Below the pieces are notes generated by a model. That model saw only the letters and a list, made by a program, of their open reading frames with translations, ran no database searches and had not been told where the DNA came from. A stretch of DNA of 64,000 nucleotides. Origin: Actinomycetospora sp. NBRC 106375. Its GTDB lineage: Bacteria > Actinomycetota > Actinomycetes > Mycobacteriales > Pseudonocardiaceae. Positions 1 to 64,000 of the stretch are shown piece by piece. Both the position numbers and the translations under genes were made by a program. Location: the NCBI RefSeq assembly GCF_030269665.1, contig NZ_BSTS01000009.1, forward strand, positions 124,001 through 188,000, read 5' to 3'. How positions within the stretch are numbered: the first letter of the stretch is position 1; each line of letters opens with the position of its first letter.

Positions 1-171
1 CGCGTCGAGCGCGCCGCGCAGCAGCCCCCCGCCGAGCGAGCCGTCGGCACCGGCGACCAGCAACTGGCCGGGCTCGACGGTGCCGAACCCGTGTCGATCG
101 AGCACGCGCACCACCGCCCGGGCCTCGTCGCCCCGCGCCAGCACCCCGGCCACCTCGCTGCGGTCGCTCAC
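1..171 (-). CDS. XdhC-like protein, N-terminal fragment (cut by window edge)
   Basis: Reading leftwards from a GTG at 171, 57 codons run to the window edge without a stop. The peptide contains ARGDEARAVVRVLDRHGFG followed by a GADGSLGGGLL stretch. This resembles the start of XdhC/CoxI-type proteins, where a short helix with ARG-x-x-x-A-V is followed by a strand and a Gly-rich turn. XdhC proteins help insert molybdenum cofactor into xanthine-dehydrogenase-family enzymes. The gene lies 25 nt downstream of glyS on the same strand. Only the N-terminus is visible, so the family call is tentative. Confidence 0.45.
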   Translation of the reverse strand, partial: MSDRSEVAGVLARGDEARAVVRVLDRHGFGTVEPGQLLVAGADGSLGGGLLRGALDA

Positions 172-196
172 GGCGTCCAGCGTAGGCGAGCGCGGC

Positions 197-1624
<1,428 letters not shown>

Positions 1625-1704
1625 GGTGGAACTCCGGGGAATCGCAGGTGGATCACGCTGGCCTCGCCTGGCTGGCGGGTACACCCAGCGTAGCGAGCGG
1701 CGGG

Positions 1705-2037
1705 TCAGCGATCGGAGAGCAGGCTCGGGTGCTCGGTGACGCCGTCGGGACCGGCGACGAGGGCTCGCTCGTGGGCCGCGGGCTCGTCGGTCAGCGCCTC
1801 GGAGAGCAGCGGGACGACGTGCTCGCGGACGTCGAAGGGCTGCAGCGCACGCCGGTAGGCGGTGACCGTGGTGAACCGGGCGACGAGCACCCAGCGCCCC
1901 GGTTCCTCGATCGCGCGGCCGAGGTCCACGCTCTCGCAGCCCGGCTGGGCGGCCAGCAGCGCGACCGCCCGGCGGGCCCGCTCGAGGAACGGCTCCGCGC
2001 TCCCCTCCGCCGGCGCGAAGCGACAGACCAGCAGCAT
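1705..2037 (-). CDS. antibiotic-biosynthesis-monooxygenase (ABM) fold protein
   Basis: This 110-residue protein starts at an ATG with a strong AGGAGG upstream. The sequence MLLVCRFAP, then [36 protein letters not shown], then [21 protein letters not shown] has the alternating strand-helix-strand pattern of the dimeric alpha+beta barrel ABM/heme-degrading family. The W-V-L-V-x-x-F strand is typical. Such proteins range from true monooxygenases to uncharacterised housekeeping proteins, and an ABM-like gene next to glyS is common in actinobacteria. Substrate unknown. It is upstream of glyS on the same strand and divergent from 2116. Confidence 0.7.
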
Positions 2038-2062
2038 GCGGCCCTCCTGACCCCGTCGGTCG

Positions 2063-2080
2063 ACAACGGATGCCATTATC
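2063..2080. promoter_or_regulatory. AT-rich imperfect dyad in the divergent promoter gap
   Basis: The 78-nt gap between the ABM gene and the smtB-zur operon contains ACAACGGATGCCATTATC, the only AT-rich stretch nearby. It is an imperfect dyad and sits where a SmtB or Zur operator would be expected, since these regulators commonly control their own operon. The match to a defined consensus is weak, so this is a positional guess. Confidence 0.22.
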
Positions 2081-2115
2081 GGGAGGGAGCACTCGACGAG
2101 CAGCGGGAGGTATCC

Positions 2116-2421
2116 GTGAGCGGTCGCGGACCGGGACGGGCGCGCTCGCCCTTCGCGCGTCGCCGCGGACGCATGGTGCCCGGCGACGGCCCGCTCGCGC
2201 GTGTACCCCCGGTGGCGGTGTTCGCGGTCGTGGCGGTCGTCTTCGCGGCCGGGGTGATCATCGGCGGGTTCGCCGGCGCGGTGCTCCTCGGGGCCCTCGC
2301 GATCGCCGTCGCCGTCCTGCTCGCCACGACGTGGCCCCGCCTGACGTCGGCCGAACGTCTGGTGCGCATCCTGGTCCTCGCGATCCTCGTGGCGATCACG
2401 GTCGGGCTGGTCGTGCGATGA
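2116..2421 (+). CDS. small membrane protein, DUF6703-like
   Basis: This 101-residue protein starts at a GTG with GGGAGG five bases upstream. A basic N-terminus ([12 protein letters not shown]) precedes a hydrophobic segment ([21 protein letters not shown], about 30-50), a second one ([19 protein letters not shown]) and a third ([19 protein letters not shown]). The [16 protein letters not shown] linker before the last helix resembles the actinobacterial DUF6703 membrane proteins. Function unknown. Its stop overlaps the smtB start by 4 nt (ATGA), so it is the first gene of the smtB-zur operon. Confidence 0.7.
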
Positions 2422-2792
2422 GCGCGCCGCCCGGCCGGACCGCGGTGCCCGACCTCCCGGTCGTCCACGACGACGACGCCCACGACGTCCCCGCGCCGGA
2501 GATCCCCGCGTCCGTGGCGCTCGCCGCCGCGGGCGACCTGCTCCGGGCCCTCGCCGCCCCGGTGCGCATCGCGATCGTGCTGCAGCTGCGCGCCTCGCCG
2601 CGCTGCGTGCACGAGCTGGTCGACGCGCTCGCCGTGACCCAGCCGCTGATCAGCCAGCACCTGCGCGTGCTCAAGGCCGCCGGCGTGGTGCGCGGCGACC
2701 GGCGGGGGCGCGAGGTCGTCTACCGCCTCGTCGACGACCACCTCGCGCACATCGTCGTCGACGCCGTCGCCCACGTGGAGGAGGAGTCGTGA
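2418..2792 (+). CDS. smtB: ArsR/SmtB-family zinc-responsive repressor
   Basis: This 124-residue winged-helix regulator has the ArsR core: LRALAAPVRIAIVLQLRASPRCVHELVDALAVTQPLISQHLRVLKAAGVV, then the wing GDRRGREVVYRL. The C-terminal helix has a D-x-H-x(10)-H pattern (DDHLAHIVVDAVAHVEE), the alpha-5 type metal site of SmtB/CzrA sensors. A His/Asp-rich N-terminus (HDDDAHD) may add metal ligands. It is coupled by 4-nt overlaps to the preceding membrane protein and the following zur. In mycobacteria the orthologous pair senses zinc sequentially, with SmtB controlling zur expression. Confidence 0.88.
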   Translation: MSAPPGRTAVPDLPVVHDDDAHDVPAPEIPASVALAAAGDLLRALAAPVRIAIVLQLRASPRCVHELVDALAVTQPLISQHLRVLKAAGVVRGDRRGREVVYRLVDDHLAHIVVDAVAHVEEES

Positions 2793-3205
2793 ACTCACGC
2801 GCCCCCTCCGTCCCCGGGCTGCGCGCGACACGCCAGCGGGCGGCGATCGCCGGGCTGCTCGACGAGCTCGACGACTTCCGCTCCGCCCAGGAGATCCACG
2901 AGGAGCTCCGCCGACGCGGCGAGGGCATCGGTCTGACCACCGTATACCGCACCCTGCAGGCCCTCGCCGACGCCGACGAGGTCGACGTGCTGCGCACGGG
3001 CACCGGCGAGGCGTCCTACCGCCGCTGCTCCGAGCACCACCACCATCACCTCGTCTGCCGCGCGTGCGGCAAGACCGTCGAGGTCGAGGGCCCGGCCGTC
3101 GAGCACTGGGCCGACCGCGTCGCCACCCAGCACGGGTTCGCCGAGATCTCGCACACCGTGGAGATCCTCGGCATCTGCGCCGACTGCCGCGCCGCCGCCC
3201 GCTGA
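2789..3205 (+). CDS. zur: Fur-family zinc uptake regulator Zur
   Basis: This 138-residue Fur-family repressor has the N-terminal winged helix (LRATRQRAAIAGLLDEL, SAQEIHEELRRRGEGIGLTTVYRTLQAL) and a C-terminal dimerisation/metal domain. Metal ligands visible are EHHHHHLVCRACG, a structural CxxC, the second pair CADC near the C-terminus, and the H-x-V-E-I-LGICADC segment. Structural zinc and regulatory zinc sites are both intact. It starts at a GTG overlapping the smtB stop (GTGA). The operon position after smtB distinguishes it from FurA. It is expected to repress zinc uptake genes when zinc is sufficient. Confidence 0.92.
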   Translation: MNSRAPSVPGLRATRQRAAIAGLLDELDDFRSAQEIHEELRRRGEGIGLTTVYRTLQALADADEVDVLRTGTGEASYRRCSEHHHHHLVCRACGKTVEVEGPAVEHWADRVATQHGFAEISHTVEILGICADCRAAAR

Positions 3206-3232
3206 GGCTCATCGCGCCCGGGGTGTGCGAGG

Positions 3233-3271
3233 AATGCGGCTTTCCTGGCGTCTGACGCCAGGATCGCCACA
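3233..3271. repeat. palindromic intergenic repeat, family A copy 1
   Basis: A 39-nt element centred on the palindrome CCTGGCGTCTGACGCCAGG. An identical 39-mer in opposite orientation occurs at 7898-7936, and weaker similarity continues another 20 nt outside it. It lies between the convergent zur and BCCT genes, where it could terminate transcription from both sides. Confidence 0.85.
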
Positions 3272-3332
3272 GGCTCGCCGGCGCGACACGCCGGGAGGCG
3301 CCGCCGTCCGGGGCGCGCCGCGGGTCGGGCCT

Positions 3333-3394
3333 CGCGAGTGGCGCGTTCCGCAGGTCGGCGGGCCCGTCGATCATGCGCAACGTGCCGGTCGCCC
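3333..3394. repeat. inverted-repeat element, family B copy 1
   Basis: Two 21-nt arms (3333-3353 and 3373-3393, about 15 of 21 paired) enclose a short loop. Related elements occur at 17564-17624 and 59238-59298, each in an intergenic gap. The conserved arm reads approximately CGCGAGTGGCACGTTCCGCAG. Confidence 0.75.
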
Positions 3395-3411
3395 GGGCGG
3401 CGCGCCGCGGC

Positions 3412-3530
3412 CGCAGCGAAGGCGTCCCTCGCTGCGCCCGGCGCAGTGAGGGCGTCCCTCGCTCCCGCGACCACGCACCCAGGGCGCCCCTCGCTCCCGC
3501 GACCACGAACCCAGGGCGCCCCTCGCACCG
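3412..3530. repeat. tandem 32-nt repeat plus GGGCGTCCC hairpins (family E copy 1)
   Basis: Two adjacent 32-nt units (3449-3480 and 3481-3512) differ at two positions, and a third partial unit follows to about 3527. The preceding bases 3412-3440 hold a hairpin built from the same CGCAGCGAGGGCGTCCC motif seen in the terminator-like hairpin at 26447-26485. Together with families A and B this fills the 381-nt gap between zur and the BCCT gene. No ORF in the gap is convincing. Confidence 0.8.
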
Positions 3531-3586
3531 CCCCGGACACGCGGGAGCCGGGCCCCCGGACGGGGATCCGGCTTCCCGGTGCCTGC

Positions 3587-5521
3587 CTACTCCCGGTCAG
3601 CGCTCGGACGCCCCGCCGGTTCGGCCTGGGCACCCGGGCCCGTGTCGACGACCTCGGTGCCACCCGGGTCGTCGTCCTTGGGCACCGCCCTGGCCTGGGC
3701 CCGCGCCTCCTCCGGGTCCGCCGGCACGACGGGGGTCTCGCCCGTCGAGAACGGATCCTGCACGCCGTACACCTCGGCGTACGTCGGCCCGGTCGCGTCG
3801 CCGTTGGCCTGGCGCCGGGCGCTCGTGGCCGGGAAGGCCTGGACGCGCAGGTAGAAGTCCTCGCCGTGCTTGTCGGTGCCGTGGTCGATGGCCTGCTCCA
3901 TGACCTCGAGGCCCTTGCGCTCGCGCAGGACGATCGGGTCGTGGTTGAGGTCGCGCATGAACGCGATGCAGAGGAACACCATGATCACGACGAAGGGCGC
4001 CGCCACGAGGATCGTGAGGCTCTGCAGGCCGGACAGGGCGTCCTCGCCGCCGACGAGCAGCATGATGATCGCGACCGCGCCCATCGTGGAGCCCCAGAAG
4101 ATGACCACCCAGCGCGAGGGCTCGTCGGTGCCGCGCTGCGAGAGCGTGCCGGTGACGATCGACGCGGCGTCGGCGCCGGAGACGAAGAAGATCGCCACCA
4201 GGACCATGACGAGCAGCCCGGTGAACGTCGCCCACGGGTAGGCCTGCAGGACGGCGAAGAGCTGCTGCTCGGTGCCCGCGGCGGCCGGGTCGAGGCCCGC
4301 CTGCTGCTGGCTGATCGCCGTGCCGCCGAAGATCGCGAACCACAGGAGGCTCACGAGGCTCGGCACCAGGATCACGCCGCCGACGAACTGGCGGATAGTG
4401 CGGCCGCGGCTGATCTTCGCCAGGAACATGCCGACGAAGGGCGTCCAGGAGATCCACCAGGCCCAGTAGAAGACCGTCCAGCTGCTGAGCCAGTCGAGCA
4501 TCGCCGTGCCGCCGGTGGCCTCGGTGCGCCCGACCATCTCGGCGAAGTCGCCGAAGTACGCGCCGACCGCCGTCGGCAGCAGGTCGAGGATGATCACCGT
4601 CGGGCCGACGACGAACACGAACAGCGCCAGCACGCCGGCCAGCACCATGTTGATGTTCGACAGCCACTGGATGCCCTTGGCGACGCCGGAGACGGCCGAG
4701 AGCACGAACGCCGCGGTGAGCACCACGATCAGCGGGACGAGGACCTCGTTGCCCGCGCCGGGCAGGAAGCCCGTGGCGTCGAGCCCGCCGCCGATCTGCA
4801 GGGCGCCCAGGCCCAGCGAGGCCGCCGACCCGAAGATCGTCGCGAAGATCGCGATGATGTCGATGACCCGGCCGACGGCGCCGTTGGCGGCCTTCTCGCC
4901 GATGAGCGGGATGAACGCCGAGCTGATCAGCTGGCGACGGCCCTTGCGGAACGTCGAGTACGCGATCGCGAGGCCGACCACCGCGTAGATCGCCCACGGG
5001 TGCAGCGTCCAGTGGAACAGCGAGGTCGCCATCGCCGTACGCAGGGCCTCGACCTGGTCGCCGGGCGGTACCGATCCGGGCGGCGGCTCGGTGAAGAACG
5101 AGAGCGGCTCGGCCACGCCGTAGAACATGAGCCCGATGCCCATGCCGGCGCTGAACATCATGGCGATCCACGAGACCGTGCGGAACTCGGGCTGCTCGTC
5201 GTCACGCCCGAGCTTGATCTTGCCGAAGCGGCTGAAGGCGAGCCAGAGCGCGAACACCACGAAGCCGGTGGCCGCGAGGATGAAGCCCCAGCCACCCCCG
5301 CGGATGAGTCCCTCGAGCATCGCGCCCGAGGCGCTGCTGAGGCTCTCGGTGCCGACCACGCCCCAGACGACGAAGACGACGGCGAGCGCCGCGCCCACGC
5401 CGAACACGACCCAGTCGGTGCCGTGCTTCCGGTCCGTTGCCGAGGCGGCCCCGGTGGTCGCGGGCTCGTCCGGCTCGGCCGCCGACGGGCCCGGCGGTGA
5501 CGAGAGATCCTGTGTCATCAC
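3587..5521 (-). CDS. BCCT-family glycine betaine/choline/carnitine transporter
   Basis: This 644-residue inner-membrane protein has about 12 hydrophobic helices starting with DWVVFGVGAALAVVFVVWG near residue 35. The BCCT signature around TM8 is present (FYWAWWISWTPFVGMFLA, followed by ISRGRTIRQF), as is the aromatic Trp box that binds quaternary ammonium groups. An N-terminal acidic tail and a C-terminal cytosolic tail of about 120 residues may carry osmosensing or regulatory functions. Likely role: sodium- or proton-coupled uptake of a compatible solute. It starts at GTG 5521, with an ATG immediately after; either could be used. It is convergent with zur and probably a single-gene unit. Confidence 0.9.
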   Translation of the reverse strand: MMTQDLSSPPGPSAAEPDEPATTGAASATDRKHGTDWVVFGVGAALAVVFVVWGVVGTESLSSASGAMLEGLIRGGGWGFILAATGFVVFALWLAFSRFGKIKLGRDDEQPEFRTVSWIAMMFSAGMGIGLMFYGVAEPLSFFTEPPPGSVPPGDQVEALRTAMATSLFHWTLHPWAIYAVVGLAIAYSTFRKGRRQLISSAFIPLIGEKAANGAVGRVIDIIAIFATIFGSAASLGLGALQIGGGLDATGFLPGAGNEVLVPLIVVLTAAFVLSAVSGVAKGIQWLSNINMVLAGVLALFVFVVGPTVIILDLLPTAVGAYFGDFAEMVGRTEATGGTAMLDWLSSWTVFYWAWWISWTPFVGMFLAKISRGRTIRQFVGGVILVPSLVSLLWFAIFGGTAISQQQAGLDPAAAGTEQQLFAVLQAYPWATFTGLLVMVLVAIFFVSGADAASIVTGTLSQRGTDEPSRWVVIFWGSTMGAVAIIMLLVGGEDALSGLQSLTILVAAPFVVIMVFLCIAFMRDLNHDPIVLRERKGLEVMEQAIDHGTDKHGEDFYLRVQAFPATSARRQANGDATGPTYAEVYGVQDPFSTGETPVVPADPEEARAQARAVPKDDDPGGTEVVDTGPGAQAEPAGRPSADRE

Positions 5522-5678
5522 GCGTCGCGTCTCCCGGCCGTGATCTCCACCGGGGACGCCCCTCCTCTCCGGATGGACGGCGGTCGGCGGAGTCTACGGG
5601 TCTTATGGGCTGATTCGTCCCACTTTCGGCAGATTCGTGACGTCCGTTGCGTCGCGCACAACGGGCGACGGGAGGCCG

Positions 5679-6089
5679 TCAGCCGGCGTCGATGAGATCC
5701 GTCCGGACCTGGGAGGCCGTCGACACGACGAGCATGAGCAGGGTGCGGAGCGCACCGACGGAGAGGCCCTCGGCCGGGAAGGCGTAGCGGAGGGTCACGT
5801 CCCAGCCGCGGTCGGTGGCGACGGCGCCGAGGGTGCCGAACAGCCCCTGACCGGCGCGTTCGGCGACCTGCCGGGGGACGTCGGCGTCGGCGAGATCCCA
5901 GGCGACGACGCACGTCAGGCTCAGCACGGCGAGGCCCTCGACCAGCTCGATCCCCTGGATCGCGCAGGGCACGCCGTCGTGGCGGAACGACAGCGCCCCG
6001 TCGTCGTCGACGTGCACGTCCACGAACTGCTCCATCGCCTCCCGGGCGGTGATGAGCAGGCTCGCCGTGGTCGCGGCCTCCCGGCTCAC
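5679..6089 (-). CDS. YbjN / type III chaperone-fold domain protein (Rv2360c-like)
   Basis: This 136-residue protein starts at a GTG overlapping the uppS stop (GTGA). The alternation of an amphipathic helix ([12 protein letters not shown]), a strand pair ([18 protein letters not shown]), another strand ([16 protein letters not shown]) and later helices resembles the YbjN/T3SS-chaperone-like fold. Position directly after uppS matches an uncharacterised mycobacterial gene there. No catalytic motif is visible. Role unknown, possibly peptide or protein binding. Confidence 0.55.
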
Positions 6090-6940
6090 GAGGTGCCCGT
6101 CCCGTCGGCGCTGTCCATCGCGCCCCCGTAGCGGCGGTCGCGGCTGGCGTAGATCTCGCACGCCTCCCAGAGGTGGCGGCGGTCGAAGTCCGGGAAGAGC
6201 GTGTCCAGGAAGACCATCTCGGCGTACGCCGACTGCCAGAGCAGGAAGTTCGACGTCCGCTGCTCCCCCGAGCTGCGCAGGAACAGGTCGACGTCGGGCA
6301 TGTCGGGCTCGTCGAGATGACGGGCGAGGGCCTTCTCGTCGATGCGCTCCGGGTCGATCTCGCCGCGCGCGGCCCGGCGCGCGAGCTCACGGGCGGCGCC
6401 GACGATCTCCGCGCGCCCGCCGTAGTTGACGCACATGGTCAGCGTGACGACGTCGTTGTCGCGCGTCATCTCCTCGGCGATCTCCAGCTCCTTGATCACA
6501 CTGCGCCAGAGCCGGGGCCGCTGTCCCGACCACCGCACGCGGACGCCCATCGCGTGCATCTCGTCGCGCCGCCGCCGGATCACATCGCGGTTGAAGCCGA
6601 GCAGGAAGCGCACCTCGTCGGGGCTGCGGCGCCAGTTCTCGGTGGAGAAGGCGTACGCGCTGATCCACTTCACGCCGATGTCGATGCAGCCGCGCACGAC
6701 GTCGAGCAGCTGGGCCTCACCGTGCCGGTGGCCCTCGATGCGGGGCAGCCCACGCTGGTTGGCCCACCGCCCGTTGCCATCCATCACCAGCGCGACGTGG
6801 TTCGGCACCAGCTCCGCGGGGATCGGGGGTGGGGTCGCGCCGCTCGGGTGCGGGGTCGGCGCCATGATCGTCGGGTCACCGGGGCCGCGCAGCCGGCGGT
6901 CGTCGGTGCGTCCGCGGACGCGGCGCGCGCGGGGGCTCAC
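6086..6940 (-). CDS. uppS: isoprenyl (long-chain cis-prenyl) diphosphate synthase
   Basis: This 284-residue soluble enzyme extends allylic diphosphates with cis-isoprene units to make the undecaprenyl/decaprenyl carrier lipid of cell-wall synthesis. Motifs are [13 protein letters not shown] with the catalytic Asp, [36 protein letters not shown], and [20 protein letters not shown] chose GTG 6940 over ATG 6865 because it overlaps the recO stop, has AGGAG eight bases upstream, and mycobacterial homologues carry a similar N-terminal extension. It is translationally coupled to recO and the YbjN-like gene. Confidence 0.94.
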
Positions 6941-7812
6941 AGGGCGACTCCTGGTTCCGGGCGAAGGGGCCCTCCGCTCGGTTCGACGTCCGGACCTGCT
7001 CGGTCCGCGTCCGGATCGTCCTCGCCGTCGACCCCGACCGCGATCCCCCCGCCGAGGTCCACGCGCGGGACGGCCCCCCGTCGATCGACGAGCGGTAGCG
7101 AGCGCAGGGTCCGCTCCAGGTGCCACTGCAGGTGGGCGGCCACGAGGCCCGCCGAGTCGCGGCGCGCGGCGCCGTCGGTGTCCTCGGCGGTGGTCCAGTC
7201 GCCGTCGCGCAGGGCCTCGAGCAGGCGCCACGTCGGCTCGGAGGGGACGACGGCGCCCGACGGCCGGCAGCCCTCGCACACGGCGCCGCCGGCGGGCACC
7301 GAGAAACGCCGGTGGTACGGCGCGCCCTCGCGCCCGCAGCGCGCGCACTCCGTGATCGCCGGGGCCCAGCCCGCGATGACCATGGCGCGCAGCAGGAAGG
7401 CGTCGAGGACGAGGTACGGGTCGCGGGTGCCGCCGGCGAGCCCGCGCAGGGCGCCGACGAGCAGCAGAAACAGGTCGCGGGCCGGCTCGCCCTCCTCCGA
7501 GGTGAGCCGGTCGGCGGTCTCGAGCAGCGCGCAGCCCGCGGTGTAGCGGGGGTAGTCGACGGTCAGCCCGCCGCCGAAAGCGTCGAGGGTCTGCACCTGC
7601 GTGACGATGTCGAGGGTGCGGCCGGTGTGCAGCTGCAGGTCCACGTGGCCGAACGGCTCCAGCCGCGCGCCGAACTTCGAGCTCGTGCGGCGCACGCCCT
7701 TGGCGACCGCGCGCACCTTGCCGTGCCGGTGGGTGAGGAACGTGACGATCCGGTCGGCCTCACCGAGCTTCTGCAGGCGCAGCACCACCCCGGTGTCGCG
7801 ATAGAAGCCCAC
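6937..7812 (-). CDS. recO: DNA repair protein RecO
   Basis: This 291-residue recombination mediator loads RecA on SSB-coated single strands in the RecFOR pathway. The N-terminal OB fold is recognisable ([39 protein letters not shown]), followed by the helical domain and a zinc finger made of CARC and CEGC about 25 residues apart. The reading frame stays open upstream through the family A repeat to 7935, but the GTG at 7812 gives the standard N-terminus. The acidic C-terminal tail after VDLGGG is longer than usual. Stop overlaps the uppS start by 4 nt. Confidence 0.93.
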
Positions 7813-7897
7813 GTCGTCATCGTCCCACCTCGACGGCTCCGCGGGCCGGAGCAGCGGGCGCCCGTCGGAAACGATCGGCGTGTCGCGGAGACGAGCG

Positions 7898-7936
7898 TGT
7901 GGCGATCCTGGCGTCAGACGCCAGGAAAGCCGCATT
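7898..7936. repeat. palindromic intergenic repeat, family A copy 2
   Basis: Exact reverse-complement copy of the 39-nt element at 3233-3271, in the 154-nt gap between era and recO. Here both neighbours point the same way, so it lies in the era-recO transcript. It may act as an intercistronic attenuator, or only mark repeat mobility. A short tandem CTACGTACGAGGCCC follows at about 7945-7968. Confidence 0.85.
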
Positions 7937-7966
7937 GCTCGTACGAGGCCCCTACGTACGAGGCCC

Positions 7967-8914
7967 CTAGAACCCCAGACGGCGGAGCTGGCGGGGGTCG
8001 CGCTGCCAGTCCTTGGCGACCTTGACGAACAGGTCGAGGTGCACCTTCTCGCCCAGCAGGTTCTCGATCTGCGTGCGGGCGCGGGTGCCGACGTCCTTGA
8101 GTCGCGAGCCGCCGCGACCGATGACGATCGCCTTCTGCGAGGTGCGCTCGACGAAGATCTCGGCCCGCACGGTGAGCACCTTGCCCGGCGTCATCTCCTC
8201 GACGACGACGGCCAGCGAGTGCGGGAGCTCGTCACGGACACCCTCGAGCGCCGCCTCGCGGACGAACTCCGCGATCAGCCGCTCCTCGGGCTCGTCGGAG
8301 AGGTCGCCCTCGGGGTAGAGCGGCGGACCTGGCGGCATCCGCTCCAACAGCAGGTCCGCCAGCAGCGAGACCTGGTGCCCGGACTCCGCGGACACCGGGA
8401 CGATCTCGGCGAACTCGGCGAGCTCGTGCACCGCCAGCAGGCGCTCGGCGATCACCTCGGGCCGCACGAGATCGGTCTTGGTGAGGATCCCGATGAGCGG
8501 GGTCTTCCCGGCGATCTTCTCCAGCTCCGAGGCGATGAACCGGTCGCCGGGCCCGATCTCCTGGTCGGCCGGCACGCAGAAGCCGATGACGTCGACCTCG
8601 GCCCAGGTCGTGCGTACGACGTCGTTGAGACGCTCCCCCAGCAGGGTCCGCGGACGGTGCAGGCCGGGGGTGTCGACGAGGACGAGCTGGCCGTCGTCGC
8701 GGTGCACGATCCCGCGGATCGCGTGCCGGGTCGTCTGCGGCCGCGACGACGTGATCGCGACCTTCTGCCCGACCAGCGCGTTCGTCAGCGTCGACTTGCC
8801 CACGTTGGGACGGCCCACGAAGCACGCGAACCCCGACCGGAAGCCCTCCCGGGTCGAGCTCCGCTCCCCTATCGGCGTGCTGTCCTGTCTCTTGTCTCCC
8901 TCAGGCTGCGTCAA
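7967..8914 (-). CDS. era: GTPase Era
   Basis: This 315-residue GTPase assists 16S rRNA processing and 30S assembly. Seen: G1 GRPNVGKST, switch region TTRHAIRGIV, G3 DTPGLH, G4 TKTD, G5 VSAES, then a C-terminal KH domain with VIGRGGSRLKDVGTRAR and EKVHLDLFVKVAKDW. No ATG or GTG lies upstream of the GTPase core in frame, so the start is the TTG at 8914, overlapping the 3' end of lhgO by 14 nt. It is the next gene after lhgO on the same strand. Confidence 0.95.
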   Translation of the reverse strand: MTQPEGDKRQDSTPIGERSSTREGFRSGFACFVGRPNVGKSTLTNALVGQKVAITSSRPQTTRHAIRGIVHRDDGQLVLVDTPGLHRPRTLLGERLNDVVRTTWAEVDVIGFCVPADQEIGPGDRFIASELEKIAGKTPLIGILTKTDLVRPEVIAERLLAVHELAEFAEIVPVSAESGHQVSLLADLLLERMPPGPPLYPEGDLSDEPEERLIAEFVREAALEGVRDELPHSLAVVVEEMTPGKVLTVRAEIFVERTSQKAIVIGRGGSRLKDVGTRARTQIENLLGEKVHLDLFVKVAKDWQRDPRQLRRLGF

Positions 8915-10181
8915 CGTGCTTCCCCTCGAGCCGCGCCACGATCTCGCGGCCGATGGGCAGCGCCGCGGTGGCCGCCGGCGAGGGCGCGTTGAGCACGTGC
9001 AGCACGCTCGGCCCGTCGGCGGCGTCGCCGTCCTGCACGAACAGGAAGTCGTCGACGAGCGACCCGTCGGGGCGGATCGCCTGCGCCCGCACGCCGGCGC
9101 GGCGGGCGACGTCGTGCGGCCGGGCCAGGTCGTCGGCGGTCACGCCGGGCAGCATCCGGGCCACGGCGGCGGCCATCGCCGACCGCGACAGCGAGCGGTA
9201 CATCTCGCCGAGCCCGTAGCGCCACTGCTGTCCGGCGAGCTTGAGGAAGCCGGGGTCGGCGAGCGTCCCGGCGAGCTCGCGCACCCGCAGCGTGCGCCAG
9301 TCGTAGCCCTCGCGGGCCAGCGCCAGGACGGCGTTCGGGCCGACGTGCACCGAGCCGTCGACGCCGCGGGTCGCGTGCACGCCGAGGAACGGGAACGCCG
9401 GGTCGGGCACGGGGTAGACCAGCCCGCGCACCTGATCGCCGATCGGGCCGACCAGGTCGGAGTACTCGCCGCGGAACGGCACGATCCGCACGCCGGGGTC
9501 GAAGCCCGAGGCCCGGGCGATCTCGTCGGAGCGCAGCCCGGCGCACACCACGACCTGGCCCGCGAGCAGGTCGCCCCGGTCGGTGTGGACGACGACGTCG
9601 CGGCGCCGGCGGGTCACGGAACGGACCGCGCGCCCGGTGTGCAGCACGGCGCCCCGCGCGGCGGCGACGTCGGCGAGCTCGCGGGTGATCGCGCCGTAGT
9701 CGCAGATGCCCGTCGACGGCACCCAGAGCCCCGCGAGCGCCGCGACCGCCGGCTCACGGTCGCGGACACCGGCCTCGTCCAGCTCGTGGACCTCGACGCC
9801 GTTGGCGCGGCCGCGGCGCACCAGCTCAGCCATGCGCGGCAGCTCGGCCTCGTCGGTCGCGACGACGACCTTGCCGCACTCCTGCCAGGGCAGATCGTGC
9901 TCGGCGCAGAACTCCTTGGTCTCCGCGCACCCGGCGACGGCCAGGCGGGCCTTGAGCGACCCCGGCGCGTAGTAGAGCCCGGAGTGGATCACGTTGGAGT
10001 TGCGGCCGGTCTGGTGCGTGCCCGCGGTGTGCTCGCGCTCCACCAGCGCGACGGACGTGTGCCCGGCGGCGAGCAGCTCGTGCAGCACGGCGAAGCCGAC
10101 GATGCCGCCGCCCACGACGACGACGTCGTGACGCGGGCTGGAGGCCACGGTTCCGGCGGGCGGGGTGGCGGCGTCAGCCAC
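8901..10181 (-). CDS. lhgO: L-2-hydroxyglutarate oxidase-like FAD enzyme
   Basis: This 426-residue FAD-dependent oxidoreductase of the DAO family has the dinucleotide motif [17 protein letters not shown] near the N-terminus, then [32 protein letters not shown], which is characteristic of LhgO. Later segments are [28 protein letters not shown] and [18 protein letters not shown]. LhgO converts L-2-hydroxyglutarate, a metabolic side product, to 2-oxoglutarate and passes electrons to the membrane. The GTG at 10181 overlaps the upstream CNNM gene. Its presence between era and the CNNM gene looks like an accessory insertion in a core operon. Confidence 0.85.
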
Positions 10182-11670
10182 GGTCGTCCTTTCCGTCGCG
10201 GGCGCCGGTCGGGGCCCCGGCCTGGGCGCCGGATTGCGCTCCGGACTGGGCCAGGTCGCCGTCGCGGCGCCGCGGGTCGTCGGTGTGCTCGCCGTTCTCG
10301 GTGGCCCGAGCGTCCTCGGCGTGCGCGGTCTGCCGGGCATGGTCGCGGGTCGGCTCGTCGGCCCGGTCCGCGGGGGCCGGATCGGCCCCCTCCTCGGCCG
10401 GGCGCCACACCAGCACGCTGCGGATGCGCATCCGGCCGCGGGCGTCCTCGCCGCCCTCGGCGCGCAGCCGCAGGCCGGCGATCTCGGCCTCGGCGCCGGG
10501 CAGCGGCACGCGCCCGAGGCGCTGGGCGAGCAGCCCGCCGACGGTGTCGACGTCCTCGACATCGAACTCGACGCCCGCGGCCTGCTCGAGGTCCTCGACC
10601 GGCAACCGCGCGGCGACCCGCCAGCTGTGCTCGTCGAGGTGGTCGAGCGGGCGGTGCTCGGCGGCGTCGTACTCGTCGGTGATCTCACCGACGATCTCCT
10701 CGAGCAGGTCCTCGATGGTGACCAGCCCCGCCGTGCCGCCGTACTCGTCGACCACGAGCGCCATGTGGTTGCGGTCGCGCTGCATGTCGCGCAGCAGGGC
10801 GTCGGCACGCTTGGAGTCCGGGACGTAGCTCGCCGGGCGCATGACCTCGGCGACCGCGCCGGCCCGGTCGGCGGGCGCGTCGCCGTCGACGGTCCGCCGG
10901 ACGAGGTCCTTGAGGTAGACGACGCCGACGGTGTCGTCGACGTTCTCGCCGATGACCGGGATGCGGGAGTACCCGCTGCGCAGGGCGAGGGCCAGCGCCT
11001 GGCGGACGGTCTTGTCCCGCTCGATCCACACCATCTCGGTGCGCGGGACCATCACCTCGAGCACCCGCGTGTCGCCGAGGTCGAACACCGACTGGATCAT
11101 CGCCCGCTCGTCGTCGTCGACGAGCCCGCCGCGCTCGGCCATGTCGACCAGCTCGCGCAGCTCGACCTCCGAGGAGAAGGGGCCCTCACGGAAGCCGACC
11201 CCGGGCGTGATCGCGTTGCCGACGATGATCAGCAGCGTCGCCAGCGGGCCGAGCAGGCGCGCGAGCAGCCGCACGGGGACGGCGACGGCGAGCGCCATGC
11301 CGTAGGGGTGCTGGCGGCCGAGCGTGCGGGGCCCGACGCCGATGAGCACGTAGGAGACGAGCACGACGATCGCCCCGGCGACGAGCAGGGCGAGCCAGTC
11401 GGGACCGATGAGCTGCAGCGCGACGAACGCGCCGAGCACCGCGGCGGCCGCCTCGCAGGCCAGCCGCAGCAGCATGAGCAGGTTGAGGTGACGGGGCCGG
11501 TCGGCGACGATCGCGGCCAGCGCCTTCGCGCCGGTGGCGCCCTCGCGCACCAGCCCGTCCACCCGGGCCCGGGAGACCGTCGAGAGGGCCGCGTCGGCGG
11601 CGGCGAACACGCCGGCGAGCGGCACCAGCAGGATCGCGGCGACGAGCTGGCCGACCAGCCCCGACGTCAC
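10174..11670 (-). CDS. CNNM/CorC (hemolysin-like) membrane protein with CBS pair
   Basis: This 498-residue protein has an N-terminal DUF21/CNNM transmembrane domain ([26 protein letters not shown] and three more helices to about residue 145). It is followed by two CBS domains ([53 protein letters not shown], then [25 protein letters not shown]) and a CorC/HlyC domain. The family is linked to magnesium or other divalent cation export. The last 90 residues are low-complexity, rich in Asp, Arg, Ala and SGAQ repeats. It starts at a GTG that overlaps the ybeY stop. Confidence 0.9.
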
Positions 11671-12280
11671 CGCGAGGCACTCCCCGGGTCGTCGCCGAGG
11701 CCGACGGTGCCGAGGAGCCGGTCGTCCTTGGCCCGGGCCCGCGCCGAACGGGCGGCGGCGGCCTCCTGCTCGCGGGCGGCGCGCTCGGCCTCGGCGCGGG
11801 CGGTGCGCCAGTCGGCCAGCAGCTCGGCCTGCAGGCCGAACATCTGGCGCTCCTCGTCGGCCTCGGCGTGGTCGTAGCCGAGCAGGTGCAGCACGCCGTG
11901 CACCGTCAGCAGGTGCAGCTCGTCCTCGAGGCCGTGGCCCGCGGCGGCGGCCTGGTCGGCGGCGAAGGCCGGGCAGAGCACGATGTCGCCGAGCAGCGCC
12001 GGCCCGGACGACGGGGCGTCGGGACGCCGCGCCGAGTCGTACTCGTCCATCGGGAACGACATGACGTCGGTGGGACCGGGCTCGTCGAGCCAGCGCTCGT
12101 GCAGCTCGGCCATCGGCTCCAGCTCGATGAGCATGATCGAGAGCTCGGCGAGCGGGCTGACGCCCATGCGGTCGAGGGCGTACCGGGCCACCTCGACGAT
12201 CGGGCCCTCGGCCACGTCGACGCCGGACTCGTTGGCGATCTCGATGCTCATGTCGGTCCCGTCGGTGTCGGGGCTGGTGC

Positions 12281-12284
<4 letters not shown>
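11667..12284 (-). CDS. ybeY: endoribonuclease YbeY
   Basis: This 205-residue single-strand RNase functions in 16S rRNA 3' maturation and ribosome quality control. The zinc site is complete: [11 protein letters not shown], the family HGxLHLxGYDH motif. The substrate-side segment [11 protein letters not shown] precedes it. The C-terminal 45 residues form a charged Ala/Arg/Glu helix absent from shorter homologues. ATG at 12284 overlaps the phoH stop (ATGA). A second ATG 11 codons later would also fit, since [10 protein letters not shown] resembles the usual N-terminus. Confidence 0.94.
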
Positions 12285-13345
<1,061 letters not shown>

Positions 13346-13427
13346 GTGCTGAACTGTCCTGCTTCCTCGCCGACGATCTGGCCTGCCCTCCATCGTAGCG
13401 CCCGGCGCGCCCGGTTCGCGGCGCCGT

Positions 13428-14345
13428 TCACAGCAGCCCCTCGACCTCCCCACGCACCGCCGCCCACGCCGCGTGGTCCGGGTCGATCACGGCGAAGTGG
13501 TCCGCACCCGGCAGCACGCGCAGCCGGGCGTCGCCCCGCGCGGCGGTCGCCGCGGTCACGTAGCGCTGGGACTGGTCGAGCGGGACGGTGCCGTCGACGT
13601 CGCCGTGCACGCACACCACCGGGGCCGCGGCGGGGACGAGGGCGGTGGGCGAGGCGAGGGCGTAGCGGTCGGCGACCTGGTCCGGTGTCCCGCCGAGGAG
13701 CTGGGCGACCGCGCCGCCACCGAGGCCCTGGGTGGCCCCGGCGACGAGGTCGAGCACCCCGGCCTGGCTGACCGTGCCCACGGGGCGCACCTGCGGGTCG
13801 GCGCCGGGCGCGCCGGCATCGAGACGCTCGCGGCTCGCGGCCCAGACGGCGAGCTGCCCGCCGGCGGAGTGCCCGAGGAAGACGACGCGGTCGAGGTCGA
13901 GGCGCTGGGCGGCGGCCTTCTGGACCGTGCCGGGCAGCAGGTCGACCGCCGTCGCCACGTCGGTGAACGTCGACGGCCAGCCGCCGCCGGCGCCCACGCG
14001 GCGGTACTCGACGTTCCAGGCCGCGACGCCGTGGTTGGTGAGGTCGACCGCGAGGGGCGTGCCGAGCTCGAGCCCGTAGGCCGCCTGCCAGTAGCCGCCG
14101 TGGACGACGACGACCACCGGCAGGTCGCCGGTGTCGCCCGGCGGCAGGTGCAGCACCCCGTACTGCGCCGGGTCGGGGCCGTAGGACAGCCGCTGGGTCC
14201 CGGGCGTGCCGGGGCGGGTCGGCGGCACCGTGATCCCGGGGTCCGGGGCGGGTGCGCGCCCGCAGGCGGCCAGGCCGGCGAGCGCGGTCATGCCGGCGAG
14301 ACCGCCGAGCAGGCGCCGCCGGGGCAGGCGCACGTCCGGGGTCAC
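13428..14345 (-). CDS. exported alpha/beta hydrolase (putative lipoprotein)
   Basis: This 305-residue protein has an N-terminal signal with RRRLLGGLAGMTALAGLAACG, which combines a twin-arginine-like start with a lipobox LAAC, so a lipid-anchored extracellular location is likely. The hydrolase core has the oxyanion motif VVVVVHGGYW, the nucleophile elbow GHSAGG, an acidic residue in VHGDVDGTVP and the catalytic His in GADHFAVI. These match the esterase/BD-FAE or peptidase S9-like group. It starts at GTG 14345 overlapping the rsmE stop. Substrate cannot be predicted. Confidence 0.82.
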   Translation of the reverse strand: MTPDVRLPRRRLLGGLAGMTALAGLAACGRAPAPDPGITVPPTRPGTPGTQRLSYGPDPAQYGVLHLPPGDTGDLPVVVVVHGGYWQAAYGLELGTPLAVDLTNHGVAAWNVEYRRVGAGGGWPSTFTDVATAVDLLPGTVQKAAAQRLDLDRVVFLGHSAGGQLAVWAASRERLDAGAPGADPQVRPVGTVSQAGVLDLVAGATQGLGGGAVAQLLGGTPDQVADRYALASPTALVPAAAPVVCVHGDVDGTVPLDQSQRYVTAATAARGDARLRVLPGADHFAVIDPDHAAWAAVRGEVEGLL

Positions 14346-15193
14346 CCCCACCGGCCGGTGCGCGCCCCCAGCGCACCGAGCGCCACCGCGCCCGCGGTCG
14401 ACGTCCGCAGCACGTCGGGCCCGAGCCGCACCTCGAGGGCGCCGGCCTCGGCGAGCACCGCCCGCTCCTCGTCGGTGACGCCGCCCTCCGGGCCGACGAC
14501 CAGCACCAGCTCGCCCTGCCCGGGCAGCGGGACGGTCGCGAACGATTCCTTCGCGGTCGCCTCGAGGAGCAGCACGGCGTCGGCGTCCCGTGCCGCGAGG
14601 TCGGGGGTGGTCAGCGGCGGGGCGACGTCGGGCACGTGGGCGCGCCGCGCCTGCTTGGCCGCCTCGCGGGCGGTCGACCGCCAGCGCGCGAGCGCCTTCT
14701 CCCCGCGCGTGCCGTCGTCCCAGCGGGCGACGCTGCGCGCCGCGCGCCACGGCACCACGGCGTCCACGCCGGCCTCGGTGGCCAGCTCGACGGCGAGCTC
14801 GCCGCGGTCCCCCTTGGCCAGCGCCTGGGCGAGGGTCACCCGCAGCGCGGGGCCCGGATCGGTGCGGCGCTCGAGCACCGTCGTCGTCACCGTGCTCTTG
14901 CCGACCTCGACGACCTCGACGCGCGCCCGCGTGCCGATCCCGTCGCCGATCAGCACGACCTCGCCCCGCCGGACCCGGCGGACGTCGGCGGCGTGCCGGC
15001 CCTCGGCGCCGTCGAGCACGACCTCGCCGGCCTCGGGCACCTCGTCGACCCAGAAGAGGGCGGGGCGGGTCCAGGCGGCGTCGTCGGTCTGGCGGCCACC
15101 CGCGGCACGCGGCGGGTCGGGAGCCGCCGCTCCGGAGGCGGTCGTCTGACGTCGAGCGTCGGCGAGTCCACCCCCTCGCCCGCGTCGGCTCAC
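14342..15193 (-). CDS. rsmE: 16S rRNA (uracil-1498-N3)-methyltransferase RsmE
   Basis: This SPOUT-family methyltransferase of 283 residues modifies 16S rRNA at U1498. The PUA-like N-domain is seen at [19 protein letters not shown]. The trefoil-knot motifs are [14 protein letters not shown] and [20 protein letters not shown], the latter a near-canonical LGxxILRxETA variant. The only in-frame start is GTG 15193, overlapping the dnaJ stop, which adds about 38 Arg/Ala/Gly-rich residues before the usual N-terminus. Either the extension is real or translation begins at a non-standard codon. Confidence 0.9.
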
Positions 15194-16347
15194 CGCGTGC
15201 GGCCGCCCGACCGGCGGCGCCCGAACAGCCCGTTGCGGTGGGCCAGCAGCTCCGGGCGCTCCTCGCCGCGCAGCTCGGCCAGCTCCTTGAGCAGCTCGGT
15301 CTGGCGGGTGTCGAGGCGGTCGGGGACCTGGATGTCGACGTGGACGAGCAGGTCGCCGCGCCCGTCGGTGCGCCCGGTGGAGCGCAGCCGGGGCATGCCC
15401 CGCCCGCGCAGCGTCAGCGTGGTGTTCGGCTGCGTGCCGGGCTCGATCGTCAGCTCCTCCTCGCCCTCGAGGGTGCGCTGCGGGAGCGTGGCGCCGAGTG
15501 CCGCCGCGGTCATCGGCAGGCTGAGGTGGGTGTGCAGGTCGACGCCGTCGCGGGTGAAGTACTCGTGGCGCTCCTCGGAGACCTCGATGTAGAGGTCGCC
15601 GGCCGGGCCGCCGCCGGGGCCGACCTCGCCCTGGTTGGCCATCCGGATCCGCATGCCGTCGCCGACGCCCGCCGGGACCTGCACCGTGACCGTGCGCCGC
15701 GAGCGCACGCGGCCGTCGCCGCCGCACTGCGCGCAGGGGCTGGGGATGATCTCGCCGGTGCCGCGGCAGACCGGGCAGGGCCGGGCGGTGACGACCTGGC
15801 CGATGAACGAGCGCTGCACGTTCTGGATCTCGCCGCGGCCGTCGCAGGTGTCGCACGTCTCGGTGCGGGTGCCGGGCTCGGCGCCGCCGCCGTGGCACTT
15901 CTCGCAGAGCACCGCGGTGTCGACCGTGAGGTCGCGGGCGACGCCCGTCGCGCACTCCTCGAGCGTGAGGTCGATCCGGATCAGCGCGTCCTCACCGGGC
16001 TGGACCCGGCTGCGCGGCCCCCGCCCGCCGGTGCCGCCGGCGGCGCCGAAGAACGCGTCCATGATGTCCCCGAGGCCGCCGAACCCCGCGGCGGAGAACC
16101 CGCCGGCCCCCGCGCCGCCGCCGCGGCCGGAGTCCAGCGGGTCGCCCCCGAGGTCGACGATGCGCCGTTTCTGCGGGTCGGTCAGGACCTCGTAGGCGGT
16201 CTTGACGTCCTGGAAGCGCGCCTGCGTCTCGTCGTCGGGGTTGACGTCGGGGTGCAGCTCGCGGGCGAGCTTGCGGTACGCCCGCTTGATCTCGCCCTCG
16301 TCCGCGTCCCGGGACACGCCCAGGATTCCGTAGTAGTCCTTCGCCAC
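15190..16347 (-). CDS. dnaJ: chaperone DnaJ (hrcA-linked copy)
   Basis: This 385-residue co-chaperone stimulates DnaK. Domains in order: J domain ([33 protein letters not shown] with HPD), a Gly/Phe-rich linker, a zinc domain with four CxxCxGxG-type repeats ([32 protein letters not shown]), and the C-terminal substrate-binding domains. It begins at a GTG with GAGGA upstream. It lies directly downstream of hrcA, as for the actinobacterial dnaJ2 paralogue, and is therefore probably part of the HrcA regulon. Confidence 0.95.
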
Positions 16348-16404
16348 GCTGGTCCTCGTCCGTCCTGTCTCATCCGTGCCGGCGCCGTGCCTCGCGGCGG
16401 GCGC

Positions 16405-17424
16405 TCAGCGTCCCCCGACGATCTCACCGACGTAGCGCGCCACCGCACGCACCGCCGCGATCGCGCTGGGGTAGTCCATGCGGGTCGGCCCCACGACGCC
16501 CATGCCGCCCAGGGCCGTTGTCCCCGCTCCGTACCCGATCGACACCGTGGAGGCACTCCACAGGTCCTCGGACTCGTTCTCCTCGCCGATGCGCACGGTG
16601 ACGGTGGGGGCGTCGCTCGCCGAGGTGAGCAGCCGCAGCACCACCACCTGCTCCTCGAGGGCCTCCAGCATGCCGCGCAGCGCCGTCGCGTCCGTGCCCG
16701 CCCGGGTCAGGTTGGCCGTCCCGCCGAGCACGAGCCGTTCCTCGGGGCGTTCGAGCAGGGCCTCGAGCAGCACCGCGGCGACGGACAGCAGCGGCGAGCG
16801 CAGCCCGTCGGGGGCGTTCTCGGGCAGCTCGGACATCCGTGCGGACGCCGTCGCCAGCGGCTGCCCGACCAGGGCGTTGTTGAGCAGCGCGCGCAGGCGC
16901 GCGACGTCCTCCTCGTCGAGCACGTCGCCGAGGTCGACCACGCGCTGGTCGACCCGGCCGGTGTCGGTGATCAGGACGAGCATCAGCCGCGCCGGCGTCA
17001 GCCGCACCACCTCGAGGTGGCGCACCGTCGAGCGCGTCAGCGTCGGGTACTGGACGACGGCGACCTGCCGCGTGAGCTGGGCGAGCAGCCGCACGCTGCG
17101 CTTGAGGACGTCGTCGAGGTCGACCGCGCCCTCGAGGAACGTCGTGATGCCGCGGCGCTCGGCGGGCGAGAGCGGCTTGACCTGGTGCAGCCGGTCGACG
17201 AACAGGCGGTAGCCCTTGTCGGTGGGGATCCGCCCGGCGCTGGTGTGGGGCTGGGCGATGTAGCCCTCCTCCTCCAGCGTCGCCATGTCGTTGCGCACGG
17301 TCGCGCTGGAGACGCCCAGGTTGTGACGCTCCACGATGGCCTTGGAACCCACCGGTTCGTTGGTGGCCACGAAGTCCGCGACGATCGCGCGCAGGACGGC
17401 GACGCGGCGCTCCTCGGCGTTCAC
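16405..17424 (-). CDS. hrcA: heat-inducible transcription repressor HrcA
   Basis: This 339-residue repressor has the N-terminal winged helix ([77 protein letters not shown] divided between recognition helix and wing) followed by the GAF-like and dimerisation domains. HrcA binds CIRCE operators. I did not find a CIRCE-like inverted repeat immediately upstream of this gene, so auto-control is not evident. GTG 17424 is chosen because it yields the standard N-terminus; another GTG lies nine bases upstream. Confidence 0.94.
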
Positions 17425-17795
17425 CGCGCCCACCTCCCCGGTCCCTCGCGTCCGTCCGGTCCCGACCCTCCATCGTAGGCGAGTCGGATCGTCCCGTCCG
17501 TCGGTGGCGGCCCCCGGTGTCCGGGCCCGTGTCAGCAATCTGGCGTCGGGGGCGCTCAACTCGCGCGAGAGGCGCGCTGCGCATGATCGAACGCCTCAGC
17601 GACCTGCCGAACGTGCCTGTCGCCGGTGCGCGGAGCCCTCGCGGGGTCGGTGGGGAGATCACGAGCGCGTCATCCACCGGCGCCCGCGCGCCCGGGTGCA
17701 CGACGCGCTCCTGATCAAGGGCAGCGACGGGGACGACGTACCTGGTGACACTCCCGGGAGATCGAACTGGAGAGCACCCCGGCAGGGCCTCGCCC
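17425..17795. other. 371-nt intergenic gap between hemW and hrcA
   Basis: No ORF in this stretch resembles a known protein, and no CIRCE element or tRNA was found. The only structured part is the family B element at 17564-17624. The right-hand 120 nt, before hemW's stop, have no pattern I recognise. Confidence 0.6.
17564..17624. repeat. inverted-repeat element, family B copy 2
   Basis: Arms at 17564-17584 and 17604-17624 are related to those at 3333-3393 and 59238-59298. The central GCGCATGATCGA is shared, in opposite orientation, with copy 1. Confidence 0.7.
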
Positions 17796-19031
17796 TCAGC
17801 GCTCCGCGAGCGCCAGGGCGACACCGTCGGCGAGCAGGCGGCCACGGCGGGTGAGGACGGCGCGACCGCCCGCCCAGTGGGCGGGGTCCAGCAGCCCGTC
17901 GCGGGCCGCCTCGTCACCCGCGTCCCGGCCGGTCGCCGCCAGGGCGGAGACCGGCAGCCCGTCGACCGTGCGCAGTTCCAGGAGCACCTGCTCGAGGTGC
18001 GCCTCGTCGGGGGTGACGAGCTCGCGGGCCTCGGCCGGCGAGCGCCCGCCGGCCAGGGCCGCCGAGTAGCGGGCGGGGTGGCGCACGTTCCACCAGCGCG
18101 TGCCGCCGACGTGGGAGTGCGCGCCCGGCCCGGCGCCCCACCAGTCGCCGCCGCCCCAGTAGATGAGGTTGTGGCGGCAGCGGGCGTCGACCGAGCGCGC
18201 CCAGTTCGACACCTCGTACCAGCCGAACCCGGCGGTGGACAGGACGTCGTCGACGATCTCGTAGCGGTCGGCGAGCACGTCGTCGTCGGGCATCGGCAGC
18301 TCGCCCCGAGCCACCCGCCGCGCCAGCGCGGTCCCCTCCTCGATGATCAACGAGTACGCCGACACGTGGTCGGCTCCCGACGCGAGGACGGCGTTCAGTG
18401 AGCGGCGCAGGTCGTCGTCGGTCTCGGTGGGCGTGCCGTAGATGAGGTCGAGGTTGACGTGCTCGATCCCGGCGGCCAGCGCCTCGCCCGCCACCGAGAC
18501 CGCCGCCCCGGGCGTGTGCCGGCGGTCGAGGACGGCGAGGACGTGGTCGACGTCGGACTGCATGCCCAGCGACAGGCGCGTGTAGCCGGCCTCCGCGATC
18601 GCGGCGAGCAGCTCCGGCGTCGTCGACTCGGGGTTGGCCTCGGTGGTGACCTCGGCGCCGTCGCGCAGCCCGAACGTGCCGCGGACGGCGTCGAGCACCG
18701 ACACCAGGCCCTCGGCGCCGAGCAGCGACGGCGTCCCCCCGCCGAGGAAGACGGTGTCGGCGGGCGGCGGCTCGCCGAGCACCGAGGCGGCGAGATCGAG
18801 CTCCCGGCGCAGCCCCTCGAGCCACGAGGCCGGCGAGGCGGGGTCGTCGGAGGACGTCAACCCCAGGTCGATGGCCGTGTAGGTGTTGAAGTCGCAGTAC
18901 CCGCAGCGCGTCGCGCAGAACGGCACGTGCACGTAGACCCCGAAGGGGCGCGTGCCGAGCCCCTCGAGCGACGCGCGCGGCAGGGCGCCGTCGGCCGGCG
19001 CCGGCTCGCCGGACGGGGGGACGGAGGGCAC
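17796..19031 (-). CDS. hemW: radical SAM HemW (coproporphyrinogen III oxidase-like)
   Basis: This 411-residue radical SAM protein binds a [4Fe-4S] cluster with CATRCGYCDF (CxxxCxxC) preceded by YVHVPFC. Other family motifs are FLGGGTPSLL, EANPES, RLSLGMQS, INLDLIYG-like VNLDLIYGTPTE and HNLIYWGGGDWWGAGPGAHSH. The lack of the extra HemN motifs favours HemW, a heme chaperone, over true HemN oxidase. GTG 19031 is the best start but lacks a clear ribosome site. It is the last core gene before the accessory sulfur region. Confidence 0.9.
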   Translation of the reverse strand: MPSVPPSGEPAPADGALPRASLEGLGTRPFGVYVHVPFCATRCGYCDFNTYTAIDLGLTSSDDPASPASWLEGLRRELDLAASVLGEPPPADTVFLGGGTPSLLGAEGLVSVLDAVRGTFGLRDGAEVTTEANPESTTPELLAAIAEAGYTRLSLGMQSDVDHVLAVLDRRHTPGAAVSVAGEALAAGIEHVNLDLIYGTPTETDDDLRRSLNAVLASGADHVSAYSLIIEEGTALARRVARGELPMPDDDVLADRYEIVDDVLSTAGFGWYEVSNWARSVDARCRHNLIYWGGGDWWGAGPGAHSHVGGTRWWNVRHPARYSAALAGGRSPAEARELVTPDEAHLEQVLLELRTVDGLPVSALAATGRDAGDEAARDGLLDPAHWAGGRAVLTRRGRLLADGVALALAER

Positions 19032-19122
19032 GGGACCAGTGTGCCCGTCCCGGACTGCGGCGAAGGTCACCGGAGATGGTCTCCCGGTGGAGGCGGCGCG
19101 CCCCGGATGGCACGGTCGGATC

Positions 19123-19206
19123 ATGCCCGCGAACCGCCTGCTCCTCGTGGCCCGTCGCCACGTGGACCTCGGCCGTCTCGCGAGCGCCCTCTGCCCGGTG
19201 TGCTGA
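19123..19206 (+). CDS. HVDL-type leader peptide 1
   Basis: A 27-codon ORF ending in ARRHVDLGRLASALCPVC, 30 nt before the (broken) MFS gene. The R-x-HVDLxRxxS core with Cys near the stop recurs in five other tiny ORFs in this window. All of those precede sulfur-related or adjacent genes. I infer a cis-acting attenuator whose translation senses a Cys-related signal. Confidence 0.75.
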   Translation: MPANRLLLVARRHVDLGRLASALCPVC

Positions 19207-19236
19207 CGCCCGCCCACCCCACCGCAGAGGACACCC

Positions 19237-20182
19237 ATGACCACGGCCCCGCCTGCCCTCGATCAGCAGGCCACCACCACCAGCCCCCGGACGGTGCTCG
19301 TCGCGAGCCTCATCGGCACGACGATCGAGTGGTACGACTTCTTCCTGTTCGCGACGGCGGCGGGGATCGTCTTCCCGCAGCTGTTCTACGGCAACGGCGA
19401 CCCCACGGTCGCGACGCTGCTGTCGTTCGCGACGTTCGCGGTGGGCTTCGTCGCCCGCCCGATCGGCGGGCTGATCTTCGGGCACATCGGCGACCGGTTC
19501 GGGCGGCGCGAGACGCTGATCGTGACGATGGCGCTGACCGGCCTCGCGACGGCGGCGATCGGGTTCCTCCCGACCTACGCCGCCATCGGCGTCGCGGCGC
19601 CGATCCTGCTGGTCGTCCTCCGGGTGGTCCAGGGCATCGCGATCGGCGGCGAGTGGGGCGGCGCCGTGCCCTCGTCCTGACCTACACGGTGGCGACGCTG
19701 AAGATGCCGCGCACCGAGGTGCTGGTCGCGGTCACCGTGGCCGCGATCCTCAGCGCGCTCGTCGTCCCGCTCGCCGGGGCGTGGGGCGACCGGATCGGGC
19801 GCGGCAAGGTGTTCGCGCTCGGGTGCGTCCTCCTCGTGATCGGGGTCTTCCCGGCGTTCGCGCTGCTCGGCACCGGCTCGATCGTCGCGGTGACCGCGGT
19901 GCTCCTCGTCATGCTCGGCCTGTCCTACGGCCTGTCCAGCGGCGCGGAGTCGACGTTGTTCGCCGAGGTCTTCCCCACCTGCACCCGCTACACCGGCATG
20001 TCCCTGGCCTTCCAGGGCGGCGGGATCTATGCCTCCGGCCTGACCCCGCTGATCCTCACCTTCCTGCTCGCCGCCAGCGGCGGCACGCCCTGGCTCGCCG
20101 CGGCCTACCTCGCGCTCGCGGGCGCCGTCAGCACGGTCGCCGCCCTGCGCGCGAAGCCCCTCGAGACGCTCGAGGAGCCCCG
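19237..20182 (+). pseudogene. MHS-type MFS transporter, internal deletion and frame change
   Basis: The first 147 codons encode the N-half of a metabolite:H+ symporter (IGTTIEWYDFFLF, GFVARPIGGLIFGHIGDRFGRRETL, RVVQGIAIGGEWGGAV) and then hit a stop at 19680. From about 19668, in another frame, the sequence resumes as VLTYTVATLKMPRTEVLV with the last transmembrane helices (GLSYGLSSGAESTLFAEVFPTCTRYTGMSL). In homologues roughly 130 residues separate these parts. A deletion whose length is not a multiple of three explains the arrangement. The C-terminal frame also lacks a stop before ssuD. It was probably an uptake system for the sulfur source used by SsuD. Confidence 0.85.
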
Positions 20183-21334
20183 ATGTCGATCACAGCTCAC
20201 TGGTTCCTGCCGACCTACGGCGACTCGCGCGGCCTCGTCGGCGGCGGGCACGGCGTGGCCACGACGGCCGCCGACGCCGTCCGACCCGCCGAGATCGGCT
20301 ACCTCGCCCAGATCGCCCGCGCCGCCGAGACCGTCGGGTTCGAGGGCGCCCTCACGCCCACCGGCGCGTGGTGCGAGGACGCCTGGCTGACCACGGCGAT
20401 GCTCGTCGCGGAGTCCGAGCGGCTGAAGTTCCTCGTCGCGTTCCGTCCCGGGGTCCTGTCCCCCACGCTCGCCGCCCAGCAGGCCGCCACGTTCCAGCGG
20501 CACTCCCAGGGACGCCTGCTGCTCAACGTCGTCACCGGCGGCGAGCCCGCCGAGCAGCGCGCCTACGGCGACTACCTGGGCAAGGACGACCGCTACGTGC
20601 GCACCGGCGAGTTCCTCGAGGTGGTGCGCCGGCTCTGGGCCGGCGAGACGGTGACCCTGCACGGTGAGCAGATCCACGTCGACGAGGCCGCCCTGACCCG
20701 CGTGCCCGACCCGGTGCCGCCGGTCTACTTCGGCGGGTCCTCGCCCAAGGCCGGCGAGGTCGCGGCGGAGCACGTCGACGTCTACCTGACCTGGGGCGAG
20801 CCGCCCGAGCAGGTGCGGCAGAAGATCGAGTGGATCCGCGGCCTGGCCGCCGCGCAGGGCCGCGAGGTCCGGTTCGGCATCCGCCTGCACGTGATCGCCC
20901 GCGACACGTCCGACGCGGCGTGGGCCCAGGCCGAGCAGTACCTCCGCGGCATCCCGGAGGAGATGATCGAGAAGCTGCAGTCGGGCCTGTCGCGCAGCGA
21001 GTCCGAGGGCGAGCAGCGCATGCGCGCCCTGCACTCCGGGGGCACGAAGACCGCCGCCGACCTCGAGGTCGCCCCCAACCTCTGGGCGGGGGTCGGCCTT
21101 GTGCGCGGCGGGGCGGGGACCGCGCTCGTCGGCAGCCACACCGAGGTCGCCGACCGGATCGCGGAGTACCACGACCTCGGGATCACCGAGTTCGTCCTGT
21201 CCGGGCACCCGCACCTCGAGGAGGCGTACTGGGTCGGCGAGGGCGTCCTGCCCGAGCTGGGCCGACGCGGCCTGTGGTCGCACCCGGCCGGCACCGTCGA
21301 CGCCGCCCCGGCCGCGGTGCCCTTCGCCCAGTAG
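20183..21334 (+). CDS. ssuD: FMNH2-dependent alkanesulfonate monooxygenase (SsuD-like)
   Basis: This 383-residue luciferase-fold (TIM barrel) flavoprotein splits C-S bonds in sulfonates, releasing sulfite plus an aldehyde, using FMNH2 from a separate reductase. Family marks are AHWFLPTYGDSR at the N-terminus, FLVAFRPGVLSPTLAAQQAATFQRHSQGRLLLNVVTGG, DRYVRTGEFLEVVRRLW, PPVYFGGSSPKAGEVAAEHVDVYLTWGEP, and SGHPHLEEAYWVGE near the end. The ATG has CGAGGAG upstream. It follows the damaged MFS gene and leader 1, and releases the sulfite that the downstream Sir enzyme reduces. No ssuE-type reductase is adjacent. Confidence 0.88.
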   Translation: MSITAHWFLPTYGDSRGLVGGGHGVATTAADAVRPAEIGYLAQIARAAETVGFEGALTPTGAWCEDAWLTTAMLVAESERLKFLVAFRPGVLSPTLAAQQAATFQRHSQGRLLLNVVTGGEPAEQRAYGDYLGKDDRYVRTGEFLEVVRRLWAGETVTLHGEQIHVDEAALTRVPDPVPPVYFGGSSPKAGEVAAEHVDVYLTWGEPPEQVRQKIEWIRGLAAAQGREVRFGIRLHVIARDTSDAAWAQAEQYLRGIPEEMIEKLQSGLSRSESEGEQRMRALHSGGTKTAADLEVAPNLWAGVGLVRGGAGTALVGSHTEVADRIAEYHDLGITEFVLSGHPHLEEAYWVGEGVLPELGRRGLWSHPAGTVDAAPAAVPFAQ

Positions 21335-21383
21335 CTGAACGTCACGTGGCCATCGGTCCCCTGCTCGTGGCAGGCTCGTGGTC

Positions 21384-21467
21384 ATGTGCGCGCCGGGCGA
21401 CCTCCTCGTGAGTCGACGTCACGTCGACCTCGTGCGCCTCGCCAGCGCCCTCTGCCGCGCCTGCTGA
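21384..21467 (+). CDS. HVDL-type leader peptide 2
   Basis: A 27-codon ORF ending in SRRHVDLVRLASALCRAC, 110 nt upstream of the sulfite reductase start. A CAGGCT hexamer ends seven bases before the ATG and could be a -10 element of a leaderless transcript. There is no obvious Shine-Dalgarno. Two Cys codons lie in the last four positions, which fits Cys-responsive attenuation of the sir-cysHDN operon. Confidence 0.78.
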   Translation: MCAPGDLLVSRRHVDLVRLASALCRAC

Positions 21468-21577
21468 GCGCGAGCCCCGCCACCACGCCCGAGCGGCTGT
21501 CGCGCGTCCACCTCGAGGTCCGCCCTCGTCGTGTGTCCGCGCGCGGCCGTGCACCACCCCCGGAGGACACCCGAACC

Positions 21578-23368
21578 ATGGCCGACGCCCCGTCGTCCGA
21601 GAACGCCGCGACCTCCGAGGAGTCGTACGCGGAGACCACCCCGCTGCGACACACCGGGGCGACCGAGGACGCGCCACCGAAGGCGAAGCCGGCGCAGGGC
21701 GCGCAGGGGGCCCGGAAGAGGAAGGGCCGAGCCGAGGGCCAGTGGGCGCTGGGCTACCGCGAGCCGCTGAACAAGAACGAGCAGTCCAAGAAGGACGACC
21801 ACCCGCTGAACGTGCGGGCGCGCATCGAGAACATCTACGCCCACGGCGGCTTCGACTCGATCGACCCGGCCGACCTGCGCGGGCGCTTCCGGTGGATGGG
21901 GCTCTACACCCAGCGGGCCGAGGGCTTCCCCGGCACCGACACCGGGCACGTCGAGGAGGAGGAGCTCGACGCCCGGCACTTCATGATGCGCATCCGGGTC
22001 GACGGCGGCGGGCTGACCACCGAGCAGCTGCGGGTCATCGGCGAGATCAGCCAGACGTTCGCCCGCGACACCGCCGACGTCACCGACCGCGAGAACATCC
22101 AGCTGCACTGGATCCGCGTCGAGGACGTCCCCGAGATCTGGCGCCGCCTCGAGGCCGTGGACCTCTACACCACCGAGGCCTGCGGCGACTGCCCGCGCGT
22201 GGTTCTGGGCTCGCCGGTCGCCGGCATCAGCAAGGACGAGGTCATCGACGGCACCCCGGCGGTCGACGAGATCGTCGCGCGGTTCATCGGCGACCGCTCG
22301 CTGGCCAACCTCCCCCGCAAGTTCAAGACCGCGATCTCCGGGCAGCAGGACGTCGCGCACGAGGTCAACGACGTCAGCTTCGTCGGGGTCGTCCACCCCG
22401 AGCACGGCCCGGGCTTCGACCTCCACGTCGGCGGCGGACTGTCGACCAACCCGAAGCTCGCGGTGCGCCTGGGCGCCTGGGTGCCGCTCGACGAGGTCGC
22501 CGACGTGTGGCACGCCGTCACCTCGGTCTTCCGCGACTACGGCTACCGGCGGCTGCGCACCCGGGCGCGCCTCAAGTTCCTCATCGCCGACTGGGGCCCC
22601 GAGAAGTTCCGGCAGGTGATGGAGGACGAGTACCTGCACCGCACGCTGATCGACGGTCCCGCGCCCGAGGAGATCGCCGGCACCATCGACCACATCGGCG
22701 TGCACGACCAGGTCGACGGCAACCACTACGTCGGCGTCGCCCCGCCCGCGGGGCGCACCAGCGGCTCGACGCTCGTCGGCGTCGCCAAGGCCGCGGAGGA
22801 GGCCGGCTCCGGGCGGGTGCGGCTCACCCCGTACCAGAAGATCCTCGTGCTGGACGTGCCGAGCGACACGCTCGACGCGCTCACCACCACGCTCGACCAC
22901 CTCGGCCTGCCCGCCCGCCCGACGCCGTGGCGGCGCGCGACGATGGCGTGCACCGGCCTCGAGTTCTGCAAGCTCGCCTTCGTCGACACCAAGAACCGCG
23001 CCGGCGAGCTGGTCGAGGAGCTCGACCGGCGCCTCGCGGACGTCCAGGACGCCCTCGAGCACCCGGTGTCGATCCACCTCAACGGCTGCCCGAACTCCTG
23101 CGCGCGGGTCCAGGTCGCCGACATCGGCCTCAAAGGCCAGATCGTCAACGACGCCGAGGGCAACCCGGCGGCGGGCTTCCAGGTGCACCTCGGCGGCGGG
23201 CTCGGCCTCGACGCCGGCTTCGGGCGCAAGCTGCGCGGCCACAAGGTGCTCTCCGCCGAGCTCGGCGACTACGTCGAGCGGGTCGTGCGCCACTACGCCG
23301 AGCAGCACGAGCCGGGCGAGCGCTTCGCCCAGTGGGTCGTCCGCGCGGAAGAAGCGCAGCTCTCATGA
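21578..23368 (+). CDS. sir: ferredoxin-dependent assimilatory sulfite reductase
   Basis: This 596-residue siroheme/[4Fe-4S] enzyme reduces sulfite to sulfide with six electrons. The cluster ligands are CTGLEFC and NGCPNSC (C-x5-C ... C-x3-C). Substrate-side motifs include RENIQLHWI, CGDCPRVVLGSP, GFDLHVGGGLSTNPKLAVRLGAW and the homologous C-terminal repeat GFQVHLGGGLGLDAGFGRK. The first 60 residues are a low-complexity lead. The ATG at 21578 has GGAGGA upstream. It heads the operon with the zinc-ribbon ORF, cysH, cysD and cysN, all overlapping or nearly so, and corresponds in position to mycobacterial nirA/sirA. Confidence 0.95.
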   Translation: MADAPSSENAATSEESYAETTPLRHTGATEDAPPKAKPAQGAQGARKRKGRAEGQWALGYREPLNKNEQSKKDDHPLNVRARIENIYAHGGFDSIDPADLRGRFRWMGLYTQRAEGFPGTDTGHVEEEELDARHFMMRIRVDGGGLTTEQLRVIGEISQTFARDTADVTDRENIQLHWIRVEDVPEIWRRLEAVDLYTTEACGDCPRVVLGSPVAGISKDEVIDGTPAVDEIVARFIGDRSLANLPRKFKTAISGQQDVAHEVNDVSFVGVVHPEHGPGFDLHVGGGLSTNPKLAVRLGAWVPLDEVADVWHAVTSVFRDYGYRRLRTRARLKFLIADWGPEKFRQVMEDEYLHRTLIDGPAPEEIAGTIDHIGVHDQVDGNHYVGVAPPAGRTSGSTLVGVAKAAEEAGSGRVRLTPYQKILVLDVPSDTLDALTTTLDHLGLPARPTPWRRATMACTGLEFCKLAFVDTKNRAGELVEELDRRLADVQDALEHPVSIHLNGCPNSCARVQVADIGLKGQIVNDAEGNPAAGFQVHLGGGLGLDAGFGRKLRGHKVLSAELGDYVERVVRHYAEQHEPGERFAQWVVRAEEAQLS

Positions 23369-23516
23369 GCGGGAGCCGATCGCTGCCGTTGCAGTACTGC
23401 CCCTACTGCGGCGAGCAGGACCTGCGGCCCGGGAGGAACCCGACGGGGCCTGGGAGTGCGCCGACTGCCGCAGCACCTTCGTCGTCACACCCGTCCCTCA
23501 GGAGGCACGGCGATGA
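23365..23516 (+). pseudogene. small zinc-ribbon protein between sir and cysH, single-base frameshift
   Basis: From ATG 23365 (overlapping the sir stop as ATGA) the reading gives LPLQYCPYCGEQDLRP and then leaves frame. If one base is restored in the C/G run around 23428-23433, the frame continues EEPDGAWECADCRSTFVV and ends at a TGA (23514-23516) that overlaps the cysH ATG. This restores a 50-residue protein with CPYC...CADC. A small zinc-ribbon protein is common at this place in actinobacterial sir-cysH operons. Either the gene is broken here or the base is a sequencing error. Confidence 0.75.
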
Positions 23517-24238
23517 CCAGCACGGAAGCCCGCGAGGACCTGCGCGCCGCCGCGCTCGCGGCCGGCGAGAGGTTCGCGGCACGGGAACAGGACACCGATC
23601 ACGAGGAGCTGACCCACGAGATCCTCGCGTGGGCCGCGGAGACGTACGGCGCGGACCTCATCGTCGCGTCGAACATGCAGGACGCCGTGCTCGTCGAGCT
23701 CGGCGCGGCCGCCCGTCCCGGCGTCGACGTGCTGTTCCTCGAGACCGGCTACCACTTCGCCGAGACCCTCGGCACGCGCGACGCCGTCGCCCAGGTCTAC
23801 GGCGTGCGGATCGTGCAGGCCGAGCCGGAGCTCACCGTCGGGGAGCAGGACGAGCAGTTCGGGAAGGACCTCTTCGCGAGCGACCCCGGCGCGTGCTGCG
23901 GGATGCGCAAGGTCGAGCCGCTGAAGAAGACCCTGGCGAACTACGACGCGTGGGTCACGGGCGTGCGCCGCGTCGAGGCCCCGACGCGCGCGACCACCCC
24001 GCTGGTCACCTGGGACGAGCGCCACGGCCTGGTGAAGGTCAACCCGATCGCCCACTGGACCGACGAGCAGATGGACGCCTACATCCGCGACCACGCGATC
24101 CTGGTCAACCCGCTGGTCGGCGAGGGCTACCCCTCGATCGGCTGCGCGCCGTGCACCGCCAAGCCGGCCCCGGGCGCCGACCCGCGCAGCGGGCGCTGGG
24201 CCGGGTTCACGAAGACCGAGTGCGGGCTGCACGGATGA
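23513..24238 (+). CDS. cysH: adenosine 5'-phosphosulfate (APS) reductase
   Basis: This 241-residue reductase converts APS (or PAPS) to sulfite using thioredoxin. The paired cysteines CCGMRKVEPL and the second pair CAPCT form the [4Fe-4S] site that marks the APS-using class, and the catalytic Cys lies in the C-terminal ECGLHG. The PP-loop-like N-domain contains VASNMQDAVLVEL and FLETGYHF. Together with CysDN and no visible APS kinase, this implies direct reduction of APS rather than PAPS. Starts and stops overlap both neighbours by 4 nt. Confidence 0.95.
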   Translation: MTSTEAREDLRAAALAAGERFAAREQDTDHEELTHEILAWAAETYGADLIVASNMQDAVLVELGAAARPGVDVLFLETGYHFAETLGTRDAVAQVYGVRIVQAEPELTVGEQDEQFGKDLFASDPGACCGMRKVEPLKKTLANYDAWVTGVRRVEAPTRATTPLVTWDERHGLVKVNPIAHWTDEQMDAYIRDHAILVNPLVGEGYPSIGCAPCTAKPAPGADPRSGRWAGFTKTECGLHG

Positions 24239-25152
24239 CCGCCGCCGCCATCCCGACGACGGGCACCGACCAGCTCGACGCCCTCGAGTCCGAGGCGATC
24301 CACGTCATGCGCGAGGTCGCCGGCGAGTTCGACCGCCCGGTGATCCTCTTCTCCGGCGGCAAGGACTCGATGCTGCTGGTGCACCTGGCGAGGAAGGCGT
24401 TCTGGCCGGCGCCGATCCCGTTCCCGGTGCTGCACGTCGACACCGGGCACAACTTCGACGAGGTCATCGACTTCCGCGACGCCGTCGTCGCGCGCTACGG
24501 GCTCGAGCTCGAGGTCGCCCGCGTGCAGGACTACATCGACGACGGCCGGCTGGCCGAGCGCCCCGACGGCACCCGCAACCCGCTGCAGACCACGCCGCTA
24601 CTCGACGCCATCGCCGAGCACCGCCACGACGCCGTCTTCGGCGGCGGGCGCCGCGACGAGGAGCGCGCCCGGGCCAAGGAGCGCGTGTTCAGCCTGCGCA
24701 CCGCGTTCGGGCAGTGGGAGCCGTCGCGCCAGCGCCCCGAGCTGTGGAACCTCTACAACGGGCGCCACAAGCCCGGCGAGCACGTGCGCGTGTTCCCGCT
24801 GTCGAACTGGACCGAGCTCGACGTGTGGCGCTACATCGCCCGCGAGGGCGTCGAGCTCCCGTCGATCTACTACGCGCACGAGCGCGAGGTGTTCGCCCGC
24901 GACGGCATGTGGCTCACCAGCGGGCCGTGGGGCGGGCCGGGCGACGGCGAGGAGGTCCGGACGCTGTCCGTGCGCTACCGCACGGTCGGCGACGGCTCCT
25001 GCACCGGCGCCGTCGCGTCCACCGCGACGACGCTCGACGAGGTGCTCGACGAGGTGCGCGAGAGCCGCCTGACCGAGCGCGGCGCCACGCGGGCCGACGA
25101 CCGCCTCTCGGAGGCCGCCATGGAGGACCGCAAGCGAGAGGGCTATTTCTAG
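24235..25152 (+). CDS. cysD: sulfate adenylyltransferase subunit 2
   Basis: This 305-residue PP-loop ATP pyrophosphatase activates sulfate to APS with CysN. The PP-loop is FSGGKDSMLLVHLARKAF. Conserved segments are FPVLHVDTGHNFDEVIDFRD, GGGRRDEERARAKER, FPLSNWTELDVWRYI and a C-terminal RKREGYF. ATG 24235 overlaps the cysH stop. The open frame extends far upstream across cysH and sir in a different frame, but that part is not coding. Confidence 0.96.
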   Translation: MTAAAIPTTGTDQLDALESEAIHVMREVAGEFDRPVILFSGGKDSMLLVHLARKAFWPAPIPFPVLHVDTGHNFDEVIDFRDAVVARYGLELEVARVQDYIDDGRLAERPDGTRNPLQTTPLLDAIAEHRHDAVFGGGRRDEERARAKERVFSLRTAFGQWEPSRQRPELWNLYNGRHKPGEHVRVFPLSNWTELDVWRYIAREGVELPSIYYAHEREVFARDGMWLTSGPWGGPGDGEEVRTLSVRYRTVGDGSCTGAVASTATTLDEVLDEVRESRLTERGATRADDRLSEAAMEDRKREGYF

Positions 25153-25154
25153 AC

Positions 25155-26435
25155 ATGACCGATCTGCTCCGTCTCGCCACCGCCGGTTCCGTCGACGACG
25201 GCAAGTCCACGCTGGTCGGGCGCCTGCTCTACGACACGAAGTCGGTGCTCGCCGACCAGATGGAGGCCGTCGAGCGCGCCACGCAGGGGGGCGGTGACCC
25301 CGACCTCTCGCTGCTCGTCGACGGGCTGCGCTCCGAGCGCGAGCAGGGCATCACGATCGACGTCGCCTACCGCTACTTCGCGACGCCCACCCGGTCGTTC
25401 GTCCTGGCCGACACGCCCGGCCACGTGCAGTACACCCGGAACACGGTCACCGGCGCGTCGACAGCGTCGCTGGGCGTCCTGCTCGTCGACGCGCGCCACG
25501 GCATCGTCGAGCAGACCCGCCGCCACGTCGCGGTGATGGGTCTGCTGCGCGTCCCGCGCCTGGTGCTCGCGGTGAACAAGATGGACCTCGTCGACTTCGA
25601 CGAGAACACCTACTGGCGCATCGCCAAGGAGTTCGTCGGGCTCACCGAGGCCCTCGGGTACGCCGAGTCCGACGTCGTCGCGATCCCGCTGTCGGCGAAG
25701 AAGGGCGACAACGTCGTCCTGTCCTCGCGGAACACTCCCTGGTACGAGGGCCCGACGCTGCTCGAGCACCTGGAGACCGTGCCGGTCGAGGGCGCCGACC
25801 ACACCGCGCCGTTCCGCTTCCCCGTGCAGTACGTCGTGCGCCCGCGCACCGAGGACCACCCCGACTACCGCGGCTACGCCGGGCTCGTCGCGGCGGGCAC
25901 GGTGCGCGTCGGCGACGAGGTCGAGGTCCTGCCCGACGGCCAGCGCACCCGCGTCGAGGGGATCGACACCTTCGACGGTGAGCGCGACGCCGCCCACGAC
26001 GGCCAGAGCGTCGTGCTGCGCCTGGCCGACGACCTGGGGATCGCCCGCGGCGCGCTCCTCGCCGCGCCGGGCTCGCCGGAGCCCGTGACGGAGTTCGACG
26101 CGACGCTTGCGTGGCTGCACGAGAAGCCGCTGCGCCCGGGGGCGCGCCTGCTGCTCAAGCACGGCACGCGCACCGTGCAGGCGATCGTCGGCGCCGTGAC
26201 CCACAAGCTCGACACCGACACGCTCACCGTCGACGAGGACCCCGGCGAGCTCGGGATCAACGACATGGGCCAGGTGTCGCTGACGGTCTCCGAGCCGCTG
26301 CCGCTCGACCCCTACGACGAGATCGCCGCCACCGGGTCGTTCCTGCTGATCGACCCGCAGGCCGGCGACACGCTCGGCGCGGGCCTCGTGGGGCGCCCGC
26401 TCGTGGCGCGCCCGCTGCAGGCGCTCGAGGGCTGA
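25155..26435 (+). CDS. cysN: sulfate adenylyltransferase subunit 1 (GTPase)
   Basis: This 426-residue GTPase drives CysD. Motifs: G1 GSVDDGKSTL, G2 region ERE-QGITIDVAYRYF, G3 DTPGHVQYTRN, G4 NKMD and G5 SAKKGDN, then two EF-Tu-like beta domains. It ends at about the length of the stand-alone subunit, so there is no fused CysC APS kinase. This agrees with the APS-reductase route of CysH. The start codon is two bases beyond the cysD stop. The operon ends at a strong hairpin (26447-26485). Confidence 0.96.
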   Translation: MTDLLRLATAGSVDDGKSTLVGRLLYDTKSVLADQMEAVERATQGGGDPDLSLLVDGLRSEREQGITIDVAYRYFATPTRSFVLADTPGHVQYTRNTVTGASTASLGVLLVDARHGIVEQTRRHVAVMGLLRVPRLVLAVNKMDLVDFDENTYWRIAKEFVGLTEALGYAESDVVAIPLSAKKGDNVVLSSRNTPWYEGPTLLEHLETVPVEGADHTAPFRFPVQYVVRPRTEDHPDYRGYAGLVAAGTVRVGDEVEVLPDGQRTRVEGIDTFDGERDAAHDGQSVVLRLADDLGIARGALLAAPGSPEPVTEFDATLAWLHEKPLRPGARLLLKHGTRTVQAIVGAVTHKLDTDTLTVDEDPGELGINDMGQVSLTVSEPLPLDPYDEIAATGSFLLIDPQAGDTLGAGLVGRPLVARPLQALEG

Positions 26436-26446
26436 CCCGGGCGCGA

Positions 26447-26485
26447 GGGACGCCCCCGCTGCGTGCGACGCAGCGAGGGCGTCCC
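26447..26485. terminator. bidirectional hairpin (family E copy 2)
   Basis: A 17-bp stem (GGGACGCCCCCGCTGCG against CGCAGCGAGGGCGTCCC, one mismatch) with a 5-nt loop lies between the convergent cysN and carbonic anhydrase genes, 11-12 nt from each stop. The stem sequence is shared with the repeat cluster at 3412-3530. No U-tract follows, as is common in actinobacteria. Confidence 0.75.
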
Positions 26486-26495
26486 CCGCGCCGCG

Positions 26496-26984
26496 TCACG
26501 CGACCTCGGTGAGCTTCCCGGTCGCGACGTCGAGCACGAACCCGCGCACCGAGCCCTTGTTCTTGACGAACGGGCTGTCGGTGATGCGCTTGATCGAGTC
26601 GCGGACGTCGGCCTCGAGGTCTCCGAAGGCGTTGGCCGACCACGACGGGCGCTCGCCGGCCTCCTTCTCGAGAATCTCGGCGAACTGCTCGTCGGTGAAG
26701 GTCACCATGCCGCAGTCGGTGTGGTGAATCAGCACGATCTCCTCGGTGCCGAGCAGGTGCTGGCTGATCGCGAGGGAGCGGATCGTGTCGTCGGTGACGA
26801 CGCCGCCGGCGTTGCGGATGACGTGCGAGTCGCCCTCGTGCAGGCCGAGCGCGCCGTAGGGGTTCACGCGGGCGTCCATGCAGGCGACGACAGCGGTCTT
26901 GCGCGCGGGCGGCAGGGGCAGCTCGCCGGGGAAGCTCGCGACGTAGCTCTCGTTGTTCTTCAGGTACTCGTCGGTGACGGACAC
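26496..26984 (-). CDS. beta-class carbonic anhydrase
   Basis: This 162-residue enzyme interconverts CO2 and bicarbonate. The zinc ligands are visible in VACMDARVNP (Cys, with the Asp-Arg dyad) and LIHHTDCGM (His and Cys). NAGGVVTDD is the other family signature. It matches the short mycobacterial/plant-like beta-CA group found near cysteine genes. GTG 26984 starts the protein at VTDEYLKNN. Association with sulfur assimilation is common but the functional link is unclear. Confidence 0.92.
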   Translation of the reverse strand: MSVTDEYLKNNESYVASFPGELPLPPARKTAVVACMDARVNPYGALGLHEGDSHVIRNAGGVVTDDTIRSLAISQHLLGTEEIVLIHHTDCGMVTFTDEQFAEILEKEAGERPSWSANAFGDLEADVRDSIKRITDSPFVKNKGSVRGFVLDVATGKLTEVA

Positions 26985-27274
26985 GCGGGATCTCCAGGGT
27001 TGGTCGAGAGGGTGGGCACGACGATCCGGCCGCGCGAACGGATCAGGGCGCGTGACCACGGCCCGGGACGCTCACGCGGCCCGGCGACACCACTGGTCGA
27101 ACTCCACGACGCGCTGGCTCGGCCAGAACGGCTCGAGGGCGCGGAGACGGATGCGGACATCTCACCGCAGGCATCGGTGCGCTGGCAACGAGGCACGGGT
27201 GAGGAAGCTCCGATCCGGTCGCGCCGCGCCGGGGTAGCCGGGGACGATCGCGCCGAGCACCGCAGGAGGTCCGC
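26985..27274. other. 290-nt divergent gap without recognised element
   Basis: The gap between carbonic anhydrase and the monooxygenase at 27275 was read in all frames for an HVDL-type peptide, and none is present. No hairpin family member is seen. It must contain promoters in both directions. Confidence 0.5.
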
Positions 27275-28387
27275 ATGGTCGAGTTCATCGGGATGATCGG
27301 GACGCAGCACGTGTCGGAGATCCACCCGGCGTCCGGCCCGACGATCGACCCCGATTTCGTCCGCCGCTTCGTCCGCGCCCACGACGAGGGCGGCTTCGAC
27401 AGGGTGCTGGTCGGCGCCAGCGCCTCGACCGCCGACGGGCTGCAGGTCGCGGCGTTCGGCGCGGCGCACTCCGAGCAGCTCGGCTTCCTCGTGGCCCACC
27501 GCCCGGGCTTCATGGCCCCGACGATGGCCGCGCGGGCCTTCGCCACGCTCGACCGGTTCTCCGGCGGGCGCGTGGCCCTGCACACGATCTCGGGCGGCAG
27601 CGACGCCGACCAGGCCCGTGACGGCGACCACCTCGACAAGGAGGGCCGCTACCGGCGCACCGACGAGTACCTCTACGTCGTGACGCGCACCTGGACCGCC
27701 ACCGAGCCCTTCGACCACCACGGCGAGTTCTACGACGTCCGCGACGTGTACGCGAGCGCGCGCCCGGTGCAGCAGCCGCGCATCCCGGTGTACTTCGGCG
27801 GCTCCTCCGCGGACGCGTACCGGGTGGGCGGGAAGCACGCCGACGTGTTCGCGCTGTGGGGCGAGCCGCTGGCCGAGACCGCCGAGCAGATCGCGTCGGT
27901 GCACGAGGCCGCCCGCGCCGCCGGCCGCACGACCATGCCCCGCATCAGCGTGTCCTTCCGCCCGATCCTCGGGGCCACCGAGGACCAGGCGTGGGAGCGT
28001 GCCCACGCGATCCTCGAGCAGATCACCGAGGCGGGCGGCGGCGCCGGCTCGTTCACCGGGCGGATGGCCCACCGCCGCGGGCACCAGCCGCCGACGAACA
28101 TCGGCTCCCAGCGCCTGCTCGCCGCGGCCGAACGCGGCGAGCTGCACGACCGCTGCCTGTGGACGCCGACCGCCGCGGCGACCAGCGCCGCCGGGAACTC
28201 GACGGCGCTGGTCGGCACCCCGGAGACGGTCGCCGCGGCACTCGTGGACTACCACGCCATCGGCGTCACGACGTTCCTCATCCGCGGCTACGACCCCCTC
28301 GACGACGCCGTCGCCTACGGCCGCGACCTGCTCCCGCGGGTGCACGCCGAGGTGGCCCGCCGGACACCGGTAGGGACGAGCGCATGA
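27275..28387 (+). CDS. luciferase-like (SsuD-type) flavin monooxygenase
   Basis: This 370-residue TIM-barrel flavoprotein belongs to the FMNH2-dependent alkanesulfonate/sulfone monooxygenase group. Seen: FIGMIGTQHVSEI, GFDRVLVGASASTADG, LGFLVAHRPGFMAPTMAARAFATLDRFSGGRVALHTISGG, KEGRYRRTDEYL, IPVYFGGSSADAYRVGGKHADVFALWGEP. The stop overlaps the next gene (ATGA), so the two are co-translated. This suggests a two-step oxidation of an organosulfur compound. Residues 1-110 align with the truncated ORF at 40568. The actual substrate cannot be read from sequence. Confidence 0.82.
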   Translation: MVEFIGMIGTQHVSEIHPASGPTIDPDFVRRFVRAHDEGGFDRVLVGASASTADGLQVAAFGAAHSEQLGFLVAHRPGFMAPTMAARAFATLDRFSGGRVALHTISGGSDADQARDGDHLDKEGRYRRTDEYLYVVTRTWTATEPFDHHGEFYDVRDVYASARPVQQPRIPVYFGGSSADAYRVGGKHADVFALWGEPLAETAEQIASVHEAARAAGRTTMPRISVSFRPILGATEDQAWERAHAILEQITEAGGGAGSFTGRMAHRRGHQPPTNIGSQRLLAAAERGELHDRCLWTPTAAATSAAGNSTALVGTPETVAAALVDYHAIGVTTFLIRGYDPLDDAVAYGRDLLPRVHAEVARRTPVGTSA

Positions 28388-29544
28388 GCCCTCCCGACGC
28401 GACGGCCCTGCTCACGGACATCGCCGCGGGGGCGGCCGAGCGCGAGCGCCGCGACGAGAGCCCGTTCGACCAGGTCGCGGCCGTCGCGAAGGCCGGTCTC
28501 GGCGCGCTGTCGCTGCCCGTGGACGAGGGCGGGGCGGGCGCGTCGGTGCGCGAGCTGCTCGCGTTCGTGATCGACCTCGCCGAGTCGGACCCGATCGTCG
28601 CCCACGTCCTGCGCACCCACTACAGCCAGGTGCTGGGCTTCCTGCGCCTGCCCGATCCCGCCGCGCGACACCGGTGGCTCGACGAGGTGCGCGCCGGAAA
28701 GGTGTTCGGCAACGCGATCTCGGAGACCGGTCCGTCCGCGGCCGGGGGCCACGAGTTCGACACGCGTCTCGACGAGGCCGACGGCCGGCTCGTGCTGAAC
28801 GGCACGAAGTACTACAGCACCGGCACCCTCTACGCGGACTGGATCGCGGTCGCCGCCCGCGCGGAGGGCGACCGGGTGGCGACGGTGATGGTGCCCGCCG
28901 ACCGTGCGGGCGTGGCCGTCGTCGACGACTGGGACGGCATGGGCCAGAGCCGCACCGGCACCGGGACGACGTCGTTCACCGACGTCGCGGTCGAGCCCGC
29001 CGACGTCCTCGCGGTGCGGCCACGGCTCCAGGCGCGCCCGCCCGGCGACGTCGCGTTCCTGCAGCTCTACCTGCACGCGCTGGTCGCCGGGATCCTGCGG
29101 TCCGTGGTCACCGACGCCGCCGAGGTCGTCCGGACCCGCGGCCGCACCTTCGAGCACGCCGCGGCACCGCGTGCCGTCGACGACCCGATCCTGCAGTCGA
29201 CCGTCGGCTCGCTGGCCGCCACGGCGTGGGTCGCCGAGTCGGCGGTGCTCGCGGCGGCGGACGCGATCGACGCCGTCCGCGCGGACCCGAGCGACGAGAA
29301 CCTGCGGGCGGCGACGCTCGCCCACACGTCGGTGAAGGTGCACCTCGACCGCGTGGCGCTCGACGCGGCGACCGCGCTGTTCGACGTCGGCGGCGCGTCC
29401 GCGTCCAGCCGCGCACGGAACCTCGACCGGCACTGGCGCAACCTGCGCACGATCACGCTGCACAACCCGGCGGCCTACAAGGCGAGTGCCCTCGGCCGCC
29501 GCCTCGTCACCGGCGAGGCGCTCCCCGTCAACGGCTACTTCTGA
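28384..29544 (+). CDS. SfnB/DszC-like acyl-CoA-dehydrogenase-fold flavoprotein
   Basis: This 386-residue protein has the acyl-CoA dehydrogenase fold: N-terminal helices, a beta domain with LNGTKYYSTGTLYADWIAVAARAEG, and a C-terminal helical bundle ending RHWRNLRTITLHNPAAYKA. The HWRNxRTxTLHNP segment is typical of flavin-dependent oxygenases such as DszC and SfnB rather than true dehydrogenases, and no catalytic Glu context of acyl-CoA dehydrogenases was seen. It is coupled to the monooxygenase before it. Probable role: oxidation of an organosulfur substrate. A degraded paralogue lies at 42110-43334. Confidence 0.82.
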   Translation: MSPPDATALLTDIAAGAAERERRDESPFDQVAAVAKAGLGALSLPVDEGGAGASVRELLAFVIDLAESDPIVAHVLRTHYSQVLGFLRLPDPAARHRWLDEVRAGKVFGNAISETGPSAAGGHEFDTRLDEADGRLVLNGTKYYSTGTLYADWIAVAARAEGDRVATVMVPADRAGVAVVDDWDGMGQSRTGTGTTSFTDVAVEPADVLAVRPRLQARPPGDVAFLQLYLHALVAGILRSVVTDAAEVVRTRGRTFEHAAAPRAVDDPILQSTVGSLAATAWVAESAVLAAADAIDAVRADPSDENLRAATLAHTSVKVHLDRVALDAATALFDVGGASASSRARNLDRHWRNLRTITLHNPAAYKASALGRRLVTGEALPVNGYF

Positions 29545-29564
29545 GGTGCGGCTCCGCCTCACCT
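29544..29564. terminator. short hairpin between convergent genes
   Basis: AGGTGCGGC-TCC-GCCTCACCT forms a 9-bp stem with one mismatch in the 14-nt gap between the flavoprotein and the cupin gene, overlapping both stop regions. Its TGCGGCTCCGCC core resembles the family F hairpin at 30780. Confidence 0.5.
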
Positions 29565-29897
29565 GGCGCTGAGCTTCGCCACGGTGAGCAGGACGACCGC
29601 GTCCTCCACGGCCTCGAGGCGGTGCCGGGCGTCGGGGACCACGAGCAGGTCGCCGCGGCGCCCGTCCCAGGAGTCCTTGTCCGACACGAGCCGGACCCGC
29701 CCGTGCAGCACGACGAGGCTCGCCTCGCCGGGGTTCTCGTGCTCGCCGAGCTCGCTCCCGCCGGTCAGGGCGATCACCGTCTGCCGCATGACGTTGGCGT
29801 GCCCGCCCACGACCGTGTGGGCGGCGCGGCCCGCCGAACTGGTCCGCGCGGCCGCGAGCTGCTGGCGGGACATGGCGTCGAGGGAGAGCTTCAGCAT
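29559..29897 (-). CDS. small cupin-domain protein
   Basis: This 112-residue single-domain cupin has GHANVMRQTVIALTGGSELGEHENPGEASLVVLHGRVRL, the first cupin motif with an altered metal site (GEHENPGEA rather than HxH), then GDLLVVPDARHRLEAVEDAVVLLTVAK with the second motif's His. Small cupins of this kind are often metal-binding or sensory. The start ATG at 29897 (MLKLSLDAM) is preferred to an upstream ATG at 29951 because the core begins there. It is convergent with the flavoprotein gene. Confidence 0.72.
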   Translation of the reverse strand: MLKLSLDAMSRQQLAAARTSSAGRAAHTVVGGHANVMRQTVIALTGGSELGEHENPGEASLVVLHGRVRLVSDKDSWDGRRGDLLVVPDARHRLEAVEDAVVLLTVAKLSAR

Positions 29898-30021
29898 GGT
29901 CGGCCCCGTCCGTGCGGTGTGGTGGACGACCATGGTCACCGGTCGGGCCACGGCGCGGACACCGCCGAACGCCCCTGCGCCTAGGGTGGGAGCGGGAGTC
30001 GATCACACCGTTGGAGGCACC

Positions 30022-30675
30022 GTGCCCGACCCGATCGATCTGCTCGACGGACTCCGCACGACCCCGGCCCGGCGCTACCTCGCGGAGACACCGATCCCGG
30101 ACGACGTCCTGTGGGATCTCCTCGACACCGCGATCCGCGGCCCGTCCGGCGGCAACCGCCAGACCTGGGGCTGGCTCGTCGTGACCGATCCGGCGGTGAA
30201 GGAACGGATCGCCGAGCACTACCGCCGGGGCTGGGAGCAGGTCTACGGGGTGCGCCGCGAGGAGCTGCTCGACCCGGCCCGCGACGGCGCCGCGGACGGC
30301 CTGAGCCCGGCGTCCTTCCGCGCCGCCGACCACCTCGCCTACCACCTGGCCGAGGCGCCCGTCTTCGTCGTGCCGGTGCTGCGCCACGGCGCCGACTCGA
30401 CCGACAAGCGGCTCGGCGGGTCCATCTACGGTGCCGTGCAGCAACTGCTGCTCGCGGCGCGGGCGTACGGCATCGGCGGCGTGCTGACCTCGCTCCACCT
30501 CATCAGCGGTGAGCGGGAGATCGACACGCTGCTCGGGCTGCCCGACGACGCGGCGACCATGGGGCTGGTGCCACTGGGGTATCCGGTGCGCGGGCGCTGG
30601 TCGACGCCGCGCCGCCAGCCCGTCGACCAGGTCGTGCACTGGGAGCGGTGGGGCGGGACGCGCCCGCGTCCGTGA
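30022..30675 (+). CDS. nitroreductase-family FMN oxidoreductase
   Basis: This 217-residue protein starts at a GTG with TTGGAGG upstream. FMN-binding features are RYLAETPIPDDVLWDLLDTAIRGPSGGNRQTWGWLVV and GSIYGAVQQLLLAARAYGIGGVLTSLHL, ending GYPVRGRW. It is a Type I nitroreductase-like enzyme that uses NAD(P)H. Since the nearby luciferase-like enzymes need reduced FMN and no SsuE-type reductase is visible, this protein is the only flavin-reductase candidate in the region. That link is inference. Confidence 0.82.
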   Translation: MPDPIDLLDGLRTTPARRYLAETPIPDDVLWDLLDTAIRGPSGGNRQTWGWLVVTDPAVKERIAEHYRRGWEQVYGVRREELLDPARDGAADGLSPASFRAADHLAYHLAEAPVFVVPVLRHGADSTDKRLGGSIYGAVQQLLLAARAYGIGGVLTSLHLISGEREIDTLLGLPDDAATMGLVPLGYPVRGRWSTPRRQPVDQVVHWERWGGTRPRP

Positions 30676-30779
30676 CGAGGCCGGCCGGCAACGACCTCGG
30701 TACCCCGGCCACCGCCGCGGGTCGCTTCACACGCCGCCGAGGCTCCGTCGACGTCCCCCGGGACGCTTCGAGAATCCGG

Positions 30780-30853
30780 GTGCGGCTCCGCCGCACGTGA
30801 GCAGAACGGCGTGCTGGAGCACGCGAGGGTGGTCACAGGCGGCGCAGCCGCAC
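30780..30853. repeat. long hairpin element, family F copy 1
   Basis: Outer arms GTGCGGCT and AGCCGCAC enclose an imperfect stem containing CACGTGAGCAGAACGGCGTGCT. A related, better-paired element is at 39502-39575. It lies in the 218-nt gap after the nitroreductase. The rest of that gap shows no gene. Confidence 0.65.
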
Positions 30854-30893
30854 GGGGCGGAATGGCGGTGAGGACGGGGCGGTTGTTCCCGAG

Positions 30894-31601
30894 GTGGCAG
30901 CCGCAGCGACGGGACCGCTCGACGAGCCGGTCCGCGCTTCCCTCCTGGGCCCGCACGCGCACCTCGCGCAGGGGCGCGGGGACGCGCTGCGCTACGAGCC
31001 CGACGTCGCCCCGTTCCTCGCCGAGCCGCGCTGCGCCGCCGAGTGGGACGACGTCGCCGCACTGGTCGGGCCCGGCGGGACCACCGTCGTCCCCGCCTTC
31101 GGCGAGCTGACGCCGGTCGGGCTCGCGTGGGGTCGCGTCCTCCCCGGGGTCCAGATGATCGGCGACGCGGTGACCGGCCGCCCCGATCCCGAGCTGGTCC
31201 GGCTCGGCGACGACGACGTCCCGGCAATGCGCGACCTGGTGGCGCGCACGAAGCCCGGCCCGTTCGGCCCGCGCACCCACGAGATGGGCACCTACCTCGG
31301 CGTCGTCGACGACGGGGCCCTCGTGGCCATGGCTGGTGAGCGCCTGCGCCCGCCCGGGTACACCGAGATCAGCGCGGTCTGCACCGACGCCGCGTACCGC
31401 GGCCGGGGGCTCGCGGGCCGGCTCATGCTCGCGGTGGCCGCCGGCATCCGGGAGCGCGGCGAGGTCCCCATGCTGCACGCCGCGGCCGACAACACGAACG
31501 CCATCCGGCTCTACGAGCAGCTCGGGTTCCGGCTGCGCGCCCGGCCCGACTTCGTGGCCCTGACGGTCCCGAGCGACGTCCCGGCCGGAACGCCCGCCTG
31601 A
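30894..31601 (+). CDS. GNAT-family N-acetyltransferase
   Basis: This 235-residue protein has a C-terminal GNAT core: GPFGPRTHEMGTYLGVVDDGALVAMAGERL, then EISAVCTDAAYRGRGLAGRLMLAVA, which is the acetyl-CoA loop (RGRGLA), and LHAAADNTNAIRLYEQLGFRLRAR. The FR47-like arrangement with an extra N-terminal half is usual in actinobacteria. Substrate unknown. The GTG at 30894 lacks a strong ribosome site. It is 13 nt before the next monooxygenase gene. Confidence 0.82.
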   Translation: MAAAATGPLDEPVRASLLGPHAHLAQGRGDALRYEPDVAPFLAEPRCAAEWDDVAALVGPGGTTVVPAFGELTPVGLAWGRVLPGVQMIGDAVTGRPDPELVRLGDDDVPAMRDLVARTKPGPFGPRTHEMGTYLGVVDDGALVAMAGERLRPPGYTEISAVCTDAAYRGRGLAGRLMLAVAAGIRERGEVPMLHAAADNTNAIRLYEQLGFRLRARPDFVALTVPSDVPAGTPA

Positions 31602-31614
31602 CGACAGGAGGATC

Positions 31615-32784
31615 ATGACCACCGCACCGACCCCCGGGCTCCACCTGGCGGTGGCCCTGGACGGCACCGGATGGCACCCCGCCTCCTGGCGCGAGCCCGG
31701 CGCCCGCGCCGACGAGCTGTTCACCGGGGGCTTCTGGGTCGACCAGGTCCGCGAGGCCGAGGCCGGGCTGCTCGACCTCGTGACGTTCGAGGACTCCTTC
31801 GCGATCGACTCGGACCGCCCCGACCGCGTCCAGGGACGCCTCGACGCCCAGCTCATCGCGCTGCGCGTCGGCCCGGTCACCAGCCACATCGGCCTCGTGC
31901 CCACGGTCGTCACGACGCACACCGAGCCGTTCCACGTCTCCACCGAGATCGCGACGCTCGACTTCGCGACGGAGGGCCGCGCCGGGGTGCGGGTCAAGGT
32001 CTCCTCGAAGCCCGACGAGTACGCGCTCTTCGGCCGCCGCGAGTACGGCACCGAGGACCGCGAGAGCCTGTTCGACGAGGCCGCGGACCACATCGAGGTC
32101 CAGCGCCGGCTGTGGGACTCGTGGGAGGACGACGCCGAGATCCGGGACGCCGCGACGGGCCGGTTCGTCGACCGCGAGAAGCTCCACTACATCGACTTCT
32201 CCGGGGCGCACTTCTCGGTGCGCGGCCCGTCGATCACCCCCCGGCCGCCGCAGGGCCAGCCCGTCGTCACCGCGCTCGCCCACGTCGACGTCGCCTACCG
32301 GCTCGCCGCCCGCGGCACCGACCTCGTCTTCGTCACGCCCGGCGGTGTCGGCCGCGACGGCCCGACCGGCGACGCCGGGGCGATCCTGCGCCAGGTGCGC
32401 GCCGAGGAGGCGGCGGTCGGCCGCGAGGGCGACCCGCTGCATGTCCTCGGCGATCTGCTGGTCGTGCTCGACGACAGCGCCGACGCCGCCCGCGCGCGCC
32501 TCGCCCGCCTCGACGAGACCGACGGCGGCGAGCTGCGCAGCGACGCCCGCATCCTCACCGGCACCGTCGCCGACGTCGCCGACGTCCTCGAGTCCTGGCA
32601 CGGCGCCGGCCTCGCGGGCGCCCGTCTGCGCCCGGCGGTCACGTCGACCGACCTGCCGCGCATCACCCGCGAGCTCGTCCCGGAGCTCCGGCGCCGCGGC
32701 CTGTTCCGCACCGCCTACGGGGCCCACACGCTGCGGGGCCACTTCGGCCTCGCGCGCCCCGCCGACCGCTACGCCCGCGCCTGA
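31615..32784 (+). CDS. luciferase-like monooxygenase, atypical
   Basis: This 389-residue protein has the luciferase-like TIM-barrel pattern (VREAEAGLLDLVTFEDSFA, IGLVPTVVTTHTEPFHVSTEIATLDFATEGRAGVRVKVSSKPDEYALFG, WDSWEDDAEIRDAATGRFVDREKLHYIDFSGAHFSVRGPS split over several strands). The DRE-K-LHYID-F-G-xxFSVRGPS segment resembles the NtaA/DszA subfamily, as in the next gene. It starts with an AGGAGG-like site upstream. With its neighbour it may form a pair acting on related substrates. Confidence 0.78.
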   Translation: MTTAPTPGLHLAVALDGTGWHPASWREPGARADELFTGGFWVDQVREAEAGLLDLVTFEDSFAIDSDRPDRVQGRLDAQLIALRVGPVTSHIGLVPTVVTTHTEPFHVSTEIATLDFATEGRAGVRVKVSSKPDEYALFGRREYGTEDRESLFDEAADHIEVQRRLWDSWEDDAEIRDAATGRFVDREKLHYIDFSGAHFSVRGPSITPRPPQGQPVVTALAHVDVAYRLAARGTDLVFVTPGGVGRDGPTGDAGAILRQVRAEEAAVGREGDPLHVLGDLLVVLDDSADAARARLARLDETDGGELRSDARILTGTVADVADVLESWHGAGLAGARLRPAVTSTDLPRITRELVPELRRRGLFRTAYGAHTLRGHFGLARPADRYARA

Positions 32785-32794
32785 GGAGGACACC

Positions 32795-34177
32795 GTGCCG
32801 AAGCAGATCCACCTCGCCGCCCACTTCCCCGGCGTCAACAACACGACCGTCTGGAGCGACCCGGCGTCGGGCAGCCACATCGAGTTCGAGTCCTTCCGCC
32901 GCTTCGCACAGGCCGCGGAACGGGGCAAGTTCGACTTCCTCTTCCTCGCCGAGGGCCTGCGCCTGCGCGAGCAGGGCGGGGAGATCTACGACCTCGACGT
33001 CATGGGCCGCCCGGACAACGTGGCGATCCTGCAGGCGCTCGCCGCCGTCACCGAGCGGATCGGGCTGGCCGGCACGGTCAACTCGACGTTCAACGAGCCG
33101 CTCGACGTCGCCCGGAAGCTCGCCACGCTCGACCACCTCTCCGCCGGGCGCGCCGCCTGGAACGTCGTGACGAGCTGGGACGAGTTCACCGGCGAGAACT
33201 TCCGCCGCGGCGGCTACCTGCCCAAGGACAAGCGCTACCTAAGGGCCCAGGAGATGCTCGCGACCGCGCAGGCGCTCTGGGACTCGTGGGCGCCGGGCGA
33301 GGTCGTCGCCGACGCCGCGTCCGGGCGGTTCGTGCGCGACACGGACGCCGGCCGGTTCGCGATCCGCTCCGACCAGTTCGACATCTCCGGGCGCTTCCCG
33401 GTGCCGCGCAGCCCGCAGGGCCGACCGGTGATCATCCAGGCCGGCGACTCCGAGGAGGGCCGCGAGTTCGCCGCCGCGAGCGCGGACGCGATCTTCACCC
33501 GGCACGCCGAGCTGGATGCCGGGAAGGAGTTCTACGCCGACGTCAAGGCGCGCCTGGCGAAGTTCGGCCGCCGACCCGAGGACCTCAAGATCCTGCCGGC
33601 AGCGACCTTCGTGCTCGGGGACACCGAGGAGGAGGCGGCGGAGAACGCCCGGCAGGTGCAGTACCAGCAGGTCGGCCCGCAGACGGCGATCGCCTTCGCC
33701 GAGCAGGTGTGGAACCGCGACCTCTCGGACGTCGACCCCGACGGGCCGGTGCCGTCGTTCGACCCGAAGACCGAGGACGACGTCGACTCCGGCGCGCACA
33801 TCTCCAAGGGCCGCGCGAGCGTGCGGATGTACCGGGACCCGGTCGCGACCGCGAACGAGTGGCGCGAGCTCGGCGAGCGGGAGGGCCTCTCGCTGCGCGA
33901 GGTCGTCATCCGCAAGAACGGGCGGCACACCTTCGTCGGCACCCCGCAGCGTGTCGCGGACACCATCGACGAGTTCGTGCAGTCCGACGCCAGCGACGGC
34001 TTCGTCCTCGTCCCGCACATCACGCCCGGCGGGATGGACCCGTTCGTCGACCGGGTCGTCCCGCTGCTGCAGGAGAAGGGCTCGTTCCGCGCCGACTACG
34101 AGGGCACGACCCTGCGCGAGCACCTCGGTCTGCAGCCCTCCCCCACCACCGTGGCCGCGGTGAGTGTCGAGGCGTGA
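32795..34177 (+). CDS. NtaA/SnaA/DszA-family FMNH2-dependent monooxygenase
   Basis: This 460-residue protein fits the nitrilotriacetate/DBT-sulfone monooxygenase family in length and motifs: IHLAAHFPGVNNTTVWSDP, AERGKFDFLFLAEGL, LDHLSAGRAAWNVVTSWDE, RRGGYLPKDKRYLRAQEML, SQGRPVIIQAGDSEEGREFAA (as PQGRPV) and HTFVGTPQRVADTIDEFVQ. Members use reduced FMN from a separate reductase to cleave C-N or C-S bonds. The GTG at 32795 has TGAGGAGGAC upstream and lies 10 nt after the previous stop. A hairpin at 34191 follows. Confidence 0.87.
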   Translation: MPKQIHLAAHFPGVNNTTVWSDPASGSHIEFESFRRFAQAAERGKFDFLFLAEGLRLREQGGEIYDLDVMGRPDNVAILQALAAVTERIGLAGTVNSTFNEPLDVARKLATLDHLSAGRAAWNVVTSWDEFTGENFRRGGYLPKDKRYLRAQEMLATAQALWDSWAPGEVVADAASGRFVRDTDAGRFAIRSDQFDISGRFPVPRSPQGRPVIIQAGDSEEGREFAAASADAIFTRHAELDAGKEFYADVKARLAKFGRRPEDLKILPAATFVLGDTEEEAAENARQVQYQQVGPQTAIAFAEQVWNRDLSDVDPDGPVPSFDPKTEDDVDSGAHISKGRASVRMYRDPVATANEWRELGEREGLSLREVVIRKNGRHTFVGTPQRVADTIDEFVQSDASDGFVLVPHITPGGMDPFVDRVVPLLQEKGSFRADYEGTTLREHLGLQPSPTTVAAVSVEA

Positions 34178-34190
34178 GCGCACCGTCGAT

Positions 34191-34230
34191 GTGAGCGGAA
34201 TTCACGGTCCTGACCGTGAATTCCGCTCAC
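34191..34230. terminator. perfect 18-bp hairpin (family C copy 1)
   Basis: GTGAGCGGAATTCACGGT pairs perfectly with ACCGTGAATTCCGCTCAC around a 4-nt loop, 13 nt after the monooxygenase stop. A second 40-nt hairpin with the same outer arms is at 48077-48116. The pattern is that of an intrinsic terminator that recurs as a repeat. Confidence 0.75.
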
Positions 34231-34253
34231 GTACTCGGGCTACGTTGAGACCC

Positions 34254-35501
34254 GTGCACGTCACCACCGTCATCGTCGGCGCAGGTCACTCGGGCCTCGC
34301 GATGAGCAGGCGGCTGACCGAGCGCTCCATCGACCACGTCGTGCTGGAGCGCGGCGAGGTGGCCAACTCCTGGCGCACCGAGCGCTGGGACTCGCTGCGG
34401 CTGCTGACGCCCACGTGGCACGTCACGCTCCCCGGCGCGACCCCGTCCGACGGGGATCCCGACGGCTTCCTCACGGTGCCCGAGCTGGTGGCGTTCCTCG
34501 ACGGCTACGCCGCGACCGTCGACGCCCCGGTGCACACCGGCACCACGGTGACCCGGGTGGCGGCGACCGACACGGGGTACGAGGTCACCACCGATCGCGG
34601 CGCCTGGACCTGCGACACCGTCGTGCTGGCCAGCGGCGGCAGCAACGTCGCCGCCGTGCCCGCCGCCGCCGAGGGCGTGCCCGACGACGTGACGTCGATC
34701 AGCACCGCGACCTACCGCTCCCCCGACGACGTCGGAGACGGCGGCGTCCTCGTGGTCGGCGCCTCGGCCAGCGGCGTGCAGCTCGCCGACGAGCTCGCCC
34801 GCAGCGGGCGCGCGGTGACGGTCGCCGCCGGCGAGCACGTCCGCATGCCGCGGACCTACCGCGGCCGTGACGCCTTCTGGTGGATGGAGCAGGCCGGCGT
34901 CCTCGACGAGCGCTACGACGAGGTCGACGACGTCATCCGGGCGCGGCACACGCCGTCGCCCCAGCTCATCGGCACCCCGGCCCACAGCGACATCGACCTC
35001 CGCACCCTGCAGGCGCGCGGCGTGCGGGTGGTCGGCAAGCTCGGGCGGCTGCGCGACGGCGTCGCCCAGTTCTCCGGCGGGCTGGCCAACACGGTCCGGC
35101 TCGCCGACCTCAAGCAGAACCGCCTGCTCGAGCGCTTCGACGCCTGGGCCGCCGAGGAGGGGCCCGGCGACCTCGACGGGCCGTCGCGACCGGAGCCGAC
35201 GCCCGTCGACGCGTCACCCCGTCTCGAGATCGACCTGGCTCGCGAGGGCATCCGGACCGTGCTGTGGGCTACCGGCTACCGCGCCGACCGCTCCTGGCTC
35301 GCGCTCCCGGTGCTCGACCACAAGGGTCGCCTGCAGCACGACGGGGGTGTGGTGACGAAGGCGCCGGGCGTCTACGTGCTCGGCACGAGCCTGCTGCGCC
35401 GCCGGCGCTCGACGTACATCGGCGGCGCGGACCAGGACACCGCCGAGCTGGCCGCCCACCTCGAGGGCCACCTCGCGGGCCGTGTCCGCGCCGCCGGATG
35501 A
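34254..35501 (+). CDS. FAD-dependent monooxygenase-like flavoprotein (CzcO/FMO type)
   Basis: This 415-residue protein has two dinucleotide folds: GAGHSGLAMSRRL near residue 10 (FAD) and VVGASASGVQLADELARSG near 165 (NADPH). TLTPTWHVTLPG-like (LLTPTWHVTLPG) and ATGYRADRSW near the C-terminus are characteristic of FMO/BVMO-like flavoproteins, and the WRTERWDSL segment is typical of the CzcO subgroup. Possible substrates are S- or N-containing compounds or ketones. It follows the family C hairpin and is its own transcription unit by spacing. Confidence 0.8.
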   Translation: MHVTTVIVGAGHSGLAMSRRLTERSIDHVVLERGEVANSWRTERWDSLRLLTPTWHVTLPGATPSDGDPDGFLTVPELVAFLDGYAATVDAPVHTGTTVTRVAATDTGYEVTTDRGAWTCDTVVLASGGSNVAAVPAAAEGVPDDVTSISTATYRSPDDVGDGGVLVVGASASGVQLADELARSGRAVTVAAGEHVRMPRTYRGRDAFWWMEQAGVLDERYDEVDDVIRARHTPSPQLIGTPAHSDIDLRTLQARGVRVVGKLGRLRDGVAQFSGGLANTVRLADLKQNRLLERFDAWAAEEGPGDLDGPSRPEPTPVDASPRLEIDLAREGIRTVLWATGYRADRSWLALPVLDHKGRLQHDGGVVTKAPGVYVLGTSLLRRRRSTYIGGADQDTAELAAHLEGHLAGRVRAAG

Positions 35502-35513
35502 CGAGGGCGGGCC

Positions 35514-36071
35514 TCAGCCCACGCTGACGTTGACATTCGTCGGGTTGGACAGGGCGTCGAACACCGCGGAACGCTTCTGCGACTGGGCGACGAGCGCGGC
35601 GATGTCCTCCTCGCTGGCGTCGGCGTCGATGTCGAAGTGGACGTTGACGTCGTTGAAGCCGTTGCGGACCTCGGGGTCGCCGCCGAGGATGCCGAGCACG
35701 TTGTGGTTGCCCTCCACGGTCGCCTTGACCGAGCGCAGCTGGATGCCCCGGTTCTGCGCGACGGCGGCGACGCCCGCGGTCAGGCAGCCGGCGAGGCCGG
35801 CGAGCACCGTCTCCACAGGTGTGGGTGCGCGGTCCTCGGACGCGAAGACCTCCGGATGGTCGCCCTCGAGGACGTACGCCTGCTTGTGCTGCTGCGCGGC
35901 ACCCAGGCCCGAGAAGTGCTCGATGGTCTGCTTCGAGTAGGTGCCGTCCTCCCACTCCGAGGTCACCTTCCACACGAACTCGGCGGCCTGGGGCGCTTCC
36001 TTCAGCGCGTCGCGGGCCTGCAGCAGGGCCTCGGTGTTGACGTTGTTGTTGACGGTCGGGGTCGCGGTCAT
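35514..36071 (-). CDS. OsmC-family protein 1
   Basis: This 185-residue protein has the OsmC/Ohr fold: FVWKVTSEWEDGTYS, then APTPVETVLAGLAGCLTAGVAAVAQNRGIQL with the peroxidatic-position Cys, and LVAQSQKRSAVFDALSNPTNVNV. Where OsmC/Ohr enzymes have a second Cys the sequence has RSAVFD, so a classical Cys-pair peroxidase mechanism is unlikely. An HVDL leader (36191-36259) lies 119 nt upstream, which places it in the inferred sulfur regulon. It converges with the flavoprotein gene. ATG 36071 is the best-supported start. Confidence 0.85.
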   Translation of the reverse strand: MTATPTVNNNVNTEALLQARDALKEAPQAAEFVWKVTSEWEDGTYSKQTIEHFSGLGAAQQHKQAYVLEGDHPEVFASEDRAPTPVETVLAGLAGCLTAGVAAVAQNRGIQLRSVKATVEGNHNVLGILGGDPEVRNGFNDVNVHFDIDADASEEDIAALVAQSQKRSAVFDALSNPTNVNVSVG

Positions 36072-36416
36072 CGCGTGCTCCAGGAGTGCTCGTTGGTCGT
36101 TGTGTCGGTCGGTACCGATCACGGTCCGATCCCCCGCCGGACGACGACGGCACGTCGCAGGGATGGCGCCAGGGCCGGGCGGGTGCGCGCTCAGCGGCCG
36201 GGTCGACAGCCCATGCCGGCGGTGCGGCACAGGTCGACGTGCCACCGCCTCACCAGCATCGTGTGACCGCGCACACAGCCGTTCCTAGCGGAACCGTCGT
36301 CGCAGGCCAAGGGCTTGCGGGTCACGCTGGGCGGTTCGGGTGGCTGCCGTCACCGAGGGCCTCGGATCACTCACGGAGGGGCGACCGCGACCCTCCCGGA
36401 TGCCACGATCACGGCC
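36072..36416. other. 345-nt divergent region with leader peptide and small dyad
   Basis: The gap separates OsmC 1 (minus) from the PLP enzyme (plus). It contains the HVDL leader for OsmC (36191-36259) and, just upstream of that leader's ATG, an imperfect GTGTG-N6-CACAC dyad at 36261-36276 that could be an operator. No plus-strand leader was found for the PLP gene. Confidence 0.5.
36191..36259 (-). CDS. HVDL-type leader peptide 3
   Basis: A 22-codon ORF beginning MLVRRWHVDLCRTAGMGC, upstream of OsmC 1. The HVDLCR core is the same as in leaders 4 and 6, with Cys both inside and after it. The 119 nt that follow before the OsmC ATG could fold as an attenuator, but I could not fold them reliably by eye. 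Confidence 0.75.
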   Translation of the reverse strand: MLVRRWHVDLCRTAGMGCRPGR

Positions 36417-37619
36417 GTGACCCGCCCGGACAAGGAACGCCCCGAGTCGCTCGGGTTCGCGACGCAGGCCGTGCACGCCGGCAACGCCGTCGACGCCGGC
36501 AGCGGGGCGATCCGGACGCCGATCGTGATGGCGAACTCGTACGCGCTGCCCGAGGACCCGGAGAACCTCTCGTGGTCGGGGTTCGACGTCCCGCTCTACA
36601 CCCGCAACACCGGGGCCAACCAGCGCGCGCTGCAGGACAAGCTCGCGCTGCTCGAGCAGGGCGAGGACGCCGTCGTGCTCGCGACCGGGGTCGCGGCGCT
36701 GCACGCCGTGTTCTTCACGTTCCTGCGGACCGGCGACCACGCGGTGATCTCCGACGTCACCTACGAGGCCTCCTACCGGCTCTTCGCCGAGATCCTGCCC
36801 CGGCGCTACGGGGTGGAGGCCACGTTCGTCGACACCAGCGACCCGGAGGCCGTGCGCGCGGCGATGCGCCCGACCACGAAGCTGGTGCACACCGAGGTGA
36901 TCGCGAACCCGACCACGCGGGTCTGCGACATCGCCGCGGTCGCGGAGGTCGCGCACGCCGGCGGGGCCCTGCTGTCGGTCGATTCGACCTTCACGCCGCC
37001 CCCGCTCTACCGCCCGCTGACCGCCGGCGCGGACCTCGTCGTGCACTCGCTGACGAAGGTCATCAACGGGCACGGCGACGCGATGGGCGGGGTCGTCGTG
37101 GGCTCCCGGGAGCACCTGGACGCGATCCGCGCCGAGGCGATGGTCGACGTCGGCGGCGTCGTGTCCCCGTTCAACGCCTGGCTGATCTCCCGTGGCGCGA
37201 TCACGCTGCCGCTGCGCCTGCGCCAGCACGTCGGCTCGGCGCAGCGGGTCGCGGAGTTCCTCGCCGCCCACCCGGCGGTGGCCTACGTGACGTACCCGGG
37301 ACTGCCCGGGCACCCCCAGCACGACCTCGCGCAGCGGCAGTTCGGCGGCCGCGGGAACGGCTGGATGATGGCCTTCGCGCTCGACGGCGACGCCGCGCTG
37401 CAGAACCGCTTCGTCGCCGACCTGCGCGTCATCACCTCGGCGGTCTCGCTCGGCCACGACGAGAGCCTCATCGTGCACGTGGGGCCGACCGGCGCCCGCG
37501 CCGCGCACTGGCCCGAGGAGTTCCGCCGCTACGGGCACCTGCGCTTCTCGGTGGGCCTCGAGGACACCGACGACCTCATCGCCGACCTCGACGCCGCGCT
37601 CACCACGGTCCGTGCGTGA
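36417..37619 (+). CDS. Cys/Met-metabolism PLP enzyme (trans-sulfuration family)
   Basis: This 400-residue fold-type I PLP enzyme fits the cystathionine gamma-synthase/lyase and methionine gamma-lyase group. Seen: GFATQAVHAGN, YTRNTGANQRALQDKLALLEQGEDAVVLATGVAALHAV, the phosphate-binding YEASYRLF region, VHTEVIANPTTRVCDI, and the PLP lysine in DLVVHSLTKVINGHGDAMGGVVVG. C-terminal GHDESLIVHVGP and RFSVGLEDTDDLIADL are standard. It could split or form C-S bonds; the exact reaction cannot be assigned. GTG 36417 is chosen because TRPDKERPESLGFATQAVH then starts the fold. It lies between the two OsmC genes. Confidence 0.87.
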   Translation: MTRPDKERPESLGFATQAVHAGNAVDAGSGAIRTPIVMANSYALPEDPENLSWSGFDVPLYTRNTGANQRALQDKLALLEQGEDAVVLATGVAALHAVFFTFLRTGDHAVISDVTYEASYRLFAEILPRRYGVEATFVDTSDPEAVRAAMRPTTKLVHTEVIANPTTRVCDIAAVAEVAHAGGALLSVDSTFTPPPLYRPLTAGADLVVHSLTKVINGHGDAMGGVVVGSREHLDAIRAEAMVDVGGVVSPFNAWLISRGAITLPLRLRQHVGSAQRVAEFLAAHPAVAYVTYPGLPGHPQHDLAQRQFGGRGNGWMMAFALDGDAALQNRFVADLRVITSAVSLGHDESLIVHVGPTGARAAHWPEEFRRYGHLRFSVGLEDTDDLIADLDAALTTVRA

Positions 37620-37672
37620 TCGTGTCCGCTGCGCACTTTTCCGGTTGCGCGCGATCGGGTAGGAACGGGGTC

Positions 37673-37744
37673 GTGAGCCTCCTGGTCCGGCGTTTGCACG
37701 TCGACCTCTGCCGGCTCGCGACGACCACGTGTGGCCGCGGCTGA
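37673..37744 (+). CDS. HVDL-type leader peptide 4
   Basis: A 23-codon GTG ORF reading LLVRRLHVDLCRLATTTCGR, 75 nt upstream of OsmC 2. TAGGAA ends seven bases before the GTG, and a leaderless start is plausible. The segment between leader and gene is a GC-rich run with possible hairpins (37752-37810). Confidence 0.75.
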   Translation: MSLLVRRLHVDLCRLATTTCGRG

Positions 37745-37819
37745 TCGCCCCGCCTCACCCGTCGCCCGTTCCGGCGCGCCGCCGCGCGCCCGGGCACCCC
37801 GTTCCCGAAAGGTTCGATC

Positions 37820-38293
37820 ATGGCTGTCCAGCCCAAGGAGACCGTCGTCCCGTTCGCCGTCCACGGCGAGGGCACCGGCGTCGCGCAGGAGCTCACCGCC
37901 GGCGGTCACGTCTTCACCACCGACGCCTACCCGGCCTTCGGCGGTGCCGACGAGGCCCCGAGCCCGCTGTTCTATGCCCTCGGCTCGCTGACCTCGTGCA
38001 ACCAGGTCACCGCCTCGCTCGTCGCCAAGGACCTCGGCGTCCGCCTCGGCCGGTGGACCTTCGACATCCAGGGCGACCTCGACACCGCCGTCCTCGTCGG
38101 CGGCGCCGAGGGCAACGCGAACTTCGACAAGGTCGAGGTCCGCGCGACCGTCGAGACCGACGCGAGCGAGGAGCAGTTCGCCACGCTCATCTCCGAGACC
38201 GAGCGCCGCTGCCCCGTGACGCAGCTCTTCCGGCGCTCGGGCCTCGAGTTCGTCAACGACTGGACCCGCGCGGAGCTGCCGGCTGCCGTCTGA
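37820..38293 (+). CDS. OsmC-family protein 2
   Basis: This 157-residue protein also has the OsmC fold, but with both Cys in place: LGSLTSCNQVTASLVAKDLGVRLGRWTFDIQGDLDTAV for the first, and ERRCPVTQLFRRSGLEF for the second (RCPV matches the OsmC CPV motif). It is therefore a better candidate for a thiol peroxidase or organic hydroperoxide/sulfane sulfur enzyme than OsmC 1. ATG 37820 has GAAAGG upstream. Leader 4 precedes it. A repeat region follows. Confidence 0.86.
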   Translation: MAVQPKETVVPFAVHGEGTGVAQELTAGGHVFTTDAYPAFGGADEAPSPLFYALGSLTSCNQVTASLVAKDLGVRLGRWTFDIQGDLDTAVLVGGAEGNANFDKVEVRATVETDASEEQFATLISETERRCPVTQLFRRSGLEFVNDWTRAELPAAV

Positions 38294-38308
38294 GGCCCGA
38301 GGGTCGTC

Positions 38309-38432
38309 GCAGCGAACGTGCTGTTCGCTGCTTCTATGCGCGCGAAGTCCCCGTTCGCTCGCGGGCCACGTCCGCTCCGAACGACACGAACGCGCCGTTC
38401 GCAGCGAGAGAAGCAGCGAACGGGGCGTTCGT
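38309..38432. repeat. GCAGCGAAC hairpin cluster (family D copy 1)
   Basis: Contains a hairpin at 38309-38331 and a larger one with 17-nt arms at 38386-38402 and 38416-38432 (ACGAACGCGCCGTTCGC against GCGAACGGGGCGTTCGT). The same stem and the TTCTAT loop sequence recur at 40936-40980 and 42047-42091. It fills most of the 218-nt gap before the dioxygenase gene. Confidence 0.8.
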
Positions 38433-38511
38433 TGCGGGGCGAACGCTGGCGGCGTCGCCGCGGCGTGGGCGACGCTGGAGGAGAGCCCTCGGTCCGCGAA
38501 GGAGGACGACG

Positions 38512-39501
38512 ATGTCCGGTCTCCCGGTCCTCGACCTGCGCCGGTTCCGCTCCGGCGACCACTCCGCTGATCGGGGGGCGTTCCTCGACGAGCTCCGCCG
38601 TGCGGCGCGGGAGGTCGGGTTCTTCACGGTCGTCGGTCACGGCATCCCGCCGGCGCTGACCGCGCGTCTCGACGAAGAGGTGCGCGCGTTCTTCGCCCTC
38701 CCGCTCGACGAGCGCCTCACGATCGAGAACACCGCGTCACCGCACTTCCGCGGCTACAGCCGGGTCGGCACCGAGCGCACGGCGGGCGCCGCCGACCAGC
38801 GCGAGCAGATCGACATCGGGCCGGAGCGGGCGCCGGTGAGCGGGGACGCCCGGTACTGGGGCCTCGTCGGCCCCAACCAGTGGCCGCCCGCGCTGCCGGC
38901 GCTGCGCGCGGCGGTGCTCGCCTGGCAGGACGAAGCGCTGCGGGTGAGCCGGGAGATCCTGCGCGCGCTGGCCGCGTCGCTCGGCCAGGCCGAGGACCAC
39001 TTCGACCGCTGGTTCGACGAGGAGTCGCACCTGCACCTCAAGGTCCTGCACTATCCCGGGGGTGCCGCGACCGCGCAGGGCGTCGGCGCGCACAAGGACT
39101 ACGGGTTCCTCGCGCTGCTGCACCAGGACGACGTCGGCGGCCTCGAGGTCCAGGTGCCCGGCGCCGACGCGTGGATCGGTGCCGCGCCGGTCCCCGACGG
39201 CTACGTCGTCAACATCGGCGAGATGCTCGAGGTCGCCACCCGCGGCTACCTCACCGCCACCCGCCACCGGGTGGTCGGCCCGGCCGCGGGCGTCGACCGC
39301 TACTCGGTGGCGTTCTTCCTCGGCCCGCGCCTCGACGCCGTCGTCGAACCCGTCGACCTGCCGCCGGAGCTCGCCGCAGAGACCGGTGACTGGGACCCGA
39401 ACGACGACCCCGACAACCCCCTGCTCGCCGCGTACGGCGAGAACGCGCTGGTCGGCTGGCTGCGCTCGCACCCGACCGTCGCCGAGCGGTTCTGGAGCTG
39501 A
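38512..39501 (+). CDS. 2-oxoglutarate/Fe(II)-dependent dioxygenase (isopenicillin-N-synthase-like)
   Basis: This 329-residue enzyme has the DIOX_N region (PVLDLRRFR, REVGFFTVVGHGIP, FFALPLDERL) and the catalytic core. Iron ligands are the H and D of VGAHKDYGFLALLHQDD and the His of ATRHRVVGP. The 2-oxoglutarate binding arginine is in DRYSVAFFLGP, where RYS matches the family RxS motif. It is similar to flavonoid/IPNS-like oxygenases with unknown small-molecule substrates. ATG has GGAGGACGAC upstream. A family F hairpin overlaps the end of the gene. Confidence 0.87.
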   Translation: MSGLPVLDLRRFRSGDHSADRGAFLDELRRAAREVGFFTVVGHGIPPALTARLDEEVRAFFALPLDERLTIENTASPHFRGYSRVGTERTAGAADQREQIDIGPERAPVSGDARYWGLVGPNQWPPALPALRAAVLAWQDEALRVSREILRALAASLGQAEDHFDRWFDEESHLHLKVLHYPGGAATAQGVGAHKDYGFLALLHQDDVGGLEVQVPGADAWIGAAPVPDGYVVNIGEMLEVATRGYLTATRHRVVGPAAGVDRYSVAFFLGPRLDAVVEPVDLPPELAAETGDWDPNDDPDNPLLAAYGENALVGWLRSHPTVAERFWS

Positions 39502-39575
39502 GGTGCGCCTGCGGCGCATGTGAGCAGTTCGGAGTGCTCGAGCAGTCCGAAGTGCTCACGTGCGCGGAGCGCACC
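39502..39575. terminator. long hairpin (family F copy 2)
   Basis: A nearly perfect 35-bp stem-loop immediately after the dioxygenase stop, with GTGCGC..GCGGCGCA..GTGAGCA arms. Related to 30780-30853. It likely terminates the dioxygenase transcript. Confidence 0.75.
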
Positions 39576-39634
39576 TCGTCCGCCGGCCGCGAACACCGGT
39601 CCGCGAGGCCCGCCAGCTCCCTAGCGTCAGTGCC

Positions 39635-40405
39635 GTGACGGTGACGACGCGCACGGTGGAGTACCCGGCCGACGGCCTGACGATGATCGGGCACCTCGCG
39701 CTCCCAGGCGGCGACGGCCGGCGGCCCGCGGTCCTCGTCGGGCCGGAGGGCACCGGGCTGAACGCGTTCCAGCGCGCGCGGGCCGACGCCCTCGCCGAGC
39801 TCGGGTACGTCGCGTTCGCCTTCGACATCCACGGGGGACTATGGTTCGACGACCCCCAGGAGATGCTGGCGCGCTGCCTGCCGCTGCTCGACGACCCCGA
39901 GCGGATGCGCGAGATCGGCGGCGCGGCGCTCGAGGTGCTGCGTGCCGAGACGCGCACCGATCCGGACCGCATCGCCGTGGTCGGCTACGGCACCGGCGGC
40001 GCGATCGGGCTGGAGCTCGGGCGCGCCGGCGTCGACCTGCGGGCCATCGCGACGGTCAACGGTCTGATCACGGGCCGGCCCGGCGAGGCGGCGGCCATCC
40101 GCTGCCCGGTGTGGGCCGGGGTCGGCTCGGAGGACCCCATCCAGCCTCCCGCGCAGCGCGACGCGTTCGCCGCCGAGATGCAGGACGCGGGCGTCGACTG
40201 GCGTCTCGTGACCTACGGCGGCGCGCTGCACGCGTTCCACCACCCGCCGACGAACCCGGACGGCACCGTCAACCTCGACGGCGGGTACGGCCAGACCGTG
40301 CTCCCCGGCGTCGGGTACCACGCCCGGCACGCACAGCGGGCGTGGGACGACGTCGTTCGCCTGCTGGCCGAGGAGCTGGCGCCGGTGCGACCGGCGCCGG
40401 TCTGA
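39635..40405 (+). CDS. dienelactone hydrolase-family protein lacking the nucleophile
   Basis: This 256-residue alpha/beta protein matches the dienelactone hydrolase family: VEYPADGLTMIGHLALPGGDGRRPAVLVGPEGTGL, AELGYVAFAFDIHG, RIAVVGYGTGGAIGLELGRAG, then GGALHAFHHPPTNPDGTVNLDGGYG-like C-terminal His region. In active members the elbow is G-x-C/S-x-G-G, but here it is GYGTGG, so the catalytic Cys/Ser is Gly. The His after ALHAF is retained. It may be non-catalytic or use a different mechanism. GTG 39635 (VTVTTRT) is the best start. Confidence 0.78.
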   Translation: MTVTTRTVEYPADGLTMIGHLALPGGDGRRPAVLVGPEGTGLNAFQRARADALAELGYVAFAFDIHGGLWFDDPQEMLARCLPLLDDPERMREIGGAALEVLRAETRTDPDRIAVVGYGTGGAIGLELGRAGVDLRAIATVNGLITGRPGEAAAIRCPVWAGVGSEDPIQPPAQRDAFAAEMQDAGVDWRLVTYGGALHAFHHPPTNPDGTVNLDGGYGQTVLPGVGYHARHAQRAWDDVVRLLAEELAPVRPAPV

Positions 40406-40449
40406 CGCCTCGTCGCGGGCGATTGACCCGGCTCCAGCGGCGGAGGAGC

Positions 40450-40518
40450 GTGGACGTCGTGGTGCTCCTGGTGTCACGCCGGCACGTCGACCTCGGTCGC
40501 GTGTCGTCGGCGCTCTGA
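40450..40518 (+). CDS. HVDL-type leader peptide 5, Cys-less
   Basis: A 22-codon GTG ORF ending LLVSRRHVDLGRVSSAL, with GGAGGAG just upstream. It matches leaders 1 and 2 up to SSAL but stops where the others continue with Cys codons, so it contains no Cys. It precedes a truncated monooxygenase, and both appear to be decaying. Confidence 0.72.
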   Translation: MDVVVLLVSRRHVDLGRVSSAL

Positions 40519-40567
40519 GACGGGTCCCCCGGACCGACCCGTCTCCCAGGAAAGCGAGCCACCCCCA

Positions 40568-40915
40568 ATGCCCGTCGAGTTCCTCGGCATCGCCGCGACC
40601 AACGACGGCTCCGAGATCACCCCACGCTCGGGTCCCGCCTTCGATCCCGACTACACGCTGCGCCTCGCCCGCGCCCACCGCGACAACGGCTGGGACCGCG
40701 TCCTGACCGCGTACTCGTCCGGCAGCCCCGACCCCGCACAGGCCGCGACGTACATCCTCGACCACGTCGACGGCCTGCAGCTGCTCGTCGCGCACCGGCC
40801 GAACCTGTCGATCCCCACGTTCGCAGCGAAGACGTTCGCGACGATGGACCTCATCGGCTCCGGCCGTGTGACCGTCCACGTCATCACCGGCGGCAACCAG
40901 CACGAGCAGGCCTGA
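40568..40915 (+). pseudogene. truncated SsuD-type monooxygenase
   Basis: The ORF codes for 115 residues matching the first third of the 370-residue monooxygenase at 27275 (VEFLGIAATNDGSEI, GWDRVLTAYSSGSPD, LQLLVAHRPNLSIPTFAAKTFATMDLIGSGRVTVHVITGG) and stops directly after GGNQHEQA, where the full-length protein reads QARDGD. The family D hairpin begins 21 nt later, followed by an unrelated gene. The remaining about 250 residues are absent. Confidence 0.85.
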
Positions 40916-40935
40916 GCTCGCCCCGACGTACGCAA

Positions 40936-40980
40936 CGAACGCGCCGTTCGCTGCTTCTATCGCAGCGAACGGGGCGTTCG
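40936..40980. repeat. hairpin, family D copy 2
   Basis: CGAACGCGCCGTTCGCTGC, TTCTATC loop, then the complement with one mismatch (GCAGCGAACGGGGCGTTCG). It is almost identical to the copy at 42047-42091. It sits just behind the break point of the truncated monooxygenase. Confidence 0.85.
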
Positions 40981-41001
40981 CTGCTTCCCGGTGCCAGGAT
41001 C

Positions 41002-42021
41002 ATGCCCGTGGCGAGGATGCGTGCCGTCGTGCTCAGCGGACCGGGCGACCTGACCGCGCTGCAGATCAAGGACCTGATCGTCCCCGAGCCGCAGCCCGGG
41101 CAGGTGCTCATCGCGGTGAAGGCCTTCGGGGTCAACCGCTCCGAGCTCCACACGCGGCTCGGGCTCGCCGACGGCGTGACGTTCCCGCGCGTGCCCGGCA
41201 TCGAGGCGGCCGGGGTGGTGGCCGACTGCCCGGGCGGCGAGTTCGTCCCGGGCCAGCAGGTGGTCACGATGATGGGTGGGATGGGCCGCACCTTCGACGG
41301 CGGCTACGCGGAGTACACCTGCGTGCCGGCCGGGCAGGTCATCGCGTTCTACAGCGACCTCGACTGGCCGACGATCGGTGCGGTGCCCGAGATGCTCCAG
41401 ACCGCCCACGGTGCGCTCACCGACGGGCTCGACGTGCGGCCCGGCCAGTCGCTGCTCGTGCGCGGCGGGACGTCGTCGGTGGGCATGGCGGCCGCGGTCC
41501 TGGCGAAGTCCCGCGGCCTCACCGTGCTCGCCACGACGCGCACCGCGGCGAAGGCCGAGAAGCTGCGCGCGCTCGGCGTCGACCACGTGCTGGTCGACGA
41601 CGGGGACGTGGCCCGGCAGGTCCGCGACGTCCTCGGCGACGGCGTCGACACCGCGCTGGAGCTCGTCGGCACCCCGACCCTGCCCGACACCCTGCGCGCC
41701 ACGCGGCGCCACGGCGTCGTCTGCTTCGCCGGGATGCTCTCGAACCAGTGGACGGTGCCGGACTTCTACCCCATCGACTACCTGCCCCGCGGCGTGCGGC
41801 TCACCGCCTACGGCGGGGAGGCCAGCGACCTCCCCGCCGCGGTGCTGCAGCAGTTCCTCGACGACGTCGCGGGCGGCCGCGCCACCGTCCCGCTCGGTCA
41901 GGTCTTCCCGATCGAACGCATCCGCGACGCCCACTCGATCATGGAAGGCGACCGGGCCACGGGGAAGATCGTCATCCTCCCCCGCCCGCTGCGCTGGCGC
42001 CCCCACGCCGCCCCGAGATGA
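41002..42021 (+). CDS. quinone-oxidoreductase-like MDR protein
   Basis: This 339-residue medium-chain dehydrogenase/reductase has the GroES-like N-domain (VKAFGVNRSELHTRLG, FPRVPGIEAAGVV, DGGYAEYTCVPAGQVI) and the NADPH Rossmann motif (LLVRGGTSSVGMAAAVLAKSRG). The zinc ligands of alcohol dehydrogenases are absent, as usual for quinone oxidoreductases. A GTG or ATG start at 41002 or 41017 is possible. It lies between two family D hairpins. Substrate unknown. Confidence 0.85.
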   Translation: MPVARMRAVVLSGPGDLTALQIKDLIVPEPQPGQVLIAVKAFGVNRSELHTRLGLADGVTFPRVPGIEAAGVVADCPGGEFVPGQQVVTMMGGMGRTFDGGYAEYTCVPAGQVIAFYSDLDWPTIGAVPEMLQTAHGALTDGLDVRPGQSLLVRGGTSSVGMAAAVLAKSRGLTVLATTRTAAKAEKLRALGVDHVLVDDGDVARQVRDVLGDGVDTALELVGTPTLPDTLRATRRHGVVCFAGMLSNQWTVPDFYPIDYLPRGVRLTAYGGEASDLPAAVLQQFLDDVAGGRATVPLGQVFPIERIRDAHSIMEGDRATGKIVILPRPLRWRPHAAPR

Positions 42022-42046
42022 GCTCTCGCACCGCCCGCAGATGAAA

Positions 42047-42091
42047 CGAACGCGCCGTTCGCTGCTTCTATCGCAGCGAACGGCGCGTTCG
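42047..42091. terminator. perfect hairpin, family D copy 3
   Basis: A perfect 19-bp stem with a TTCTATC loop (CGAACGCGCCGTTCGCTGC / GCAGCGAACGGCGCGTTCG), between the convergent MDR gene and the broken flavoprotein gene. It probably serves both as a terminator. Confidence 0.8.
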
Positions 42092-42109
42092 CTCCATCAA
42101 GGACGGTAC

Positions 42110-43334
42110 TCAGCTATACCAGGTCGGCTCGGGCAGCTCGTCGACGAGGACGAAGCGCCCGACCTCGCGACGCTTGTAGGCCACCGGGTCGTGCAGCGTG
42201 TGGGTGCGGACGTTGCGCCAGAACCGGTCGAAGCGCAGGGACGACGACGTGGAGCGGGCCCCGGTGACCTCGAAGATCCCGCTCGTGATCTCCAGGGCGA
42301 CCTCGGTGGCGCGCGCCTTGACCGCCGCGACCCGGACCTCGTGCTCGCCGCGCGCCCGCTCGGTGACCGCATCGGGGTCCCGGTGGATCACCAACCCCTC
42401 CGCCGCCACCGCGTCCGCCAGCGCCTCGACGGCCCACAGCTTGGCGGTGAGGTCGCCGTAGGTGTCGAACACGTACGGCTCGTCGACCGCGCGGGACTGC
42501 CCGCCGTGCAACCACGGTCGGGTCGTCGTGCGCGTGTAGTCGGCGGCCTCGTCGAGCGCTCCGCGGGCGATGCCGAGGTAGAAGGCGACGAACACGAGCT
42601 GGATCACCGGCACGTTCAGCGTGTTGTAGACGCGCGGCGTGAACACCTTGTCGCGGAACCCTGCCGCGGCCTCCCACGGCACCCGCACGCCGTCGAGCGA
42701 GACGCTGCCCGACTCGGTGAGCCGCTGGCCGATGGTGTCCCAGTCGTCGTGGAACGTGATCGCCGGCTGGTCGGACGGCACGATCGCGAAGACGTGGGTG
42801 TCGGTGCCCTCGATCACCCCTTCGAGCACGGTCACGTCGGAGACCTTGCTACCGGTCCGAGAACGACTTGCGGCCGGTGTAGACGACCTCGGCGCCCTCG
42901 TCGCGGATGACGACGTCGGCGTCGCGCGGGTTCACCGCGCCGCCGAAGAACCACCGGTGCCGCGTGGCCTCGGCCTCGACCTGGGCGATCTGCTCCGGCG
43001 TGCCGACGAGCCGCGCCGCCCAGAACCACAGCAGGTGGTAGCCGAGGAGCTGGCCGATCGAGCCGTCGCCGGCGGCCACCTCCCGGATGACGCGGTACGC
43101 GGTCGGCCACTCCTGGCCACCGCCGCCGTGCTCGACGGGCCCGAGCAGGGTGACGAGCCCCGAGTCCTTGAGCAGGGCGACCTCGGCGTACGGCGTCGCC
43201 CCCGCGGCGTCGCGCTCGGCGGCGTCGGCGGCGAGGAGCCCGCGGACGAGGCGGGCGCGCGCGAGCCACTCCTCCTCGGTGCGCGGGGTGGTCAGGGTGG
43301 CGAAGTCGGGGGTGCGGGTGAGCGTGCTGGTCAC
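42110..43334 (-). pseudogene. SfnB/DszC-like flavoprotein gene with 1-nt insertion
   Basis: From GTG 43334 (GAGGAGA upstream) the frame gives WFFGGAVNP, DADVVIRDEGAEVVYTGRKSFS and then hits DR-stop at 42849. Removing one G at about 42859-42862 restores TGSKVSDVTVLEGV and the frame runs to 42110. The restored protein of about 407 residues is paralogous to the intact protein at 28384, including LRFDRFWRNVRTHTLHDPVAYK. The paralogue keeps the conserved YSTG box at the break position (FSTG here). It could also be a sequencing error, but neighbouring genes in this stretch are decaying too. Confidence 0.85.
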
Positions 43335-43459
43335 GGGTTCTCCTCGATCAGGAACGGGTCGGGACGGGTCGAGGAGACCCGACATCGCTGGGCGCCCGTT
43401 CGGGCGTGGTCGACGTGCCGGCGCCGCACGAGCGGCACCAGCGCGAGCACCGGGGTCAC
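43331..43459 (-). CDS. HVDH-variant leader ORF, coupled at both ends
   Basis: A 42-codon ORF whose GTG overlaps the stop of the small ORF upstream (GTGA) and whose TGA overlaps the GTG of the flavoprotein gene. It reads PLVRRRHVDHARTGAQRCR near the start, a variant of the HVDL core with His replacing Leu and a Cys 9 residues on. Its last codons carry the flavoprotein's ribosome site. I infer a relic or coupled form of the leader. Confidence 0.6.
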   Translation of the reverse strand: MTPVLALVPLVRRRHVDHARTGAQRCRVSSTRPDPFLIEENP

Positions 43460-43671
43460 CGCCGTGGGGGCAGCGGGTGGCGATGCAGGTCGTCGCGCAG
43501 ACGCGCGAGGGCGGTGGCGACCTCGGCGGCGATGCGCTCGGCGTCACGGTCCCAGTGCTCGGTGCCCGCGTTGTCGCGGTTCACCTCACGGCGGACCAGC
43601 GAGTCCAGATCGGTGAGGAGCTCGGCGACGGCGGCGCCGCGCGGGCTGAAACGGGGGATGACAGTGGCCAT
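43456..43671 (-). CDS. small hypothetical protein (71 residues)
   Basis: ATG 43671 with CCGGAGGAATC upstream opens a 71-codon ORF. It has an amphipathic, Asp/Glu/Arg-rich composition (AAVAELLTDLDSLVRREVN, RIAAEVATALARLRDDLHRH) typical of a small coiled or helical protein. I recognise no family. It lies between leader 6 and the HVDH ORF and is coupled to the latter by GTGA. Confidence 0.6.
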   Translation of the reverse strand: MATVIPRFSPRGAAVAELLTDLDSLVRREVNRDNAGTEHWDRDAERIAAEVATALARLRDDLHRHPLPPRR

Positions 43672-43861
43672 GCGGGATTCCTCCGGTGGACCTCGCCCGG
43701 GACGGTGGCCGCGGCCGGCGAGGAGGTGTGGACGAGGGCGAGCAGCGGCGACAGACGACAGAGGTCGTCGAGGGCTCGCTGCACGCGCTGCGCGAGGGTC
43801 ATGTCGTGCTCCGGACGAGCGTGAGGACGGACCCGAGAGGCACCCGGGCGGACTCAGCAGG

Positions 43862-43948
43862 TCAGGGACGACAGATCGCAGCGGAGGTCCGGCACAGATC
43901 GACGTGACGGCGCCATGCGTGCCACACGGTGGAGGGCGCCTCGGTCAC
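43862..43948 (-). CDS. HVDL-type leader peptide 6
   Basis: A 28-codon ORF with WRRHVDLCRTSAAICRP at its end, divergent from the enoyl-CoA hydratase gene. The second GTG (43948) is preferred. TAGCGT (43957-43962) ends eight bases before it, a good -10 for a leaderless transcript. It precedes the small ORF, the HVDH ORF and the broken flavoprotein, and probably controls all three. Confidence 0.76.
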   Translation of the reverse strand: MTEAPSTVWHAWRRHVDLCRTSAAICRP

Positions 43949-44026
43949 GATCACGGACGCTACGCACCCGGGCGGGCCCGACGCCACCACCGGGCGGGCG
44001 ATCCGGCCCGTGTCACAGTGGCCGCC

Positions 44027-44809
44027 ATGGACTCGGACCCCGGCGAACTGGTGCACCTCGACGTCACGGGCGGCACCGCCACGATCACGCTCGACTCGCC
44101 GCGCAACCGCAACGCGCTCTCGGCCCAGCTGCGGCGGGAGCTCGCCGCCCACCTCGACGCCGCGATCCTCGACGAGAGCGCCCGCGTCATCGTCCTCACC
44201 CACACCGGCCCGGTGTTCTGCTCCGGGATGGACCTGCGCGAGTCGCGCGGAGCCGGATCCTCCGAGCAGGGTGTCAACGAGTTCCCCGCGATCCTCACCG
44301 CGCTGTGGGAGTCCGACACCCCCGTCGTCGCCCGGCTGGCCGGGCCGGCGCGGGCCGGTGGGGTCGGCCTGGTCTCCGCGTGCGACATCGCCGTCGCCGC
44401 CCGGGAGGCGACGTTCGCGTTCAGCGAGGTCCGCATCGGCGTCGTGCCCGCGGTGATCTCCTCGACCGTGCTCCCCCGCCTGCTCCCCCGCGCCGCGCAC
44501 GAGCTGATGCTCACAGGCGAGACCTTCGACGCCGACCGGGCCGCGGCGATCGGGCTGATCAACAGCGCGGTCGACGCCGACGGACTGGACGCGGAGGTCG
44601 ACCGCTACACCGCCATGCTCGCCCGCGGCGGGCCGAACGCCCTCGCCGCCACCAAGACGATGTTGCGCCGCGACCGCAGCGAGCACCTGCAGCAGGACCT
44701 CGAGGCGATGACGGCCCTGTCCTCGGAGTTCTTCGCCTCGGAGGAGGGCCAGGAGGGCATGGCGGCGTTCGCGGAGAAGCGCGCCCCGTCCTGGGTGCCG
44801 GGTGCCTGA
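44027..44809 (+). CDS. enoyl-CoA hydratase/isomerase-family protein
   Basis: This 260-residue crotonase-fold protein has TITLDSPRNRNALSAQL, the oxyanion region VFCSGMDLRESRG, and the second oxyanion segment RAGGVGLVSACDIAVAAREATFAFSEVRIGVVPAVIS. The catalytic Glu of hydratases would be in the region of FSEVRIG. Substrate is unknown. ATG 44027 is taken; a GTG nine bases upstream would add three residues. The divergent gap to the leader is about 80 nt. Confidence 0.85.
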   Translation: MDSDPGELVHLDVTGGTATITLDSPRNRNALSAQLRRELAAHLDAAILDESARVIVLTHTGPVFCSGMDLRESRGAGSSEQGVNEFPAILTALWESDTPVVARLAGPARAGGVGLVSACDIAVAAREATFAFSEVRIGVVPAVISSTVLPRLLPRAAHELMLTGETFDADRAAAIGLINSAVDADGLDAEVDRYTAMLARGGPNALAATKTMLRRDRSEHLQQDLEAMTALSSEFFASEEGQEGMAAFAEKRAPSWVPGA

Positions 44810-44908
44810 ACATCGTTCCGGACGTGATGTCATCGTGATGCCCCTACGCCTCTCGGTGGTATCGATGCCGCCGCTCGCAGTGAGGCGCTCGCTCGGGGGG
44901 AGCACACG

Positions 44909-45859
44909 GTGGGCACATCACGGAGTGGCATCCGCACGCGACTGGGGCTGGCGCTGGTCCTCGCCGGTCTGCTCGCCGGCCTGCTGACGCCGGCGGCGCT
45001 CGCCGCCCCCGCGGACACCGCCGGGCTCCGGGCCGCGCCCGGCGTGCCCGTCGACACCTCCGCGGGCTACCTGGTCTACGACCGCACGACCCGCCGCATC
45101 GTGGCGCAGTCGGCGGCGACGACGAGGTTCCGCTCCGCGTCGCTGGTCAAGCTGCTCATCGCGCTGGACTACCTGCAGGGCCGGACGAGCGTGTCCACGG
45201 CCGACCGCGCGCTGCTGACGTCGATGCTGCGCTCCAGCGACGACGACGCGGCGAGCACCCTGTGGGTCCGCCGCGGTTACGAGCAGGTCGTCGTGCGCAT
45301 GGTGCGCCTGATCGGGCTCGTCAACACCGCCCCGCCGACCGACCGGCGGTACTGGGGCTACACCGCGATCAGCGCCGCGGACGTCGCGCGGGTCTACAAC
45401 TTCCTCCTCGACCGCACCACGGCGTTCCAGCGCGACCTGATCGTCGGCAACCTCGAGCGTTCGACGCAGTGCGCCGCGGACGGGTTCGACCAGTCCTTCG
45501 GCATCCCGCGCGCCGTCACGGGCACGCGCGCGGTCAAGCAGGGCTGGTCGGGCTACGGGTCGGCGCCGGCGCGCCCGTGTGTCGAGGGTCAGGTCAACAC
45601 CCCACCCGACGGCGCCTCCGGTCAGGCGGCCCAGGAGGCGCCGCAGGTCGTGGCCGACAGCCGCCCGTCCACGCTCGCCACGCCGGCCCTCGACCTCAGC
45701 CGGCGCGCCATGCACACCAGCGGGGTCGTCGACGGCCGGCGGCGCGTGATCGTGGTGCTGACCCTGAGCCCGAAGACGAAGAGCTACGAGGCCGAGTCGT
45801 CGACGGTCACGGGCATCACGCGCACGCTGCACGACGAGGCGGTGGCGGCGGCGCGGTAG
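44909..45859 (+). CDS. secreted serine hydrolase (class A beta-lactamase-like)
   Basis: This 316-residue protein has a Sec-type signal (GIRTRLGLALVLAGLLAGLLTPAALAAPA). The nucleophile motif is SASLVKLLIALDYL, the SxxK of penicillin-binding-type hydrolases. Segment SDDDAASTLWVRRGYEQ corresponds to the SxN-like region (SDDDAAS), and KQGWSGYG to the KTG-like one. The fold is thus likely class A beta-lactamase/PBP-like, but the changed motifs make true beta-lactam hydrolysis uncertain. The GTG at 44909 follows a GGGGGGAG stretch. Likely extracellular or cell-wall associated. Confidence 0.75.
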   Translation: MGTSRSGIRTRLGLALVLAGLLAGLLTPAALAAPADTAGLRAAPGVPVDTSAGYLVYDRTTRRIVAQSAATTRFRSASLVKLLIALDYLQGRTSVSTADRALLTSMLRSSDDDAASTLWVRRGYEQVVVRMVRLIGLVNTAPPTDRRYWGYTAISAADVARVYNFLLDRTTAFQRDLIVGNLERSTQCAADGFDQSFGIPRAVTGTRAVKQGWSGYGSAPARPCVEGQVNTPPDGASGQAAQEAPQVVADSRPSTLATPALDLSRRAMHTSGVVDGRRRVIVVLTLSPKTKSYEAESSTVTGITRTLHDEAVAAAR

Positions 45860-45874
45860 GGCTGCGGTCGGGCG

Positions 45875-45958
45875 TCAGAGCACGTTCACGAGGAGCACGA
45901 TCAGCAGGAGCGCCACGAGGGTCGCCGTGACCCAGAGCCGCGCCGCGCGGCGGTCCAT
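45875..45958 (-). CDS. 27-residue single-pass membrane peptide
   Basis: ATG 45958 overlaps the stop of the preceding gene (ATGA), and the ORF encodes 27 residues: a basic start MDRRAARLW followed by a hydrophobic run VTATLVALLLIVLLVNVL. It is too short for ordinary gene finding but the coupling and the clean hydrophobic helix with a positive N-side make it credible. It may be a partner of the neighbouring membrane protein. Confidence 0.5.
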   Translation of the reverse strand: MDRRAARLWVTATLVALLLIVLLVNVL

Positions 45959-46206
45959 CAGGTGCTCGCGTCGGCGGCGTGCTGGTCACGGGCCTGGTCG
46001 CGGGCCTCGTTGCGCGCCTGTGCCCGGCGCTCGGTCGCCTCGAGGCGGGCGGCCACGGAGCGCTCCACCACCGTGTCGATGATCGCGGCCAGGCCCCAGC
46101 AGACCGGGCCGACGACGGCCACGACGAGGACGACCTGGAACGTGAAGTCGAGCTGGGTCAGCCAGAGCTCGATCCCGTCCCACCAGGTCGCGACCGCGTG
46201 CAGCAC
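45958..46206 (-). CDS. small membrane protein, coiled C-tail
   Basis: 82 residues from GTG 46206: an aromatic start HAVATWWDGIELWLTQLDF, a long hydrophobic helix FTFQVVLVVAVVGPVCWGLAAII, and a charged tail with repeated ARNEARDQARDQ. The pattern is of a single-pass protein with a cytosolic amphipathic tail. No family recognised. Confidence 0.55.
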   Translation of the reverse strand: MLHAVATWWDGIELWLTQLDFTFQVVLVVAVVGPVCWGLAAIIDTVVERSVAARLEATERRAQARNEARDQARDQHAADAST

Positions 46207-46241
46207 GCCTCGGAACGGTACGCGCGGGCGTGTGAGGTCGG

Positions 46242-47000
46242 TCAGCGGGTCAGGAAGTCCTCGAGGATCGGCGCGACGATCCCGACCCGGGCGAAGACCT
46301 CGGTGTGCTGGGTGCGCGGCAGCACGGCCAGGGCGGCGTCCGGGATCGCGTCGGCCATCGCCACGGCGTGGTCGACGCGCACGAAGTCGTGGTCGCCGAT
46401 CATCACGAGGGTGGGCGCGGTGACCATGGCGAGCTGCGCGGGCGTCCAGTTCTCCTCGGCGCCGACGGTGTGCTGCAGCTTGACGTTGACGGCCTCGAAC
46501 GTGCTGAGCCCGTAGCGCTCGTACTCGCCGACCATGGCCGCGAAGTCCTCCTCCGTGGGCATCCGGGTCGACGTCTCCCACTGCGCCGGGTCGTGGATCT
46601 CGGCGTGGTAGCCGTCCTTGCGGGTGTGCACGGCACCGAGCACCAGGCGCCCGACGCGATCGGGGTGGCGCACGGCCGTCTCGAGGGCCACCAGCCCGCC
46701 CCAGCTGAAGCCGAGCACGTCGGCGCGCTCGAGACCGAGGTGGTCGAGCACGCCGACGACGTCGCCGGCCTGGTTGGCCAGGGTGATCTCGCGGTCGACG
46801 TCGGCGGTGCGGCCGTGACCCTGCAGCTCGATCGGGATCAGGCGCCGGCGCGGGGCGAGCACCGGCAGCAGGGCGCCGAAGCTCAGGTCGAGGGTCTGCA
46901 TCCCGCCGTGCAGCAGGACGAGCGGGTCGCCCTCGCCGTGGTCCTCGTAGTAGACGTCGATGCCGGGCAGGGCCGCGTACGAGCCGGTCACGGTGGTCAT
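46242..47000 (-). CDS. alpha/beta hydrolase
   Basis: This 252-residue hydrolase has DPLVLLHGGMQTLDLS (oxyanion), GHGRTADVDREITLANQAGDVVGVLDHLGLERADVLGFSWGG (nucleophile elbow GFSWGG), the acid in VMIGDHDFVRVDHA and the His in LPRTQHTEVF. The serine elbow is standard for the family, often annotated as a proline iminopeptidase or esterase-like protein. Specificity unknown. ATG 47000 has GGAGGAACC upstream. Confidence 0.85.
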   Translation of the reverse strand: MTTVTGSYAALPGIDVYYEDHGEGDPLVLLHGGMQTLDLSFGALLPVLAPRRRLIPIELQGHGRTADVDREITLANQAGDVVGVLDHLGLERADVLGFSWGGLVALETAVRHPDRVGRLVLGAVHTRKDGYHAEIHDPAQWETSTRMPTEEDFAAMVGEYERYGLSTFEAVNVKLQHTVGAEENWTPAQLAMVTAPTLVMIGDHDFVRVDHAVAMADAIPDAALAVLPRTQHTEVFARVGIVAPILEDFLTR

Positions 47001-47104
47001 GGTGGTTCCTCCGTCGCGAGTCGGGGTCGGTCGTGGGCTAGGACTTCGCGGCGAGCGCCGACTCATCGGGCATCGGTCGTGGCGTCCCGGATAGGTTGCG
47101 GGAC

Positions 47105-48070
47105 ATGTTCGCGGTCTACGCCTCCGAGCCCAACGCCGACGACCCGATCGCCTCCCTCGTGGTGGGCGAGCGGCCCGACCCCGAGGTCCCGGACGGCTGG
47201 GTGCGGGTCAAGGTCGAGGCGGCGAGCCTCAACATGCACGACCTGTGGACGCTGCGCGGCGTCGGCATCAAGGAAGACCAGTTCCCGATGATCCTCGGCT
47301 GCGACGGCGCCGGGACGCTCGACGACGGCACGCCGGTCGTCCTGCACTCGCTCATGGGCGACCCGGACTGGAAGGACGACGAGACCCTCGACCCGAAGCG
47401 CAAGATGCTCACCGAGTGGGCGCAGGGCAGCTTCGCCGACTACGTCGTCGTCCCGCAGCGCAACGCCCTGCCCCGGCCGGAGGGCATGACGGCCACCGCC
47501 GGCGCCGTCATGGGCACCGCGTGGCTCACCGCGTACCGGATGCTGTTCACCAAGTCCGGCCTGCGCGGCGGGCAGACGATGCTCGTCCAGGGCGCGTCGG
47601 GCGGCGTCTCGACCGCGCTCATCCAGCTCGGGCGCGCCGCCGGCATGCAGGTGTGGGTCACCGGGCGCACCGACGAGAAGCGCGAGCTCGCCCTGCGCCT
47701 GGGCGCCCACCAGGTCTTCGAGTCGAACGCGAAGCTGCCCGGCAAGGTGCAGGCGGTGTTCGAGACCGTCGGCGAGGCCACCTGGAAGCACTCGGTCCGC
47801 GCGCTCGTCCCCGGCGGCACGATCGTCTGTTCGGGCGCGACGTCCGGCAACCAGCCGCCCGCCGAGCTCGCCCAGATCTTCTTCCTGCAGAAGAACCTCG
47901 TCGGCTCGACGATGGGCACGCTCGCCGAGCTGCGCGACCTGCTCGACTTCGTCGCCGCCACCGGCATCGCCCCGGAGATCGGCCAGGAGCTGCCGATGAC
48001 CGACGCGAAGAACGGTTTCCAGTCGATGCTCGACGGCGTCACCGCCGGCAAGATCGTCTTCACCCACTAG
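47105..48070 (+). CDS. MDR-type oxidoreductase
   Basis: This 321-residue MDR protein has VRVKVEAASLNMHDLWTLRGVG, FPMILGCDGAGTL, GSFADYVVVPQRN, AWLTAYRMLFTKSGLRGGQTMLVQGASGGVSTALIQLGRAAG (NADP site) and ends TAGKIVFTH. The catalytic zinc ligands of alcohol dehydrogenase are not all present (CDG, no clear structural zinc loop). I take the ATG at 47105 over the upstream TTG. A family C hairpin overlaps its 3' end. Confidence 0.85.
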   Translation: MFAVYASEPNADDPIASLVVGERPDPEVPDGWVRVKVEAASLNMHDLWTLRGVGIKEDQFPMILGCDGAGTLDDGTPVVLHSLMGDPDWKDDETLDPKRKMLTEWAQGSFADYVVVPQRNALPRPEGMTATAGAVMGTAWLTAYRMLFTKSGLRGGQTMLVQGASGGVSTALIQLGRAAGMQVWVTGRTDEKRELALRLGAHQVFESNAKLPGKVQAVFETVGEATWKHSVRALVPGGTIVCSGATSGNQPPAELAQIFFLQKNLVGSTMGTLAELRDLLDFVAATGIAPEIGQELPMTDAKNGFQSMLDGVTAGKIVFTH

Positions 48071-48076
48071 GAGTAT

Positions 48077-48116
48077 GTGAGTGAAATTCCCGGCCATAGC
48101 CGGGAATTTCACTCAC
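48077..48116. terminator. perfect 18-bp hairpin (family C copy 2)
   Basis: GTGAGTGAAATTCCCGGC pairs with GCCGGGAATTTCACTCAC around a 4-nt loop, between convergent genes. Its outer GTGAG...CTCAC arms, 40-nt length and following GTA match the copy at 34191-34230 while the inner stem bases differ in a compensated way. Confidence 0.75.
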
Positions 48117-48948
48117 GTAGGAAGGCGAGCAGGGTCTCGGTGACGGTCGGGGCGCTGCGGACCGGGAGCCAGTGGTCGCCGCCGGGCACGGGCACGTAGG
48201 TGAACGGGCCGTCGACGAAGTGCCGCGAGCCCGTCATCTGCGCCTCGACGAGGGCGACGTCGTCCTCGCCGAGCATGCCCAGCACCGGGCACGTCAGCGG
48301 CGGCAGCCCGAGCGGGGTGTCGTCGGTGAACGTGCGCGGGTCGACGTTCGCGCGGTACCAGTTCAGCCCCGCGACCAGCGCGCCCGGCCGGGACAGGTCC
48401 GCGATCTGGGTGCGCACGAGGTCGTCGTCGGCGCCGGGGTGCAGCCAGCGCCGGAAGAGCGCCCAGTCGTCGGCGGACAGCACCTCCTCGGCGACCCCGG
48501 GGAACTGGAACCAGAGCATGTACCAGGACCGGGCGCGCTGCTCGAGGCCCGCGGCGCGGAACGCCTCGGGATGCCCGACCGCCAGCGCGGCGTAGCGGGT
48601 GACCCGGTCGCTGCGCAGGGCCAGCGCCCAGCCGAGCGCGGAGCCCCAGTCGTGCGCGGCGACCGCGGCCCGCTCGACGCCGCGCTCGGTCAGCAGCGCC
48701 AGCATGTCGTTCACCGAGTGGTGCAGCCGGTAGGACGCGACGTCCTCGGGCTTGTCGCTGTCGCCGAAGCCGCGCAGGTCCGGAGCGATCACGCGGTACC
48801 CGGCGGCGACGAGGGCCTCGATCTGGGCCCGCCACAGCGTGGCGCGGTCGGGGAAGCCGTGCAGCAGCAGCACCGCCGGGCCGCTGCCGGCGTCGAGCAC
48901 CGAGAGCGTGATGTCGGGCAGGGAGACGCGGACCGGCTCGGGGATCAC
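48109..48948 (-). CDS. epoxide-hydrolase/haloalkane-type alpha/beta hydrolase
   Basis: This 279-residue hydrolase has LLLHGFPDRATLWRAQIEALVAAGYRVIAPDLRGFGDSDKP, an alpha/beta start typical of epoxide hydrolases, then AAHDWGSALGWALAL (nucleophile Asp in HDWGS, as in epoxide and haloalkane hydrolases), and the His in PGGDHWLPV. The aspartate nucleophile suggests a hydrolytic mechanism via an ester intermediate. GTG 48948 overlaps the stop of the FAD protein upstream (GTGA), so the two are coupled. Its last codons run into the family C hairpin. Confidence 0.85.
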   Translation of the reverse strand: MIPEPVRVSLPDITLSVLDAGSGPAVLLLHGFPDRATLWRAQIEALVAAGYRVIAPDLRGFGDSDKPEDVASYRLHHSVNDMLALLTERGVERAAVAAHDWGSALGWALALRSDRVTRYAALAVGHPEAFRAAGLEQRARSWYMLWFQFPGVAEEVLSADDWALFRRWLHPGADDDLVRTQIADLSRPGALVAGLNWYRANVDPRTFTDDTPLGLPPLTCPVLGMLGEDDVALVEAQMTGSRHFVDGPFTYVPVPGGDHWLPVRSAPTVTETLLAFLRE

Positions 48949-50924
48949 GCCGACAATCGTCCCGCGGCCGGCGCGACCTCGGCGAGCACCGCGCGGGCCA
49001 GGGCGTCGTTGGCGCGAAAGCTCAGCGCGTTGGTGTTCGGCCGGGTGAACGCGCCGGGCAGCCGGACGTTCGTGTGCGGCCCGATCGCGAAGCGCCCGGG
49101 GTCGGGCCGGCCCTCGGCGTCGACCAGCCGGAAGTCCGTCGTGCGCACCCGCACGAGGCCGGTGTTGTGCAGCGTCACCGACGCGCCGGAGTGCGCGACC
49201 GCAGCGTCGGCGGCGTGCACGGCGACCGCCGACCCGGCGTCGCGACCGCCGACGGCGTGCTCCTCGCGCAGGGTCTCCTCGTCGAGCAGACCCTCGGCGT
49301 GGAGCCCCGCGAGCATCGGGTCGTCGCTGCGGCTCACGCTCGGCGACGACAGGCGCGCCTCGACGAACGTCTCGGCGGTCACGGCGACGTGGTCGAGCGA
49401 GGCGCTGGTGGCCCGGAACCCGCCGTCGACGGGCTCGACCTGCAGGCCCGCGCCGAGGAACACGACATAACCGGCTCGCGAGAGGGCGAGCAGCTGGCGC
49501 AGGCGCGGCCCGGGCGGCCCGCTGGCCAGCGAGCTGAACAGGTTCTGCCACCACGCGAGGTCCTGGGCCCGCGAGCGCGGCGTCAGCGCCGGGGTGCCCG
49601 CGAGCTCCGCGACCTGCGCGAACACCGAGAGCAGCCCCACGAACGCCCCGAGCTCGGCCGTGTAGCGGTCGTCGACGTGACGGGCGAGGTCGTCGAGGAC
49701 GTACGCGCGCAGCCGTTCCTGCAGGCCCGCGAGGTCCGGCGCGGACACGTCCTCGAGGGGGCGGTCGATCCGCTCGAAGTCGAGCCGGTCGGCGGGGTCG
49801 GGGACGAAACCGGCGACCAGCTCCCACATCGCCGGCGTGTACCAGTCGAGCTCGGCGTAGCGCAGGGCGAAGTCGTCCCACACCCCCCGCACGCGGTCGG
49901 GGTGGCCGGCGAAGAGCTCGTGGTAGTACGCCCAGCCGACCTCCTTGGCCATCAGCGGCCACACGTCGCGGCGCAGGTCGACCGATCCCCGCCGCACGAA
50001 CCCGGCGATCTCGTCCGGCCCGAGGAAGCGCGGCAGCGGCGGCCGCGGTCCGCGCAGCGCGTACTCGGTCTTCGCGTGGTACGGGACGCCGCGCCCGGAC
50101 CCGACGTGGACGACGGGCTCCCGGCCCGAGGGCACGTAGTCCAGGGTGCCGTCGCCGCGGTCGGCGAACCGGCCGCCGCGGCCCTCGAAGAGCAGGACCA
50201 TGAGGTCGATGAACGCGAGCCCCATCCCCCGGGCGATCACCGTCTCGCCGGCGGGGATGCGGTCGAGGTCGGAGTCGGTGGTCTGCTCGGGCGGGAAGTA
50301 GCGCAGCCCGTGCTCCTCGGCGTGGGCGGCCAGGGCGGCCTCGTCGGCGGTGGGTGCCGCGTCGAGGTGGCCGGACGCGAGCACGAGCACGTCGGCGGGC
50401 AGCTCCCCGCCGCCGTCGAGGAGGACGGTGTCCGGCGAGCCGCGCCGCAGCCCGACCGCGCGGGTCCGGTGCCGCTCGACGCGGACCTGCGGCGGGAGGT
50501 CCGCGAGGACGCGGCGCAGGACGTAGTCCAGGTAGTGGCTCTGCAGCCGCCGCGTCGCGAAGGTTGCGGGGCCGAGGGCCCGCAGCTCCTCGCCGACCGC
50601 GCCGTCGGGCACCGTCTCGCCGGGGAGCTCGCCGTCGCGCACCGCGACGGCCCACTGGTACAGCGACGGACCCGGCACGATCGGTCCGTCGCAGCGCACG
50701 CTGTCGTCGGTGAACATCGTGACGTCGGCCGCCATGGAGTTCATCCAGAGCAGCGCCGACTGGTCCTCACGCCAGATGCGTCCCGCGCCGTCGGGGTAGG
50801 GGTCGACGAGGTGGACGTGGAGCACGTCGCCGGCGGACACGAACTCGGGGGCGCTCGCCGCGAGGCGTTCGAGCACGCCGGTCCCGCGAGGTCCGCCCCC
50901 GACGATCACCACCGAGCGTGGCAT
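48945..50924 (-). CDS. FAD/NAD(P)-binding protein (NAD_binding_9 type)
   Basis: This 659-residue protein has an N-terminal dinucleotide motif VVIVGGGPRGTGVLERLAA and segments GRIWREDQSALLWMNSMAADVTMFTD and VLVLASGHLD. The length and GPRG-type fingerprint match the NAD_binding_9 group of adenylate- and FAD-binding proteins related to ornithine/lysine N-hydroxylases. The middle section has FADRGDGTLDYVPSGREPVVHVGSGRGVPYHAKTEYALRG and no clear catalytic motif. A biosynthetic or detoxifying oxidation is likely. It is coupled to the hydrolase downstream. Confidence 0.8.
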   Translation of the reverse strand: MPRSVVIVGGGPRGTGVLERLAASAPEFVSAGDVLHVHLVDPYPDGAGRIWREDQSALLWMNSMAADVTMFTDDSVRCDGPIVPGPSLYQWAVAVRDGELPGETVPDGAVGEELRALGPATFATRRLQSHYLDYVLRRVLADLPPQVRVERHRTRAVGLRRGSPDTVLLDGGGELPADVLVLASGHLDAAPTADEAALAAHAEEHGLRYFPPEQTTDSDLDRIPAGETVIARGMGLAFIDLMVLLFEGRGGRFADRGDGTLDYVPSGREPVVHVGSGRGVPYHAKTEYALRGPRPPLPRFLGPDEIAGFVRRGSVDLRRDVWPLMAKEVGWAYYHELFAGHPDRVRGVWDDFALRYAELDWYTPAMWELVAGFVPDPADRLDFERIDRPLEDVSAPDLAGLQERLRAYVLDDLARHVDDRYTAELGAFVGLLSVFAQVAELAGTPALTPRSRAQDLAWWQNLFSSLASGPPGPRLRQLLALSRAGYVVFLGAGLQVEPVDGGFRATSASLDHVAVTAETFVEARLSSPSVSRSDDPMLAGLHAEGLLDEETLREEHAVGGRDAGSAVAVHAADAAVAHSGASVTLHNTGLVRVRTTDFRLVDAEGRPDPGRFAIGPHTNVRLPGAFTRPNTNALSFRANDALARAVLAEVAPAAGRLSA

Positions 50925-51032
50925 CCGTCCGCCCCTCCGCCGTCGACACTGCGCGCCCGTGACCGATTATCCCTGCTCCACCGGGGTCAACCACGCGTGA
51001 GCGCGAGCGCTTCCCCACCGGGGCGCCCGCGT

Positions 51033-51078
51033 GACGACGAACGCCCGCCCCCGCCGGAGCGGGAACGGGCGTCGTCGC
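51033..51078. terminator. GC-rich hairpin after the DEAD-box gene
   Basis: Inverted repeat with arms CGACGAACGCCCG and CGGGCGTCGTCG around a GC loop, 16 nt beyond the helicase stop on its strand. It likely terminates the helicase transcript. Confidence 0.6.
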
Positions 51079-51093
51079 GGTGCTCTCGGAGCC

Positions 51094-52983
51094 TCAGCGG
51101 CGCTTCGGGCCGCGCGGGCGGTCTCCTCGATCGCTGGCCTTCTCGTCGCCCGACGCGCGGCGCAGCCCCATCGGCCGGCCGGCGACGCGGGCACGCTGCA
51201 GGCGCTTGACCACGGGGCCCGGCACGTTGTCCGGCAGCTCGACCAGCGTGTGGTCGGGCCGGATGTCGATGTGCCCGATGTGCGCGGAGTCGAGCCCCGC
51301 CTCGTTGGCGATGGCGCCGACGATCGCGCCCGGCCGCACGCGCTGGTTGTGGCCGACGTCGATGCGGTAGGTGTCGCGGCCCGAGCCGACGTCCCAGGAC
51401 GGGGCCTTGCCGCGACCCTGGCCGCGGTCGGGCTTGCCGTCGCGGGCACCGCGCTTGTCGGGACGCTCGCCGCGCGGCGGCGGTGCCGGCAGGTCCTCGA
51501 CCAGCAGCGGCTTGTCGCCCTGCACCATCTTGGCCAGCGAGGCCGCCAGCTCCAGCGGGTCGACGCCGGTCTCGGCGACGTAGTCGCCGACGATGCCGCG
51601 GTACACGTCCATCGGGTCGCCGCCGGTGACCGTGCCGTCGAGCGTGCCGGTGATGCGGTCGGCGAAGCGGCGCTTGCGCACCTCGTTGACCTCGTCGGTG
51701 CCCGGCACCGACATCTCCTCGGCCTTCTGCTTGGTGACGCCCTCGATCATGCGCATGGTGCGGATCTGGCCGCGCGTCACGAACGAGATCGCCTCGCCGC
51801 TGCGCCCGGCCCGGCCGGTGCGACCGATGCGGTGCACGTAGGACTCGGGGTCGGTGGGCAGGTCGTGGTTGACCACCAGCGAGATGCGGTCGACGTCGAG
51901 GCCGCGGGCGGCGACGTCGGTGGCCACCAGCACGTCGATCTTGCCCGACCGCAGGTCGGCGATCGTCTTCTCGCGCTGGACCTGCGAGAGGTCCCCGGAG
52001 ATGGCGACGGCGGCGAAGCCGCGGCGGTTGAGCGCCTCGGTGACGTCGGTGGTGTTCTGGCGGGTGCGCACGAACACCAGGCAGGCGTCGAAGTCCTCGA
52101 CCTGCAGCACCCGGGAGAGCGCGTCGGCCTTGAGCCGCTCGGGCAGCACGACGTAGCGCTGCCGGGTGTTGACGCCGGTCTGGGTCTTCGACTTGATCGA
52201 GACCTCGGCGGGCGCGTTGAGGTGCCGGCGCGAGACCTCGCGGATCGCCGCGGGCATCGTCGCCGAGAACAGCGCGACCTGGCGCTGATCGGGCAGCTTC
52301 TCGAAGAGCGCCTCGACCTCCTCGAGGAAGCCCATCTGGAGCATCTCGTCGGCCTCGTCGAGGACGAAATGCGCGACGTTCGAGAGGTCGAGCGTGCCCT
52401 TCTCGAGGTGGTCGGCCACGCGGCCGGGGGTGCCGACGACGATCTGGCCGCCGCGGCGCAGCCCGTGCAGCTGCGGACCGTAGGGCGCGCCGCCGTAGAG
52501 CTGGACGACCTCGAGGCCGCGCACCGCGGTGCCGAGGCGCTCGATGGCCTCGGCGACCTGGATGGCGAGTTCGCGGGTCGGCGTGAGGACCAGGGCCTGC
52601 ACGTTCTTCTGCGACGGTTCGATCGCCGAGAGCATCGGCAGCGCGAACGCGGCGGTCTTACCGGTGCCGGTCTGCGCGAGACCGAGGACGTCGCGCCCGT
52701 CGAGCAGCAGCGGGATCGTCTCGGTCTGGATCGGGGTGGGCGTCTCGAACCCGGCCTCGGCCAGGGTGCCGAGCAGGCGCTCGTCGAGCCCGAGCGCGGC
52801 GAAGCCGGACGCGGGGACGTCGGGCTCGGAGGCGGCGGGCTCGGGGGTCTCGTCGTTCTGGTGGGTCGCTTCGTCAGCGGCCTCGGGGATCTCCGGCGCC
52901 GTGTCGGCGTCATCGGAGGTGGAGGGGGCGATCACGTCGACGAGCTCGACGTCGTGATCAGTCAGGACAGCAGCGTTGGTCAC
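51094..52983 (-). CDS. deaD: DEAD-box RNA helicase (DeaD/CsdA-like)
   Basis: This 629-residue helicase has an acidic N-extension (about 60 residues) and motif order: Q motif GLDERLLGTLAEAGFETPTPIQ, I AQTGTGKT, Ia PTRELA, Ib TPGRV, II DEAD, III SAT, IV LVFVRTRQ, V ATDVAARGLDVD, VI HRIGRTGRAGRSG. A C-terminal DbpA-type RNA-binding domain (TYRIDVGHNQRVRPGAIVGAIANEAGLDSAHIGHIDIRPDHTLVELP split over strands) and a basic tail follow. It functions in ribosome assembly and RNA turnover, especially in the cold. GTG 52983 is the start. Confidence 0.94.
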   Translation of the reverse strand: MTNAAVLTDHDVELVDVIAPSTSDDADTAPEIPEAADEATHQNDETPEPAASEPDVPASGFAALGLDERLLGTLAEAGFETPTPIQTETIPLLLDGRDVLGLAQTGTGKTAAFALPMLSAIEPSQKNVQALVLTPTRELAIQVAEAIERLGTAVRGLEVVQLYGGAPYGPQLHGLRRGGQIVVGTPGRVADHLEKGTLDLSNVAHFVLDEADEMLQMGFLEEVEALFEKLPDQRQVALFSATMPAAIREVSRRHLNAPAEVSIKSKTQTGVNTRQRYVVLPERLKADALSRVLQVEDFDACLVFVRTRQNTTDVTEALNRRGFAAVAISGDLSQVQREKTIADLRSGKIDVLVATDVAARGLDVDRISLVVNHDLPTDPESYVHRIGRTGRAGRSGEAISFVTRGQIRTMRMIEGVTKQKAEEMSVPGTDEVNEVRKRRFADRITGTLDGTVTGGDPMDVYRGIVGDYVAETGVDPLELAASLAKMVQGDKPLLVEDLPAPPPRGERPDKRGARDGKPDRGQGRGKAPSWDVGSGRDTYRIDVGHNQRVRPGAIVGAIANEAGLDSAHIGHIDIRPDHTLVELPDNVPGPVVKRLQRARVAGRPMGLRRASGDEKASDRGDRPRGPKRR

Positions 52984-53137
52984 GTAGTTCTTTCAGGAGA
53001 GGGAGCAAACGGACGCAGAGCTGTCCGTGGACCCGGTCACATCTCCGGCGTCTTTCCCAGACCGACAGCTCGGCTCTGTAACCAGTCTACGCGAGAGGTC
53101 ATTCCCGACCGACGCCCTGTGACCGCCTCGACCGCGG

Positions 53138-55090
<1,953 letters not shown>

Positions 55091-55223
55091 CGTCCCATGA
55101 GCCCCGGGCGCGGTCCGCGATGTGCGGGGTTGGTAACCTCGGTGCTCTGCGTGGAGCGGTCGAGCGCCCCCGCGCGCTCCCGAGACGACAGACGGCACCG
55201 ACAGACGAGGTTCGAAGACTCCC

Positions 55224-55517
55224 GTGGCGAACATCAAGCAGCAGGTCAAGCGCATCCGCAAGAACGAGGAGGCGCGCCAGCGGAACAAGGCGGCGAAGTC
55301 GCGCATCAAGACCGCGATCCGCCGCTACCGCGAGGCCGTCGAGGCCGGCGACACCGAGGTGGCCACCACCCGGCAGCGCGAGGCCGCCCGCCTGCTCGAC
55401 AAGGCCGTCAGCAAGGGCGTCATCCACAAGAACCAGGCGGCGAACAAGAAGTCGCGCATGGCGCACCGCGCCGAGCGCTTCACCGTCGACGCCAAGGCGG
55501 GCAAGACGCCGGCCTGA
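55224..55517 (+). CDS. rpsT: 30S ribosomal protein S20
   Basis: This 97-residue basic protein shows [40 protein letters not shown] and [23 protein letters not shown], the S20 helical repeats, and ends DAKAGKTPA. It binds 16S rRNA early in assembly. GTG start after a promoter-like TAACCT (55134-55139). Terminator follows at 55549. Confidence 0.97.
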
Positions 55518-55548
55518 GCCCGGCCTGAGCCCGGCCCACAGCACGACC

Positions 55549-55582
55549 ACGGCCCGTTCCCGGCTCGCCGGGAGCGGGCCGT
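55549..55582 (+). terminator. intrinsic terminator of rpsT
   Basis: GGCCCGTTCCCGGC pairs with GCCGGGAGCGGGCC (loop TC), followed by GTCGTCGTGTTGGT, a moderately U-rich tail. The hairpin begins about 33 nt after the rpsT stop. Confidence 0.75.
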
Positions 55583-55762
55583 CGTCGTGTTGGTGCAACC
55601 GAGGGCCGTTCGTCACCCGACCGGGCTAGGGTGAGCGAGTCGCGCCTCTTATCCATCGTCGCGAAGAGGGCGAACCCTACCCCCGCGTCCGATTGACGGC
55701 CGAGTGTGCCACTTGGACAGTTACTCCTCGTGATGTGATGTCGGACTCCCACGAGGTCAACC

Positions 55763-56608
55763 ATGGCGGCAAACCACGAGCCCGAGCAGCCGAACCCGCG
55801 TCGAGCCCAAGGGCTGCTCGTCACTCTTCTCATGATCCCCGTCGGGGTGCTCGTGTTCGTCGCTTCGAAGAGCATCACCCGTGAGTTCGGAGCGCTCGGA
55901 GGTCTGCTGGCGGGTGGTATCGCCGGAGGGCTCTTCTACTTCATCTCTCGTGGCTTGCGGCGCGCGAAACAGATGCGGGCGCCGTCCGCCGCTGACGTCC
56001 TGGCCACCGACGATCGGCCTCCGGTGCTCTACCTGCGTCCCTTCTCCAACGACGGTGTTGTGCTCAGCGGTCACTACTTCCTCTTCAAGACCTACGAGGA
56101 GCACCTCGTCAAGGCCCTCAGCGATATCGGGCCTGTTGTGGCCGTCGGGTCACCGGGCGAGAACGCCCGCACCCCCGAGGTCGGAGCGGCCAGGATGTAC
56201 CTGCGCGACGACGCGTGGCAGGAGCGCGTCGGACACCTCATCCGGCAGTCGAGTCTGATCGTTCTCCACGGCGGGAGCTCACCGGGAGTGCTCTGGGAGC
56301 TGAGGAGCGTCCTCGCTCAAGGCAGGCCCGAGCGCCTCATCGTCTGCCTCCCGGTGGACGCCGCACAGACCCCGAAGAAACTCCGCCATGCCGAGGCCCG
56401 CTATGTGGACTTCGTTCGGTCGAGTTGGGGCATCTTCCCGCGGCCCTTACCGCTGTTCGCCGGCGGTTGTGCATTCCTCTACTTCCTCCCTGACTGGACG
56501 CCTCAGCTCCTCCGGCGGGACATGCCGGTGCCAGCGGGATATCCCCCACAGACGGCAGCTCTGAGAGGACTCGGCAGCTCCTTCCGCTCCCGGCTTGCCA
56601 CCGCCTAG
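55763..56608 (+). CDS. membrane-anchored protein with TIR-like Rossmann domain
   Basis: 281 residues: two adjacent hydrophobic segments (LLVTLLMIPVGVLVFVASKS, about 19-38, and LGGLLAGGIAGGLFYFISRGL, about 45-66), then a globular domain beginning PVLYLRPFSNDGVVL (about 91). A later half DDAWQERVGHLIRQSSLIVLHGGSSPGVLWELRSVLAQG (about 150-190) resembles the TIR-type half of W-x-E-R-I...R-S-x-V-V-L-S...W-x-x-x-E-L. The WELR Glu aligns with the catalytic Glu of TIR NADases, though this is by eye. A hydrophobic C-terminal stretch follows. Codon use is visibly less GC-biased than neighbours (GCA, CAA, ACT, CTT, TCT, TTG, AAA occur in the first 70 codons), suggesting transfer. It stands alone between rpsT and holA. 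Confidence 0.65.
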   Translation: MAANHEPEQPNPRRAQGLLVTLLMIPVGVLVFVASKSITREFGALGGLLAGGIAGGLFYFISRGLRRAKQMRAPSAADVLATDDRPPVLYLRPFSNDGVVLSGHYFLFKTYEEHLVKALSDIGPVVAVGSPGENARTPEVGAARMYLRDDAWQERVGHLIRQSSLIVLHGGSSPGVLWELRSVLAQGRPERLIVCLPVDAAQTPKKLRHAEARYVDFVRSSWGIFPRPLPLFAGGCAFLYFLPDWTPQLLRRDMPVPAGYPPQTAALRGLGSSFRSRLATA

Positions 56609-56675
56609 CCGGCCGATAGGCGTTTCTAGGTGTGTTCCACCGTGGCCGGCTTCATCCCGGGAAGCGCCGCGGGCC

Positions 56676-57695
56676 CTATCGGCGGAGGCTGCCCCGCGCC
56701 GCGACGACGAGCTCGACGGCGTGCTCGATGGCGTAGGCCGGGTCGGCGGCGGCGCCCTTGACGTCGGCGTTGAGGTCGGCGACGACGCCCATCGCCTGGG
56801 TGAGCCCCTCGGCGCCCCAGCCCCGCGCCTGCCCCTGGGCCTTGCGGACCTTCCACGGCGGCATCTTCAGCGCCGACGCCATCGCGTACGGGTCGCCGCG
56901 GCCCGCCGCGCTGACCCGCGCGACCGTGCGCACCGCGTCGGCGAGGGCGTCGGCCAGCAGCACGTGGGGCACGCCGGTCTCGAGCGCCCACCGCAGCTCC
57001 TCGACCGCGCCGAGGCGGTCGCCGGTGATCGCCTTCTCGGCCACGGCGAAGCCGGTGACCTCGGCGCGCCCGCGGTGGAAGCGGCGGACCGCGTCGGCGT
57101 CGACGTGGCCGCCCGAGTCGGACGCCAGCTGGGACGCCGCGGCCGCGAGCTCGCGCAGGTCGGACCCCACGGCGTCCATGAGCAGCCCGAGCGCCTCGCC
57201 GGTGATCTTGCCGCCGGCCTGGCGGATCTCGGTGCGCACGAAGTCGGCCCGCTGGTCGTCCGACAGCGACGCCGCGGACGCCTCGTTCGCACCGGCCGAG
57301 CGCAGACCCTCGAGGAGGGCGTCGCCCTTGGGCTTCGCGGCCTCCTTGCCCTTCGCGGGCCGCCGCCCCTTGCCGCCCTTCGGGGGGCCGCGGTGCACGA
57401 CGATCAGCGTCACCCCGTCGCTCGGGGCCTTGGCGTAGTCGAGCAGCAGCGTCGTGACCTCGGCGCCCGCGTCGTGGCCGTTCTCGACTACGACCACGCG
57501 CGACTCGGCGAACAGCGAGGGGCTGACGAGCTCGCCCAGCGTCCCCGCGGTGAGCTCCCCCGCCGGCACGTGCGACACCTCGACGGCGGGATCGGCGTCG
57601 CGTGCCGCGGCGACCGCACGGGCCACGGCCCGCTCGACCAGCAGCGCCTCGTCGCCGACGACGAGCTGCAGCGGCGCCGGGGCCTCGGGACTCAC
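56676..57695 (-). CDS. holA: DNA polymerase III subunit delta
   Basis: This 339-residue clamp-loader subunit begins LQLVVGDEALLVERAVARAV and contains VVVVENGHDAG, DGVTLIVVHRG, the delta-type helical domain VRTEIRQAGGKITGEALGLLMDAVGSDLRELAAAASQL and the C-terminal domain MASALKMPPWKVRKAQGQARGW. It loads the beta sliding clamp. The GTG at 57695 is used. An Ala/Lys/Gly-rich insert near residue 110-130 (PPKGGKGRRPAKGKEAAKPKG) is unusual but harmless. It is divergent from the thrC riboswitch region. Confidence 0.93.
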   Translation of the reverse strand: MSPEAPAPLQLVVGDEALLVERAVARAVAAARDADPAVEVSHVPAGELTAGTLGELVSPSLFAESRVVVVENGHDAGAEVTTLLLDYAKAPSDGVTLIVVHRGPPKGGKGRRPAKGKEAAKPKGDALLEGLRSAGANEASAASLSDDQRADFVRTEIRQAGGKITGEALGLLMDAVGSDLRELAAAASQLASDSGGHVDADAVRRFHRGRAEVTGFAVAEKAITGDRLGAVEELRWALETGVPHVLLADALADAVRTVARVSAAGRGDPYAMASALKMPPWKVRKAQGQARGWGAEGLTQAMGVVADLNADVKGAAADPAYAIEHAVELVVAARGSLRR

Positions 57696-57844
57696 CCGAC
57701 GATCGTGTCACGGCGTCCCGACAGCCCCGTTCGGGACATCGTGAGGCAGGTCTCCACCGCGCGCCGCTCGGTGGTCGGGCTCCGACCGGTGCCGTAGAGT
57801 CCTGCGCCGGACGTGCCCGGTGGGCCTCCGACAACCGAATACGG

Positions 57845-57952
57845 CTCATCCAGAGGGGTAGAGGGACCGGCCCGATGACACCCCGGCAACCGGCGCCAGC
57901 GTTCTGCGGCGATCACGGTGCCAATTCCGACCCGTCCGCGGGGAAGATGAGG
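57845..57952 (+). promoter_or_regulatory. SAM-I (S-box) riboswitch upstream of thrC
   Basis: P1 arms CTCATC (57845-57850) and GATGAG (57947-57952) enclose the conserved core: CAGAGGGGTAGAGGGACCGG (57851-57870), CCCGATGACACCCCGGCAAC (57871-57890) and GGTGCCAATTCC (57917-57928). This order matches SAM-I. The 3' P1 arm abuts GGAGGAC (57951-57957), the ribosome site of thrC, so ligand-bound P1 could hide it. Regulation is therefore probably translational, with SAM lowering expression. Confidence 0.9.
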
Positions 57953-57965
57953 AGGACTTCCTGCC

Positions 57966-59228
57966 ATGACGCTGACCGCCCAGCCGACGACCAGTACCGG
58001 CTACGACCTGGGCCCCGCCTGCGCCCTCGCCTGCCGGGCCTGCGGGTACCGCATGGACCTGGCCGCCGAGTTCGCGTGCCCCCAGTGCTTCGGCCCCCTC
58101 GAGGTGGCCTACGACTTCGGCCGCCTCACCCGTGAGGACATCGAGCGCGGCCCCCGCAGCATCTGGCGCTACAAGGACCTGCTGCCCGTCCCGACCACCG
58201 TGTCCGACCACCCGAACACGGACCCGGGGTGCACCCGGCTGCTGCGCGCCGACCGCCTCGGCGCCGCGCTCGGGATCCGGAACCTGTGGGTCAAGGACGA
58301 CACCGGCAACCCGACGCACTCCTTCAAGGACCGCGTCGTCGCAGTGGCCCTCGCCGCCGCCCGCGAGCTGGGCTTCACGACGCTCGCCTGCCCGTCGACG
58401 GGCAACCTCGCCAACGCGACCGCCGCCGCGGCCGCCCGTGCCGGCTGGGACTCGGTCGTGCTGATCCCCGCCTCGCTCGAGCGCGCGAAGATCCTCATGA
58501 CCGCGGTCTACGACACGAACCTCCTCGCCTGCGAGGGCACGTACGACGACGTGAACCGCCTCGCCACCGAGCTCGCCTTCGAGCAGGAGGACTGGGCGTT
58601 CGTCAACGTCAACGTCCGGCCCTACTACGCGGAGGGCTCGAAGACCCTCGGCTACGAGGTCGCCGAGCAGCTCGGGTGGCGCGTGCCGGCCCAGACCGTC
58701 ATCCCGATCGCCTCGGGCTCGCAGCTGACGAAGGTCGACAAGGCCTACGCGGAGCTGATCTCGCTGGGGCTGGTCGAGGGCGGCGACTACAAGGTCTTCG
58801 GCGCCCAGGCCGCGGGGTGCTCCCCGGTCTCGACCGCGTTCCGCGAGGGCACCGACGTCGTCCGCCCGCAGAAGCCGGACACCATCGCCCGCTCGCTGGC
58901 GATCGGTAACCCGGCGGACGGCCCCTACGTGCTCGACGCCGTGCGCCGGTGCGGCGGCGTGGTCACCGACGTCACCGACGAAGAGGTCCGCGACGGCATC
59001 CGGCTGCTCGCCCGCACCGAGGGCGTGTTCGCCGAGACCGCCGGCGGGGTGACGGTGGCCAACGCAAAGAAGATGGTCGAGTCGGGCGATCTCGATCCGG
59101 ACGCCGACACGGTCCTGCTGATCACCGGCGACGGGCTGAAGACCCTCGACGCCATCGAGCACCAGGTGGGCCCCAAGGCGACGATCCCGGCGACCTCGAA
59201 GGCTGTCCGCGAGGCGCTGGGCCTGTAG
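57966..59228 (+). CDS. thrC: threonine synthase (SAM-riboswitch-controlled)
   Basis: This 420-residue PLP enzyme converts O-phosphohomoserine to threonine. The N-terminal zinc ribbon CRACGYRMDLAAEFACPQC (CxxC...CxxC) is common in threonine synthases. The PLP-binding lysine is in GNPTHSFKDRVV, and STGNLANATAAAAARAG, FVNVNVRPYYAEGSKTLGYEVAEQLGW and IASGSQLTKVDKAYAELI follow. It is the only gene behind the SAM-I riboswitch. A methionine-pathway role is an alternative, given that regulator (see findings). Confidence 0.9.
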   Translation: MTLTAQPTTSTGYDLGPACALACRACGYRMDLAAEFACPQCFGPLEVAYDFGRLTREDIERGPRSIWRYKDLLPVPTTVSDHPNTDPGCTRLLRADRLGAALGIRNLWVKDDTGNPTHSFKDRVVAVALAAARELGFTTLACPSTGNLANATAAAAARAGWDSVVLIPASLERAKILMTAVYDTNLLACEGTYDDVNRLATELAFEQEDWAFVNVNVRPYYAEGSKTLGYEVAEQLGWRVPAQTVIPIASGSQLTKVDKAYAELISLGLVEGGDYKVFGAQAAGCSPVSTAFREGTDVVRPQKPDTIARSLAIGNPADGPYVLDAVRRCGGVVTDVTDEEVRDGIRLLARTEGVFAETAGGVTVANAKKMVESGDLDPDADTVLLITGDGLKTLDAIEHQVGPKATIPATSKAVREALGL

Positions 59229-59237
59229 CTCCCTCGT

Positions 59238-59298
59238 CGCGAGTGGCACGTTCCGCAGCTCTCCGGGGCCGGATGGGCTGCGCAACGTGCCCCTCGCG
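59238..59298. repeat. inverted-repeat element, family B copy 3
   Basis: The best-paired member: CGCGAGTGGCACGTTCCGCAG (59238-59258) against CTGCGCAACGTGCCCCTCGCG (59278-59298), 19 of 21 bases complementary, between the convergent thrC and comEC genes. Probably terminates both. Confidence 0.85.
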
Positions 59299-59312
59299 CG
59301 GGGAACACCGGT

Positions 59313-61847
59313 TCACCTCCGCCGAGGGTCGGGGCGCGGATCGCCGCGCGCGACGACGGCGGGGCCACCCCGCGGCTCGGGCGAGACGACGACCGCGAGG
59401 TCGCCGGACTCGTCGGTGCGCCGCACGAGCGCGCCGCTGCGGGCGAGCAGTCCCAGGATCCCCGGATTCGGGTGGCCGTAGGTGTTGCCGCGGCCGACGC
59501 TCACGAGCGCGAGCGCGGCGTGCACCGCGGTGAGGAACATCGGTAGCGACGACCGTGACCCGTGGTGGGGCACCTTGAGGATCTCGGCGTGCAGGTCGGC
59601 GCCCGAGCCCAGCAGCGCCGACTGCGACGACCGTTCCGCGTCACCGGGCAGGAGGACCCGCCCCACCGGGGTGTGGGCTCGCAGCACCACCGAGGTGTCG
59701 TTGACCGCGGTGCCGTCCTCACCGTCGACGTGCACCGTGGGCCGGACGGGGCCGAGCACCTCGAGCGCCAGGCCCGGCCAGCGCAGCACCGTCCCGCGTC
59801 CCAGGGCGACCAACGGCGCCCGGGCGGCGGCGCTGCGGCCCATGACCTGGACGAGCGTGTCGCCCGGGTCGCGCGCCGGACCCAGCGCGACACCGCCGAC
59901 CGACCGGCCGCTGAGCGCCCCCGCGAGCCCGCCCACGTGATCGGCGTGCAGGTGGGTCAGCACGACCAGCGCGAGCGACCGCACGCCCAGGCGTGTCAGG
60001 CAGCCGTCGATCGCCCCCGCGTCCGGTCCGGCGTCGACGAGCACCGCGCGGCCCGGCTCGCCGGTCGCGAGCACCAGTCCATCGCCCTGACCGACGTCGC
60101 AGGCCACCATCACCCACTTCTCCGGCGGCCAGCCCGGCGGGACCACACGCGTCGGGACGATCACGAGCAGCGTCCCGACCAGCACCGCGGCTACCACCGC
60201 GCGCAGGCGCCGCCACCGCAGGGCAGCCGCGACGAGCACCACCACCGCAGCCAGGGCCAGCGCGCCCGCCGCCCCGCCGGGCCACGCGAACGTCGCCCCC
60301 GGCACGGCCGCGCACCGGCGCGCGACCCACACCAGCCAGGAGACCCCGGGCCCCGCAAGCCACACCAGGACGTGCGCGGCCGCGGTCCGCCCCGGCGCGA
60401 CGGCGGCGGCGAGCACGCCGAGGACGGTGACCGGCGCGATCACGGGCGCCGCCAGCAGGTTGGCGACGACCGCGACCAGGCTGACCTCGCCCGACAGACC
60501 CGCAATCACCGGCGCGGTGGCGACGTGCGCCGCCACCGGCACCGCGAGCGCCTCCGCGATCCCCACCGGCAGCCCGCGCGCCCGCAGCCGGGCCACGACT
60601 CCCGGCGCGAGCAGCACCAGCGCCCCGGTGGCGAGCACCGAGAGCGCGAACCCGGGGTCGGTGGCCAGGCCCGGGTCGACGAGCAGCAGCACGATCACCG
60701 CCGCGCACAGCGCCGGCACCACCGATCGCCGCCGACCCACCGCCAGCGCGAGCACCGTGATCCCGCCCATCACGCCGGCACGCAGCACGCTCGGCGACGG
60801 CCGGGCCAGGATCACGAACCCCACCAGCGCGAGCGCCGCGAGCAGCGCCGCCGTCCGCGGGCCGAGGCGACCCAGGCGGGCGAGCAGCAGCACCGCGCCA
60901 CAAACGATCGCCACGTTCGTGCCGGACACCGCCGTCAGGTGCGTGAGGCCGGCGGTGCGGAAGTCGTCGGCGAGGCCCGCGCTGATCCCCGAGGTGTCGC
61001 CGACCACGAGCCCCGGCAGCAGCCCGGCCGGGTCCTCGGCGAGCACGGTGCGGGCCGCGTCGCGCAGACCGCCCCGCAGGTCGCCGGCGACGCGCTGGGC
61101 GGTCGGCACCGGCCCGACCGCCCGGGGCGGGCCCCGGACCTGGAGGACGGCCACGGTGAGGTCGGCGCGGTCGGGCGGCGCGAGCCGGCCCCGGGCGCTC
61201 ACCACCTGCCCGGGGAGCAGCGTCGCCCACCCGTCGGCCGGGGCCAGCAGGACGACGCGCCCGCCCGCGCGCCACGTCACCCCCGCTCCGACCTGCCCGC
61301 CCAGCAGCTCGCCGCGCACGACGACCCGTCCCGCCCCCGGCACGCTCGACCGCACCGGCTGCGGGTCGGCGGTGAGCACGAGGTCGAGGCGCGCGGAGGT
61401 CCCCGTGCCGGTGGCCGGGCGCAGCGGGTGGCTCGCCACGGTGAACGCCCCGAGGCCGGCGACGAGACCGACGGCCGCCGCGCACCCACCGGTCGCGATC
61501 ACCACCGCTCGCCATCCCGACGCCCGGGACGCCCCGGACCCTGCGCCGCGCCGCCGCACCGCGACCGCCAGCGCGACCACCGCCACCGCCACGAGGACCG
61601 CCGCCGCGCCCCACCCGGCGGTGAGCGCCGCGACGGCGACACCCCAGGAGGCGAGCGCCGCCGGCACGAGCCGGAGGTCGGGGGGCGCGACAGGCTCCGC
61701 CTCCGGCGCCGGCGGGCGCGCCGACCCGCGCTCCTGCCGGCGCTCCGGCCCTCCCGCCGGCCCTCTCGCCGCCCCTCCCTGCCCGCGGCCCGCACTCCCC
61801 CGGGCTGGAGTCGCGTCGCCGGGCCCGGCCGCCCGGCGATCGCTCAC
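59313..61847 (-). CDS. comEC: ComEC/Rec2-family competence membrane protein
   Basis: This 844-residue polytopic membrane protein has an N-terminal OB/soluble-region stretch (VSARGRLAPPDRADLTV), a ComEC core (TAGLTHLTAVSGTNVAIVCGAVLLL, RAGVMGGITVLALAVGRRRSVVPALCAAVIVLLLVDP) and a C-terminal metallo-beta-lactamase domain (VACDVGQGDGLVLA, LTHLHADHVGGLAGAL, LKVPHHGSRSS). It forms the DNA-uptake channel, the MBL part probably degrading one strand. GTG 61847 overlaps the comEA stop. Whether the strain is transformable is not shown. Confidence 0.92.
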   Translation of the reverse strand: MSDRRAAGPGDATPARGSAGRGQGGAARGPAGGPERRQERGSARPPAPEAEPVAPPDLRLVPAALASWGVAVAALTAGWGAAAVLVAVAVVALAVAVRRRGAGSGASRASGWRAVVIATGGCAAAVGLVAGLGAFTVASHPLRPATGTGTSARLDLVLTADPQPVRSSVPGAGRVVVRGELLGGQVGAGVTWRAGGRVVLLAPADGWATLLPGQVVSARGRLAPPDRADLTVAVLQVRGPPRAVGPVPTAQRVAGDLRGGLRDAARTVLAEDPAGLLPGLVVGDTSGISAGLADDFRTAGLTHLTAVSGTNVAIVCGAVLLLARLGRLGPRTAALLAALALVGFVILARPSPSVLRAGVMGGITVLALAVGRRRSVVPALCAAVIVLLLVDPGLATDPGFALSVLATGALVLLAPGVVARLRARGLPVGIAEALAVPVAAHVATAPVIAGLSGEVSLVAVVANLLAAPVIAPVTVLGVLAAAVAPGRTAAAHVLVWLAGPGVSWLVWVARRCAAVPGATFAWPGGAAGALALAAVVVLVAAALRWRRLRAVVAAVLVGTLLVIVPTRVVPPGWPPEKWVMVACDVGQGDGLVLATGEPGRAVLVDAGPDAGAIDGCLTRLGVRSLALVVLTHLHADHVGGLAGALSGRSVGGVALGPARDPGDTLVQVMGRSAAARAPLVALGRGTVLRWPGLALEVLGPVRPTVHVDGEDGTAVNDTSVVLRAHTPVGRVLLPGDAERSSQSALLGSGADLHAEILKVPHHGSRSSLPMFLTAVHAALALVSVGRGNTYGHPNPGILGLLARSGALVRRTDESGDLAVVVSPEPRGGPAVVARGDPRPDPRRR

Positions 61848-62920
61848 ACCGTCACCAGGTCGCGGAGGGTCGCGAAGCGGGCGTCGCCGATGCCGCTGAC
61901 CTCCTGCAGCTGCTCGACAGCGCCGAAGCGCCCGTTCTGCGTCCGCCACTCGAGGATGCGCTGGGCGGTGACCGGACCGACGCCGGGCAGCTGGTCGAGC
62001 TGCTCGAGGGTCGCGGTGTTGAGGTTGACCCGGCCCCCTCCCCCGGCGGCGGCCGCGCCGTCGGCCGGGACGCCCGCCGGCGCCCCGCCCGCGGCCGGAC
62101 CCGCCGCACCCGCCGGCGCGGCCGGGGTCGGCACACCGACCACGACCTGCTCACCGTCGGTGAGGCGGGCGGCGAGGTTCAGCCCGGTGAGATCGGCGTC
62201 GGGCGCAGCACCGCCGGCGGCCTCGACCGCGTCGCCGACCCGGCTGCCCGGCGCGAGCCGCACCAGCCCGGGGCGCGCCACACGTCCCGACACCGACACG
62301 ACGATCGGACCCGCGTCGGCCGGGGCCGCACCCGGCGCCCCCGGCGGCCCGGGCACCGCAGCGACGGACGACGGCCCCGCCACGGCCGGCAGCGCGGGGA
62401 CCGGCTCGGCGACCGGGCGCCCGGCCCACACCCCCACCGCGGCGACGACCGCGGCGACGGCGGCCACCGCGGCGAGAGCGAGGGCTCCGGTGCGCCCGGG
62501 GTCCCACCGCGCCCCCGCCCACGACGCCGGCACCCACCGGCCGAGCCAGCGTCGCGCCCGCTCGCCCGGTTCCGGTGGGTCCCACGCGCTCCCGCGCGCG
62601 ACCGGGCGCACGGGCTCGTCGTCCTCGTCGTCCCACCAGCCGCCGCCGGGCGCGGCGGGTGGCGTCTCGTCCTCCCACGGCTCGTCGTCCACGCGCGCCC
62701 GGGACGTACCGGATCGCGGCGGCAGCCGCAGACGCGCCGCGGGCGTGCCCGGCGGAGCCCCAGGCCAGCCCACCCGACCCGCGGCACCACGCTCGCCCAC
62801 CTCGACGGTCTCCGGCGGGCCCCAGCGCTCGGAGCGATCACCGACGACGGCAGGCGGATCCCCGAGCGCCCGCAGCCGGGCACGGGCGCCGTCGGGAACG
62901 GGCGGTGAAGGGCGGGCCAT
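61844..62920 (-). CDS. comEA: ComEA-type DNA-binding protein
   Basis: This 358-residue protein has a long Pro/Arg/Asp-rich cytosolic N-part, one transmembrane helix (GALALAAVAAVAAVVAAVGVWAG, about 180-202), a SLBB domain (IVVSVSGRVARPGLVRLAPGSRVGDAVEAAGG) and a C-terminal helix-hairpin-helix DNA-binding domain (RVNLNTATLEQLDQLPGVGPVTAQRILEWR). It binds incoming DNA for ComEC. ATG 62920 is the most convincing start. Confidence 0.92.
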   Translation of the reverse strand: MARPSPPVPDGARARLRALGDPPAVVGDRSERWGPPETVEVGERGAAGRVGWPGAPPGTPAARLRLPPRSGTSRARVDDEPWEDETPPAAPGGGWWDDEDDEPVRPVARGSAWDPPEPGERARRWLGRWVPASWAGARWDPGRTGALALAAVAAVAAVVAAVGVWAGRPVAEPVPALPAVAGPSSVAAVPGPPGAPGAAPADAGPIVVSVSGRVARPGLVRLAPGSRVGDAVEAAGGAAPDADLTGLNLAARLTDGEQVVVGVPTPAAPAGAAGPAAGGAPAGVPADGAAAAGGGGRVNLNTATLEQLDQLPGVGPVTAQRILEWRTQNGRFGAVEQLQEVSGIGDARFATLRDLVTV

Positions 62921-63071
62921 GCGCGGGACGCTAGGAACACGCCCCTCATCCCGGACAGCGTCGGCCGCGGCCCTGGGGACAACCGGCGGCGCTGGGGACG
63001 GACCGCGGCGCGCCCGGGCCCGCGGCACGGCCGAACGGCCGACACCGACCGTCCGCGGGCCGGAGGAGCCC

Positions 63072-63503
63072 TCAGACCCCCGGCATCGCCAGCATCCGCC
63101 CCAGGCGGCGCATGTTGCTGCGCCCCGCCACCCGCAGCCCCGCCGCGAGCGCCGGCAGGACCGGGCGCAGGGTGCGTCCGGCCGCGAGCTCGAGGGTGAG
63201 GGTCAGCCGGCTGCCACGGTCGCGGGGCTCGACGGCGCCGTGGAGGTCGATGTCGAGGCCGCGGAACCGGCACCGGGTGCGCCAGTGGGTCGGCCGCGTG
63301 TACTCGAGGATCTCGGCGCTGCCCCGCCCCAGCCCCAGCCACGTGCCGTCATAGCGCGCGCCGGGTCCCACGGGTTCCGGGCCGACCAGGTCGATGCGCC
63401 GGGCCGCGGGGTTCCACACCGCCTCGGTGCGCAGGTCGGCGACGTGGTCGAACACGGTCTCCGGGTCGGCGTCGGAGTCCAGGCGGTTCACCACGATCGT
63501 CAC
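63072..63503 (-). CDS. SRPBCC-fold protein
   Basis: A 143-residue protein with the START/SRPBCC pattern: VTIVVNRLDSDADPETVFDHVADLRTEAVWNPAARRIDLV, GPGARYDGTWLG, AEILEYTRPTHWRTRCRF, and a C-terminal helix. GTG 63503 is preferred to ATG 63539 because GAGGA lies at good distance. Such proteins bind a small hydrophobic ligand; no ligand can be named. Confidence 0.75.
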   Translation of the reverse strand: MTIVVNRLDSDADPETVFDHVADLRTEAVWNPAARRIDLVGPEPVGPGARYDGTWLGLGRGSAEILEYTRPTHWRTRCRFRGLDIDLHGAVEPRDRGSRLTLTLELAAGRTLRPVLPALAAGLRVAGRSNMRRLGRMLAMPGV

Positions 63504-63528
63504 CGGGCCATCCTCGTCGTCCGCGAGG

Positions 63529-64000
63529 TCAGGGCACATCCGGCAAAGGGCGGGCAGCCGTCAGCGCCTCCCCCACCGCCCGACCGACCGCCTCGCCGAG
63601 GGCCCGGTGACCCGTCCAGCCCCAGTGCATGCCGTCGGGGTTGCCGTGCCCGCCCAGGACGTGCGCGGCCACGTGCGGCAGCGGGTCGACGAGGACGACG
63701 TCGTGCGCCGCCGCCCACGCCGTCATCGCGGCGACGTGCCCGTCCCGTCCGGCGTGCACGCCGCCGTAGGCCGGAGCCCGGTGCACCGCGGGGAGCATGC
63801 CGACCACCGGGATCCCCGGGATCAGGGTGGTCACCGCGACGCGGAGCCGCTCGAGGTACCGCACCGTCTCGGCCGCCGGCAGGGCGACCGGCCCGGCGCG
63901 GCCGAGCACGCGGGCGGCCCCCGGCGTCGCCCGCCGGTGAGCCTCGCGCACCGCGCGCCGCAGCCAGGCCGGGCGCAGCGCCGGAATCAGCTCGCGCACG
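63529..64000 (-). CDS. SGNH/GDSL hydrolase, C-terminal part (cut by window edge)
   Basis: The frame is open from the window edge for 156 codons. The block HGNPDGMHWGWTGHRALGEAVG holds the D-x-x-H catalytic Asp and His of SGNH esterases. Earlier PGIPVVGMLPAVHRAPAYGG and AAAHDVVLVDPLPHV fit blocks of the fold. The N-terminal GDS block is beyond the window. The stop is 26 nt before the SRPBCC start, so the two genes are probably co-transcribed. Confidence 0.8.
   Translation of the reverse strand, partial: VRELIPALRPAWLRRAVREAHRRATPGAARVLGRAGPVALPAAETVRYLERLRVAVTTLIPGIPVVGMLPAVHRAPAYGGVHAGRDGHVAAMTAWAAAHDVVLVDPLPHVAAHVLGGHGNPDGMHWGWTGHRALGEAVGRAVGEALTAARPLPDVP

Follow-up and report, generated by a model that had tools for sequence, protein, structure and literature searches.

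Short HVDL leader peptides upstream of sulfur genes in Actinomycetospora and relatives share a fixed codon position

Results

Leader ORFs in the window and the genes behind them

The window, i.e., the whole 64,000-nucleotide stretch of Actinomycetospora sp. NBRC 106375 DNA that was analyzed, carries, in a sulfur island, short ORFs that share the motif R-x-HVDL-x-R. A first-pass annotation had reported six of them, and their coordinates, strands and motif were correct in all six cases. Leader 1 (19123-19206, plus strand, MPANRLLLVARRHVDLGRLASALCPVC) precedes an interrupted MFS transporter gene, seen as a 147-aa N-terminal ORF with its ATG at 19237 (19237-19680, plus strand), after which comes an ORF for an SsuD-like alkanesulfonate monooxygenase (19781-21334, plus strand; whole region 19237-21334); the relative at locus L035 is 442 aa long. 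Leader 2 (21384-21467, plus strand, MCAPGDLLVSRRHVDLVRLASALCRAC) is followed by sir-cysH-cysD-cysN (about 21578-26435, plus strand), which begins with a sir/NirA-like sulfite reductase gene (21578-23368, plus strand). OsmC family genes lie behind leader 3 (36191-36259, minus strand, MLVRRWHVDLCRTAGMGCRPGR; gene at 35514-36071, minus strand, script-set start) and leader 4 (37673-37744, plus strand, VSLLVRRLHVDLCRLATTTCGRG; gene at 37820-38293, plus strand), and behind leader 5 (40450-40518, plus strand, VDVVVLLVSRRHVDLGRVSSAL) there is a 115-aa remnant of a luciferase-like (LLM), SsuD-like monooxygenase (40568-40915, plus strand). Leader 6 is located at 43862-43948 (minus strand, VTEAPSTVWHAWRRHVDLCRTSAAICRP). 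These six are real, but a divergent seventh leader with an HVDH core (43331-43459, minus strand, VTPVLALVPLVRRRHVDHARTGAQRCRVSSTRPDPFLIEENP) had been missed. The stop codon of leader 7 overlaps the GTG of a DszC/SfnB-like flavoprotein gene (42110-43334, minus strand; N-terminal piece 42849-43334, C-terminal piece 42110-42835), which is interrupted, as are the MFS and LLM monooxygenase genes downstream of leaders 1 and 5. ORFs of the leader 7 type recur at loci L190, L208 and L209.

The start codons of the window leaders are uncertain. Leader 3 has an alternative in-frame GTG at 36274, five codons upstream, which judged by eye has the usual spacing from a TAGGAAC box and raises its score with the NCBIfam protein model NF042934 from 27.2 to 27.9 bits.

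All six reported ORFs passed the curated cut-off (27 bits) of NF042934 ("putative leader peptide", class cis_reg_atten), with 34.1, 37.5, 27.2, 30.7, 31.2 and 29.8 bits for leaders 1 to 6, respectively (range 27.2-37.5). This kind of element is therefore already known, and the leader-peptide nature proposed for the six ORFs was upheld, their architecture and family membership being apparent from the sequence. Leader 7 obtained 10.4 bits, below the cut-off, and no Pfam family matches the six peptides. With the models of two mycobacterial leaders, Ms5788A (NF042933) and Ms4527A (NF042936), the window leaders scored below the curated cut-off of 45 bits, the best values being 23.3 bits for Ms5788A (leader 3 read from the upstream GTG) and 26.8 bits for Ms4527A (leader 1). 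The mycobacterial-type leader L029 (RRAVDLCRVAGCCCCCCSC) obtained 54.9 bits with Ms5788A (cut-off 45) and 41.5 bits with NF042934. The core of the window leaders is shared with Ms5788A, a family of polycysteine leaders from mycobacteria with published Cys-dependent attenuation.

In the window, RxH[VIM]DLxR with a stop no more than 25 codons further on was found six times, compared with a mean of 0.017 (maximum one) in 60 dinucleotide-preserving shuffles. In the whole genome there were 12 codon-pattern matches to RxH[V/I/M]DLxR, nine of them leaders and three in long open frames, vs. none for a backward control pattern. A search of the 6.79 Mb genome with NF042934 reported eight copies above the cut-off and two just below it; six of the genome's copies fall within these 25 kb.

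A fixed codon position downstream of the core

Codon +11, counted from the motif His, was examined in a set of 200 leaders, obtained from 211 rows by removing near-identical copies and three matches judged to be due to chance (L090, L091 and L108 minus). It encodes Cys in 191 leaders, is a stop codon in eight and encodes Gly in one, and the Cys is spelled UGU (TGT) in 170 of the 191, vs. 5-14% in long ORFs. Since this set depends on a protein model in which both the core and the Cys column are included, and on loci retrieved via Sir, we ran as a control a pattern search that ignored codon +11. It yielded 94 distinct sites in the loci examined, and the 51 short ORFs among the matches listed had TGT (43), TGC (5), TGA (2) or another codon (1) at this position. 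A wider recount of 267 leaders gave 222 TGT, 35 TGC, nine stops and one Gly. When the mycobacterial-type group was left out, TGT accounted for 157 of 178 codons at +11, vs. 19 of 143 at the remaining leader positions (mycobacterial-type, f8, and Streptomyces-type, f14, are group labels assigned in this analysis). The fixed +11 register with its mostly rare UGU spelling is new here and had no counterpart in the first-pass annotation.

In the window, +11 is TGT in leaders 3 (36206-36208, minus strand), 4 (37730-37732, plus strand), 6 (43871-43873, minus strand) and 7 (43382-43384, minus strand), and TGC in leaders 1 (19192-19194, plus strand) and 2 (21453-21455, plus strand). TGC is found at +11 in all 16 Actinomycetospora sir leaders and in 13 of the 15 sir leaders of Lentzea, Actinophytocola and kin. 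The Cys content of the window leaders is 0-3, scattered along the peptide. A Cys near the end of five of the six ORFs, as previously reported, was indeed found, and in leader 5, with zero Cys codons, a TGA stop (40516-40518, plus strand) falls exactly at the Cys position. Leader 5 is thus one of the eight leaders with a stop at +11, and its relative L190 has the same kind of ending. Eight of the nine leaders without Cys at +11, representing about four leader types, terminate exactly there.

The Arg at -2 is present in 200 of 200 leaders and is encoded by six different codons, while +11 is mostly UGU; hence it is the peptide that is fixed around HVDL, and the spelling at +11. The core variants HVDF, HVDY and HVDH occur, and the core Leu is encoded by CTC (58) and CTG (36) in Actinomycetospora, by CTG (27) and CTC (25) in the Streptomyces-type group and by CTG in 11 of 13 leaders of the mycobacterial type. 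These codon data bear on the idea that the HVDL codons act as RNA, with GAC CTC as an anti-Shine-Dalgarno stretch, rather than as peptide. GACCTC does look like an anti-Shine-Dalgarno sequence and some motif copies share the same DNA sequence, but the Leu codon shows no common preference across groups, the Arg codon is free and leaders with other residues in place of the Leu exist. An anti-Shine-Dalgarno role of GAC-CTC was ruled out by this codon use, and we find the idea hardly credible. It is also very improbable that the ORFs encode functional small proteins instead of acting in cis: the conserved peptide core would agree with this, but the N- and C-termini are freely variable, the seven window copies adjoin different genes, and one codon is conserved in its spelling and not in its residue.

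We regard as rather unlikely, though with more in its favor, that RxHVDLxR is an arrest peptide, which would itself stall the ribosome with +11 in the A site and sense a small molecule, either free Cys or a different sulfur metabolite. The part left to Cys-tRNA or a release factor would be to complete the step, and the stop-bearing leaders would be TnaC-like termination-arrest versions. Consistent with this are the retention of Arg -2 as a residue, the constant spacing between the core and +11 (Cys or stop) in 199 of 200 leaders, and the exact termination at +11 in leaders of several types. However, Cys at +11 in so many leaders and the UGU preference point to decoding by Cys-tRNA, and as TGT or TGC is one base away from TGA, the stops could be lost Cys codons. 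Moreover, the core is favored by the protein model that fetched most of the loci, and both the ligand and the stall are hypothetical here.

Neighboring genes, promoters and RNA pairing

Downstream genes were set by a script, with a Pfam scan of one member each for 20 of the 33 clusters. Most of them are sulfur genes, and a leader is present at 77 of the 80 sir loci of relatives; some, such as OsmC and GST-like genes, are outside sulfur assimilation. OsmC is a thiol/peroxide-linked rather than a sulfur-assimilation gene. The assertion that the leaders precede sulfur genes stood here and in relatives, with OsmC as the exception, and the motif search in related genomes, judged from the genes behind the leaders, was in favor of the association.

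A leaderless -10 box (TANNNT 5-9 bases before an in-frame start) was found at 66 of the 200 leaders, vs. about five by control, so that a third of the leaders may begin their mRNA; none of the 23 Nocardioides/Glycomyces leaders has one. In the window the box is clear at leader 6 only (TAGCGT, 43957-43962, minus strand, 8 bases ahead of the start).

Exact complementarity between leader and ribosome-binding site (RBS) is apparent in some gene families. In leader 1, CCTCTGC (19188-19194, plus strand) is an exact 7-base complement of GCAGAGG (19224-19230, plus strand), the Shine-Dalgarno stretch of the MFS gene, and this helix is shared by five of the eight MFS-cluster leaders (L002, L035, L047, L055 and L087), which belong to a single subtype. 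Complementarity was also found in seven of nine Cys dioxygenase leaders and in 11 of 23 Nocardioides/Glycomyces sir leaders. Across the family (154 of the 200 leaders, 40 gene-group means), complementarity compared with mismatched leaders was null at the sensor (percentile 0.522, s.e. 0.037), and the top value, 0.587, belonged to an upstream segment. In a duplex profile of 178 leaders, the difference in the direction expected reached no more than -0.27 kcal/mol, and a simulated block at +11 in 145 leaders left the openness of the RBS almost unchanged (0.389 to 0.411). With three tests null or near null, RBS sequestration by leader RNA was rejected as a family-wide rule, while some gene families fit it. 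Consensus folding of nine gene-family groups gave z values of -6.75 to +0.59, but as the two strong groups, mycobacterial-type DUF4395 and Streptomyces-type Cys dioxygenase, hold six and five sequences and script-set start codons are partly misplaced, we gave it no weight.

No intrinsic terminator of a classical transcription attenuator was found between leader and gene: TTTT occurs in merely 8 of 199 gaps, which implies that intrinsic terminators are rare. Plain hungry-codon attenuation might operate through Rho or transcription: a stalled ribosome would shield the nascent RNA from Rho, low Cys would lead to more read-through, and folding of the RBS would be secondary. The null result for RBS pairing, the scarcity of TTTT and the gaps of 30 to almost 400 bases between leader and gene (script-set, about 400 being the script limit) are all compatible with this, and an excerpt of PMC1262725 suggests Rho for mycobacterial cys leaders. 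Against it stand the leaders of MFS and Cys dioxygenase genes that are exactly complementary to the RBS, and the description of mycobacterial relatives as translational attenuators; on balance we consider a Rho mechanism possible but doubtful.

At the leaders, no Rfam family exceeded its gathering score; the single match above it was a SAM riboswitch away from them. A tRNA pattern search gave two matches, both uninformative.

Discussion

We think it likely that the leaders are cysteine-responsive translational attenuators as in mycobacteria, whose members provide the analogy for both the Cys response and the stalling. The leader family, the sulfur neighbors and the Ms5788A core favor the Cys-responsive cis-regulation suggested in the first-pass annotation, whereas leader 5, devoid of Cys codons, does not fit. 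Under translational attenuation, a sulfur mRNA would carry the short ORF as its translated leader, in many cases right from its 5′ end, and the ribosome would advance along it as far as a sensor codon at a fixed place, +11 counted from the motif His, for which most leaders have a single Cys codon, generally the rare UGU. A shortage of charged Cys-tRNA would hold the ribosome at +11, with RxHVDLxR some 5-12 residues behind, inside the exit tunnel. While held there, it would mask leader RNA that in its absence would fold back on the RBS downstream, and the sulfur gene would consequently be translated.

RxHVDLxR itself may help the pause. We tentatively propose, while thinking it less probable than the attenuation as such, a register-locked sensor, in which the invariant Arg and [HA]VD[LFYH]xR occupy the tunnel at the very moment that +11 arrives in the A site. 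A ribosome slowed by its nascent chain would need no more than one Cys codon, and a stop-bearing, TnaC-like branch would respond to another sulfur signal. If so, these leaders would not be simple "Cys-run" attenuators, and the stop-bearing members would have traded Cys-tRNA sensing for control at termination. We found no account of the function of the HVDL core outside mycobacteria in the open-licence PMC literature; the fixed register and the spelling preference open it to a sharp and cheap experiment. They also amount to a signature at the codon level with which sulfur genes can be located throughout Actinomycetota, among them unannotated genes behind such leaders.

In the tryptophanase leader TnaC, conserved residues in the tunnel lie some 8-12 positions ahead of the point of stalling, which is a stop codon. 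By analogy, the HVDL leaders resemble it in having conserved residues ahead of a fixed point, with a stop codon there in some; we know of no sequence relation between the two. uORFC-8-2, a Cys attenuator that precedes cysS in Rhodobacterales, is likewise an upstream ORF in front of a Cys gene, and its Cys codons are conserved, but according to the excerpt of PMC8632094 it differs in its intrinsic terminator, its tandem Cys codons and the dominance of UGC, and the HVDL core is not mentioned in that excerpt. NF042934, being an amino-acid model, cannot state the UGU spelling of the leaders or the members with a stop at +11. The names of Ms5788A and Ms4527A match the leaders described in PMC4633059 before cysA2/Msmeg_5788 and nirA/Msmeg_4527, with ribosome occupancy for the cysA2 leader. 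According to PMC9031893 and PMC13236596, both citing Canestrari 2020, ORFs of this kind in M. smegmatis, or its Cys genes, are subject to Cys-dependent attenuation or translation attenuation. While the mycobacterial leaders carry a Cys run and the position shared by the family of the window leaders, with their few scattered Cys, is +11, both have the [HA]VDLCR/HVDL core and sulfur genes downstream, and the sir leader of the window precedes the same type of gene as Ms4527A.

Leader peptides in the window

Six short ORFs sharing RxHVDLxR had been proposed by the first-pass annotation, five of them with a Cys close to the C-terminal end. All were confirmed, at 19123-19206(+), 21384-21467(+), 36191-36259(-), 37673-37744(+), 40450-40518(+) and 43862-43948(-) (leaders 1 to 6); the motif is present in each, and the Cys was seen in five of the six. 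Six short-ORF motifs of this type occur in the window, compared with an average of 0.017 per window over 60 shuffles, and the codon pattern has 12 sites in the whole genome versus none for a backward control pattern, which rules out chance. All six peptides passed the cut-off of NF042934, the NCBIfam "putative leader peptide" model, while a Pfam search found a family for none of them. The 6.79 Mb genome holds eight NF042934 matches above the cut-off and two slightly below; the four outside the window precede an acyl-CoA-dehydrogenase/SfnB-like gene, a rhodanese, an MFS transporter and a TauE-like gene, labeled from gene clusters and Pfam searches of cluster representatives. The leader finding is real, and its earlier interpretation is correct in kind, a kind already known and named.

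A codon in fixed register

Counting codons from the motif His (position 0), we examined 200 distinct leaders from the window and its relatives, obtained by a scan that required only [HAQ][VIML][DE]L-x-[RK] together with a start codon and a stop close by. Codon +11, the proposed sensor codon, encodes Cys in 191, is a stop in eight and encodes Gly in one. TGT accounts for 170 of the 191 Cys codons, versus 5-14% in long ORFs of the same loci. With the mycobacterial-type group left out (genome types are our own reading), 157 of the 178 Cys codons at position +11 are TGT, versus 19 of 143 elsewhere in the leaders; the excess over other leader positions has a Fisher p of ~6e-45, relatedness ignored. 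At position +4, across all groups, 61 of 63 are TGC. When leaders were grouped into units by gene cluster and taxon group, TGT held the majority in 46 of 49.

The TGC exceptions at +11 are largely a matter of clade. They comprise the Actinomycetospora leaders of sir, the sulfite reductase gene (16/16), and five of the eight Actinomycetospora MFS leaders. If HVDF and HVDY cores are included, loci L098-L112 (Lentzea, Actinophytocola and allies, one record named Nocardia) add 13 TGC among 15 sir leaders, so that one further unit would become TGC-majority; one Streptomyces-type HVDF leader likewise has TGC. In the window, leaders 1 to 7 (leader 7 is described below) read TGC, TGC, TGT, TGT, TGA, TGT and TGT.

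Because the protein model includes a Cys column, we repeated the analysis using a DNA pattern that leaves codon +11 unspecified. The matches listed comprised 94 distinct sites, 51 of which end within 25 codons; these short ORFs carry TGT (43), TGC (5), TGA (2) and one other codon, in a frame that looks coding. The other 43 listed sites lie in longer frames, and two of them, one with TGT and one with AGT, look like leaders. Arg -2 is present in 200/200 leaders with six codons (CGC 61, CGA 54, CGG 40, CGT 33, AGG 11, AGA 1); it was outside the requirements of the first scan, though the protein model favors Arg there. Set against the TGT-rich +11, this indicates that the core is kept as a peptide and +11 as a codon. 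No base flanking +11 is invariant in all groups compared; in Actinomycetospora, the base directly after TGT is C in 65 of 68 instances.

Of the nine leaders lacking Cys at +11, eight terminate precisely there (TGA 7, TAG 1). These eight represent about four leader types and precede LLM (luciferase-like) monooxygenases in Actinomycetospora and a GST-like gene in the Streptomyces type. Such stops agree with a single fixed ribosome position on the RNA. Plainly, they could also be lost Cys codons, as one base change turns TGT or TGC into TGA. Half of the eight carry a Cys at +7. At one Streptomyces-type locus (L239) two leaders, at ~2556(-) and 3082(+), lie ~0.5 kb apart on opposite strands; the plus-strand one ends SAY, with its stop at +11 and a GST-like gene downstream, and both types recur ~4.7 kb apart in L233.

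Genes behind the leaders

The neighbors named earlier were borne out: an MFS/SsuD pair, sir-cysH-cysD-cysN, two OsmC genes, a luciferase-like monooxygenase remnant and a DszC/SfnB-like flavoprotein. In this draft genome the genes for the MFS transporter (19237-20390, behind leader 1), the monooxygenase remnant (40568-40915, behind leader 5) and the flavoprotein (42110-43334, behind leaders 6/7) are interrupted; the leaders themselves are intact reading frames. Leader 7, at 43331-43459(-), has an HVDH core, TGT at +11 and a stop overlapping the GTG start of the flavoprotein, so two consecutive leaders stand upstream of one gene; ORFs of its type also occur in L190, L208 and L209. Denser motif arrays were seen in other Actinomycetospora genomes (G010:C2, G420:C33, G015:C1; loci L315-L318, L334-L340, L208), with at least 11 pattern sites on G010 contig C2 alone, pointing to a variable sulfur island. 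Elsewhere in the window, a predicted SAM riboswitch (RF00162, 57843-57953(+), 77 bits in Rfam) lies directly 5′ of a PALP-family PLP enzyme gene (57966-59228(+)) and would be another RNA-level sulfur control.

A script assigned the downstream gene for 199 of the 200 leaders. The motif search in relatives that had been proposed was tallied over the 170 leaders on loci fetched by other means than Sir, and covers only the genes adjacent to leaders. Plainly sulfur-specific families follow 73 of the 170 (sulfite reductase 24, rhodanese 17, ThiS/CysO-like 11, Cys dioxygenase 9, TauE 7, TauD 3, APS kinase 1, serine acetyltransferase 1); families that we judge frequently sulfur-linked follow 68 (LLM monooxygenases 23, OsmC 13, SfnB-like 8, DUF4395 8, MFS 7, ABC permease 5, FMN reductase 4), and other or unassigned genes 29. 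Families were named from Pfam searches of one member each of 20 of the 33 clusters; for Sir and OsmC, the genes in the window served as reference. Among 80 sulfite reductase loci fetched by the enzyme itself, 77 have an HVD[LFYH] leader, 43 of the 80 with a strict HVDL-type core; one of the three loci without a leader has no upstream DNA. The protein model matched in 25 of 26 genomes including the window's own, and in at least 28 of 396 in a phylum-wide sample (at most 22 candidates scored per genome).

Promoters and coupling to the downstream gene

TANNNT lies 5-9 bases upstream of an in-frame start in 66 of 200 leaders versus ~5 in shifted controls, a placement as for leaderless mRNAs; it was found in none of the 23 Nocardioides/Glycomyces leaders. 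By eye, the OsmC leaders at 37673(+), 36191(-) and in L043 appear to have in common a promoter-like TAGGAAC box shortly upstream of a probable GTG start.

In leader 1, CCTCTGC spans the +11 codon and is the exact complement of the MFS Shine-Dalgarno stretch GCAGAGG, a pairing found in five of the eight MFS-cluster leaders, all of one subtype. CCGTCCT(G) pairs with (C)AGGACGG immediately before GTG in seven of nine Streptomyces-type Cys dioxygenase leaders, and TCGCTGA of Nocardioides sir leaders pairs with TCAGCGA near an SD-like stretch (11 of the 23 Nocardioides/Glycomyces leaders). Family-wide, complementarity between leader and ribosome-binding site showed no effect relative to mismatched leaders (154 leaders), and simulated folding with the +11 footprint blocked (145 leaders) left the site barely more open overall. 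The MFS cluster is the exception, openness rising from 0.305 to 0.461, and blocking at the stop codon opens the site equally. TTTT occurs in 8 of 199 leader-to-gene gaps, making intrinsic terminators unlikely. With family-wide pairing absent and blocking of little effect, the route from the putative pause to the gene may differ between members.

Relation to known leaders

Passages of earlier papers describe leaders upstream of cysA2/Msmeg_5788 and nirA/Msmeg_4527, with ribosome occupancy for the cysA2 one (PMC4633059), and Cys-run leaders without terminators predicted before mycobacterial cys operons in 2005 (PMC1262725). Cys codons in such M. tuberculosis ORFs were called likely essential to regulation in a passage of PMC9094748, and passages of two papers citing Canestrari 2020 state that attenuation in M. 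smegmatis depends on Cys availability (PMC9031893, PMC13236596). None of the six window leaders reaches the cut-offs of the polycysteine models Ms5788A (cysA2) and Ms4527A (nirA). One leader from a genome of the mycobacterial type scores above the cut-offs of both Ms5788A and NF042934, which indicates that the polycysteine leaders and those of the window have one common core. As far as our searches of the open-licence PMC literature show, a mostly UGU sensor codon in locked register downstream of a fixed peptide core has not been described before, nor have the branch of leaders that stop at +11, those with HVDF/Y/H cores, or leader 7.
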